Source: Nitrososphaerota archaeon (GTDB lineage: Archaea > Thermoproteota > Nitrososphaeria > Conexivisphaerales > UBA164). From it: a DNA stretch of 40,079 nt. Below, in pieces: positions 1 through 40,079 of this stretch. The notes under the pieces were generated by a model. It was not told the DNA's origin. It worked only from the letters and a program-made list of their open reading frames with translations, and did not search any database. The stretch lies in the NCBI GenBank assembly GCA_009903795.1, contig WYER01000031.1, positions 1 through 40,079 on the forward strand, written 5' to 3'. The position numbers and the translations under genes were made by a program. Numbering within the stretch: position 1 is the first letter of the stretch; each line of letters begins with the position of its first letter.

Positions 1-371
1 TCAGGCACACGAGCGCGACAAGGGACGCGAAGCTAGGCTTTACAGAAGCGCAACTTTGCTTGAAATACGGCTGGAAGATAGGATCGCGCGTCCCTGCAGT
101 TTATTTGCACCTTTCAGCAAAAGACCTTCGCGAAGTCGTGAGAAACATCTACGGGGGAAAGCCATTAGAACCTCCAAAACCGCAAACAATAGAATGCCCT
201 AAGTGTCACGCTTTGAATCATCCATCGCAAAACTACTGTTCTAACTGCGGAGCTCCTTTGAACCTACAAGAGATAGCTCAAAAGTCAGTCTCGATTGAAG
301 AGTTAAAGTATAGAATCGATAAGCTCACGGAAATCATTTCGAAGCTCCTAAACGAGAAACAACGCTCTTGA
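1..371 (+). CDS. Tyrosine recombinase (integrase), C-terminal part, with zinc ribbon; 5' end outside window
   Basis: The reading frame is open from base 3, so only the last ~122 residues are present. It begins RHTSATRDAKLGFTEAQLC, the box carrying the second catalytic Arg and following His of tyrosine recombinases. Then come YGW (the His/Trp position) and VYLHLS, whose Tyr is the expected nucleophile. After the catalytic core there is a CPKC-x11-CSNC zinc ribbon and a short coiled-coil tail. A C-terminal zinc ribbon occurs in many archaeal integrases. The enzyme should catalyse site-specific integration and excision of the surrounding element. TTG at 60 is not the true start, because homologous sequence continues upstream. 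The stop at 369-371 overlaps a possible small minus-strand gene. The family call is firm; the element it serves is inferred from context. Confidence 0.88.
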   Translation, partial: RHTSATRDAKLGFTEAQLCLKYGWKIGSRVPAVYLHLSAKDLREVVRNIYGGKPLEPPKPQTIECPKCHALNHPSQNYCSNCGAPLNLQEIAQKSVSIEELKYRIDKLTEIISKLLNEKQRS

Positions 372-435
372 TTTCTTCAAGCTCTTTTAATATTTCTTCT
401 AAAACATCCTCATCAACTTCTATTTTCTTTCCCAT
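334..435 (-). CDS. Possible 33-aa acidic helical protein
   Basis: The frame runs ATG (435) to TGA and encodes a charged peptide starting MGKKIEVDEDVLEEILKELE, which looks like a single amphipathic helix or coiled coil. A TATA-like TTTTTAAATGG lies at about 453-463, 20-28 nt upstream of the ATG, matching the leaderless promoters of other genes here. It overlaps the integrase 3' end on the opposite strand. No family is recognised. The promoter placement is the main support. Confidence 0.45.
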   Translation of the reverse strand: MGKKIEVDEDVLEEILKELEEIKSVVSRLGASK

Positions 436-531
436 GCACTTTAATGCAAGACCCATTTAAAAACCAAAACAAGCTTGCCGTTCTTTTGTGAGAACGTTAT
501 ATTTATATTTTTCTTTTTTCACAATAATATT

Positions 532-1392
532 ATGCAGGACAATAATATAGCACAAGATAAAGGTGTTAAGAATATGGACGATTACTTTAGTTCACGTTTA
601 GAAGTAATTTTGAAAAGGTTGAACGAAATTAGAAAAGAGCACCCTGAAATCATTCTAAAAGACGGGGTTTATGATTATTCACAAGCACCTCCAGAAGTTA
701 AAGCAGAAATAGAAAAAAACCTTGAAGACATGGCTGATACTGAACGTGAAGAAATATTGTGGCACCTAGCAGAATATTATTACACAAAAGAAAACAATTT
801 GCCGATAGACCCTTCGCTTGCCGAATTTTTGCTCACCAAAAAGGAAAACGGATTTGCTATTATTCCCGACTCTGTTATAGAAGACTTGCTTGAAATGTTT
901 CCCGAATTGAAAAAACTCCACCCAAAGATTTATGAAATGCTGGGACAAAAAACAGTGTATTACCCGTCTGAACAAAGGGATTTTGTTTTTAAAAACGTTC
1001 TTGCGGATGTATTAGAGCCTGTTTTCAGAAAGATCGAAAATTTTGCAAAAGCAGGAGTGAAGGGCGTGAAAGCAAAAAAAGAAAACGGCTTTTATTATAT
1101 AAACTACACAAACGCTCCTCCTGAAGTAAAAAAGGTTTTAGACGACACGCTAGAAGAATACTTTCGGGAACTCTTTGAATTCTTAATTTATCACGTTTCA
1201 CACTACTATTTTGCGATATACAATGACCCTTCACGCTTCGATTTGCATGAGGGAAATATTGTCATTGTTGCAAAAAGTATAGGCGCAACTTTCGTTCCAA
1301 AAATTGTTATAATAGACGCTTTGAAACGCTTCCCTGAACTAAGAAAAATGTACCCAAAAATTGCGAAAGAATACAAGAAATTTCTAAACTGA
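532..1392 (+). CDS. 286-aa protein with an internal duplication, unknown function
   Basis: I chose ATG 532 because a TATA-like TTTATATT sits at 502-509, about 25 nt upstream. The open frame extends to 475, but that extension is a low-complexity Phe/Ile run that would lie upstream of the promoter. The protein appears to be two diverged copies of one ~130-residue unit. Each half carries APPEVK, then a helical acidic stretch with paired Tyr, then FPELKKLHPKI in the first half or FPELRKMYPKI in the second. No signal peptide, membrane segment or known catalytic motif is visible. The stop codon falls inside a 32-bp IS200/IS605-like end sequence, so the original C-terminus may have been altered by insertion. 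It lies between integrase and transfer genes. Function unknown. Confidence 0.8.
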   Translation: MQDNNIAQDKGVKNMDDYFSSRLEVILKRLNEIRKEHPEIILKDGVYDYSQAPPEVKAEIEKNLEDMADTEREEILWHLAEYYYTKENNLPIDPSLAEFLLTKKENGFAIIPDSVIEDLLEMFPELKKLHPKIYEMLGQKTVYYPSEQRDFVFKNVLADVLEPVFRKIENFAKAGVKGVKAKKENGFYYINYTNAPPEVKKVLDDTLEEYFRELFEFLIYHVSHYYFAIYNDPSRFDLHEGNIVIVAKSIGATFVPKIVIIDALKRFPELRKMYPKIAKEYKKFLN

Positions 1393-1420
1393 CCTCCTCC
1401 CCGCCCTTGAAGAGGCGAGG
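1389..1420 (-). mobile_element. Solo IS200/IS605-type end (hairpin)
   Basis: The 5' part, CTGACCTCCTCCCCGCC, is identical to the right end of the TnpB element at 11935, and both follow AAA. The rest (CCTTGAAGAGGCGAGG) completes a hairpin with the GCC arm. It is probably a relic or minimal PATE-like remnant. It supplies the stop codon of the preceding gene and may act as its terminator. Confidence 0.6.
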
Positions 1421-1442
1421 TTTTCGTTTGTTTTATAAAGTT

Positions 1443-3134
1443 TCAATCAGTGTTTGTAAGTTTCCTCATTACTTCGTGTAAATGAGAAACCGCGTATCCT
1501 GTTGATTTGCCCGAAATTGCTGAAACACCCGCAGTAATCCCGTGAGCTAACCCTCCACCTAAAGCCCCAGTAAACCCTGTCCATAATCTTTTATGTAAAA
1601 AGCTAGACGCGTTGCCCATAAATCCCTGAACACCGCCTGAAAAAGCACCTAACCACACTGCCGAAGCTACACCCCCAGCAATCATGCCAGTTTCAGAAAC
1701 GATCTGATAAGTAGCGCTCGTGTAAGGAGCGAGAATAGTCACAGCAACCAACGATGTGAGAACTGCCGTAATTGCTACCCACTGAGGCTGAATTCCTGCG
1801 AGCCTGAACATGTTAGCGCTTGAATTCCAATTATTCAAAAGATAAGTTGCCACAGAGAGCATTACGGAAGACAAGATCGTAGCTAGCATTAAACCGAACA
1901 ACGTGTCTTCAATGATCCTTCCTAATTTTTGAGTGTAGTAAAAGTCCCTAAGAGCAATAGAAAGCGGGAACATTACAATCATGCCCGCTAAGAGTAGAAT
2001 TCTCACAGTCCCCAACATGTAAGACATTATCCAAACAATTACCGTGACAACGAAGTACCCAACACCGAGAAGGGTAGTTTCAAGAATTGTGACAGGCGTA
2101 AGAGTGCTTGGAAATATCATGTAAGCTTCTAACAATGCAAGGTTTCCTTGAGCAATTATCCACGCGCCTTGTTGATTCGCCACGCTCGGGTAAGCGAGAA
2201 TTTCAACGTTCAAAGTGTTCATTAAATAAGCAATCTTATCGTAAACGTACGGGAAGATCAGCATAATAAAAATGCCTCCTGCTATTTTTTCAAACACTCC
2301 TAGCAATGATGTAGTTTTGCGCCTGTCAGGAGTGAGAAGGTCAAAAAAAGCAATCGGAATTAACACAATTATAGCAACGATCATGAGAAGGTTGTAGTAA
2401 GGACCTAAAGGCAAAGCAGGATACTCCTGAGAAGGAGAAGTAGCATAAGCGTAAAGCATTGTGTCGTTGAATTGAGGCAAAGCGATGATAGTGTTAAACA
2501 GATCAATAGGAGCCCATTCATTTCCTCCTATGCCCGTAATTTCAGGTCCGATCGGCGTTCCGTTCGTGCTTTCGGGTATCACCTCGTAAACGTAATACGT
2601 GAAACCATCCTTCACGCTCGGGGTTGTGAAGTTCGCAAGCTGTCCGACGTAATAATATTGCTTAGAAAATTCCATAGGAACCGTTTCGTTTGACCCACCT
2701 GGATAATAGAAAGTTACAGAACCGACAAGTTTCAAGGGTGCGGGAATTTCAGAAGATGTAGTAGCCGTGATTGTCGTGTTTGAAGTCGCAGACGCAGAAG
2801 CGGAAGCCGAAGCAGAAGCGCTCACGTTCGTTGCCCTAACCCCTCCTCCCGTTGAAGATGTTTTAGAAGTAGTTGTCTTTGAAACTATTGCGGAATTGTT
2901 CACGTAATACCACGAGCCTCCTATAAAAACAGAACCGTAAGCGTAAGATGCAGGGACTCTCGGATTCACAGCCTGCGTGTTTATCTTATACATCGAAAGC
3001 AAAACTTCTCCGAAAGGACCCGAAAGATAAGCGTGAGTAGGCAAAGGCACAATAAGACCGAAGATCAAAAGAAACAAAACTGCTAAGTAAGAAAACTTCA
3101 AGAACAAACCTTTTGCAGAATTAAAGCTCCTCAT
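1443..3134 (-). CDS. Polytopic membrane protein, CedA/VirB6/TrbL-like transfer channel
   Basis: The protein has 563 residues when started at ATG 3134. A TATA element (TTTTAAAGG, ~3157-3165) is centred 25-27 nt upstream, so the longer frame starting at GTG 3155 would begin inside the promoter. It has an N-terminal signal or anchor (~10-30), a ~210-residue external region with a Ser/Ala/Thr run (SASASASASASATS), and about seven TM helices from ~residue 245 to ~510. A Gly/Ala-rich amphipathic tail follows. This layout resembles VirB6/TrbL and the crenarchaeal DNA-import protein CedA. It ends 32 bp from the ATPase gene on the same strand, and a VirB4-like ATPase lies further along. A role as the membrane channel for DNA transfer is inferred from topology and neighbours, because these families share little sequence. 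Confidence 0.68.
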   Translation of the reverse strand: MRSFNSAKGLFLKFSYLAVLFLLIFGLIVPLPTHAYLSGPFGEVLLSMYKINTQAVNPRVPASYAYGSVFIGGSWYYVNNSAIVSKTTTSKTSSTGGGVRATNVSASASASASASATSNTTITATTSSEIPAPLKLVGSVTFYYPGGSNETVPMEFSKQYYYVGQLANFTTPSVKDGFTYYVYEVIPESTNGTPIGPEITGIGGNEWAPIDLFNTIIALPQFNDTMLYAYATSPSQEYPALPLGPYYNLLMIVAIIVLIPIAFFDLLTPDRRKTTSLLGVFEKIAGGIFIMLIFPYVYDKIAYLMNTLNVEILAYPSVANQQGAWIIAQGNLALLEAYMIFPSTLTPVTILETTLLGVGYFVVTVIVWIMSYMLGTVRILLLAGMIVMFPLSIALRDFYYTQKLGRIIEDTLFGLMLATILSSVMLSVATYLLNNWNSSANMFRLAGIQPQWVAITAVLTSLVAVTILAPYTSATYQIVSETGMIAGGVASAVWLGAFSGGVQGFMGNASSFLHKRLWTGFTGALGGGLAHGITAGVSAISGKSTGYAVSHLHEVMRKLTNTD

Positions 3135-3155
3135 CAAACTTAAGTATAGTGACAC

Positions 3156-3166
3156 CTTTAAAACCC
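3156..3166 (-). promoter_or_regulatory. TATA box of the CedA-like gene
   Basis: On the minus strand GTTTTAAAGGT lies 22-32 nt before ATG 3134. The spacing implies a leaderless transcript and decides the start codon. Confidence 0.6.
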
Positions 3167-3186
3167 AAAACGCGAACTCCCAGACC

Positions 3187-4734
3187 TTATTTCCCGCCGT
3201 AGTATTTCTTCGCGTAGAACTTCTTCAAAGCTTCGAAAAGAGAATGCAAGTCATACCTGTTCTCTGACATCTGCTTCTTCAAAAATTCCATCCTTTCTTC
3301 CATTTCACTCTTCAATCTCGCTTCGTCCCATCCCCACAGGTTTTCGAGCGTCTTCAACCTGACAGAACGAGAAATAACCTCATCAACGCTTTCTGGGTAA
3401 ATCTTATCCTCTTTCGCGTTCCACCTAAAGATTTCCGCAAGCTCACCTGTCAATGGGTTAACTTCTTTTGAAACGATTGCCCTCCTAACGACTTCACCGC
3501 TTTGAAGCCTAACCCTGTTCACTTGCAAAAAAGACCAAACGAGCATCAGTTGTGATTTTCCAACGTTCAAAGGCTCCGTTGTCATTCTCGCAATCGCGCT
3601 TTCGACAGAGTCCCCGTGGAAAGTTGTGAAAGAACCGTGCCCCGATGCAGAAGCCTGAAACAAGAACTGTATTTCTTGACCCCTAGCTTCCCCTACAATA
3701 ACGTAGTCAGGACGGATCCTCAAAGTCAGCTTCGTTAAGTCGAAAATGTCGATGTCAGTAACTTCAGAGCCACCGAACGTGTACCTAGTTTTCAACCTTT
3801 CCCAGTGCTCGTGAGGAAGAGAAAGTTCTGGCGTTTCTTCTACGGTTGCAATTTTCAGGTTTGGATTAATGAGCTGAAGGAATGCGTTAAGCGTAGTAGT
3901 TTTTCCAGAACCCGTTGCCCCTATTATGAACACAAACCCCTTAGCCTCTACGATAAGCCAATAATAAGAAGCGAGCAAAGGCGTGACAGTCCCGCTTTTG
4001 ATCAAGTGCAAAATAGTGAAAGGGTTCTTCGGGAACTTCCTAACGTCAAAAGAAGATCCCGGGAGCGATATCTCAGAGCCGAAAGTAGAAGCAAGCCTTG
4101 AACCGTCGGGCATCGTCGCGTCAACGTAAGGTATTGCTGTCGAAATTGATTTCCCAGAACGCATCACGATCTTTTGAACAAAACGAGAAAGCTCGTCTTC
4201 GCTTTCAAACTTTATGTTCGTGTCCATCCAATCCGCCCCTGGGAACTGCCTGTGTATTATTGCCACAGGTTTGTCCCAAGCTTCGCAAGAAATCTCTTCT
4301 ACATCATCGTCCTTCATGAGAACGTCCACAATGCCATAGCCTAAAGAGTCGCGCACGAGGTAATACTTCAGCTTGTCGTAAGAAGCTTTGAACTCTTCAA
4401 AGACGCCCAAGTCTTCAGAAGCTTTCCACAAAAACTGTTCCAAAAGGGCAAGCTGATCCCCTTCTGCAGGTCTGAAAGCGTAATAAACTGCTTCCATCAG
4501 CTCTGAGTATAAAACTTTTTCGCGGTCGGTAAGCTCGGGTTCGAATGCCGTGTAGTAATATTTAGATTCCGTTCGCGAAATGACAACGTGAACAAGCCCC
4601 ACGTCGTATTCCGTAACAATGTCCCCTACGACTGCGTGCGGGATCGTTCTCACGCGGAATTCGAGGGGTCTTTCTGCGGGCTTCTTTTTCTTTCCTCCTA
4701 AGGACAAATTAATTTGAGGAAGTTTAAGTTTCAT
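3187..4734 (-). CDS. Type II/IV secretion ATPase (GspE/VirB11/TadA superfamily)
   Basis: This 515-aa hexameric secretion-type ATPase has a basic N-terminus and a ~240-residue N-terminal domain. Then come Walker A GATGSGKTT (~272-280), the acidic/Asp box (EETPELSLP, ~299-306), Walker B with VIVGEARGQE (~345-354) and the His box GHGSFTTFH (~365-373). These are the hallmarks of the archaeal GspE/FlaI/VirB11 family. It should hydrolyse ATP at the cytoplasmic membrane to drive assembly of a pilus or transport of substrate. It is followed by the CedA/VirB6-like gene and shares a symmetrical promoter with the divergent Cas4-like gene. With VirB4 and VirB6-like partners, a VirB11-type role in DNA transfer is more likely than an archaellum. 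Superfamily certain; specific role inferred. Confidence 0.9.
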   Translation of the reverse strand: MKLKLPQINLSLGGKKKKPAERPLEFRVRTIPHAVVGDIVTEYDVGLVHVVISRTESKYYYTAFEPELTDREKVLYSELMEAVYYAFRPAEGDQLALLEQFLWKASEDLGVFEEFKASYDKLKYYLVRDSLGYGIVDVLMKDDDVEEISCEAWDKPVAIIHRQFPGADWMDTNIKFESEDELSRFVQKIVMRSGKSISTAIPYVDATMPDGSRLASTFGSEISLPGSSFDVRKFPKNPFTILHLIKSGTVTPLLASYYWLIVEAKGFVFIIGATGSGKTTTLNAFLQLINPNLKIATVEETPELSLPHEHWERLKTRYTFGGSEVTDIDIFDLTKLTLRIRPDYVIVGEARGQEIQFLFQASASGHGSFTTFHGDSVESAIARMTTEPLNVGKSQLMLVWSFLQVNRVRLQSGEVVRRAIVSKEVNPLTGELAEIFRWNAKEDKIYPESVDEVISRSVRLKTLENLWGWDEARLKSEMEERMEFLKKQMSENRYDLHSLFEALKKFYAKKYYGGK

Positions 4735-4782
4735 GCTTTTAAATGCGATCGTGGTTTAAAAGCAAAAATTTGATTGCTTTAC
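4735..4782. promoter_or_regulatory. Shared divergent promoter with palindromic TATA region
   Basis: The 48 bp between two divergent starts contain the inverted repeat GCTTTTAAA ... TTTAAAAGC (4736-4744 and 4755-4763). The element at ~4753-4763 is ~20-30 nt from both ATG 4734 (minus) and ATG 4783 (plus), so one AT block could serve as TATA box in both directions. A second TATA-like copy lies next to ATG 4734. Confidence 0.55.
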
Positions 4783-5442
4783 ATGAGCGAAGAAGAAAAG
4801 AAGCTTGAAGAATTATTGAAGCAAGGACTAGTTTCTTTGCACGAAAAAGAAAAGAACAGTCACAAAACGGAAAAAGGCGTGTATTATCCTTCCGCGCTAG
4901 GTTCTTGCTTGAGAAAGCAATATTACACTTACACACTCGGAGAACGCGTTTCTCCTGAAGAACTAGTTATTTTCGCAACAGGAAAAGGTGTTCACGAAAC
5001 AATAGCGAGAGCGTTCGGCGAGGTTGCGACAATAGAAAAAGAAGAAGAAAACATTTCACTTGAAATTTCACCTGCAATAAAACTCAAAGGAAGAATCGAC
5101 CTTTTGATTGCCGACTATGACGGAAAGAAGTACTTGATTGAAGCGAAAAGCACGAGCAAAACTCCCGACACACCTTTCGAAGAACACGTTTTACAATTGC
5201 AAGTATATATGCATGCTTTGAATTATGAAGAAGGGTTCATTTTGTATTGGAATAAGGTTACAGGAGAAATCAAAGTTTTCAAGGTTCAAAAAAATGAAGA
5301 AGTTCTAAAAAACGTTTTTGAAAGGGTCAAAAAGCTGGATTATTATGTTTCAAAAAATGTCCCACCAGAGCCTGAAGCAATACTCAAAGGCAGATTTTGG
5401 GAATGCGAAAAATGTCCTTTCTTGGAACTCTGCATACGATAA
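4783..5442 (+). CDS. Cas4-like/RecB-family PD-(D/E)XK exonuclease with Fe-S cysteines
   Basis: I start this 219-aa protein at ATG 4783 (MSEEEKK), not TTG 4774, from the shared promoter spacing. The nuclease core is GKGVHE (H71), GRIDLL (D106), YLIEAKST (E120, K122) and QLQVYMHAL. One Cys near the N-terminus (SCLRKQYY, C42) plus a C-terminal CEKC-x5-C triad make the four ligands expected for the 4Fe-4S cluster of Cas4 and related nucleases. Such enzymes cut single-stranded or flapped DNA ends. No cas genes or CRISPR array occur in the window, so this is a stand-alone copy on a mobile element. Processing of transferred or replicating DNA is a reasonable inference. Confidence 0.85.
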   Translation: MSEEEKKLEELLKQGLVSLHEKEKNSHKTEKGVYYPSALGSCLRKQYYTYTLGERVSPEELVIFATGKGVHETIARAFGEVATIEKEEENISLEISPAIKLKGRIDLLIADYDGKKYLIEAKSTSKTPDTPFEEHVLQLQVYMHALNYEEGFILYWNKVTGEIKVFKVQKNEEVLKNVFERVKKLDYYVSKNVPPEPEAILKGRFWECEKCPFLELCIR

Positions 5443-5475
5443 AAAGTTTTTTATTTCTTATTTTTTGTTTTTTTC
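5443..5475 (+). terminator. T-rich terminator between convergent genes
   Basis: Runs of T (up to seven) follow the Cas4-like stop codon directly, as in archaeal factor-independent termination. No hairpin is needed or evident. Confidence 0.5.
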
Positions 5476-6106
5476 AACGACCAAGATGCTTGTCTGGAAT
5501 TTCAAACACTCTCGCGAAAGACATAGGCGTTATTCTGAAATTGCCCACAGAAACAGGAACGAAAATAATTTCGCGCGCACTCTGAGGTTGCGAATTCAAT
5601 CTCCCAACATCCTTAACAACAAACTTGAAAGTTGAATTGCCCGAAGGAGGAAAGATTGTGATGAAAGACCCATTGTGACTCAAAACGAAAGACGTAATAT
5701 TCTTGTCCTCTATAACACCTACTAAGAAAGAAGAATTTTTCAACACGTGCTCATGCGAAACGAACAAAGGAACAGACGTTTCATTTTTTGCTACAAACGT
5801 TTGATTTCCTATTTTGATAACATGAAACGGGATTGAAAGGTTCAAATATGTCACTCCATCATAAACCCCAATCGTTCCTATCACAATTTCAAACGACTTT
5901 TTATGAAGCTTTCCAACAGGTGCAATAGGTAAGCTCGTGTTGAAAAGTCCAACATTAAACAAACCATTAGAATGTGTCTTAGGATTCAAAAGAACGACCT
6001 TCGCATGATTCCCTAAAGGTTGTGCGAAAGCCGTCGAACTAACAAACAATAACCCGAATAATACGAGAACAATCGCACTTTTTAACAAACCATAACGAGC
6101 GCTCAT
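5474..6106 (-). CDS. Secreted protein of unknown function
   Basis: This 210-aa protein has a clear signal peptide: a hydrophobic core at ~10-25 and a likely cleavage near TAFA-QP. The mature part is predicted beta-rich and has several N-x-S/T sequons, as expected for an archaeal surface or extracellular protein. There is no C-terminal membrane anchor. The start is ATG 6106. TATTTAAAAACCC on the plus strand (6126-6138) gives a minus-strand TATA ~25 nt upstream, so the mRNA is leaderless. It is preceded on the same strand by a membrane-anchored surface protein. No family is recognised. Within a transfer module it could be an external pilus or surface component, which is inference from position only. 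Confidence 0.75.
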   Translation of the reverse strand: MSARYGLLKSAIVLVLFGLLFVSSTAFAQPLGNHAKVVLLNPKTHSNGLFNVGLFNTSLPIAPVGKLHKKSFEIVIGTIGVYDGVTYLNLSIPFHVIKIGNQTFVAKNETSVPLFVSHEHVLKNSSFLVGVIEDKNITSFVLSHNGSFITIFPPSGNSTFKFVVKDVGRLNSQPQSAREIIFVPVSVGNFRITPMSFARVFEIPDKHLGR

Positions 6107-6147
6107 GCTTTTAAATGAAAAGGCTATTTAAAAACCCAAAATCGCTT

Positions 6148-7353
6148 TCAACCAGTAGTGAAAGAATAGTTTTCATAATACGGAGGCATCGAAAGAACAC
6201 GGAACGAGAAAACTTCATTCGGAGGGACAGTAAGAATTAACGAAACATTCTTACCGTTCACTAACGCAAGCACACCTTCATACTCGAACGTCACACGCTC
6301 GCCTGGATAAATGACATACGAGTTTAAGGAATTATTAAAAACGCTCTCACTCGAAGCGTTCGAAGACGCGAATTGTGAAACAAACGAAAGAACATGGCGC
6401 GGGCTTGGAAATGCAACAAGCTGTGTCCCGTTCACAAAGAAAAGAACTGGCAACGAAACATTGAAGCTCTTATGAACATTCCACTTCACGCTAAAATAAT
6501 TTTGCGATTTGTTTAATGAAAAGTGTAAAACACTCCTAAGAGTTACGTTCCACAAAGTTTGCACTGAAATTGCATAAACTGTCACAGGCTCGTTCCCCAC
6601 GTTTTTCAGTGAAATATAAAAGACCGTCTCGTTCCCCCGCGAGTAAAGGCTCACGGCTTCAAGGGTAAGATTCGCGCTTTCTCTTTCAAGTTCTTTTGAA
6701 AGATGCTTCGGAATCACGAATACCTGACCCACGCTCATTTTTTGCGAACCGTTCACTTCTTTCGCTGTGAAAGGCATCGCAAAAACAACAGGTGTAAGAA
6801 TAAAACGCAAACTCTGTCCCGCATAAGTAACAACAACGTGAGGTCGCAAATCAATCAACGCGCCTATTGTCCCGTTCACGAGAGAAACGTTCGCGACGGG
6901 AATCTTCAAAACAGAGCTGGGAACAAAAACAGAATACTTAGAACCGTTTATTTCAATCGAGACGCTTGAAACAAAAAGCCTTATCTGATTCACGCTAACG
7001 TTCTTCGGAAGCGAGAACGTCGCAATAATCTTTGAAACGTTTACGAGCGAAAGCAAATTTACAGAACCGCTTATGTTCGCGAAATAAGGCGAAGAATTAG
7101 TTATCAGCTCGACGCGTGAATAATTCAAAAACAAAGCTGAAGTGCCTGCGGGAACGGACGGAGGGTCAGTAAGCGCAACAGCAAAAGGAGATAAAGAAGC
7201 GCGCGTTGAAGTGCTTGTTGAAGTAGTCGAAACCGAGGTTGAAGACGAAGAAGGAGCTTTAGCAGGTTGAAGCGTTAGCATAAAATAACCTACTATACCT
7301 CCTAATACAATAAGCCCGACAATCAATAAAGCAAGCAAACTTTTCACGTTCAC
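6148..7353 (-). CDS. Membrane-anchored surface protein, DUF4382-like
   Basis: This 401-aa protein has one N-terminal TM anchor (~5-27) and a Ser/Thr-only linker (~35-52) likely to be glycosylated. The large beta-rich ectodomain carries about twenty N-x-S/T sequons. The stretch starting FAVALTDPPSVPAGTSALFL resembles the opening of DUF4382-type surface domains (a TD(A/P)P motif then a beta strand). A second Ig-like part follows (VSLYSRGNETVFYISLKNVG). Start GTG 7353 is chosen because TTTTTAAAGG (7373-7382) lies ~25 nt upstream; GTG 7347 is the alternative. It is probably exposed on the cell surface. Link to DNA transfer is by position only. Confidence 0.72.
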   Translation of the reverse strand: MNVKSLLALLIVGLIVLGGIVGYFMLTLQPAKAPSSSSTSVSTTSTSTSTRASLSPFAVALTDPPSVPAGTSALFLNYSRVELITNSSPYFANISGSVNLLSLVNVSKIIATFSLPKNVSVNQIRLFVSSVSIEINGSKYSVFVPSSVLKIPVANVSLVNGTIGALIDLRPHVVVTYAGQSLRFILTPVVFAMPFTAKEVNGSQKMSVGQVFVIPKHLSKELERESANLTLEAVSLYSRGNETVFYISLKNVGNEPVTVYAISVQTLWNVTLRSVLHFSLNKSQNYFSVKWNVHKSFNVSLPVLFFVNGTQLVAFPSPRHVLSFVSQFASSNASSESVFNNSLNSYVIYPGERVTFEYEGVLALVNGKNVSLILTVPPNEVFSFRVLSMPPYYENYSFTTG

Positions 7354-7440
7354 GAACTTTAATAAAAAACCCCTTTAAAAACCAAAAAGCTCGTTCTTTT
7401 GCAAAAATCTATAATGCAAACTAACACAAAACTAAAAATG

Positions 7441-7467
7441 GAAAAAAAAATAAAAAAGAAAAAAACA
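7441..7467 (-). terminator. T-rich terminator downstream of the 110-aa gene
   Basis: On the minus strand this is a stretch of T runs (up to nine) directly after the stop at 7470. Confidence 0.45.
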
Positions 7468-7469
7468 TT

Positions 7470-7802
7470 TCACGCGGGGACGATATTCGCAATCGAAACA
7501 ATATCCCTTGCTTTTTTAGAAGCAGTGAAAAGTTCTGGATTCGGGCTAAAAGAAATTCCACGCTTTGCCAGTTTTCGGAAAATTTCTTCTAGCTCCTCTT
7601 TTCTTCTTACCGTAAAAACCCAATATCCATTTTCTTTTTCAGAAATATTTTTTGTTTTCATAAAAGCATTCCTCTCAGATTCAAAAAGTAGATTTCCGTA
7701 TCTGTCTTCTAAAATTTTTTCGGTCGAAATTATAAGAACATTCCCTTTCCTTCCGACCAATTTGGCAAAATTCCCCCACGACCCAAATTCTAGTGTATCC
7801 AA
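7470..7802 (-). CDS. Small basic protein, unknown function
   Basis: The frame is open to ATG 7883, but a promoter block almost identical to that of the gene at 8508 lies at 7822-7855, inside the open frame. The first usable in-frame start after it is TTG 7802, giving 110 residues. The 137-residue version from ATG 7883 remains possible. The protein is alpha/beta, with VLIISTEKILEDRYGN, an aromatic strand ENGYWVFTVRRKEELEEIF and a basic C-terminus. No family is recognised. The overlapping plus-strand frame at 7399 is rejected because promoter and terminator both point to the minus strand. A T-rich terminator follows. Confidence 0.55.
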   Translation of the reverse strand: MDTLEFGSWGNFAKLVGRKGNVLIISTEKILEDRYGNLLFESERNAFMKTKNISEKENGYWVFTVRRKEELEEIFRKLAKRGISFSPNPELFTASKKARDIVSIANIVPA

Positions 7803-7821
7803 TCTCTCTCTACCTCTTCTA

Positions 7822-7855
7822 TTGTACCCTATAATGAGAACTCCCTTTAAAAACT
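7822..7855 (-). promoter_or_regulatory. Promoter block, copy 2 of a repeated type
   Basis: TTTTTAAAGGGAGTTCTC followed by ATTATAGGGTACA matches the block before 8508 at all but a few positions. It contains the TATA box (7844-7853) and the expected transcription start. Confidence 0.55.
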
Positions 7856-7897
7856 CAAAAACCCGTTCTGTGCAAAAATGCATGGCTTTATCTAATT

Positions 7898-7917
7898 GAA
7901 AAAAAAATAACGAAAAC
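7898..7917 (-). terminator. T-rich terminator downstream of the 90-aa membrane protein gene
   Basis: On the minus strand a run of nine T lies within 20 nt of the stop codon at 7918. Confidence 0.4.
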
Positions 7918-8190
7918 TTAAAACAGTGTTTTGAATGTTTCTTTCAAAGCTTTTGTCCTTGAAAGGCTTTTGCGTTCTCTAAAGAAAACGTATCCACCTA
8001 GTATACTCCCGATAAAAATTGTTCCAAAAAATCCAGGGACGGCAATGGTAACAAATAAAGGCGCGAACGAAAGCGAATGAAGAACAAACAACCCCGATAC
8101 AAAAAGCACCCCAAACCAGAATAAAATAGCCTTTTTCATCCACACCACCTCATAATCCGCCTTCACTAACTCATCAACCTCAAAAATCAT
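7918..8190 (-). CDS. Small membrane protein, two TM helices
   Basis: The protein has 90 residues from ATG 8190. Two hydrophobic helices (~18-42 and ~45-66) are separated by a short turn, followed by a basic tail (RERKSLSRTKALKETFK). A TATA element (GGGTTTTTAAAGC) lies ~35 nt upstream, so there is a ~10-nt leader. A second start, ATG at codon 18 (8139), is preceded by GAGGTG at a 6-nt spacing, a better Shine-Dalgarno, and would give a 73-aa protein that begins directly with the first TM. Small two-TM proteins such as CedA1/CedA2 accompany the Sulfolobales CedA/CedB DNA importer. The resemblance here is of size, topology and context only. Confidence 0.65.
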   Translation of the reverse strand: MIFEVDELVKADYEVVWMKKAILFWFGVLFVSGLFVLHSLSFAPLFVTIAVPGFFGTIFIGSILGGYVFFRERKSLSRTKALKETFKTLF

Positions 8191-8267
8191 TTTTCACCAC
8201 AAAACAACATACGAAATCCGCTTTAAAAACCCATAACAAAAAATCTATAATCTAAACTAACATTTGA

Positions 8268-8319
8268 AAAAATAAAACAAAAAAAGAAAAAAGAAAAAGA
8301 AAAAAAGAAAAACAAAAAA
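8268..8319 (-). terminator. Long T-rich terminator downstream of the 62-aa gene
   Basis: The plus strand is almost pure A with scattered G. On the minus strand this gives ~45 nt of T runs just after the stop at 8320. Confidence 0.45.
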
Positions 8320-8508
8320 TCAATACACAAGTACTTTTTTGTATCCATGCATCTCAAGAAACTTTTCTGCTTCTGTTAACGAACTGAACGATTTTTCACC
8401 AAAAAAATCGTACACGAAGATTTGTCTCTTTTCCTGAAAAACAATTGCAAAGTATTTTTTGTTTTCTGTCATCCACTTTTCTACTTGTATGTCTGCTTTA
8501 GCATTCAT
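8320..8508 (-). CDS. 62-aa protein, unknown function
   Basis: This is a small alpha/beta protein, MNAKADIQVEKWMTENKKYF onward, with a strand pair (YFAIVFQEKRQIFVYDFFG), a helix (LTEAEKFLEMHGY) and a final strand. No membrane segment or known motif is present. ATG 8508 follows a well-placed promoter (TTTTTAAAGGGAGTTC, 8525-8541) and a T-rich terminator follows the stop, so this short gene is well supported as a separate transcription unit. It lies just downstream of the VirB4-like operon on the same strand. Function unknown. Confidence 0.7.
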   Translation of the reverse strand: MNAKADIQVEKWMTENKKYFAIVFQEKRQIFVYDFFGEKSFSSLTEAEKFLEMHGYKKVLVY

Positions 8509-8542
8509 TGTACCTTATAATAAGAACTCCCTTTAAAAACCC
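8509..8542 (-). promoter_or_regulatory. Promoter block, copy 1 of a repeated type
   Basis: GGTTTTTAAAGGGAGTTC followed by TTATTATAAGGTACA ends immediately before ATG 8508. Near copies precede 7802/7883 and the leaderless TTG 23919. A looser version precedes GTG 39298. Confidence 0.6.
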
Positions 8543-8565
8543 AAAACCCCCGTTCTTTGCAAAAA

Positions 8566-10407
8566 TCAGCGCGGTTTTGTCGTGTACCTCGCAAGCTCCT
8601 CTTCAAGCACGTAGTTATAGAAAGGAACTTTCCCTTCAGGAGTGCTTATGATACCATAGCCCGGTTTCGAGGAAAGGATGAATTTCGACTCGTCCTCCGA
8701 AAGGTTCAGCATCGTGTTCAACTTTTCAAGCGACGCGGAATCCTGCCTCAGAATGATCTTAGTAGCCGAGTTCTCTATCAAAATTCTTCCAGGACCGTTA
8801 GCAAAATCCGAAACGAGCTGTGATGCAAGAATGAAAGAAACCCCGTAGTGCCTCCCAGTCCTCGCGATTTCAGGAATGTATTCGACAGCCATCGGAAAGA
8901 AAGGTTTGCCAGTCCTCGGGTTTGTTTCCACAAAAGCCCATCCTTCATCTACCACAATGAATTTCCTCCGAGAACGTATTTTTTCTTGTTTTACAGTGCT
9001 CCAAACGAGAGCAAGCAATAAGAACGCGACCCCATCCCTCACGAAATTAGAAGGTATGTCCGAAAGAACGAAAACTGCTCTATCATAAAGTTCAAGTTCT
9101 TTTCCAGTAAAGAACCTCATAAAAGGCTCTAATTCAGTTTCAAGCCTTTTCCTCAAATTTCCGTCAGCCTTAGAAATCAAATCACGAACGGTTTTTGCCT
9201 CCTTTGAAAGTGCAAAAAGTTCTATCGCTTCTTCAGAGCCTTCTTCGATTTTTGCTATCGTTCTTATGAATTCGCCTGCGTCCCTTTTGCTTTCAAAAAC
9301 GAGAAACGGGTCTAAAGGAAATTCGCCTTCTTCAAACCTAAAAACCTGAGCACCTATATCTTTTGCGAGCGAAGTTTCAAAAGTACCGTCCGAGCCTAGA
9401 GCGTATTCTGGCTTTACTATCGAGTCAAAAATATACATGATAGCGCGGTCGTCCTTCTGTGCGAGTCTTGAAAGCCATACCTTGAGCAAAAGAGATTTTC
9501 CGTAGCCTGTTAAACCTAAGATTGAAACGTTGTAGTTCTCTCTTTCAAACACGTCAAAAATAACTGCGTTCCCTGTGAAAAGGTTTGTGCCTAAGAACAC
9601 GCCTTCTGGGTCTATTAAATCCATTCCTGCGAAAGGGAAGAAAGGAGCGATGCCTGAAGAAGTTACGTAAAGCCACCTTCCTTGAGCCCACGAAGGAGGT
9701 TTCAAATAATAAAGCGCGTCCTGAACGTAATTAGGTCCCTCTAAAAAATCCATCGCTTTCAAAAGTTCTATTGACTTATCGTGAAGTTCTTTCATGTTTG
9801 CACCTTTTACCGTAATGACAAGGCGAATTTTGAACAACTTTTCAAGCCCCGAAGCGATGTTATACCTTGCTTTTTCCAAAGATTGTAAGTAAAGCTGAAG
9901 CGAAGGATCTGCCCTGTCCCCGAGCATTTTAACCTTTTCGTTTAGAGAGTGATACTGCTTTTCAATTATTCGCGCGTTTGAAGTAGGTTGAATGTCCAAG
10001 CGTATTTCGTGAGAAACGTCGTAAACGCGCGTAAGAAAGCCGTAGGGCAACACTTTTGGGAGCGCGTATGCATTGAAAGATCTCGCAAACCCGTCCTTTA
10101 GAATCATGAAGTTACGCACGACGCCTTTGATCTCTAATCTAGGGATTTCGCTAACTTTCACGAAACGAAAGTCAGAAGACGCAAGAACACTGTCGATGTT
10201 CTCTTCGCTCGCAATGAAATATCTTTTGTAAGGTTGCCGAATAATAAGATCACGCACGGGAACCTCGTTTATTGCGGTCGTGATAAAGAACGAAGCAGGA
10301 GCCGTAAGCGAGTTCACGAGGCGAACGAAGTCCGAAATAACGGCTTGCTGTTCTTCTTCTCTTAGATTGAAAAAATTCACAGGCTTAAGCTCGTAGAAAT
10401 CAACCAT
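8566..10407 (-). CDS. VirB4/CedB-like HerA-FtsK superfamily ATPase
   Basis: This 613-aa conjugation-type ATPase has an N-terminal ~270-residue domain typical of VirB4/TrbE. Then come Walker A GLTGYGKSL (~298-306), an insertion region, and Walker B KFIVVDEGWAF (~482-492). The downstream RTGRHYGVSFILASQ strand is usual for VirB4. Proteins of this type power DNA or pilin movement in type IV secretion; the archaeal relatives CedB and TedB drive DNA import. ATG 10407 overlaps the preceding gene by 8 bp, so translation is probably coupled in the 11.9-8.6 kb operon. With VirB6-like and VirB11-like genes nearby it forms the core of a transfer machine. The family is firm; direction of DNA movement cannot be told from sequence. 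Confidence 0.9.
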   Translation of the reverse strand: MVDFYELKPVNFFNLREEEQQAVISDFVRLVNSLTAPASFFITTAINEVPVRDLIIRQPYKRYFIASEENIDSVLASSDFRFVKVSEIPRLEIKGVVRNFMILKDGFARSFNAYALPKVLPYGFLTRVYDVSHEIRLDIQPTSNARIIEKQYHSLNEKVKMLGDRADPSLQLYLQSLEKARYNIASGLEKLFKIRLVITVKGANMKELHDKSIELLKAMDFLEGPNYVQDALYYLKPPSWAQGRWLYVTSSGIAPFFPFAGMDLIDPEGVFLGTNLFTGNAVIFDVFERENYNVSILGLTGYGKSLLLKVWLSRLAQKDDRAIMYIFDSIVKPEYALGSDGTFETSLAKDIGAQVFRFEEGEFPLDPFLVFESKRDAGEFIRTIAKIEEGSEEAIELFALSKEAKTVRDLISKADGNLRKRLETELEPFMRFFTGKELELYDRAVFVLSDIPSNFVRDGVAFLLLALVWSTVKQEKIRSRRKFIVVDEGWAFVETNPRTGKPFFPMAVEYIPEIARTGRHYGVSFILASQLVSDFANGPGRILIENSATKIILRQDSASLEKLNTMLNLSEDESKFILSSKPGYGIISTPEGKVPFYNYVLEEELARYTTKPR

Positions 10408-10588
10408 TCTCGCTCCCTTCAGGCTTGATCATAAAAGGAAAACCGTGAAGCTCTAACAAAACGTGCTTGTCCTTTTTGTCCTTCACTGTTATTATGTTAT
10501 CTAGAATTTCAATGTCAAATTTATTGCTTTGTAAGGCAAAAAATACCTTTCCGTCCCCTGTGTAAACGATTACTTCAAATTCGCTCAT
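10400..10588 (-). CDS. 62-aa beta-rich protein, unknown function
   Basis: The protein is small and predicted mostly beta: alternating hydrophobic strands FEVIVYTGDGKVFFALQS, IEILDNIITVKD and HVLLELHGFPFMI. No membrane segment or known motif. It overlaps the VirB4 start by 8 bp, indicating co-translation. A TATA-like CTTTTTAAAGC (10616-10626 on the minus strand) lies ~30 nt upstream, so the VirB4 pair may also be transcribed separately from the TFB genes above. No function recognised; an accessory role to the VirB4-like ATPase is inferred from coupling. Confidence 0.7.
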   Translation of the reverse strand: MSEFEVIVYTGDGKVFFALQSNKFDIEILDNIITVKDKKDKHVLLELHGFPFMIKPEGSENG

Positions 10589-10589
10589 T

Positions 10590-10793
10590 TTATCTCAAGT
10601 TCAGATGTAAAGTTGCTTTAAAAAGCAAAAATAGAAAAGGCGAAGCAGGAATTTCCATGTGTTTTATATATTCCATCACGAAAGCGTAAAGCAAAATGCC
10701 GAGCATGAGCGTGATTATAATTTCAAGCAAAATCCAGAACCACGAGCGTTCTTTTTTCTTTTCACGAAAATATGGATAGCTCACAAAGGTCAC
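10590..10793 (-). CDS. 67-aa membrane protein
   Basis: This short protein has a basic N-terminus (REKKKERS), one strong TM helix (SWFWILLEIIITLMLGILLY, ~17-36) and a weaker hydrophobic segment near the end. Start GTG 10793 overlaps the TFB stop as GTGA, the classic coupling arrangement, so it is co-expressed with the TFB and probably VirB4. Its size and position next to a CedB-like gene recall the small membrane subunits CedA1/CedA2 of crenarchaeal DNA import. Sequence similarity cannot be judged here. Confidence 0.68.
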   Translation of the reverse strand: MTFVSYPYFREKKKERSWFWILLEIIITLMLGILLYAFVMEYIKHMEIPASPFLFLLFKATLHLNLR

Positions 10794-11560
10794 TTCTCAA
10801 ATTCTTCCGCGCGTAACAAAAGCCCGTTCATTATTTTGTTTTCCTTCATTCTTTTGATAGCCAAACGCATGTCCACTTCAGAAATCCCTAAGACTTCTGC
10901 AATTTCAAACTGCCTCAGTTTATGCCCGTTCTTCTGAGATGCGAGATAAAGAGAAGCCCCCGCGCCTACTATCGGGTTAATCCCTTGAGGCAAGCTTTCT
11001 GAAATTTTCAAAGCTTCACGAACGATGCCTTCTGAAACGCCTAATTTCGGAGCAAACAAAAGAATGTAATCTTTTGCAGTTTTCTTCGGAACCTTAATGC
11101 CTAATGCCAAACTGAGTTCTTTCACGTATTTGTAAATGTCGTGCTTTGAGACTTTGAACGTTCTCGAAAGCGTATCGTAAGAAATCGTAAAACCGTGAAT
11201 CCTTGAAGCAACGAGAACGAGCGCAAGCGAAAAAGCTTCTAAATCACCAAACCGATAACCTGTTTCAAGAACCTTCTTTTCAAGCGTTAATGCCTCTTCA
11301 CGAACGATTTCTGGAAGATGCAGAACCTCACAAATTTGTTGAACCCGCGCCCCATAACGAGCGTAAAAATCAACCGATTCGTGTTTTGCAATTCTTTCAG
11401 AAAATTTGAAACCATAAGCAGGAACGGAACCCAAAAGATCCTCCTTTCTCACGACGGGACTTTCTTCGGGCTCTTCAGGAAAAACGTAACCGCACGAAGC
11501 ACAAACGAATTCCCAGTCTACCTGCAAAATTTTAGAAGAACCACAAAGAGGACACTTCAA
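10790..11560 (-). CDS. Transcription initiation factor TFB paralogue (archaeal TFIIB family)
   Basis: The protein has 256 residues with an N-terminal zinc ribbon (CPLC-x13-CASC, ~3-22) and a short linker, then two cyclin-like repeats. The second repeat contains NPIVGAGASLYLASQ, the signature found in TFB/TFIIB. It is shorter than chromosomal TFBs (~300 aa). TTG 11560 is the only start that overlaps the upstream stop (TTGA) and keeps the zinc ribbon. TFB recruits RNA polymerase to TATA/BRE promoters, so a mobile-element copy could direct transcription to the element's own stereotyped promoters (inference). It sits in the middle of the transfer operon, between a nuclease-like gene and a small membrane protein. 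Confidence 0.88.
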   Translation of the reverse strand: MKCPLCGSSKILQVDWEFVCASCGYVFPEEPEESPVVRKEDLLGSVPAYGFKFSERIAKHESVDFYARYGARVQQICEVLHLPEIVREEALTLEKKVLETGYRFGDLEAFSLALVLVASRIHGFTISYDTLSRTFKVSKHDIYKYVKELSLALGIKVPKKTAKDYILLFAPKLGVSEGIVREALKISESLPQGINPIVGAGASLYLASQKNGHKLRQFEIAEVLGISEVDMRLAIKRMKENKIMNGLLLRAEEFEK

Positions 11561-11904
11561 CGTTTCTCACCCAAAAGCGCTTCGAAAAACTTAGTCACGA
11601 GCAAATTTCTCACTTCAGGATAGTTCTTGTGCTTGTAGACGTATTCTGCAGGAAAAGTCCACACGTACCCGTGCCTCGCAAAATAAAACCCAGCTTCCCT
11701 CACTTCAGGAAAAGAACCGTGTTCGCGCGAAATCTGAGCAAGCACTAAGTAACCCACAATCTGTCCCCAATAATACTTCGTGATTTCGCACTCGTGAACC
11801 GTCTTAATGTCTATCAAAGCATCACCCCGCAATAAGTCAGCGTCCGCGCGGTCTTGAAAGAGCGCTTTCACTTTCGGGTCTTGAATGTATTTAGAAAAGT
11901 CCAC
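11557..11904 (-). CDS. PD-(D/E)XK nuclease-like protein, 5' end separated by IS insertion
   Basis: GTG 11904 gives 115 residues, but the frame stays open upstream to the IS junction at 11934, adding FEFPKRWILD. The core GDALIDIKT with a following Tyr/Gln-rich helix (ITKYYWGQIVGYLVL) looks like the D...(D/E)xK and QxxxY motifs of Cas4/RecB-type nucleases, with Asp in the usual Glu position. Joining the flank beyond the IS (at 13426) restores an in-frame start, giving M-N-Y-K-F-E-F-P-K-R. So the TnpB element probably landed four codons into the gene. Expression may now rely on GTG 11904 or read-through. Its stop overlaps the TFB start, so it heads the TFB-VirB4 operon. Nuclease call is moderate. 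Confidence 0.6.
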   Translation of the reverse strand: MDFSKYIQDPKVKALFQDRADADLLRGDALIDIKTVHECEITKYYWGQIVGYLVLAQISREHGSFPEVREAGFYFARHGYVWTFPAEYVYKHKNYPEVRNLLVTKFFEALLGEKR

Positions 11905-11934
11905 ATCTAGAATCCAGCGCTTCGGGAATTCAAA

Positions 11935-13425
11935 CTGACCTCCTCCCCGCCTTAAAAGGCGAGGGTTCCCTGAGGTCTCAAGGGTTACACCCCTTTAATG
12001 GGTGCTACTCTGTTGTGATCTACTATGAAAGATATAGGCTTCTTTATTTTTGAAACGATTACGTTCACTGCTTTTTTGAGAATGTTCAAAGCGCCGTTGA
12101 GGTCTGAATGAAGCCTGTGTCCTTTAGGGCAAATAACTATTCCCCTAGGTCTTCTTTCGACTTCTACATTATCATGATAAGCACAGTACTTTGAAGTATT
12201 ATACTCAACTACTTCAAACACTTTCATGCCATATTCTTGAGCCTTAAGTTCTATTGCATCCATTAACTTGCGATAAGACCACACATTTACTGTGTACTTA
12301 TTGCCCTTCTCCTGAGCTATCTCAAAAGGGTAGCCTAAGTATATAGTTGAAACGCCTAGCCCATGCAACTCTTTTATTAAGTGTGAAGCTAAGTTCCTGT
12401 ATAAGTGACGAAGCCTTCTCCTTAATTTCCCGTGCAACCTCCTCTTCTCTTTTAATAGCTCTTCATATGCTTCAAGTTCGCCCATGTTTTTCGTTTTGTC
12501 AGCTAACGATTGTACTTCTGCTATCTTCTTTTCAAAGTAGAAATAATCCTCCTTAGTCCTAACGCCTTTGTACAGCAACCAAGTTCCGTCTTCTACTATT
12601 ACGCTTGCCAAAACGTTAATGCCTAAGTCTATTGAAGCCATTTTGTTTCCTTTAGGCGATTCAACTTGAACGCTTTTCCTTTCACCGTGAACGATATATT
12701 TGCTTTTATTTCCCTTTTTAGTTATTTCAACTCCTACATCAACAGGGATTGAAGCGTACCATGCGTTCTTAGTTTCGTCGTAGTATATCTCAAGCCTACC
12801 TTGCTTTCCGTACCACTTTAACCTGCCTACGAAATAAATTTCAAGCTCAAAGTCCTTGAGGATTAACTTATGGTTCTGCTCGTCCACAACGTACCTGTCT
12901 TGTCTTATCACGAGCATTAGCTTTCTCTTCTTTGTTTCCCTGTCTTTCCAATATGAAGGTGGGCTAACGCGTTTCATGAATGGCGGTAACTTTCCTTCTT
13001 TCTTCAGCTTTAGCAAGGAAAAGAATGAGTGCCAAGCTTCGTTGTTCTTTTTCATGACTGCTTGAGCATTAGCGCTACCTAATTTATCCTTATACTTTTC
13101 ATAGTATTTGTCCTGCGTTGTATCGAAGTCCACGTGATGTTGCTGGAAGAATTGTTGCCTCCTTTCGTAGTTAATTTCATTAAAGAGTTTTGCTGATATG
13201 TTCGCTAACTTCTTAAGCTTTCTTTCTTGAAAACCGTTCGGGAGAAGACGCACAACGTTTGTCCTCTTATTTGAATACGTAACTTCGTAGATGCCCTCCT
13301 CTGGCATTGCGGAAGAATTCGGCTCCCGCTCCTCATGTCCTAAGAGTTGACCAGAGGAGAGCATTTCAAAACAAAAATAGCAGTTTTAATTTAAAAGCTT
13401 TTGCCCCGCCCTAGAAGGGACGAGG
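11935..13425 (-). mobile_element. IS200/IS605-type element carrying only tnpB
   Basis: The element is ~1.49 kb. Its right end is the hairpin CTGACCTCCTCCCCGCC/TTAAAAGGCGAGGG (11935-11961). Its left end is the hairpin GCCTCGTCCCTTCTAGGGCGGGG (on the minus strand, 13403-13426). There is no tnpA, so movement would depend on a partner in trans. The 3' part of tnpB plus the right end is where a reRNA/omega RNA would be made, with a guide reading into the flank at 11934 and below. No target duplication is seen, as expected for this family. Removing it restores a plausible N-terminus for the interrupted nuclease-like gene. Confidence 0.75.
11985..13364 (-). CDS. tnpB: TnpB RNA-guided nuclease (IS605 family OrfB)
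   Basis: This 459-aa protein has a helical N-terminal half and a RuvC-like domain with its three acidic positions: SIDLGIN (~245), GYPFEIAQ (~345) and HSDLNGALNIL (~420). The zinc-finger region between them reads KYCAYHD ... ICPKGHRL, so the usual CxxC pairs are CxxH and CxxxH. That may be a variant metal site or a weakened finger. TnpB is an RNA-guided endonuclease that cleaves the donor site after excision and promotes element retention. The frame is intact, so the protein may be active. A degenerate relative lies at 34545-34817 and derived end sequences at 1389 and 17275. Confidence 0.9.
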   Translation of the reverse strand: MLSSGQLLGHEEREPNSSAMPEEGIYEVTYSNKRTNVVRLLPNGFQERKLKKLANISAKLFNEINYERRQQFFQQHHVDFDTTQDKYYEKYKDKLGSANAQAVMKKNNEAWHSFFSLLKLKKEGKLPPFMKRVSPPSYWKDRETKKRKLMLVIRQDRYVVDEQNHKLILKDFELEIYFVGRLKWYGKQGRLEIYYDETKNAWYASIPVDVGVEITKKGNKSKYIVHGERKSVQVESPKGNKMASIDLGINVLASVIVEDGTWLLYKGVRTKEDYFYFEKKIAEVQSLADKTKNMGELEAYEELLKEKRRLHGKLRRRLRHLYRNLASHLIKELHGLGVSTIYLGYPFEIAQEKGNKYTVNVWSYRKLMDAIELKAQEYGMKVFEVVEYNTSKYCAYHDNVEVERRPRGIVICPKGHRLHSDLNGALNILKKAVNVIVSKIKKPISFIVDHNRVAPIKGV

Positions 13426-13635
13426 CTTGTAGTTCATTTTGTCATAACGAACGCGAACATAGATCTGTTTGAATATTATGAAGGAGAAAAAGAACCTTTG
13501 AGAAGCATCAGCATCGCAGTTTGCATTCAAGGTGTATCTACGGATGAAAAGGTAGACATTATTTTCAAGCTGAACAAACTACTATATATTTCGCTTCCAG
13601 ACGTCCCTGCACATTTTATATATGAGTGCCCGTGA
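13426..13635 (+). pseudogene. 3' fragment of a small gene cut by the TnpB element
   Basis: The plus-strand frame is open from the IS left end to TGA 13633-13635 and encodes ~67 residues (HFVITNANIDLFEYYEG onward). Its C-terminal 45 residues resemble the broken gene at 24037: RSISIAVCI / HRSIAVEIC, then I-x-x-LNK-L, then a Pro/Ala stretch and a final (E)YE. It has no start codon, so it appears truncated at its 5' end. The gene family is unknown. It occurs twice here and both copies are broken. It converges with the membrane protein gene ending at 13653. Confidence 0.55.
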
Positions 13636-13652
13636 ACAATTTTGCACGATCT

Positions 13653-14906
13653 TCAAGACAGCACAGTTTTTTCGCGAATTGAAACAAACCAGCTCTCGAA
13701 TTCAGGCTTATTATTTTCAAGAATAACCCCGTTCTGCCTAAAATACTTCGTAGCGTCGTCACTTACAAAAATCCTTATCCGAGAACCGTCGAAATAAACA
13801 TCAACAGCACCTCTTTTAGGAAAAGCAAGAAGGCTCTGTTGCGAAAGTTTTGGAAATGAAACAGCTTCAAGAATCTCATTAGACGCTTCTTCTTGAATAC
13901 CCCACGGCTGTATCGCTTCAACCCTTTCGCCTAAGAAATTCAAAGTCCTGCCTGTCGAAGGAAGGGACAAGAAAGAAGGAAGCGTGCGCGGAGTTGCAAA
14001 AAAGAACGGAGGCTCGACACGCGTTCCGAAATAGTTAGGATAAGCGAACGCAGGTCTTTCGTGTTGCACAAGCCAATAGAAAAGCGCGGGGTTTTGAGTT
14101 TCAAAAACTACTAAGTGATCTAACTCATCCGAAGCCGTCGCGTGAATTTCATAAGGGTCTCCTTCAACAATCCCGAATATTGAAATCGCAAACACGTTCG
14201 AAGACAAAAGCTCGTTCACTTTCTTAATACGATCATCCAAAGTCGAAGCCCAAACGAGAGGCAAAGGCTTATACTGAAGCATACCCTTTTCGTTCAAAAG
14301 CTTCCACTTTAAAAACTCGAGATACTGTTGCGGATGAACCTCCTGAAAGAAAATTTGCACAAACATACGCTCATTTGAAGACTCAGCAAAAGAAATGAGC
14401 TGATCTATAAAAGGCGTTTTTGTCTCGGGCAAAGACATAATGTGAACATCTTTCAAGCCGAAATAAAACATTCTAAAAGTAGGCTCCACGGGGGTCGGAG
14501 ATGCATTCGTTTGCTCTGAAGGTGTTTGCGAAACGGACTGAGGAGGAATACACGCGTGACCTTTGCGTGGATAAGGCAAAACGTAAAGACGTGAAGACGA
14601 AGCGGGAATTCCTAAGAACGCGGGCAAAGAAAGGACAACCGCAAGAGAACCGACTAACTGTAAGATAAGACTTTCGTAAAGCCCGAAAAAGAGCGCAATA
14701 ATGCTAAGCACTAAGCCTGAAAGAGTAATAAAAAGCCACGCGCGGTTAGAAGGCTCGTTCTTAGAGAGAACGTAATTCATTCCTAACGCGCGAAATATTT
14801 CATTCCACGACGTTCGCTTGCAGAGGTGAAAAGGACGCGAAAGGTCAAAACGATAGAGTAAGAAATAACCTCCAGCAATAATGAGAACAAATATAGGGAA
14901 TTGCAT
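13653..14906 (-). CDS. Three-TM protein with large soluble domain, transfer region
   Basis: This 417-aa protein has TM segments at ~3-19, ~58-77 and ~79-98, a Pro/Ser/Thr linker (~115-140), then a ~270-residue soluble alpha/beta domain without a Walker motif. The soluble part has VFAISIFGIVEGDPYEI and a C-terminal strand pair (VDVYFDGSRIRIFVSDD). This organisation (small membrane domain plus cytoplasmic or external domain) would suit a VirB8-like or coupling-like component, but no family motif is recognised. ATG 14906 has TTTTAACC/TTTTTAAG ~20-28 nt upstream, implying a leaderless mRNA. It is the first gene of the minus-strand transfer block. Confidence 0.72.
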   Translation of the reverse strand: MQFPIFVLIIAGGYFLLYRFDLSRPFHLCKRTSWNEIFRALGMNYVLSKNEPSNRAWLFITLSGLVLSIIALFFGLYESLILQLVGSLAVVLSLPAFLGIPASSSRLYVLPYPRKGHACIPPQSVSQTPSEQTNASPTPVEPTFRMFYFGLKDVHIMSLPETKTPFIDQLISFAESSNERMFVQIFFQEVHPQQYLEFLKWKLLNEKGMLQYKPLPLVWASTLDDRIKKVNELLSSNVFAISIFGIVEGDPYEIHATASDELDHLVVFETQNPALFYWLVQHERPAFAYPNYFGTRVEPPFFFATPRTLPSFLSLPSTGRTLNFLGERVEAIQPWGIQEEASNEILEAVSFPKLSQQSLLAFPKRGAVDVYFDGSRIRIFVSDDATKYFRQNGVILENNKPEFESWFVSIREKTVLS

Positions 14907-14975
14907 GAAAAAGAGTACGGTTAAAACTTAAAAATCAAAAGGCAATTATGCTTATCTTTGAAGTAACAATAATGT

Positions 14976-15040
14976 TAACAATTGATAACAAATGATAACT
15001 AGTCAACTTAATCTGCTAACAATTGATAACAAATGATAAC
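14976..15040. repeat. Two perfect 24-bp direct repeats (iteron/operator-like)
   Basis: TAACAATTGATAACAAATGA plus TAAC occurs at 14976-14999 and again at 15017-15040. Partial forms (CTAACAAAAGTTAACAGG, GATAACAATGG) continue to the RHH start at 15130. The 41-bp spacing puts the two copies on about the same helical face. They are probable binding sites for the adjacent RHH protein. The whole 14907-15129 gap is otherwise non-coding. Confidence 0.6.
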
Positions 15041-15129
15041 ACATATATTATGAACTTGCCCAACATAAATCAAAAGCTCACGATAAAGTTATAAATTTCC
15101 TGCTAACAAAAGTTAACAGGGTGATAACA

Positions 15130-15375
15130 ATGGCTGGAAAGCTGATTGCATTTAGAGTAGATGAAGAGACATACAAAAAACTCGAAAGCTTAGGAAAGCC
15201 CTCACAAGTAGCTAAGAAAGTATTGATTGATTATTTTGACAAAGAGAAAGAGAGGGAAGAAAAGTTATTCGAAATAGAGCAGAAGTTAAGCTTCGTAATA
15301 GGCGAAATGGACAAAATAGCAAGAAGACAGGAATTGATTGAAGGAATTTTGAGAAAGAGGGGATTATGGAGATGA
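15130..15375 (+). CDS. Ribbon-helix-helix (CopG/Arc-like) regulator
   Basis: The protein has 81 residues from ATG 15130, preferred over GTG 15121 because AGGGTGAT gives a Shine-Dalgarno 6-8 nt upstream. The N-terminus KLIAFRVDEETYKKLESLG plus PSQVAKKVLIDYF is the beta-strand/helix/helix of RHH DNA-binding proteins. A charged coiled coil follows, probably for oligomerisation. Two perfect 24-bp repeats sit upstream, so autoregulation is likely. An AAA ATPase gene follows ~100 bp downstream on the same strand and may be co-transcribed. The gene begins the compositionally different island. Confidence 0.8.
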   Translation: MAGKLIAFRVDEETYKKLESLGKPSQVAKKVLIDYFDKEKEREEKLFEIEQKLSFVIGEMDKIARRQELIEGILRKRGLWR

Positions 15376-15381
15376 TATAGT

Positions 15382-15474
15382 TGCGTAATAAAGAGCTAAT
15401 CAAGAAAATTTCTGATGAATGTAAAAAACGTGGACAAAACTATTCTGTTTTTTTACCATATACGTTGGTTTAAA
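15382..15474 (+). other. Possible 30-codon ORF between RHH and ATPase genes
   Basis: TTG 15382 to TAA reads LRNKELIKKISDECKKRGQN onward and ends one base before the preferred ATPase ATG at 15475. It may be a real coupled leader peptide or chance; there is no Shine-Dalgarno. Confidence 0.2.
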
Positions 15475-16911
15475 ATGATTAGAAATACAATATATAGCTT
15501 CAATGAAGGAAAATGTGAAAAAGAACTGTTAGTATTAACTGGGCCAAGAAGAGTAGGGAAGAGTACTATTCTATTTAGAATTTTAGATGAATTTAAGGAT
15601 AGCTCTTGTTATATAAATATAGAGGATAGTAATGTCCGTAATTTATTTAACACCGGATATTCTCTAAAAGACCTCGTAATAACTTTATATAAGGAAACCA
15701 AGCGGAACATTTTTCTACTTGACGAGATAACGAAGTTAAAAAATGAGTGGGCCGACGCAGTTAAAGAACTATGGGATTATATGGAGAAAAATTCAATAAA
15801 AATTTTTCTCATAATAACAGGGAGTGTGGGGATTCTGCTCTCTAATAATTATAGCGTAATTGCAGGAAGGAGTGGGTATTGTAAAAGTGGCAATCATATA
15901 TTGACTAACCCATTGATAGTATTACCGAAAAAGTTTGCTGAAATAATTCCGTATAGTTTTTATAGGCGAGGTATTCTTCCATTAAAAACAGATGAACGTA
16001 TTGAATATTTAATCAAACTTGCGCAAGGAGATGAAAAAATAATAAGAAAATTGAATGAAGTGCTTCGTTCTTTTGTGCTTAATTCAATTAACTATGGAAC
16101 TTTTTCTAAGATTCTAAAGGATCGTCTTGATCATTACATGCAATTTGGAGGTTTTCCTCAAATTTTAAATATTATTACGTCCCCAAGTGAAGATCCGCTT
16201 GAAGATGTATCAAAAATAGCCCAGGATATTCTAAATAGTATACATAAAGATGCACCTCTCATAGGAGACGAATACGAAAAGGCGCATACTGAAAAGTTTT
16301 TAGAAGCTTACGCTAGAACAGCGAATATGAGTGCAATGGTTGATATTACGAAACTAGAGCGTGAACTTAAAATACAGCTCAACTTATCTGAGAATAAGAC
16401 CCCAAAAAATTTATTAACAGATTTAATGAGCTTTTTCGTGGATTCTCACATACTCGTTAAGGCTAACTCGTACACGAAGCCGACAATCGTTAAATTATTC
16501 CTAAACGATCCAGCGTTATTTTGGGGACTGTATTACAAAAAGCGAATCAAAAAGGTTACTAGAGTTGAACAAGGTTTATTATTGGAACATATAGTTTGTT
16601 CTCATATATCCCGTTTAGGCCAAAATTTCCAATTAGAATTCTATAATGATGGCGAAAAGGACATAGATTGCATATTTGAGCTTAAAGGAAATAAGCTTTT
16701 AGTCCAAGTAAAAATGTCCGATAGGGAGATAAATAAGGATCTTACGAACGCTTCAGAAGTAATTGAATCATTGAGAACAGAGGAACAGCAACAAGGTCAA
16801 ACAATGCGTGAAAATTATTACGCTATAGCGGCAGTTCACGATGCTGATTCAATCATCAAGACTCAAGATGGTACAATAATCCCAGCCGCACTTTTCTTAT
16901 CGCTAATTTAA
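15475..16911 (+). CDS. AAA ATPase with C-terminal nuclease-like fold (AAA_14/DUF4143 type)
   Basis: This 478-aa protein starts at ATG 15475 (MIRNTIYSF), in line with the short N-terminus usual for this family. ATG 15415 would add 20 unusual residues. Walker A is TGPRRVGKST and Walker B IFLLDEITKL, followed by sensor strand IFLIITGS. A winged-helix middle region follows (YMQFGGFPQIL). The C-terminal domain has LLLEHIVCSHI ... DIDCIF ... LLVQVK, the PD-(D/E)XK-like core of DUF4143 proteins, here with Gln in the usual Glu position. The family is widespread in archaea on mobile and defence loci, without a settled function. It is AT-rich, unlike the transfer genes. Confidence 0.8.
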   Translation: MIRNTIYSFNEGKCEKELLVLTGPRRVGKSTILFRILDEFKDSSCYINIEDSNVRNLFNTGYSLKDLVITLYKETKRNIFLLDEITKLKNEWADAVKELWDYMEKNSIKIFLIITGSVGILLSNNYSVIAGRSGYCKSGNHILTNPLIVLPKKFAEIIPYSFYRRGILPLKTDERIEYLIKLAQGDEKIIRKLNEVLRSFVLNSINYGTFSKILKDRLDHYMQFGGFPQILNIITSPSEDPLEDVSKIAQDILNSIHKDAPLIGDEYEKAHTEKFLEAYARTANMSAMVDITKLERELKIQLNLSENKTPKNLLTDLMSFFVDSHILVKANSYTKPTIVKLFLNDPALFWGLYYKKRIKKVTRVEQGLLLEHIVCSHISRLGQNFQLEFYNDGEKDIDCIFELKGNKLLVQVKMSDREINKDLTNASEVIESLRTEEQQQGQTMRENYYAIAAVHDADSIIKTQDGTIIPAALFLSLI

Positions 16912-17274
16912 TGCGCTAATTGATATATAAAAATCTTTAATACAGGAGAATCATTTTTGTCGACTCTACCAATTCCAGAAAATTCTTATGATTCTGTTTA
17001 ATTTGTAGCGCCAAGACACTTATATGTCGCCCCCTCTGGCGCGTGGTCAATAGGAAGCACTAACCCTAATTTAAGCAATTTAACTTAGTGGAACGTCCTA
17101 CGTTAATGAATCCGTGGTATCTTGCAGGCACCGATCTTATAATGGAGAAAATTATTAACATTATTGTCTTGATAAGAAACAGAAGTTCGTCTCTTATTAC
17201 AAGCTCCTCATTCAAGCTTACCGAATCCTTTTGTCGACAAATCTATTACTCATCTTTTACAAAATGAACGAAAG

Positions 17275-17368
17275 CCTCGCCTCTTCTAGAGGCGAGGTAA
17301 AATTTAAATACTGAGCCTTTGTAAAACATATTAAGACGATGGTTCCTTCAAGGCGGTGAGGATGTCAG
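17275..17368 (+). mobile_element. 94-bp mini-element with IS605/TnpB-type ends (PATE-like)
   Basis: The left end GCCTCGCCTCTTCTAGAGGC resembles the left hairpin of the element at 13425. The right end CCTTCAAGGCGGTGAGGATG followed by TCAG resembles the right end at 11935 (GCGGGGAGGAGGTCAG). Both left ends follow AAG. Between them is only ~45 bp with a TATA-like AAATTTAAATA. It looks like an internally deleted, non-coding derivative. Confidence 0.5.
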
Positions 17369-17425
17369 TATCATTTTTGCGTCTGTCTTTTCCTTTTGGG
17401 TACATAAACAAGGGATTACAGCCGC

Positions 17426-17452
17426 GCTATAAATAATTATTCAACGCAGCAG
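17426..17452 (+). repeat. Motif shared upstream of two nuclease genes (copy 1)
   Basis: GCTATAAATAATTATTCAAC followed by GCAGCAG recurs with small changes at 20173-20204. The copies lie 60-72 bp before the exonuclease and phosphoesterase starts, so this may be a shared regulatory region or a common insertion boundary. Confidence 0.35.
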
Positions 17453-17511
17453 AACAAAACAGGTACATTTATATTATAATATAATATATAGGATTAATAT
17501 TAGGCTTAAGA

Positions 17512-18153
17512 ATGAAATTATACCTTGATATTGAAACCAATAGACCACATGAGGATAGTGACTTCATTGAAGAGGAAATAATAGTCGTAGGGGTTATTGA
17601 GGACCTTGATGAGCAAACTAAAAGGTTCAAGTTCTTTCCATTATGGGATACAGAAATCAATAATAATGAGGGTAAATTGGTTAGAGAGTTCTATAAATAT
17701 CTCGGCAATGTTAGAAAACATGCTAAAAAACAAGACAAGACCGTTGTTATAGTTGGTTTTAACATACTTCGTTTCGATATGCCACTTCTAATACAGAAGG
17801 GCTTTGAATATAAAGTAGACTCCTTGAGTGGACTTAACAAGTTTTGGCATGACATGATTGTGATTGATTATGAGCAGGCATCATCACCATTTTATGACAT
17901 GAGGTTCAAGGATCTAAGGTTAGAGACTCTAATTGGTAAGGCTAAGGCTATTGGTTTGAATATTGAGGAGAGGTATGGTAGTGGAAAGGATGTGGTTAAG
18001 TGGTTTGAAAATAAGGAATATGATAAGATAATTAAGCACTTAAAAGCTGACCTAGAGGCTGTTAGGGTTATAGACCAACACTACAGGCGGTTCTATAGCA
18101 CTTTAGCGAAGGAGGCTTTTGGTGCGCAAACCGCCAGGGATTTTTCTGAGTGA
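17512..18153 (+). CDS. DnaQ/PolB-exonuclease-like 3'-5' exonuclease
   Basis: This 213-aa DEDD-family protein has motif I YLDIETN (DxE, ~4-10), motif II GFNILRFDMPLL (~83-94) and motif III LKADLEAVRVI (~180-190) with its Asp. It should degrade DNA or RNA 3' to 5' with two metal ions. It resembles the free-standing archaeal exonuclease domain related to family B polymerase proofreading. The gene ends directly at a fragment of an IS (18154), and the last ~8 residues (AQTARDFSE) may be encoded across that junction, so the C-terminus could be slightly truncated or altered. It shares an upstream motif with the phosphoesterase fusion at 20276. Start is the first ATG in a TATA-rich context. Confidence 0.8.
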   Translation: MKLYLDIETNRPHEDSDFIEEEIIVVGVIEDLDEQTKRFKFFPLWDTEINNNEGKLVREFYKYLGNVRKHAKKQDKTVVIVGFNILRFDMPLLIQKGFEYKVDSLSGLNKFWHDMIVIDYEQASSPFYDMRFKDLRLETLIGKAKAIGLNIEERYGSGKDVVKWFENKEYDKIIKHLKADLEAVRVIDQHYRRFYSTLAKEAFGAQTARDFSE

Positions 18154-18235
18154 GAAGCCCTCCTCATGCTCAAACTGGAGAAATAAAGATATAAGGCATA
18201 GAATATAAGTGCTACCGGGGTCCTTTTTCTAAACA
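18154..18235 (-). pseudogene. 5' fragment of an IS transposase
   Basis: About 80 bp match 25033-25115, including GAAGCCCTCCTCA, AAATAAAGATATA and GTCCTTTTTCT. The minus strand reads FYALYLYFSSLSMRRASH, the N-terminus of the DDE transposase that is broken at 24506-25110. Here only the first part remains. Confidence 0.6.
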
Positions 18236-18380
18236 TGAATAACCCCTGTACTTTTGTATTCGCTGTAAAGCTTTTGTACCCTTCTGGTTGATATCCCTTG
18301 CACGCTTGAAATTTCCCTGCTAGTAAGTTTTCCTTCAAGCTTTACATTAGCGATGCATTAATCTGATCTTCGCTAAGCAT
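18229..18380 (-). pseudogene. N-terminal HTH fragment of a second IS transposase
   Basis: The minus-strand frame LTSREISSVQGISTRRVQKL then YSEYKSTGVIHV-stop is the helix-turn-helix start of IS481-like DDE transposases. A frameshift separates it from the upstream LSEDQINASL. A C-terminal fragment of what may be the same family is at 28691-28852. Confidence 0.5.
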
Positions 18381-18515
18381 GCAAGCCAATATATCTTCAT
18401 TAGGTTTAACCAAAATCTGCTTAATTTGCTTTTATCAGCTATATTTTTAAGACCATTAAATAATTTCCAGATAAGGGAAAACATTTTTGGAATTTAAGTG
18501 TTATACAGAAATTAA

Positions 18516-19583
18516 TTATCTGTTTTTAATCTTGTAGTAAGCGTTCTCTAGTGGTTTATAATCATCAGTTGGCATTTCGCGTATCTTTTTTATTAAATTA
18601 TTTTTAACTTCGGTTGGAAGCTTTAAGTTATTGTTTACATTAAACTCTACATTTACATTACAATCAATAAGTGGTTTAATTTTTATTATATCCCACCACT
18701 CAGTACGTCCACTCTTACTAACACTAGAGATTTGACAATTATATTCTTCAAATTTGCAATTATCGATATTATAACCTAATTCAGCTGGTGATAATAACAA
18801 AACAATGTTATCGTTTAATAAAATATTCTCATCTATATCATATTCTGTACCGGAACTAAATGGTTGCCCCCATTCTTTCAAGTTTGAGTCTTTACCATAT
18901 TTTTCAAAATCCCTTTCTTCTGCGTAAAAAGTCATAATAATTTTATTTGTTAAGTTTTTCGAATTATCATATTCATATAAGAAGGGTATGACTTCAATGT
19001 TTGAAATGTTTTTAAATTTTTGTCTTATTAACTGTTCTTTATTTTTAATAACATCTTTAAATATATCAATAGCTTGCTGACTTACCAAAAGTCCTACAGG
19101 TGGTGATGGTAAGACGGCATTTGTTTCTAAAATTTTTCCAAACGCATCATCTTTTATTTTTTCTAATATGCCGTCTCGCCCGTGATATATTTGGTAAAAA
19201 TATATTAGAGCATTAAAATTATTCTCTAATAAATTTTTAAAATTTAATGAGTCAAACTCTAATTCTTTCTTTATAGATTGTTCAAAAATGAGATAAAGCC
19301 CTTGTATTCCGCCGCTTCTTGCTATAAGATCTTTTAATGTTTTTTCTGCAATTAATGTTTTTACTGGCCCATAAATTCTTTTGAATAAATCGCCATGATA
19401 CCAACTCTTTTGACAAAAAGCTTGGCTTTTCCTTTTCTCGAGTTCTAGCCTCATGATATCATCCGAATTGAAATAAATTCCATTCAACAAGTTGTTAATA
19501 TAGTTAGGATTACCCCTCAGCTTTTCTGCAATATATTGGTACCCAATATATCTAAAAAGCTCTTTGTTTATGTTACTTATCAT
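18516..19583 (-). CDS. 355-aa protein of unknown function paired with a PD-ExK-like gene
   Basis: The frame is AT-rich and mostly helical in the first half (~1-150). A short motif AVLPSPPVGLLVSQ lies mid-protein. The second half is beta-rich with acidic patches (IIMTFYAEERDFEKYGKD; NDNIVLLLSPAELGYN). No signal peptide, TM segment or nucleotide-binding motif is visible. Its ATG overlaps the upstream gene's stop by 4 bp, so the two are translated as a pair. The island context and the nuclease-like partner suggest a defence or toxin-type two-gene cassette, but no family is recognised. Codon use is unlike the transfer genes, so it was probably acquired separately. Confidence 0.72.
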   Translation of the reverse strand: MISNINKELFRYIGYQYIAEKLRGNPNYINNLLNGIYFNSDDIMRLELEKRKSQAFCQKSWYHGDLFKRIYGPVKTLIAEKTLKDLIARSGGIQGLYLIFEQSIKKELEFDSLNFKNLLENNFNALIYFYQIYHGRDGILEKIKDDAFGKILETNAVLPSPPVGLLVSQQAIDIFKDVIKNKEQLIRQKFKNISNIEVIPFLYEYDNSKNLTNKIIMTFYAEERDFEKYGKDSNLKEWGQPFSSGTEYDIDENILLNDNIVLLLSPAELGYNIDNCKFEEYNCQISSVSKSGRTEWWDIIKIKPLIDCNVNVEFNVNNNLKLPTEVKNNLIKKIREMPTDDYKPLENAYYKIKNR

Positions 19584-19969
19584 AGATCATCTACACTCCC
19601 AAATATACGTTCCGCAAGCGGTATACCTTCTGGTGAAAAAACTTTCACTACTAAAGGTCTATAGCCATTTTTGACATATTTTTCTATTTGTTCATCAATG
19701 TTTATAGAATAAGGAGGAAAATAAATGTTAGAAAAATACTTTGACGCTTTTCCCCATCCTTCTATTGGAAAGTCAGACCCTATTTTAACCTCATACCAAA
19801 CATTATCTTTGTACCCATCTGGCCTTAATTCATCAAGGTTTAGAATCCCATTCTCTTTAAAATATTTTTCTTTTATAGGCTTTTCTATACCTTGAAAATT
19901 ACTCGACTTGTTATAAATAGAAATAGACCCGTCTTTTCTTGCTACAAGTTTAAAAGGATTACCTTTCAC
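19580..19969 (-). CDS. Small PD-(D/E)XK-like protein, partner of the 355-aa gene
   Basis: This 129-aa protein has a core LRPDGYKDNVWYEVKIG containing PD then E-x-K at a spacing that fits a compact PD-(D/E)XK nuclease active site. A following helix (GWGKASKYFSN) and strand/helix unit (YRPLVVKVFSPEG) could complete the fold. If so, it would be a metal-dependent DNA or RNA endonuclease about the size of a minimal core. The stop overlaps the 355-aa gene start (ATGA), an arrangement typical of toxin-antitoxin or restriction cassettes. The nuclease call rests on one motif and is tentative. Confidence 0.6.
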   Translation of the reverse strand: MKGNPFKLVARKDGSISIYNKSSNFQGIEKPIKEKYFKENGILNLDELRPDGYKDNVWYEVKIGSDFPIEGWGKASKYFSNIYFPPYSINIDEQIEKYVKNGYRPLVVKVFSPEGIPLAERIFGSVDDL

Positions 19970-20172
19970 ATCTTTATTATTAAATTAATTTTATATTAAA
20001 ACGTTACGATATACTGATGCGTTGAATAATTGTTTAATTATTTAGCAGTTTAACATATTAATATTGATAAAATAGATCGTTTAGAGCATTGAATTACTTC
20101 AATAGTTTACTATTTTATCATAAATCCAAATTTTTGCATAGCTTCCGCTGTTTGCATTTGATTGGTAGCTAA

Positions 20173-20204
20173 GCTATAAATAAAATTATTCAACGTAGTA
20201 GTAC
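20173..20204 (+). repeat. Motif shared upstream of two nuclease genes (copy 2)
   Basis: GCTATAAATAAAATTATTCA followed by ACGTAGTAGTAC is the partner of 17426-17452. The rest of the 19970-20266 gap is AT-rich with no gene seen. Confidence 0.35.
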
Positions 20205-20275
20205 CGATAAAAAAATTAAAATAATATGATTAATATAAAAAATTAAGGCAAGCTCGTGAATAAATTATGGTGGAT

Positions 20276-22570
20276 ATGAAATATAAAATTTCCGATATAT
20301 ACGTCAATGGTAGAATTTTAAAAAAATTAGAAAAACGTAAAGAAGAACTTGTACATTACTATGGAGAAAGAGAAATTAGAAAGAAGAGTTTGTCTCTATT
20401 AAATTTATTACCTAAAAGAATCATAAACGTTACACATAAATTGCCCTTAAAGATCCTAGCTTTTTCTGATTATCACGTACAAGATTTTAAACCATTACTC
20501 GAGTATGTTAAAAATCTAAAAGAAAAACCAGACATAATCGTTTATGCTGGGGACGCTGTAGATAGATTCGGTTCTTTACCCTTAAAAATGTTAAATTTGA
20601 AAAGTGACGAAGGCGAACTTTATCCATCGATGCTCGATGTTGCGTGTTTTTTCTATGAAGAAGTGCACGAAGATTCGGGAGTATTAGAGCGCAGATGTTC
20701 GGAGCGACATGGCTTTATTTTGCGAATGCCAAAAAAACTTAAGATTAACGTGAAAGAGAAATTAAATCAAATAATAAATATATATTCAAAAATTCAAAAT
20801 TTTAAAAATATTTCTAAATCATTTCAAACCTTTAAAAGTCTAATTCGAGATTTACAGGTCAGGATAGAAGAAACAAAACTGCAAGAAATACATGCCTCAG
20901 AAAATTCTTTATCGAGAATAATTAATCTGGTTGATACTCAAACCCAACTAAAAATTTATTCGATTAATATGAAGGGGGAAGAGCTATTTTATTCGCCTTC
21001 GATATATGATGATTTTTATGAAATATATAAAAACGTTGATTTTTATAAAATACCAATAAACAAATTAAAATCTGATAAAAAATACATTTATTATTTTATA
21101 CCAAATCCTGAACTTCCTGGGAAAAACGTATTCGAAGAACTGGGAGAAAATTCTCGATACGGGGTAGTTGCAGTGCTCGGTAATAATGATTTTATAAGCT
21201 CAAAAACGCTGATTAATGGGAAAAAGGTATTCGATGCATTCTCTACATTAATTAAAATAGGCCCAATTTTAATTATAGGCATCGAAGGAGAACCGTCTGA
21301 TATTGGTGTAGGAACGCGTTTGGAGTATTTAGAATCTGATTATAAATTAAGGTTAGAATTTATACAAAAGTATGTTGCAAAAGATGAATTTATAATAATT
21401 GTCTCACATCCTCCTCCGAAAGGTATACTTGATAGAGCTATAAGATTTGGGGAAAGGTCTATTGGAAGTGTGGCATTAAGGGACTACATAGAGGAAGACC
21501 CTCGTGTTGGACTCGTAATCTGCGGTCATGTACATAATCAAGGAGGAACGTTTGAGGTATTAAACAACACAACCGTTGTGAATGTGAGTTCACAAGATAC
21601 TCCATTTGACAAAGCGAATGTAGCGTGGATCACTATAGATGAAGATAAAAAAGTTCATGTAAAAATAGAAAAGTTACCTTCATTAATAGAGCAAATATTC
21701 AAGGAGGATAGACGAACCATCAAGGAGAACTTAATAAATAAGGTTAATTTAAGTGAATCAGAAGCCGAGTGGTTTTTAAATTTTGCTAAGACCAAAGGGA
21801 CAGAATTTTTCGAAGATCTCCCAAATTTAGAAAGCATTAAAATTAATTTAGGCATACCTTGGCAAGTTACCTTGTCACTTTATGAAAAAGGAATAAAAGA
21901 AATTTCGCAAATTCAAGAGAAAACATTTACCGATATGTACCAATATATTCCTCCCCTTTATCGTATGCATTGGAAAAGGGCTTATGCAAAATTTAAAAGA
22001 GAAAGGTCTAACGAAGTATATTTAATGAACCAATTGCCTATAAACACTGATAAAGCAATAATATTTGACACTGAATATAGTCCTGATAAAGGGAAAGGTG
22101 TGCTTTACGGATTTCTTGATACATCTGAAAATGAGATTAAACAATTTTGGCTAAATGAAAAACCAGCCGCTTTTGAATATGTTCGTTCAAAAGCTCAGCA
22201 AGGTTACGTTTTTGTTCATTGGGGAGGCGCGGACAGAAAACTATTACGCGAAGAGCTTGGAATTGATGCACAAACTTTTAATCTTCTATATTTTTGCCAA
22301 ACATCTTTAGTAGCACCAGTAAATACTTTTGCTTTGGAAGAAGTTTACGATACACTAAACGGACATAATAATGATGAGTGGTGGAATAAGTACTTTTACT
22401 CTATGGATGGATTGATAAAAGCCGCTCTTTGTAATAAAATATTAGAATATCCTAATGAAGACGCCCCCCGTAAAACCCTCTCGGAGGCTAATAAAGCTGA
22501 CATTTTAGCGCTTGAAAAAATTTTAAAAGCTTTACAAAAACTTCCTGTTAAGCCTTCGAACCCTATTTAA
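20276..22570 (+). CDS. Calcineurin-like phosphoesterase fused to RNase H-like (YprB-type) exonuclease domain
   Basis: The protein has 764 residues. ATG 20276 has GGTGG two bases upstream; ATG 20267 is the alternative. The N-terminal part carries the metallophosphoesterase motifs: FSDYHVQ, YAGDAVDR, VLGNND (Asn instead of the usual His in GNHD), VSHPPP and ICGHVHNQGG. A ~200-residue helical insert lies between the second and third motifs. A middle region (~480-590) looks helix-hairpin-helix-like. The C-terminal ~170 residues have FDTEYSP, VHWGGADRKLL and a final NKADILAL Asp, matching the RNase H-like fold of YprB/TM0106-type proteins. The combination suggests a two-activity nuclease acting on nucleic acids. 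It is AT-rich and sits among other nuclease genes. The fusion is not one I recognise as described. Confidence 0.75.
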   Translation: MKYKISDIYVNGRILKKLEKRKEELVHYYGEREIRKKSLSLLNLLPKRIINVTHKLPLKILAFSDYHVQDFKPLLEYVKNLKEKPDIIVYAGDAVDRFGSLPLKMLNLKSDEGELYPSMLDVACFFYEEVHEDSGVLERRCSERHGFILRMPKKLKINVKEKLNQIINIYSKIQNFKNISKSFQTFKSLIRDLQVRIEETKLQEIHASENSLSRIINLVDTQTQLKIYSINMKGEELFYSPSIYDDFYEIYKNVDFYKIPINKLKSDKKYIYYFIPNPELPGKNVFEELGENSRYGVVAVLGNNDFISSKTLINGKKVFDAFSTLIKIGPILIIGIEGEPSDIGVGTRLEYLESDYKLRLEFIQKYVAKDEFIIIVSHPPPKGILDRAIRFGERSIGSVALRDYIEEDPRVGLVICGHVHNQGGTFEVLNNTTVVNVSSQDTPFDKANVAWITIDEDKKVHVKIEKLPSLIEQIFKEDRRTIKENLINKVNLSESEAEWFLNFAKTKGTEFFEDLPNLESIKINLGIPWQVTLSLYEKGIKEISQIQEKTFTDMYQYIPPLYRMHWKRAYAKFKRERSNEVYLMNQLPINTDKAIIFDTEYSPDKGKGVLYGFLDTSENEIKQFWLNEKPAAFEYVRSKAQQGYVFVHWGGADRKLLREELGIDAQTFNLLYFCQTSLVAPVNTFALEEVYDTLNGHNNDEWWNKYFYSMDGLIKAALCNKILEYPNEDAPRKTLSEANKADILALEKILKALQKLPVKPSNPI

Positions 22571-22998
22571 GATTAAAATTAAGGGCATCAAAGTCTTCCA
22601 CTAATTCATAAAATACAAAAAATGTGCGATTATTTTGCGTTTATAAACTATGGAAAAAATATACAGTGCCGTTAACGTAAGAAATATTTATTTGAATGTG
22701 TAAAGACTATTTTGTAGACTATAAGCGAGGCGCTCAAGTATACCGCATTTGATTGTTATTAAAGTTGCTGTTACTGTAGTCGTTCCAAGGCGCCTTTTAG
22801 AGTTTGGGTTTAGAAGAGTTGAGTTTTAGGATTGTGAAGCTTTTTTACACTACTGACTTTTAACCCCACAAACAATAAATCTTCAGGTTTTGAGCGCGTG
22901 TCTTTTTGTCCATGGGGCTATTTGCCTTTGGATTTACTTAAAAGCTGAACAAAAAAAGTATACTTTAAACTAAGCGACGAATAAAAAATCAAAAACAT
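22571..22998. other. Gene-free stretch with an IS-end-like motif
   Basis: GTGCCGTTAACGTAAG at 22666-22681 differs by one base from the IS terminal repeat at 24507-24522. The sequence after it (22700-22860) reads as a broken coding scrap, perhaps a transposase relic. No intact gene is seen. Confidence 0.4.
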
Positions 22999-23919
22999 TT
23001 ATGGGAGAACCCCTGAAATTTTTTTAAAAATTTCTTCCGCGACCTTCATGAAATCTTCTGGAGAAACTTCCCGACCGAGCCTCCCTCCTGCAGACTTTTC
23101 ATGCCCGCCTCCTCCGAATAACTGTGCAAGTTGACGCAAGTTCACTTGTGAAGTCGGGGATCTTCTAAAAGAGATAAATCCACCTGTCTTTATAACTATC
23201 TGAATCTCCGAATTTGTGTTCTTCAGAAGAACGTCAGCGCTTTCTGACGCATTGGGAATAGGATGAGCAAGCCCTATAGCAACGAGATGCCCTTTAACTT
23301 CTCGAACGACAGTGTGTTCTAAAAGAAAATGTATTTCGTTCTCTTTTATCTTTTTGAACTCTTCTAATTTTCTTTTTAAACTTCCTTTTATTTCAAAGTG
23401 CCCCTCTGCTAATTTTCTAATAAATCTCCACCTCCAGCTATTCGATTTGTAATTATAAAGATACATGTCCAGCAAGTCTATCCACTCTTGCACTTCTGAA
23501 TCAATTTTCCAAGTATCTGCTTTCGTTCCTAGTTCTGTTATTTTCTTCGAAATTTCGTCGTTTAATCCGAAGTATTTTTGAACCAAAAGAACAGCTGATG
23601 GACTTGAAGAGTTTAATCTTAATTCAAGATTCGCAGGAAGGCTTTGTACGTCGACCTCTGGCTCGTGGTGGTCGATCCAAACGATTTTTGAGACGTGAAT
23701 GTTTTGTAAAGAACCTATAGTCTTTTGGTTCAATGGAACATCTACAATATATGCTTTATCCCCTACAACTTTGGGGAAAGGTTCGCTTTGCTTTTGCAAA
23801 ACATACTTGTACGTAGCATTGCCTTGCGCTCGACGTACAAGTGATGCTGAAGTAATACCGTCTAAGTCGGAGTCGTAAAAGATAATAACGCGTTTATTTT
23901 TTAATTTTTTTTCTCTCAA
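22999..23919 (-). CDS. DHH/DHHA1 family phosphoesterase (RecJ/NrnA-like)
   Basis: This 306-aa protein has N-terminal motif YDSDLDGITSA, DHH motif WIDHHEP, a later Asp motif (GTKADTW) and C-terminal DHHA1 motif GGGGHEKSAGG. Such proteins are Mn-dependent exonucleases or nanoRNA/cyclic-dinucleotide phosphodiesterases. The size suits NrnA-like or archaeal DHH nucleases. The start is TTG 23919: TTTTAAAGGGG lies ~20-28 nt upstream and the promoter matches the block used before 8508, pointing to a leaderless TTG start. Its composition and promoter resemble the transfer module, not its AT-rich neighbours, so it may be a displaced piece of the same element. Confidence 0.85.
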   Translation of the reverse strand: MREKKLKNKRVIIFYDSDLDGITSASLVRRAQGNATYKYVLQKQSEPFPKVVGDKAYIVDVPLNQKTIGSLQNIHVSKIVWIDHHEPEVDVQSLPANLELRLNSSSPSAVLLVQKYFGLNDEISKKITELGTKADTWKIDSEVQEWIDLLDMYLYNYKSNSWRWRFIRKLAEGHFEIKGSLKRKLEEFKKIKENEIHFLLEHTVVREVKGHLVAIGLAHPIPNASESADVLLKNTNSEIQIVIKTGGFISFRRSPTSQVNLRQLAQLFGGGGHEKSAGGRLGREVSPEDFMKVAEEIFKKISGVLP

Positions 23920-23949
23920 TGTAACATATAATACAGAGCCCCTTTAAAA
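23920..23949 (-). promoter_or_regulatory. Promoter block, copy 3 of a repeated type
   Basis: GGTTTTAAAGGGGCTCTG, then TATTATATGTTACA, ends directly at TTG 23919. It aligns with the blocks at 8509 and 7822 and fixes the start codon. Confidence 0.5.
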
Positions 23950-24036
23950 CCTATTCTCTGTTAACTACCCTGTTCGCGAGGGCTAACCCGTTCGCGCTTT
24001 AAAAATGAACTTTGCATTTTTGAAAAGGTGAGAAAA

Positions 24037-24341
24037 ATGTCGCTCGCGTTTTATACGACAAAAAAGGTTGAAAAGGCTATTCGTTCAAGAGACGTGTTCC
24101 CAGAAGACCTAATGTACGCGATTCAAACGTTTTCATCGAAAAGAACGAAGCAAGCAAGATAAAATACGTTCGGTTCACGCTTTACGACATAAAAGAAAAC
24201 AAATATATCCACAGGAGCATAGCAGTGGAAATTTGCGCCGACTCTATTTCAAACGAAATAATAATCGAACTAAACAAAACGCTCGCACGTGAATTTCCAT
24301 CGCTCAACGCTTTCGCAAGACTTCACTGCGAATACGAGTGA
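24037..24341 (+). pseudogene. Frameshifted small gene, relative of the fragment at 13426
   Basis: ATG 24037 has a good Shine-Dalgarno (AAGGTGAG) and a TATA element (CTTTAAAAATG, ~23997-24007). Frame 1 reads MSLAFYTTKKVEKAIRSRDV to MYAI. The sense then continues in another frame from SNVFIEKNEASKIK to a TGA at 24339. A single-base change at about 24118-24126 separates them. The rebuilt product is ~100 residues of unknown function. Its second half is similar to the 13426-13635 remnant. No classical slippery sequence is seen, so decay is likelier than programmed frameshifting. Confidence 0.55.
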
Positions 24342-24443
24342 AAGGGGGAGAGAACCGCTACGGAAAGAGGGGGTCTGAAAGCGTGAAAGCGCAATGACCT
24401 TTCCAAAACTTCTTTTCTTTTTATCGCTCTTTTGTTTTTGCCG

Positions 24444-24505
24444 ATGTCCTTAGAGGATTTTCGAGAAAGAGAAGTTCACGATTCTTCCTTTTTCTGTCTT
24501 GCGTT
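24444..24505 (+). pseudogene. 5' stub of a gene interrupted by an IS
   Basis: ATG 24444 opens a frame (MSLEDFREREVHDSSFFCLA) with composition like the element's genes. It meets the IS terminal repeat at 24506 after 20 codons. No downstream half was found in the window. Confidence 0.3.
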
Positions 24506-25115
24506 GGTGCCGTTAACTTAAGCTCGTTCTGATCACCTCATGCTTGCAATCAACAAAATTGTCTTAATCCATTCTGGAAGCTGTTCATTTGAAAGTGGAG
24601 CTATACCAATTTCCTCGTTTGTGAATACATAGAAGAACCTGAATGCTTTGAACCAGTTCTTTACATGGTCAAATTTTGGCTTTTTGCACGGGAAAAGGTC
24701 GTCAAAAGCTTCAGTCCTGTCCTTTATATGTTCATTCATCATTTCCATGAGGTTTTTTAGGCTCTAATATGCCACATAATCTACCCCTGCAAGCATCATA
24801 CCAAAGAGCTCCGTCTGTGTAGTCTTCCTACCATATAAGCTTCATTAGGAACGCTTTGAGTTGAGGTTCATACGCTACCCATAGCCAAGCTTCTCTAACG
24901 TTTATTTTAGTTTCATCAATAAAATTGACATTGTGCTTTTCAACGTCAAAGGAATTTAATACTAAATAATACTTCTGAATCCATTTCCATATTAAAACGT
25001 GGCTTCTCTTAATTATTGGCTCGAGTACATGGGAAGCCCTCCTCAAGCTCAAACTTGAGAAATAAAGATATAGGGCATAGAATGTGATTTTTTCAAGTCC
25101 TTTTTCTGGTTTCTG
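24506..25115 (-). pseudogene. Degenerate IS with DDE transposase
   Basis: It begins at terminal repeat GGTGCCGTTAACTTAAG (24506-24522). On the minus strand the transposase reads YALYLYFSSLSLRRASHVLE, then IIKRSHVLIWKWIQKYY, then NFIDETKINVREAWLWVAYE (a DDE-core Asp), then a TAG stop, a further readable stretch EDYTDGALWYDACRG, a frameshift, and HVKNWFKAFRFFYVF. It is the compact IS6-like or related family common in thermophilic archaea. One stop and at least one frameshift make it inactive. The far terminal repeat is not found near 25115. The 5' part recurs at 18154 and the 3' end in the MITE at 30908. Confidence 0.7.
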
Positions 25116-25226
25116 CTCTTGTTAGTTAGAAAAGGGCCCTCTAAAAATCAGTTTTTTAGTTTAACGACAACCTGTCCACTAACATAAAACTTTAAATTTA
25201 AATCTAACATTTTTTATTCTATATTA

Positions 25227-25547
25227 TTGCTAGTAAGAAGTCCAAATGAAAAAATAATCCCAAAAGCTGATAATGCAGACTTTGCAATAGAGCTTCCCTC
25301 TTTCTACGTTCTTGTTACTGCACACGGCTCTCTGTACGATATTTATAACAAAAACGGCAATGAGCACCTTAGGGGAGGCATTGACGAATGGAACAGAAAA
25401 TACGGAGCGCAATTTCTTAGAGAATTAGACGAACTAGACAAACTATTCGATAAATTATTTGATAGACTGATGTGGGCTTTAATGGCTTTGGATACGTTTA
25501 AAGATAGGCTAGAATACTTCAAGCAAACAGGACAAGTGCCTCCTTGA
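25227..25547 (+). CDS. 106-aa acidic helical protein, unknown function
   Basis: TTG 25227 lies ~25 nt after TATA-like TTTAAATTTAAAT (25190-25202), so a leaderless TTG start is plausible. The N-terminal half has FAIELPSFYVLVTAHGSLYD. The C-terminal half is a heptad-like helix (ELDELDKLFDKLFDRLMWAL). No family is recognised. The stop TGA abuts the first unit of the overlapping tandem array, so the gene may have been placed there by the same duplication events or cut by them. Confidence 0.55.
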   Translation: MLVRSPNEKIIPKADNADFAIELPSFYVLVTAHGSLYDIYNKNGNEHLRGGIDEWNRKYGAQFLRELDELDKLFDKLFDRLMWALMALDTFKDRLEYFKQTGQVPP

Positions 25548-25939
25548 ACAAATATGAGCAAACATTAAATAAAGTATTACCTATATTAATTTAAGTTTGT
25601 AAAATATAGAGATTATCCTGATAAAGAATGGTATATTTATTGAGTACCTACTAAAATTTGGTATAAAATACATTATGAACAAGCCGTATTATTTGCTGTT
25701 AGAATTGCGTGTTGTTTAATTTAAGATTGGTGAAGATAAATATATCTATTATCACAATATATCATTATAGCTAAAAAATGAAAGCAAGATAAGAATTTGT
25801 TTTTGGGTATAAAACATATGATATTTAATAATTTTAATTATGAAAATGCAAGCTGTCAGATAAAGATACTGCTAAAGATTTATTTATTAGTTTAAAGAAT
25901 AGAAATATGTATGACACAGTACGAAAAAATATTAAATAA
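25548..25939 (+). pseudogene. Tandem paralogue array, copy A (decayed)
   Basis: The start reads KYEQTLNKVLPIL, then in another frame KFVKYRDYPDKEW, matching YEKILNKISPVF and KFVRYDDYFGK of copy B. The end reads DTAKDLFISL and MYDTVRKNIK-stop, matching TAKELFIAL and TYETIRTNIK-stop of copy B. Several frameshifts and stops lie between. The last 29 nt overlap the start of copy B in a different frame. Confidence 0.6.
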
Positions 25940-26324
25940 GATATCGCCTGTATTTTATAAGTTCGTGCGATATGATGATTATTTTGGTAAAAATTTAGAT
26001 TCAACTCTTTCATATATGGATGTAAATAAATTGATTACATACTCTACTATCTTAAGTAGAAATAAGGTTAATTATGCGCTTGTTATAAACAAAAAACCAT
26101 TTAATAATACTTATTACCATGATAATGTAATAAAATTAGGAAAATCAAACGCAGTCCCGTTATACAGTGGTGACGGTTATTTTGAATTTATTACAAGTAT
26201 AATACTTAATAAATTTAGCTTTGAGGATGAAATAATTTCACCCTATGGTACAACCGCTAAAGAGTTATTTATTGCCTTGGTAGGTAAGGATACATATGAA
26301 ACGATACGAACGAATATTAAGTAA
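25911..26324 (+). CDS. Tandem paralogue array, copy B (intact, 137 aa)
   Basis: ATG 25911 opens an AT-rich frame with MTQYEKILNKISPVFYKFVR, a middle region (NYALVINKKPFNNTYYHDN; VPLYSGDGYFEFITSIILN) and the end TAKELFIALVGKDTYETIRT. It is a predicted alpha/beta soluble protein; no catalytic motif or membrane helix is seen and no family is recognised. Its first 29 nt also encode the C-terminus of copy A, and its last 29 nt also encode the N-terminus of copy C, each in a second frame. A gene family that is repeatedly duplicated next to nuclease genes could be an immunity or antitoxin type, which is speculation. Confidence 0.6.
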   Translation: MTQYEKILNKISPVFYKFVRYDDYFGKNLDSTLSYMDVNKLITYSTILSRNKVNYALVINKKPFNNTYYHDNVIKLGKSNAVPLYSGDGYFEFITSIILNKFSFEDEIISPYGTTAKELFIALVGKDTYETIRTNIK

Positions 26325-26376
26325 GATTGCGCCTGTATTTACTCCACAGCTACTTAACTCTTATCTCAGATGTTAG
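26296..26376 (+). pseudogene. Tandem paralogue array, copy C (N-terminal stub)
   Basis: ATG 26296 reads MKRYERILSKIAPVF, matching copy B's MTQYEKILNKISPVF, then leaves the homology at about 26340 and stops after 26 codons. It overlaps copy B by 29 nt. Confidence 0.55.
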
Positions 26377-26576
26377 ATATATAGCAGCAACGGCCCGATT
26401 GTGTAACTTTCCATAAACCTTTTGTTGTATTATCCAACGTATCTTGTTCTCTTTAAGCGTTAAGAGTGCTTGTGGTATAATATTTTTAGGATAAGGCACT
26501 TGGAAATTTATTGTCAAAACCACGTATAGTAAAGTATTTATAATAAAAATTCTAATTTTTTAAATAGGCGTTCGTT

Positions 26577-27053
26577 ATGGAAAATAACGAATTACCTGAT
26601 AAAATAATTGGACTCTTTAAAGAATTAAATAGGGCTGAACGGTCTTTTGACGAATGGTTTCCAGATGATGATTTGTTTCCATATGACGAGCCGTGGTGGG
26701 TTTATAGGCGCACTTTTCGTGATGTATTTAATGACATATATAAGCGATCAGAAGTGGAAATAAACGTTATACCGCGTATACTCGGTGGACCGGGAAAATG
26801 TACTGATACCTTGCTTATATTTATACAACCATCTTTCTTAACATTGCAAGGCGATGAATATCATCCTGAAATGAGATTAAAAAAGAGGATTGAATCTGCT
26901 ATTGATTTTTGTAGCAAATGCAAAAACGTAAAGTACATAATCTTCTGGGCTAGCATTTGGGAGTTTAGGATTTGGGAAAAGTATAAAGATCGTTTCGCTA
27001 ATCAAACTGTTATACTAAAGCCATGGAAATTGACCCATATAATCTTAAAATAA
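26577..27053 (+). CDS. 158-aa Trp-rich protein, unknown function
   Basis: The protein starts at ATG 26577 after an AT-rich leader. An acidic, aromatic segment (SFDEWFPDDDLFPYDEPWWV) is followed by VEINVIPRILGGPGKCTDTL, a strand/helix core and the ending VILKPWKLTHIILK. Three Cys (C-x34-C-x2-C) occur in the second half. No recognised domain or membrane helix. It lies between the tandem array and the metallopeptidase gene on the same strand, ~100 bp upstream of the latter, and may be co-transcribed. Function unknown. Confidence 0.6.
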   Translation: MENNELPDKIIGLFKELNRAERSFDEWFPDDDLFPYDEPWWVYRRTFRDVFNDIYKRSEVEINVIPRILGGPGKCTDTLLIFIQPSFLTLQGDEYHPEMRLKKRIESAIDFCSKCKNVKYIIFWASIWEFRIWEKYKDRFANQTVILKPWKLTHIILK

Positions 27054-27173
27054 ACTCAGATGAGATATTTTAAATAAAGCTATAGGAAGATTAATCATCC
27101 ATTTTAGAGCATTACATTAGAGCTTTTGCTGAATTAAGTTTTTTATATCGCTGTGCAATTTATAATTTGTTAT

Positions 27174-28550
27174 ATGTCTGAAAATCATTATTTAGATATG
27201 CTTTATCAAGATATAGATTTTGTTATCAGCAAGCTTTCCATAGAAAGGCAGTTTTATTACGTTAGCCTGCTAAAGAGCTTTGATGTAGTTTATGTTAAGG
27301 AGTTGCCTAACGGTTCACCGGCTACAGCAAACGACGAAACGGGCGAGCTATACATAACAAACGATCTTTTAAAATATTCTGTACACCAAAGCAAGCTGAT
27401 ATTGCTTCACGAAGTCATGCATGCCACGCTCATGCACATTAGAAATGGGATGAATAAAAACCCTATAATATGGAATTATGCTGCAGATGCTGTTGTTAAC
27501 AGGTATATAGGCTTAGATTTCGGTTACGATGTGTTAAAAGAACTTGAAAATATAGGAATGGCAACGGACGAAGTCATAGCAAGCGAGTTCCAAATAGCGT
27601 TAGATTATCTGAAAAATGCAAATGAAATAGAAATATACTATAAGATAATGAGGAGTGTTAAAGGGATCAGCAAAGGTACAAGCGTTATGCCTGAGGACAA
27701 TCCCTCAGGTTTGCTAGCTAGAAGCAAAATAAGCGAGACGCTGAAAATCAAGGATATAAAGGACGGGGAGGCCGTAAAAGAAGGGAGAGTAACGAGAGGA
27801 ACTTTAATGATAAGAGGAACTTATTCTAATGAAATCAAAAATGCTGCAACGCCTGATGAGAAGCAGAATGTATACTACAATATTGCAAATAGGATAAAAT
27901 ACGAAGTGGAGAAGCAAGATGCAACGCGCGGTAGAGCAATAGGAGAATCTTTCATAAACGCAATAAAGCCTGCACCGTCAAGGTTCTCATTGAACAGCCT
28001 GTCTCTAGCAATAAGGTTGTGGTCTCAGAAAAGTATAATGCAGAATCCTAAAAGGTATAATAGAAGATATCCTATGCTTCCTTCCACAGCTTATGTTGGC
28101 TGGGGGAACGTATATGTGCTAGTAGACCCATCCGGCCCGATATCAGAAGACGAGCTAAGAAAAGTAATTGCCGAAATTCCAAAGATAGTATCCTTTTCCA
28201 GCGTGATGCAGCCAAAATTAAGCACAATCATAATTCTATGGGATCCTAAGGCTCAGTCAATAAAAGACATAACTAAAAACCTTAATGAATTAAAAGTTAT
28301 CGAAGAAAAAGATGATAAGGAGCTAGCCCCTGCATTAAAGCAGTTAATAGAAAAATATAGGCTGAGAATGCCTTTGCCTCAGATGTCTAGGCCTATGCTG
28401 ATTATATTTTCTGATTTCAGAATAAAAGATAAAGAAAAAGCTAAAGGCGTTCTTAATATTTTAGCGCCTATTGCAGACATAGTCCAGGTATCATATTCAG
28501 GAAGATTTTTGGATGACATATACTCTATAAAATTAACTTTAGGAGTTTAA
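27174..28550 (+). CDS. DUF2201-type metallopeptidase with VWA-like domain
   Basis: The protein has 458 residues from ATG 27174; GTG 27153 would add seven. Zinc-peptidase motif HEVMHATLMH lies at ~83-92, followed by NYAADAVVN, as in the putative metallopeptidase domain. The C-terminal ~170 residues resemble the VWA-like domain: a strand ending VLVDPSGPIS (a weakened MIDAS, DPSGP in place of DxSGS) and the later PMLIIFSDF. These proteins often accompany MoxR-type AAA ATPases, probably as a chaperone or proteolysis pair. No MoxR gene is in the window, so this copy appears orphaned or works with a chromosomal ATPase. Codon use differs again from its neighbours. Confidence 0.78.
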   Translation: MSENHYLDMLYQDIDFVISKLSIERQFYYVSLLKSFDVVYVKELPNGSPATANDETGELYITNDLLKYSVHQSKLILLHEVMHATLMHIRNGMNKNPIIWNYAADAVVNRYIGLDFGYDVLKELENIGMATDEVIASEFQIALDYLKNANEIEIYYKIMRSVKGISKGTSVMPEDNPSGLLARSKISETLKIKDIKDGEAVKEGRVTRGTLMIRGTYSNEIKNAATPDEKQNVYYNIANRIKYEVEKQDATRGRAIGESFINAIKPAPSRFSLNSLSLAIRLWSQKSIMQNPKRYNRRYPMLPSTAYVGWGNVYVLVDPSGPISEDELRKVIAEIPKIVSFSSVMQPKLSTIIILWDPKAQSIKDITKNLNELKVIEEKDDKELAPALKQLIEKYRLRMPLPQMSRPMLIIFSDFRIKDKEKAKGVLNILAPIADIVQVSYSGRFLDDIYSIKLTLGV

Positions 28551-28690
28551 ACTGCTTATAGATCTAACAAAAATTTGATGAAAGATAAAGCGCAAGGTAT
28601 GTTTTTACTGAGAACATTTAATGTATTAAATGAATTATTTACGATCGCTTCCCTCTTTGGTAACCTTTGGTAATGTAACTGCTGGAGTTT

Positions 28691-28852
28691 AAAGCCTTTC
28701 AATGCCAAAGGCTCCGTATGGCCTTATGAAGTTGTACCAATTCATAAATTCACCAATAGAATTGAAGAATTTTACCTTCTTCTAAATATGTCAAAGAACT
28801 TCTCAACCTTTCCGTTTGTCTGAGGGTGATCAACCCTGCCAACTACCTTATT
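28691..28852 (-). pseudogene. C-terminal fragment of a DDE transposase (IS481/integrase-core type)
   Basis: The minus strand reads KVVGRVDHPQTNGKVEKFFD then, after a one-base shift, VKFFNSIGEFMNWYNFIRPY to a stop. The DHPQTNGKVE-(E)FF and WYN-x-x-RPYGA motifs are diagnostic of integrase-core transposases. The rest of the gene is absent. Base composition changes sharply right next to it at ~28860. Confidence 0.7.
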
Positions 28853-29004
28853 TTTTTAGGAAAATTTGCCTCAGGCGGATTTTAACCCGCGATCTACAGC
28901 TCAAAAGGTAGTCTCCGCGGGTCAAACTATTACCAAAGATCGCGCGCGGGGCATGGAACACGTATGCAAAGGGGTGTGTTTTAACGAACACCAAGCACGA
29001 GCTC

Positions 29005-29340
29005 GTGAACACCTCCTCCCACGCACGCCGGGCCATTGACCCAACCATATCAATTCCGGAGGGCCGTTGCCCCCGGGAGTACATAGCGAAGACGGTCGCG
29101 AAGAACGTTACAGCTAGCCTAATGCTGGAAGGACAGAATCTGGAGCTCAAGAATTTTAAGGCAGTGCTTCAGGTGATCGCTGGAAAAAGGATAATTGGGG
29201 ATGGCGAAAGAAAAAGGATCAGAACTGAGTTGCTGAAGGACCTGTTTAAGGAGATAAAAAACGCCGATATAACGAATGAGTTGGCAGAAGAAATGGCCGA
29301 ATTTGCTATAAATAAAATAAGGGCGAAAAGTATTGAATAA
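29005..29340 (+). CDS. 111-aa helical protein, possible antitoxin-like partner
   Basis: GTG 29005 is taken as start, but the frame is open back to 28912 without a standard start, so the 5' end is uncertain and may have been cut at the composition break near 28860. The segment KNVTASLMLEGQNLELK has S-x3-E-G, a pattern seen in Fic-inhibiting (VbhA-like) antitoxin helices. That is weak evidence. The C-terminal half is two or three helices rich in Lys/Glu. The stop overlaps the TTG start of the metallopeptidase gene by 8 bp, so the two are coupled. GC content is higher than the preceding genes. Confidence 0.55.
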   Translation: MNTSSHARRAIDPTISIPEGRCPREYIAKTVAKNVTASLMLEGQNLELKNFKAVLQVIAGKRIIGDGERKRIRTELLKDLFKEIKNADITNELAEEMAEFAINKIRAKSIE

Positions 29341-29632
29341 GTATAAAGCGATTCTGGAAGAGGAAAGAAAAGATTTCGGGATAAACGACGATTTTAAAAT
29401 AATAATGAAAAAGATGAAGGCGGCCTCTATTTCATTTAAAACGAGAATTATAAGAATAAACAAGGAACTTGACTGCGACCAGGAATTCATCAATTATTTA
29501 ATATACCACGAATTAGCTCACTTCAAGCTTGGCACTGAACTTCATAGCAAAGAATTTCTCAAGCTGTTGAATTCAAAGCTTGGAGAAGAAAAAGTCAAGA
29601 TCCTTGAAAAAAGATACTCCGAAAGATGTTAG
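29333..29632 (+). CDS. YgjP/SprT-like zinc metallopeptidase
   Basis: The protein has 99 residues from TTG 29333, overlapping the previous gene. The motif IYHELAHFKLGTELHSKEF is HExxH with a downstream His in the arrangement of SprT/YgjP-type minimal peptidases. The strand SFKTRIIRINKELD precedes it, as in that family. YgjP-like genes are often found beside type I restriction-modification genes; here restriction-type genes follow within 2 kb. The substrate is unknown. Confidence 0.72.
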   Translation: MNKYKAILEEERKDFGINDDFKIIMKKMKAASISFKTRIIRINKELDCDQEFINYLIYHELAHFKLGTELHSKEFLKLLNSKLGEEKVKILEKRYSERC

Positions 29633-29753
29633 AGATAAATCACATAAGCAGATATTTTTGATTAATAGAAATTGAGCATGTTTTCAAGCTCAAATACAGC
29701 CAACTCTAAAATGCCCCATCGAAGCCTCAAAACTATGGAATCCAGAAGGGTCG

Positions 29754-30857
29754 TCACAGATCATCGAGTGTTTTTGCGTGAAGAAACTTCGAAAGCGACG
29801 TGTACCAGATTCCCTGAGGCACGTACTGCGTCCCCTTTTTAATGGGATCGCTGAGTTCCCTTATGGATCCTTTCTTAAGCTGGATCATCCTCTTCCCAGC
29901 CAGGTATTTCTTATCTTCAGAGTTCTCTACTTGGAAACCATCGGCCTCGACCACGTCCTCCACCTCCGCAAAGTACTTGATGGCGCGCACGGGGCTGGAT
30001 ATGTACAGAGCGAAGTATCTGGGTTTCCTTTCACTCCCGATCCTTGCGGGCCAGGCCTGATACCGTCTGAGGAAGTCCGTGCCGCTGGGTTTGGATGGAC
30101 AGACGACTACGTCTCCCTTCTCCAGGTTTGAGAGGGAAGCTCTGGAAACCACGGGTACTTCGATTGAGGGTGGGCGCTCTCCATCGCCCCCGCTGAGAGG
30201 CGGGGTCACGGATGCCACCCCTTTCTCCTCCATTATAATATTGATTATCTCAACAAGCTTCCCCACGTTTACATCATCGAACGGAATGAGGATCTTGGAA
30301 ACCTGATCATTACTCAGATCGTTCTTCTCCTTGATATCGACGAGCTTCAACAGATCGACATACGAAATGAGCCTGATTTTTTTGGCATAGTCGCTGCCCC
30401 GAATCTGTTCGCTGAAGGATCTTAACTGATTTTCCTCGGTACTCCCGACAACGTACATGCCATAGGTCTTCTTATTATCTTTCTTTTCCGACGACATCTT
30501 ATCCAGATACTTGCCCAACTGGTTGACGTCATTGCGTATCCACGCTCCAAGCTTCGCCTCAATTACTATGCGCAGATCGTCGTTCTCCCACAGCCCATCG
30601 TAGGAAATTTCGTCTTTTACTGAAGAGTAATATCCGAATTTCTTCTTGAAGCCCAGCCGTTCTCCCAGTACCGTGACTATGTCCTGGAATTCCTTAGAGA
30701 GCTTCTCTTGAACGGCCTCGTCAAGCCAGCGTTTATAGTCGTCCAATTTCCATTTTTCCTGTGAGATGAAAGCCCTGAACTTCTCCTGACTTTCCTCTCC
30801 ATCCTTCAGTTCACCATAGAGCTGCTTCAGGTCCTTAAGGGAATAGGTCGATGACAA
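29754..30857 (-). CDS. PD-(D/E)XK nuclease with C-terminal EVE/PUA-like region, possible type IV restriction enzyme
   Basis: This 367-aa protein has a helical N-terminus (~1-70), then a nuclease core ISYDGLWENDDLRIVIEAKLG (D then E-x-K, ~85-104). The C-terminal ~120 residues begin GDVVVCPSKPSG and continue YQAWPARIG, YFALYISSPVRAIKYFAEVE, resembling EVE/PUA-type barrels that read modified bases. Nuclease plus base-reader is the layout of modification-dependent (type IV) restriction enzymes. The region is GC-richer than the genes on either side, so it was probably transferred separately. It lies divergent from the type IIG-like gene, with a MITE between them. Confidence 0.66.
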   Translation of the reverse strand: MSSTYSLKDLKQLYGELKDGEESQEKFRAFISQEKWKLDDYKRWLDEAVQEKLSKEFQDIVTVLGERLGFKKKFGYYSSVKDEISYDGLWENDDLRIVIEAKLGAWIRNDVNQLGKYLDKMSSEKKDNKKTYGMYVVGSTEENQLRSFSEQIRGSDYAKKIRLISYVDLLKLVDIKEKNDLSNDQVSKILIPFDDVNVGKLVEIINIIMEEKGVASVTPPLSGGDGERPPSIEVPVVSRASLSNLEKGDVVVCPSKPSGTDFLRRYQAWPARIGSERKPRYFALYISSPVRAIKYFAEVEDVVEADGFQVENSEDKKYLAGKRMIQLKKGSIRELSDPIKKGTQYVPQGIWYTSLSKFLHAKTLDDL

Positions 30858-30907
30858 TTTATAGTTAAGTAATGAGATAGTGCTATTTAAAGATTTAGCT
30901 GATATGG

Positions 30908-31064
30908 GGGTGCCATCAACTTAAGCCTTCAGGTTCTTTTGCTATTTGCTCACGAAGAAATTGCTTCATCGTCAATCTTCAATGATCAGCTGTCTGAATG
31001 GGTTAAGCCAATTTGTTAATTGCAGGCATTAGGTAATTAGAATAAGCTTAAGTTAACGGCACCC
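30908..31064. mobile_element. 157-bp MITE derived from the IS at 24506
   Basis: Ends are GGGTGCCATCAACTTAAGCC (30908-30927) and, inverted, GGGTGCCGTTAACTTAAGCT (31064-31045). The right ~75 bp read on the minus strand match the 3' end of the broken IS starting at 24506, including shared CAATTAACAAA/CAATCAACAAA and TTAACCCATTC/TTAATCCATTC. There is no coding content. No clear target duplication. Confidence 0.65.
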
Positions 31065-31085
31065 TGACATAAGTTATAAAAGTTA

Positions 31086-31105
31086 AATAATGGTTAACCA
31101 TTATT
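31086..31105. promoter_or_regulatory. Perfect 20-bp palindrome, likely operator of the RM gene
   Basis: AATAATGGTTAACCATTATT lies between TATA-like TTATAAAAG (31073-31081) and ATG 31116. A repressor bound here would block the transcription start. No controller gene is adjacent. Confidence 0.6.
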
Positions 31106-31115
31106 AACTACTATT

Positions 31116-34100
31116 ATGGCGTCTAGGCGTGAGGTTGTTGTACAAGATAATTTATACGTGATTATCCGGGACTTCGTCGACAAATATAAGGTGAGTGGGG
31201 TTGAGCTAACTGTCGAGCGTGAGTACCCTATTGATAATAAGAGGGCTGATATTGTAGTACTGCTCAAGGAGCGCATTCCAATACTCATTATTGAGACTAA
31301 GAGGAAGTATGTTGAGAGGGGTACGTATAAGACGGATCCAAGGATAACTCCATTCAGTAGAGCTGTGATTGGGCAGGCGCTGTGTTATGCTGCACTGGTT
31401 AAGGAGAGCCTTGGGCTTGACAGGACTCCGTTCTTCGCCACAGCCAACAATGACGGGGTATTCGTATTCTCGCCAATAGACGACCTGGGCGCGTTTGTCG
31501 ACATAGATGCGTGTAGGGATGGGAGGTATGAGGACGTAATAAAGCCTGGCAGGTACGGTGAGCTGTCGAATAAGTACCGCTTCCGGTTCTATAGGCTCAC
31601 GGAATCCGAGGTGCAAAATATGATTGAAGATATCGCCAACTTATGGGCAAATACGTTTGCTATCCCTCAACGTAGAATTAACCTCGGTAACTGGTTTATT
31701 GAACAGTTGAGCTCAGGCTTCATAGAGACTCTACTGAACCCGTATGGTGTGGGTGATTACCTTAGGAATGAGCTTAGTCGCGACTCCAATTACCGGAGCC
31801 TGCTTGATGGGCGGGCTAAGAATTATGGTTACAAGAATGGGTTGGTGGATATTGTTGGCCAGAATCTTGATAGGGTTGATGACCTGGCTAGGATGATGCT
31901 CTATGTCCTCATGAACAAGATAATATTCTACAAGGTCCTCGAGAACCAATACAGGGACCTAAACCAATTAAAGCCATTCTGTAAGGATGTTAACTATTCA
32001 ACGAGTAAATATTTGGAGGTTTTAAATAATAATTATTTTAGAAAGGCTGTTAGCGTTACTCAAGACTTTGACCCAATATTCAACACCGGGCTTTTCGATG
32101 AGTTGAGGTTGCCTGATGATCCAGAGATTTGTAAAGTTATTGATGATTTAGTTAGCTTAATTGATGAAGTCGGTGCAGTGGGTATTGGGGATGTGATTGG
32201 CTACATTTACGAGCAGTTAATTCCGCCCGAGAAGAGGCATGAATTCGGTCAATTCTACACACCGCCAGCAGTGGCCAAGCTGATAGTGAAGTGGAGCGTG
32301 AGGAAACCCACAGATGTGGTTCTAGACCCAGGGTGCGGCTCAGGCACATTCCTCCTAGAGGCCTACTCAAGGTTATACGAGTTGAAGACTGGCAAGACTA
32401 TATTGAAGGATAGGCCAAGTAAGGAAATCAACGAGGTAATACTGAAACAACTGTATGGCGTAGACATCAACCCATTCCCTCTGCAGTTATCGGCCATGAA
32501 CTTGGCGATGAGGAATGTTAGGAACCCAAGCTCAAACATGAACCTAATATGCAAAGACTACTTCACAATAACGCCTAAGTTTAATCAACAACCAATAGTA
32601 TCATCCTATGTGACAGTGACCGCCAGTGGGATGGAGCACAGACAAATCACGATTCCTAAGAGCTTTGATGCAGTGATTGGGAACCCACCATATACTAGGT
32701 GGGTAGAGATACCTGTTGATACGCAAAGGGCGATATTATGGAGTTTATCACAACAGTTCACTAATTATAACCTCAAGCCCGCCCCTAATTTAGGTAAGGA
32801 GCCGGGTATTTACGTTTACTGGATCATGCATGCCACAAAGTTCCTCAATGAAGGCGGTAGGTTGGGAATGATCATAAGCGACATGTGGATGCAGACGGAT
32901 TACGGTATTGAGTTCGGGAAGTTCCTCCTCGATAATTATAAGATCAAGGCTTTGATTGATGTGTCATATAGGTTATTCACAGCGTTAATAAGCACAGTGA
33001 TAATACTTGCCGAGAAATCAAGCAGTGAAGTGGAGAGGGCTCAGAATAAGGTACTGCTAGTTAAGGTGCCACCAATTGACAGTAGACTAGGCGATGCGGA
33101 TGTTGAGAGGAGGCTTGAGGAGGTTTTCGACTACCTTGTGAAGGCTATTGATGAGGGCACCTATGAGTTTAGGGAGGATATGTTGAGGGAGGGTGGTAAG
33201 TTAGGTGTTAGGTACCGCTTCATCGAGCAGGGACAAATGCCCAGGGATAAGAAGTGGATTGGGTTATTCTTTGGTGGTGGGGATGTAATAGGCAGGCTTG
33301 AGGAATTGGCTAACGAAGGCAAATTAATGATTAGGGCAAACAATTGGTTTGAGCCTAGCAGGGGTAATAGCGTGTGGTCAATATGGGCTATTAGGCACGG
33401 AAGGAGGCCTGACCTAGGTGCTAAGGAGTTCTTCTACTTTAGTGAGGGGAAGATTGATGAGTGGCAGAAGGTGCATGGCCAGTTCAGGAATAAGATCATG
33501 AATTGTCTAATTCCGGCGATTACGCGGTCTCAGTGGGTTAAGACCTTTGTTTGCACGCGGGGTGATTGGGAAGAGCTTAGGATAGGTGGTAAGGACGTTT
33601 ACCTCTTCATCTGCCATAAGCCCAGGGATGAATTGCCAAGTGAGGTTGCTGAGTACGTTAGGTGGGGCGAGTCTGATGAGTGTAGAACCAGTATTAAGGG
33701 TACGAGGGGTGGTGGTAGGAGGTGTAGTGAGGCAGTTGCATGTAGGGCTAGGGAAGAAGGGAAGGCTCGTAAGTGGTTCTACGGCTGGTACGATCTAGGA
33801 GGATTTATACCAACACCAATAATGGCAATACGCCAAGCTAGGTATCACTCGCAATTCTTCCTGGTTAAAATGCCACTAGTTACTTATGACGCTATAATAA
33901 CGTTTATACCCAAGGTAAGGGTCAATGTTGGCAATTGGGTTTTCGACCCAGATGAGTATAAGAGTATTATTGATGAGGTTAATAATAATGTGGAGCTTGA
34001 TGAGGTTGAGGTTAAGGCTTTGTTGGCTTACTTGAACTCAACATTTAATTGGCTGTGGCTTGAGCAGAATGCCAGGTACATTGCTAAAGGTCCCCTGGGA

Positions 34101-34556
34101 CTAGAGGTTAATATTGCTGGGATAATGCCGATACTCAATGTCAAAGCTATTGATAGGGATAGAGTAGAGGAGTTGGCTAGTCTCTTTGATGAGCTTGAGG
34201 CTGAGGCTAGGAGGTTGATGGAGCTTAATCCTGTGACTAATGATCCGCCTGGTGATGAAGAGAGTAAAGAGGAGGAGGAAGAGGAGGTTGGTGGTCCTAA
34301 GCTTGAGATGTTTAGGCAGTTGAGGCCTATTTTCGGGAAAATTGATGCAAAGATTGCGGAGGTGCTGGGCATTGAGGTTGATGTTAGCAAGTTGTGGGAC
34401 CAGGCCTGGGAGATGATGGAGAGGAGGGTTAAAGGAGCAGAGAGGGAAGCTAGGCCAGGTGCTAAGCCGATGACTGAGGAGAAGCCCAATGAGGGTGGGA
34501 GGCATGGAAGGCGTAAAAGGGGTGGCGACTCAGTACCAATAACCTCATTCTTCTAA
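31116..34556 (+). CDS. Type IIG-like restriction-modification enzyme (nuclease + N6-adenine methyltransferase + specificity)
   Basis: The protein has 1146 residues. The N-terminal PD-(D/E)XK core is KRADIVVLL then ILIIETKRK (~47-69). A helical linker follows, then methyltransferase motif I VVLDPGCGSGTF (~401-412) and motif IV AVIGNPPYTRW (~519-529). A large C-terminal target-recognition region and a Lys/Arg tail complete it. This is the single-chain cut-and-methylate layout of Eco57I-like type IIG enzymes. No separate specificity gene is present or needed. Codon use (AGG, TTG, many GTT/GGT) differs from both the AT-rich island genes and the transfer genes, and looks more like that of Thermoproteales, so recent transfer is likely. 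The palindrome at 31086 may control it. Its end abuts a TnpB relic on the other strand. Confidence 0.87.
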   Translation: MASRREVVVQDNLYVIIRDFVDKYKVSGVELTVEREYPIDNKRADIVVLLKERIPILIIETKRKYVERGTYKTDPRITPFSRAVIGQALCYAALVKESLGLDRTPFFATANNDGVFVFSPIDDLGAFVDIDACRDGRYEDVIKPGRYGELSNKYRFRFYRLTESEVQNMIEDIANLWANTFAIPQRRINLGNWFIEQLSSGFIETLLNPYGVGDYLRNELSRDSNYRSLLDGRAKNYGYKNGLVDIVGQNLDRVDDLARMMLYVLMNKIIFYKVLENQYRDLNQLKPFCKDVNYSTSKYLEVLNNNYFRKAVSVTQDFDPIFNTGLFDELRLPDDPEICKVIDDLVSLIDEVGAVGIGDVIGYIYEQLIPPEKRHEFGQFYTPPAVAKLIVKWSVRKPTDVVLDPGCGSGTFLLEAYSRLYELKTGKTILKDRPSKEINEVILKQLYGVDINPFPLQLSAMNLAMRNVRNPSSNMNLICKDYFTITPKFNQQPIVSSYVTVTASGMEHRQITIPKSFDAVIGNPPYTRWVEIPVDTQRAILWSLSQQFTNYNLKPAPNLGKEPGIYVYWIMHATKFLNEGGRLGMIISDMWMQTDYGIEFGKFLLDNYKIKALIDVSYRLFTALISTVIILAEKSSSEVERAQNKVLLVKVPPIDSRLGDADVERRLEEVFDYLVKAIDEGTYEFREDMLREGGKLGVRYRFIEQGQMPRDKKWIGLFFGGGDVIGRLEELANEGKLMIRANNWFEPSRGNSVWSIWAIRHGRRPDLGAKEFFYFSEGKIDEWQKVHGQFRNKIMNCLIPAITRSQWVKTFVCTRGDWEELRIGGKDVYLFICHKPRDELPSEVAEYVRWGESDECRTSIKGTRGGGRRCSEAVACRAREEGKARKWFYGWYDLGGFIPTPIMAIRQARYHSQFFLVKMPLVTYDAIITFIPKVRVNVGNWVFDPDEYKSIIDEVNNNVELDEVEVKALLAYLNSTFNWLWLEQNARYIAKGPLGLEVNIAGIMPILNVKAIDRDRVEELASLFDELEAEARRLMELNPVTNDPPGDEESKEEEEEEVGGPKLEMFRQLRPIFGKIDAKIAEVLGIEVDVSKLWDQAWEMMERRVKGAEREARPGAKPMTEEKPNEGGRHGRRKRGGDSVPITSFF

Positions 34557-34817
34557 ATTTACTTTTAATGCCAGCCTTGCCCCACATCCCATTAACAAAA
34601 AATCTTCCTTTTTCTCACGCGGGGGTTTAGGATTCATCCACTTAGGTAATTCTCCTTCTTTCTTCTTTTTTCGAAACATAAAAAACGACATCCACGCCTT
34701 CATGTTCTTCAGCACAACTACCTCCACATTCTCTCCAAGCACATTCTTGCACCTTTCAAAAACGAGCAGTTTTGTTTTCGCAAAATCCTCAAACTCATGC
34801 TTTTTGTATAACCTCAA
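34545..34817 (-). pseudogene. TnpB N-terminal remnant
   Basis: The minus strand reads KNMKAWMSFFMFRKKKKEGE then LPKWMNPKPP, matching NNEAWHSFFSLLKLKKEGK then LPPFM of the intact TnpB at 11985. No RuvC or zinc-finger part follows. The frame runs into the 3' end of the RM gene, so this marks the right boundary of the foreign segment. Confidence 0.6.
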
Positions 34818-34841
34818 ACTCTAAAGGCGTTAGCTTAGCGT

Positions 34842-35147
34842 TCATTTTCCCTCATCAGTTGAATAAACAAAGTCGTTTAGTTCAAGCTTTTCCCCGCGGT
34901 TCAATTTTTTCAAAGCATTATCAACTTTGTCTAGTGCAAACATAACTAAATCTAACTCATACTCCAAATCGCTCACGCGCTCTTCTAACTTCGCAATCAT
35001 TTCATCCTTTTTACCCACAAAACCGTTTGAGAAAGCGCTTTCAACTGCTTTCTTCACAAAAGATGAAACGCTCATACCTTCACTTTCAGCCTTCTGCTTC
35101 CACTTTTCGTATTGTTCATCGCTTAGGTAAACCTCAACCCGTTTCAT
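34842..35147 (-). CDS. Ribbon-helix-helix regulator with coiled coil
   Basis: This 101-aa protein opens with MKRVEVYLSDEQYEKWKQKA then MSVSSFVKKAVESAF, a canonical RHH strand-helix-helix. A long coiled coil follows (MIAKLEERVSDLEYELDLVM) for multimer formation. ATG 35147 is leaderless: TATTTAAAAACA (35167-35178) supplies the minus-strand TATA. A ~20-bp sequence (TAAACAAAG-x-x-GTTTAG) occurs once inside its 3' end and twice upstream of its promoter, the likely binding sites. It sits beside the PrimPol gene and may control copy number. Confidence 0.8.
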   Translation of the reverse strand: MKRVEVYLSDEQYEKWKQKAESEGMSVSSFVKKAVESAFSNGFVGKKDEMIAKLEERVSDLEYELDLVMFALDKVDNALKKLNRGEKLELNDFVYSTDEGK

Positions 35148-35627
35148 GCTTTGTTATACAAATTCTATTTAAAAACACAAAGCGAGAAGGTGCGAATAAA
35201 CAAAGCCGTTTAGATCGGCATGTTGTTCGACTAAACAAAGTTGTTTAGTTCGCTCGTGCAAAAAAAACACAAAACAAGAAGGCGCGAAAACGTTTTAGAT
35301 ATATCTAAATAATTTCATGTTAGGTACACCATGGTACACCTTATCGGTTTTCCGATATTATTTTTTGATTTATTTCAAGAATGTTTAAAATATCCTGTAC
35401 TTTAAATGTACCTGTTTATTTCAAGAAAATCAAAAATTAAAAAAGGTACAGGATATTTGCTATACTTTTAGTGAAGAGCGATGGGTGTAGGTGCATGTGG
35501 GTGCATGTAGGGGTATGGCTCTAGAAAGAAGATAGGGCGCGGATCCTGTACCTTTTTGCGTTTCATGAAGGTACACCATGTACACCATCCGTTTCATGCA
35601 AAAAACAGGCTTGAAGGTGTACCTTGG
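35148..35627. repeat. 480-bp repeat-rich non-coding region (regulatory or origin candidate)
   Basis: Contents: TAAACAAAG-CC/TT-GTTTAG sites at 35197 and 35231 (a third at 34863); palindrome TTTAGATATATCTAAA (35294-35309); GGTACACC twice in tandem (35323, 35333) and again near 35570; direct repeat TTTATTTCAAGAA (35369, 35415); inverted repeat AAATATCCTGTAC (35388-35400) against GTACAGGATATTT (35446-35458); direct repeat GTTTCATG near 35560 and 35590. No ORF of interest is seen. Density and symmetry suggest replication or copy-control function. Confidence 0.55.
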
Positions 35628-38372
35628 CTAAGGTTTGTCTTCGTTGTCCGTAAAGAAGCGCAGATCTTCTTCTTTCGATTCTTCTTTTTCTTCTTCAGTC
35701 TTGAGGCGAATTCCCACGTATACCCATTTTCTTTCACCTTTAATGTTCTTATGTTCTGTCGCGAGTTTTCTGTATTTTAATAAGTTTCTGAAGAAAGTGG
35801 TCGGGGAAAGCGGGCTCATGAGCTTGTGCTTTTTCACATAGTCCACGTATGCTTGGTAAAGATCCTGCTTCACTATCCACGCGTTTGGGTCTTCGACTGT
35901 TTCTTCTTCTAGAAATGCTTTCACGGGATCCGAAGCGCGCGTGTATAGTTCTTCTATTTCCTCCACGGATTTATTGTAAGAAAAGCGAAAGCCGTTCTGC
36001 ATAAGCCTTTTCAAGCCTTCAAGCGCCCAGTTCAAAATGCCTGAAAGCTCCTTTTCGTTCGTGAGCTTTTCGGGGAGCGTCGGGTCTGCCGTGTTTTCGT
36101 CGAACGTCCTCGGAAAGTTTACAATTACGAGACGCCTGTAAAACGCGCGCGTATTATCTGAAACTTTCGGTAGAACGTTTGCTGAAAAAAAGAATTTCGC
36201 GCGGTTTCTAAAAGAGAACGGTTTTTTGAATTTTTCTTCGATCGTTAGAGAATCGCCCGAAACGAGCGCTTTCAATTTTCCCGTGCTTTGCAACGCGAAA
36301 GAAGGAAGGTCAGGGTAAATGTTCACGAGTTTCCCGAAGAGCTGTGAAACTGCAAAACGGTTGTTCTCAAGATCTTGAGGGGAAACATTAGCCACGTGAT
36401 CTTTCCCTATGAGAGCTTCAAGGACGCGCAAGACTAACGATTTTCCGTTCGCACCCTCGCCTAAAAATATGAACATTTTTTGCGCGACGTTCTCAGAGTA
36501 AAGCACGTAACCGAAAGCTTCTTGCAAAAGAGGGACGTCTTCTGGATAAAGATCTTCGCTCACAACTTTTTCCCACAATTCGCTTTTCGCGTTAGGATCG
36601 TATTCGACAGGAAGCTGGATTGTCGAGAGGAATTTAGGAGTGTGCTTTTTGAGTTCGAAAGTGCGTAAGTCGAGAAGCCCGTTTTTCAGGTTCAAAATGT
36701 TCGGGTCTGAATTGAAACGTTCTCGCGAAACGTAAGTAGAACGTCTTATATGCCCTAGCACTTCTTTCACGAAGTCTGTTGTAACAACATCTGAAGGGAC
36801 AATGCTTTCGATTTGTTTTGTAAGCAGGCTTTCGGCTTTTGGTCTGTACACTCCTTTTGAGTAAAATAGAATGTCGTCCGTTTCTTCGAGCGTTACGATG
36901 CGGAAAAGTCCGAGGAGTGCTTTTGCAACTTTTGAAGCGAATTCAGGAAGCTTTTCGCCTTCTTCTTTCGTGAATATTAGATTCCTGCGGACGCCTTCTT
37001 CAAAAACTTGTTTGTAAAGCGCGATGTCTTCTTCGGGTATTCCTTTTGCTCTAAGGTCTTCTTCGATTTTTGAAAAGTCCGCTTTGAAGTCTGTTTCAAC
37101 TTCATTATTTTCGCGCGAGAACTTGATTTTTCCTTTGTGGATCTTCATTGTTAGCGAGGGGGTTTCGATTTTCTCATAAAGAAAACTGTCTGCGAGTCCG
37201 AATTCTGTTTTCCACGTTTCTTGCGCGAGCGGTTCTTTTTCTTTTGTTTCGGTTGTTTGCGTTTCTATTTTTTGTGCAGGTTGTGTTTTGTTCATTGCTT
37301 CGTATTCTGCTTGAAGTTCAGCTTTGTGTTCTTCATTGAATTTAACTGCTTTTTCGAAAGTTAAGTTCCAGTACCTGTCATCTTTCTCATTCCACTTTCC
37401 TGTTCTCGCAATTTTGCTCATTATGTAATAGATTTGTGATTTCGTGAAGCCGTAAAACACTAGCTTTGTTACAAGCGCCATTTCTGCTTCTGAACGTGAT
37501 TTGTAGCCGCTCATTTCTCCGTTTAAGAGCTTGTCTAGTTTTGCGTCTTTTTCTCTTAGCTTGTTTAGTTTTTCAAGCGTTTCTGGAGTGAATTTTGCGT
37601 CGGGCTGAGGTGTGGCGGATTGTGTTTCAGGTGTTTCGCGCTTTTCAAATCTGAGTGCTTCAGAAAGCGTGTCGTAGTTCATTATTATGTCGCGGAGGAA
37701 CGTGTTTTGTTTTCTTGCGTTTTCGATTTCTTGAAGTGCGTAATTCACGTCTTTGCCTTCTTCGGGGTTATAAAGTTCTTTTTCCCATCCTGTGTCTAAG
37801 GGGTGCTCGGGGATTTTTTGATTTTTCATTCCGATTATTGTTGTCACACGGCGCGTGTCGTAAGTATGATCTATTTCGGCTTCGGCAATTTTTGAAACGG
37901 CTTTCGCAAAGGCTTGAAGGTTTGCATTGAGTTGTTTTCTTTTGTCTTTTGGAACTTCGGCGCATTCAAAGGGGCAATGAATGTGTATCCCGTTTCCTGA
38001 CATTGCTATGAAGCATTTTGCGTGAAAGCGTTCTTGTAAGAAAGTGCGTAATCTGATAGCACGTTCGCGAGCCTCTAATACTTCTTCGGGTTTCGCGGGT
38101 TGTGATTTGTCCGCTCTTTTTGAATCGATGTCAAACCAGAGGTCGCAGTAGCGTTTTACTCCGTCTATTGTCGCGTTGCCCTCTTCGAGTTCGTTTATTG
38201 AAGCCCAGACCGTGTATCCTTGTGCTTCCCATTGTGGTAGTTTTTCAAGTAATTCTTCTTTCTTGAACCATCCTGTGATTACCTCTTTTGTCCCGAATTT
38301 TCTTGCTGTAATGAAGTATTTGTCGCGTTTTCCTATCATTGCGAGGTATATTTCTACTGCTTCTTTGTTCAT
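35628..38372 (-). CDS. PrimPol-SF3 helicase replication protein
   Basis: The protein has 914 residues. The N-terminal archaeo-eukaryotic primase domain carries LWFDIDSK (~79-85), SGNGIHIH (~125-132) and DHTYDTRRVTTI (~168-179). A helical middle region with a Thr/Gln linker (~350-390) follows. The D5/SF3 helicase has Walker A GEGANGKS (~635-645), a NIYPDLPS strand and the FFFSANVLPK sensor, then RRLVIVNFP. The C-terminus has a winged-helix-like unit with DLYQAYVDYVKKHK. Size and order match pRN1-type replication proteins, which prime, extend and unwind plasmid DNA. ATG 38372 overlaps the upstream stop by 4 bp (ATGA). This is the initiator/replicase of the element. Confidence 0.9.
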   Translation of the reverse strand: MNKEAVEIYLAMIGKRDKYFITARKFGTKEVITGWFKKEELLEKLPQWEAQGYTVWASINELEEGNATIDGVKRYCDLWFDIDSKRADKSQPAKPEEVLEARERAIRLRTFLQERFHAKCFIAMSGNGIHIHCPFECAEVPKDKRKQLNANLQAFAKAVSKIAEAEIDHTYDTRRVTTIIGMKNQKIPEHPLDTGWEKELYNPEEGKDVNYALQEIENARKQNTFLRDIIMNYDTLSEALRFEKRETPETQSATPQPDAKFTPETLEKLNKLREKDAKLDKLLNGEMSGYKSRSEAEMALVTKLVFYGFTKSQIYYIMSKIARTGKWNEKDDRYWNLTFEKAVKFNEEHKAELQAEYEAMNKTQPAQKIETQTTETKEKEPLAQETWKTEFGLADSFLYEKIETPSLTMKIHKGKIKFSRENNEVETDFKADFSKIEEDLRAKGIPEEDIALYKQVFEEGVRRNLIFTKEEGEKLPEFASKVAKALLGLFRIVTLEETDDILFYSKGVYRPKAESLLTKQIESIVPSDVVTTDFVKEVLGHIRRSTYVSRERFNSDPNILNLKNGLLDLRTFELKKHTPKFLSTIQLPVEYDPNAKSELWEKVVSEDLYPEDVPLLQEAFGYVLYSENVAQKMFIFLGEGANGKSLVLRVLEALIGKDHVANVSPQDLENNRFAVSQLFGKLVNIYPDLPSFALQSTGKLKALVSGDSLTIEEKFKKPFSFRNRAKFFFSANVLPKVSDNTRAFYRRLVIVNFPRTFDENTADPTLPEKLTNEKELSGILNWALEGLKRLMQNGFRFSYNKSVEEIEELYTRASDPVKAFLEEETVEDPNAWIVKQDLYQAYVDYVKKHKLMSPLSPTTFFRNLLKYRKLATEHKNIKGERKWVYVGIRLKTEEEKEESKEEDLRFFTDNEDKP

Positions 38373-39298
38373 CCGTCATCACCTCTTTCGTTTGTTTGTG
38401 TTTTGAGGGAGAAGCCGTGAATGTAGTATGTTTCTTCAGGGTGTTCGCGGAGAACTTTGTATGGTTTTGTTGGAATAATTCTGGGATTGAGTTTATCTAG
38501 AAAGCCGATAAAGGAGAGGGGTTCTTCTTCGGGTTTGTTCTTTTTGATGTATTCAAGGTATAGGTTATAAAGGTCGTGAATTTCAATTTTTCCTTTACCT
38601 TTTTTTATTGTGTTGTCAAGGAATTCGTCGAAGGATGATCTAAAGACTGTTCTCTTTAAGACAAGTGCAGGTTTGCCGTCTTTTTCCGTGAGGTTAATAG
38701 TAGTTTCTAAAAACATGTAATAATTGAAGGTTCGGAATTTCTTTGGAATTTTCAACGTTTCGCATGTGAGCCAGCTTTTTGCATCATAGTCTTTCGCGCT
38801 TTTTGTAATAAGCCAAGTATCTTCGCCTAATTGTTTCCAATAAAGGATCGTTCTTCCTTTTAATTGCATGTAATACCTTATCTGGGGCGTGAGTGTGATT
38901 TCTTCGTTATTGCTTTCTACATATATGTTTGTGCCGTATCCTAAGAGTATTCTTGCGAGCGCAACAGTTCTTCCGTGCCAACGTGTGATTGTCCAAATTA
39001 TAGCGTTTGCCTCTAAGCCTGAGCGTTGTTCTTCTCTTTCGACTTCCTGCACGACCTCGTTCGGTAAGCTTGTTTCGTTAAATTTCCATAGATGCATGTA
39101 TATTCCGCGTTTGTCTCCGAGCGTGACTACATAGTAAAGCCGTGAAATGCGTCTCCAGTGTAGGTAAGGTGTTTGTGGTAGGAATTTGCGTTGTTTGAGT
39201 GCTTCGATGAGTTCAAGGGGTAAGTTAATGTCGTAATTTACTGCGGGCTGACCGTCTACCTCAAACCTATTTTTTTGGATAAAAGTTATTGTTCTCAC
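38369..39298 (-). CDS. 309-aa accessory replication protein sharing the PrimPol C-terminal domain
   Basis: Start GTG 39298 is leaderless; GGTTTTAAAGGG (39318-39329) is ~20-30 nt upstream. The last ~75 residues contain DLYNLYLEYIKKNK, PLSFIGFLDKL and a closing YYIHGFSLKT. The PrimPol C-terminus has DLYQAYVDYVKKHK, PLSPTTFFRNL and VYVGIRLKT, so the two proteins share a DNA-binding-type terminal domain. The first ~230 residues are beta-rich with many Trp/Tyr and no recognised motif. Translational coupling to PrimPol suggests a partner in origin recognition or helicase loading (inference). Confidence 0.68.
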   Translation of the reverse strand: MRTITFIQKNRFEVDGQPAVNYDINLPLELIEALKQRKFLPQTPYLHWRRISRLYYVVTLGDKRGIYMHLWKFNETSLPNEVVQEVEREEQRSGLEANAIIWTITRWHGRTVALARILLGYGTNIYVESNNEEITLTPQIRYYMQLKGRTILYWKQLGEDTWLITKSAKDYDAKSWLTCETLKIPKKFRTFNYYMFLETTINLTEKDGKPALVLKRTVFRSSFDEFLDNTIKKGKGKIEIHDLYNLYLEYIKKNKPEEEPLSFIGFLDKLNPRIIPTKPYKVLREHPEETYYIHGFSLKTQTNERGDDG

Positions 39299-39316
39299 GA
39301 CCTATTATAACAAGAC

Positions 39317-39330
39317 CCTTTAAAACCAAA
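39317..39330 (-). promoter_or_regulatory. Promoter of the replication operon
   Basis: The minus strand has GTTTTAAAGGGTC ~20-30 nt before GTG 39298, followed by TTATAATAGG, a looser form of the repeated promoter block. Confidence 0.5.
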
Positions 39331-39334
39331 ATAG

Positions 39335-39685
39335 TCACTTTTCGAGCGTTCTTTTTTCGAGAAAGTTTTTCAAGCTCGCGCGAATTATTGCACTTGAAGA
39401 AATGTTCAAACCTTTAGCGCGAAATTTTTGTTTTGCAATTTCTAACTCTTTCGTGTCTTCTTCTGTAAGCCCTACCCTGCAAACCCGATAGCTCGATTGC
39501 AATTTGTTGTTCTCTAAAATGTCTGAAATGTTCAAACCGTCTTTCATGTATTCGCGCAATGCTTTACGGACAAGCGCGGAAAAGCTGAGAGGTTTTTCGT
39601 CAACGTGCTTAAAATTGTAGAATGCAATGTAGTGTTTCGTTTTCTTTATCCATTCGTCTTCAAGGTTGAAGAAGACGTTTTGCAC
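39335..39685 (-). CDS. Protein with two ribbon-helix-helix-like units
   Basis: This 116-aa protein carries two similar units. Residues ~1-50 (NVFFNLEDEWIKKTKHYIAF, then LSFSALVRKALREYMKDG) and ~68-112 (RVCRVGLTEEDTKELEIAK, then LNISSSAIIRASLKNFLE) each have the strand, helix and S-(A)-hydrophobic-R-x-A/S helix of RHH domains. A single-chain double RHH would bind DNA without dimerising. Start GTG 39685 has CTTATAAACA ~25 nt upstream. It lies between the replication operon and the twin palindromic repeats, so it is a candidate origin-binding or copy-control protein. Confidence 0.66.
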   Translation of the reverse strand: MQNVFFNLEDEWIKKTKHYIAFYNFKHVDEKPLSFSALVRKALREYMKDGLNISDILENNKLQSSYRVCRVGLTEEDTKELEIAKQKFRAKGLNISSSAIIRASLKNFLEKRTLEK

Positions 39686-39764
39686 GGTAAATAATATACA
39701 CGATGTTTATAAGGGCGGAGGGAGGTGGTCGGCAACGGTTTTGTTTTTTGAGGGTACCCAAAAG

Positions 39765-39957
39765 ATGAGAACAAACTGAAGCTAAATTTTCCGCATAATG
39801 TGGAAAAATTAGCTACGATTTGTTCTCATTTTTAACGGCGTTAAAGATGAGAACAATTTAGCTTTGATTTTTCCGCATAATGAGAACAAACTGAAGCTAA
39901 ATTTTCCGCATAATGTGGAAAAATTAGCTACGATTTGTTCTCATTTTTAACGGCGTT
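39765..39957. repeat. Two identical 78-bp palindromic repeats, probable replication origin
   Basis: The segment 39765-39842 recurs without a mismatch at 39880-39957 (period 115 bp). Each copy is itself a long imperfect palindrome: outer arms ATGAGAACAAA / TTTGTTCTCAT, inner arms GCTAAATTTTCC / GGAAAAATTAGC around GCATAATGT. The 37-bp spacer holds a partial third copy (GAGAACAATTTAGCTTTGAT). A G-rich stretch with GGGTACCC precedes it. It lies between divergent genes beside replication genes, a typical origin location. Confidence 0.65.
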
Positions 39958-39987
39958 TGTTTTTATTTTCTTTTTGTATTTTTCTTC

Positions 39988-40079
39988 ATGAAAACGGTTG
40001 AGGAAGAAATTCGCGAAAGGATGAGGAAAAAGTTTTCTCCTTGTAAGAATGGAGAGAAAATAGACTTTGTGAAGTTTTC
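39988..40079 (+). CDS. 5' part of an unknown gene, cut by window end
   Basis: ATG 39988 opens a frame that continues to the end: MKTVEEEIRERMRKKFSPCK, NGEKIDFVKF. It is charged and helical, with no recognisable motif in 30 residues. It lies downstream of the twin repeats and runs divergently from the replication operon. Confidence 0.55.
   Translation, partial: MKTVEEEIRERMRKKFSPCKNGEKIDFVKF

Follow-up and report, generated by a model that had tools for sequence, protein, structure and literature searches.

A probable ~77-kb integrative conjugative element with a VirB4-type transfer channel and an Ups-like pilus in an archaeon of the class Nitrososphaeria

The stretch of DNA analysed in this work (the window, 40,079 bp) comprises bases 1-40,079 of contig C25, which has a total length of 133.6 kb. 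The features listed below lie in the window, except for the last two, which are found further along the same contig.

3-371 (+): tyrosine recombinase/integrase, last 122 aa, carrying the RHTSAT...GWKIGS...Y motif and a zinc ribbon
1443-3155 (-): VirB6-like channel protein, 570 aa (topology, synteny, homologues in relatives)
3187-4734 (-): archaeal type IV pilus-type ATPase, FlaI/GspE2-like (T2SSE E=5e-33; NCBIfam; tree)
4774-5442 (+): Cas4-like nuclease (cas4 57 bits, cut-off 65)
5474-6106 (-): 210-aa single-TM surface-type protein, not conserved in the loci of relatives
6148-7353 (-): 401-aa single-TM surface-type protein with DUF4382 (Pfam E=8e-6)
7918-8190 (-): 90-aa protein with two predicted TM helices
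8566-10407 (-): VirB4-type conjugation ATPase, 613 aa (plasmid matches, PDB match, tree)
10590-10793 (-): 67-aa protein with a single predicted TM helix
10790-11560 (-): TFIIB-like transcription factor, TFB (Pfam TFIIB E=5.5e-15)
11557-11904 (-): 115-aa ORF (48% identity over 64 aa to a protein of relative L002)
11985-13364 (-): TnpB (IS605 OrfB) insertion (Pfam E=1.5e-30)
13653-14906 (-): 417-aa protein with three N-terminal TM helices and a soluble domain (17-member family)
35628-38372 (-): plasmid/phage-type primase-helicase (TIGR01613 211 bits; D5_N; LigD_Prim-Pol E=0.01)
39335-39685 (-): ribbon-helix-helix protein (RHH_1 E=1.6e-4)
39761-39957 (no strand): repeat cluster, two identical 78-nt copies with 70-nt inverted arms
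64,015-65,862 of the contig: TraG/VirD4-type ATPase (TrwB_AAD_bind and TraG-D_C domains)
73.6-74.7 kb of the contig: ParB

The integrase, whose zinc ribbon lies on the window part, continues leftward onto contig C31, where its N-terminal 311 aa are encoded (Pfam Phage_integrase E=1.4e-14); bases 1-121 of C31 are the exact reverse complement of the first 121 bp of the window. With the two contigs joined on the basis of this 121-bp assembly overlap and of a split permease gene, the element measures ~77 kb, with its right limit at ~76.0 kb on C25, and the window holds the left ~40 kb. The insertion sits in an APC-permease gene next to tRNA-Pro; the two pieces of the permease gene are found at C25:75,959-76,204 and C31:997-2070. 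The same tRNA-Pro with an uninterrupted permease, that is, an empty site, is present in three genomes of the same genus (G020, G035 and G051), and VirB4, the 417-aa protein and TraG are missing from two of these element-free genomes (G020 and G035). The integrase, the insertion into the permease and the intact permease copies within the genus therefore point to an integrative conjugative element (ICE) of the thaumarchaeal type, of which the window is the left part; we put the probability of this reading, based on sequence comparison, at about 0.9. Its spread between cells is very probably conjugative, by means of a channel for DNA transfer together with a pilus of its own that resembles the Ups pilus of Sulfolobus. 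The parts that can be recognized include the integrase and empty sites, primase-helicase, VirB4, TraG/VirD4-type ATPase, Ups-like pilus genes, ParB and TFB, the core genes being dispersed across ~75 kb. The initial annotation had also proposed a mobile, conjugation-like module related to type IV secretion systems (T4SSs) on a primase-helicase element, and this much is supported here. As it had noted for the window, no relaxase family turned up when the proteins predicted for the element were scanned; the same holds for other archaeal conjugative elements. Nor was a prepilin peptidase identified in the element, and a search of viral contigs gave no match. The tRNA-Pro was rejected as the attachment site: a search for a repeated copy of its 3' end was negative, and it is the neighbouring permease gene that has been split.

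The element might instead be a decayed island, once conjugative and now immobile. The TnpB insertion lies next to a truncated nuclease-like ORF, a second TraG copy on contig C33 (89% identical) is degenerate and carries stops, and the VirB3-like gene described below is cut short by a stop codon (codon 169 of about 187), so that this copy may be impaired, unless the stop is a sequencing error. Yet the frames of the integrase, VirB4, VirB6, TraG, pilin, UpsF and primase genes are all intact, and the empty sites in three genomes of the genus suggest a fairly recent insertion; we regard loss of mobility as quite unlikely.

Among the genes of the putative transfer channel, the identification of VirB4 in the initial annotation was borne out. 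The protein matches those of the Sulfolobus conjugative plasmids pNOB8 and pKEF9 over its full length (27-28%) and that of the 103-kb Thermococcus nautili 33-3 plasmid (25%), shows 44-59% identity to homologues in relatives, and aligns with the VirB4 structure PDB 4ag5 (E=4e-13). In the tree it grouped with conjugative VirB4s, in a clade separate from TraG, and it scored just 33.6 bits against the CedB equivalog model (cut-off 700). Judged by these comparisons, it is a VirB4 of the monoderm conjugation type and not a CedB. The polytopic protein was likewise correctly described as having VirB6 topology: one N-terminal TM helix or signal, a loop of ~210 aa, six C-terminal TM helices and a Gly-rich tail are predicted, a topology that would also suit CedA. 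It is 39-40% identical to its counterparts in L003 and L004, has 12 homologues across the class, and its gene adjoins that of a VirB2-like pilin in L043, L044 and L046. A VirB2-like pilin and a VirB3-like protein are encoded on the same contig, beyond the window, and the VirB3-like profile detects the two-TM protein encoded before VirB4 on the 33-3 plasmid (E=8e-4). The VirB6- and VirB3-like proteins thus named form conserved families of fitting topology and synteny; the names VirB6 and VirB2 denote topology and synteny alone. VirB6 proteins of known structure or name gave no sequence match to the 570-aa protein, and reference VirB6 gave no profile match. In profile searches, the VirB6-like and pilin families had no counterpart among solved structures, and the AlphaFold model of the VirB6-like protein (three sequences submitted) was unusable, with a pLDDT of 41. 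Homologues of VirB4, VirB6 and the secretion ATPase occur in related genomes at 39-69% identity, which argues against a chance assemblage.

The secretion ATPase gene lies 31 bp upstream of the VirB6-like gene. Its product was rightly recognized as GspE-type, but the suggestion that it restores a VirB11 did not hold. It scored 324 bits against the NCBIfam model for FlaI and 97.9 bits against that for VirB11 (cut-off 249.95), and the tree placed it on the side of the archaeal type IV pili (support 100/99), apart from VirB11/TrbB and CpaF. Judged from tree and scores, the ATPase belongs to an element-specific clade beside FlaI/GspE2. Across the class this clade co-occurs with VirB4, and it is accompanied by an UpsF-like platform and class III prepilins. 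In the present element two UpsA-like genes, an UpsF-like gene and the VirB2-like gene occur in this order, all in plus orientation, at 43.3-46.8 kb; the Ups-like pilus genes are interleaved with those for secretion. The scores of UpsF (365 bits) and of the UpsA-like pilins (75 and 57 bits) lie below the equivalog cut-offs of 400 and 130, respectively; these are clear relatives of the Ups proteins, comparable to Ups in how they might work. The gene order could also mean that the FlaI-clade ATPase serves the T4SS as a functional stand-in for VirB11, with platform and pilins in one hybrid machine, an arrangement in keeping with the fact that, in more than one lineage, the ATPase gene is a direct neighbour of a T4SS gene (VirB6 here; VirB4, at ~95 bp, in G078 and G063) and with the succession of pilin, platform and VirB2-like genes. 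However, the ATPase co-occurs with the usual partners of a pilus ATPase, and neither ATPase nor platform exists on pNOB8 or on the T. nautili 33-3 plasmid, so that the T4SS core is generally independent of both; we consider a hybrid machine unlikely.

No VirD4 is visible in the window, as was stated before, but this does not extend to the element: the TraG/VirD4-type gene lies 24 kb past the window edge, and its apparent absence is therefore an edge effect. The P-loop of this soluble ATPase is near residue 10, and 20 of 21 homologues have no predicted TM helix. In relatives, the gene of the 417-aa family is mostly found directly upstream of traG (within 93 bp in 5 of 15 pairs and within 3.4 kb in 11 of 15, one of them divergent), whereas the two are 49 kb apart in the present element. 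By analogy, the 417-aa protein may supply the membrane part of a coupling protein made up of two proteins, such as TraI/TraJ of pIP501 (PMC4981023), in which the VirD4-type ATPase is also soluble and, as in the relatives of the element, the gene of a membrane protein lies just upstream. The 417-aa family showed no match to solved structures in a profile search and no homology to the N-terminal parts of the TraG-type proteins of pNOB8 and 33-3, and the AlphaFold model (three sequences submitted; pLDDT 38) was unusable. An hhalign match (97%) to the protein encoded upstream of TraG in G202 was rejected: the alignment used had drawn in a member of the family, which made the comparison circular.

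Each of the 12 genomes tested from the order, element-free ones included, contains an orthologue of the Cas4-like gene, and elsewhere this gene is never near VirB4. As every genome tested has the chromosomal orthologue, the gene is not a transfer component, which removes the role in strand processing once suggested for it; by sequence it is a copy of a gene found on chromosomes of the order. The presence of a Cas4-like gene with VirB4, a VirB6-like protein and a secretion ATPase would befit a Ced-like DNA importer that has become mobile, has regained a true VirB11 and uses Cas4 to process the DNA, yet we hold such an importer to be very improbable. Apart from the Cas4-like gene being a chromosomal-type copy, the placement of the ATPase with FlaI/GspE2 refutes VirB11, the CedB score is low, a TraG/VirD4-type coupling ATPase exists outside the window, and integrase and empty sites mark a mobile element, unlike the chromosomal, non-mobile Ced locus. 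Since Ced and Ted arose from T4SSs by domestication (PMC9905601), deriving the element from Ced would also reverse the direction of descent.

Krupovic et al. reported in 2019 on thaumarchaeal ICEs, NCAV2-E1 and NitIsl-E3 among them, that encode VirB4, VirD4, VirB6, VirB3, TadC, FlaI, pilins, TFIIB, ParB and a primase-helicase (PMC6563490). The element is a well-preserved further example of these; the machine itself is not new. Integration with empty sites in relatives, the gene list (VirB4/TrbE with VirD4/TraG, TadC/FlaI/pilins, TFIIB, ParB, primase-SF3 helicase), the lack of a relaxase, the non-syntenic core and the comparable size (their median is 64 kb) are all shared. Unlike those ICEs, it resides in a different host lineage and in an APC-permease gene, lacks an identified prepilin peptidase, and has TFIIB and ParB ~62 kb apart, whereas in most, though not all, of them TFIIB is directly upstream of ParB. 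The Sulfolobus plasmids share, besides VirB4, a TraG-type ATPase, ParB, the lack of a relaxase and, in pNOB8, an integrase; on the other hand, pNOB8 has no type IV pilus-type ATPase or UpsF platform, and its TraG (~1025 aa) has ~290 residues before the P-loop, which is N-terminal in our case. Neither the type IV pilus module nor a 417-aa homologue was detected on the 33-3 plasmid. Ced/Ted with Ups in Sulfolobales and Thermoproteales would work similarly, combining a T4SS-type channel and conjugative pilin with an UpsA/UpsE/UpsF aggregation pilus, but these are domesticated cell systems, whereas the element carries both functions together with a VirD4-type ATPase.

In the mechanism that we propose, the integrase would excise and insert the element and the primase-helicase would replicate it. 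Contact between cells would be made by the Ups-like pilus, with its UpsA-like pilins, UpsF-like platform and FlaI-clade ATPase, in the way that Ups pili serve Ced. The TraG-type ATPase, for which the 417-aa protein is perhaps the membrane anchor, would pass the DNA into a channel of VirB6, VirB3 and VirB4, which a VirB2-like pilus would extend. Conjugation without a relaxase in archaea is a poorly understood process, and no report of cell-to-cell transfer of thaumarchaeal ICEs was found in the literature examined; what is gained here is a bounded ~77-kb ICE with an integrase, a target with natural empty sites and an almost full parts list. Two questions can now be tested: do Ups-like pili belong integrally to the conjugation machinery of archaea, and does the coupling protein consist of two separate proteins? 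More tentatively, and with the odds rather against it, conjugative elements throughout Nitrososphaeria might share one machine, a T4SS with a dedicated Ups-like pilus, its own ATPase lineage and a coupling protein divided into a 417-aa-family membrane subunit and a soluble ATPase, and could be the source type of chromosomal Ups and Ced. If so, the paired chromosomal systems were possibly domesticated from mobile elements of such a kind.

The surface proteins, small membrane proteins and TFB of the initial annotation are all present, but the stretch is not one minus-strand block, because the Cas4-like ORF reads in the plus direction; the TnpB gene also breaks it. No homologue of either the 90-aa or the 67-aa protein was found in relatives, and the former is not the homologue of VirB2 or VirB3. 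TFB, a typical gene of thaumarchaeal ICEs (PMC6563490), has homologues in L004, L040, L041 and L066. The 115-aa ORF resembles only the C-terminal part of the 284-aa L002 protein, which has a PD-(D/E)XK-like motif; the missing N-terminal part was not found in the translated flanks and was probably lost at the TnpB insertion. The primase-helicase, with a P4-family D5/SF3 C-terminus and a weak primpol domain, is 37% identical to that of L002 and represents the replication module, and the repeat cluster by the primase and ribbon-helix-helix genes is a candidate origin of replication or transfer.

The transfer genes in the window belong to an element that extends beyond it. With the TraG-like ATPase of L004, a locus in a related genome, as query against the genome, a homologue was found at 64,015-65,862 on the window's own contig, C25, outside the window, in which the initial annotation saw no VirD4. 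This contig is 133,624 bp long; its first 40,079 bp are the window, and the two share coordinates. At about 76,000 it runs into an APC-permease gene, next to a tRNA-Pro gene, that resembles its homologues over no more than the first ~67 codons; in three genomes of the same genus (G035, G020 and G051) tRNA-Pro is followed by an intact permease gene. The remaining part of the permease lies on another contig of the genome, C31, from about base 998, and window positions 1-121 are the exact reverse complement of C31:1-121. A tyrosine integrase is divided between C31 and the window, and the element ends have in common a short core, CATG(G/A)CGG. Because the permease and the integrase are both split, the tRNA-Pro/permease pair is intact in relatives and the contigs overlap by 121 bp, the element, as read from the assembly, is an integrated unit of ~77 kb with the integrase at its left end; the predicted C31-C25 join rests on the overlap and the split permease.

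Features of the element and its ends (contig coordinates; strand where assigned)
C31:935 to 1, tyrosine integrase, N-terminal part (Phage_integrase, E=1.4e-14)
3-371, tyrosine integrase, C-terminal part
1443-3155, minus, VirB6-like protein of the channel, 570 aa
3187-4734, minus, 515-aa secretion ATPase
8566-10407, minus, VirB4
13653-14906, minus, 417-aa protein
42,470-42,907, minus, UpsA-like prepilin
43,332-43,868, plus, UpsA-like prepilin
43,957-44,391, plus, UpsA-like prepilin
44,421-46,334, plus, UpsF-like platform
46,415-46,804, plus, VirB2-like two-TM pilin (55% to L002 and L004, loci in relatives)
64,015-65,862, TraG/VirD4-type ATPase
near 71-73 kb, further prepilin-like genes
72,252-72,758, plus, VirB3-like protein
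73,621-74,748, minus, ParB
75,481-75,873, plus, RHH protein
76,251-76,326, tRNA-Pro(ggg), adjoining the partial permease gene

The element belongs to a kind described previously, the thaumarchaeal ICEs, whose gene list comprises VirB4, VirD4, VirB6, VirB3, TadC, FlaI/PilT, prepilin peptidase, pilins, TFIIB and ParB, with an AEP-SF3 helicase in some (PMC6563490). Scans of its proteins revealed no relaxase, a feature it shares with these ICEs and the Sulfolobus plasmids, both reported to lack one (PMC6563490). To this the analysis adds both ends of the element together with its empty sites, the exclusion of VirB11 and Cas4 from the parts list, pilus genes that are Ups-like and interleaved, and the hypothesis of a split coupling protein.

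The 515-aa ATPase had been read as VirB11-type, possibly a restored VirB11. Against A. fulgidus GspE2 its score is 276 bits and against FlaI 212, versus 55 for VirB11, and the tree unites 20 element-borne homologues in a single clade (98/94), neighboured by FlaI, GspE2, a haloarchaeal homologue and the host's chromosomal paralogue. This clade and the FlaI/GspE2 side are split from VirB11/TrbB and CpaF (100/99), a grouping that the initial annotation had itself named as evidence against its reading; scores and tree thus rule out VirB11. The companions of the ATPase are a platform resembling UpsF, at 365 bits where the cut-off is 400 (ArlJ reaches only 35), and UpsA-like prepilins with scores of 75 and 57 bits for a cut-off of 130.

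These pilus genes are interleaved with those of the channel. The ATPase gene lies 31 bp from VirB6, and two UpsA-like genes, the UpsF-like gene and the VirB2-like gene stand in a row, all on the plus strand. Among related genomes, a single run in G131 holds ATPase, UpsF and VirB6, and about 95 bp separate the ATPase from VirB4 in G078 and G063. Plasmid pNOB8 and the 33-3 plasmid, unlike the element, have neither this ATPase nor the platform. The VirB6, VirB2 and VirB3 assignments, otherwise based on topology, are supported by adjacency in relatives: VirB6 with VirB2 and VirB3 with VirB4 (L043, L044, L046), and VirB3 and the pilin by VirB4 in L004. The VirB3-like gene (72,252-72,812) is interrupted at codon 169 by an in-frame stop, past which same-frame homology to relatives continues.

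VirB4, for its part, is not the proposed CedB, whose profile gives only 33.6 bits. The full-length matches of VirB4 are in Sulfolobus conjugative plasmids (27-28%) and the 103-kb T. nautili 33-3 plasmid (25%), and its closest solved structure is a bacterial VirB4. A tree groups together the VirB4s from elements of Nitrososphaeria, from archaeal plasmids and from Bacillota, with TraG apart (100/100); of 400 genomes sampled across the class, 64 have relatives of this VirB4.

The proteins named initially are present at their positions, but not as one minus-strand block: the plus strand carries the Cas4-like ORF (4774-5442), and a TnpB gene (11985-13364) breaks the stretch. Nor does the Cas4-like gene, once suggested for strand processing, appear to be part of the machinery. 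Each of the 12 genomes tested from the order has an orthologue, among them element-free ones and this genome itself (contig C5, 60%), and none of these orthologues is near VirB4. The gene looks like a captured chromosomal one. The 115-aa ORF adjoining TnpB matches just the C-terminal part of a 284-aa L002 protein with a PD-(D/E)XK-like motif.

The 417-aa protein, from a family of 17 members, has three N-terminal TM helices followed by a soluble domain. Its gene is mostly just upstream of traG in relatives (of 15 pairs, 5 lie within 93 bp and 11 within 3.4 kb), but at least 20 kb away in this genome, G029 and G008. The TraG-type ATPases start with the P-loop and, in 20 of 21 homologues, have no predicted TM helices, whereas that of pNOB8 has ~290 residues ahead of it. 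At roughly even odds, the two proteins may together constitute a coupling protein, by analogy with pIP501 TraI/TraJ, for which a two-protein arrangement has been proposed (PMC4981023); no direct structural or sequence homology backing this was found. Contig C33 (242-1201) carries a further TraG copy, truncated and containing stops, that is 89% identical to the element's own; it is a remnant of a second related element.

Near the TraG gene is a DndC/PAPS-reductase-like protein (62,726-63,673) adjoined by a DUF932 protein, and genes of the PAPS-reductase family and of DUF932 are likewise present on the Thermococcus 33-3 plasmid. The element also carries cargo at 67,209-69,400, NadC (quinolinate phosphoribosyltransferase) with an MFS transporter, as is a restriction-modification set at 29754-34556, a Type IIG/Eco57I-like restriction-methyltransferase (1146 aa) with an adjoining PD-(D/E)XK protein. 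A block of clearly lower G+C (15000-29000; about 0.29-0.39 versus 0.37-0.47) holds an AAA_14 ATPase, exonuclease-like, calcineurin-like phosphoesterase, DHH and metallopeptidase-like proteins, and is perhaps separately acquired cargo or a defence block. A 78-nt sequence that occurs in two identical copies and has long inverted arms (39761-39957), adjoining RHH and primase-helicase genes, is a candidate replication or transfer origin. A TTTAAA-centred motif recurs shortly 5' of start codons (432, 4731, 6103, 7350, 8508, 23924, 35144 and 39300), and probably marks promoters of leaderless transcripts common to the element's genes.
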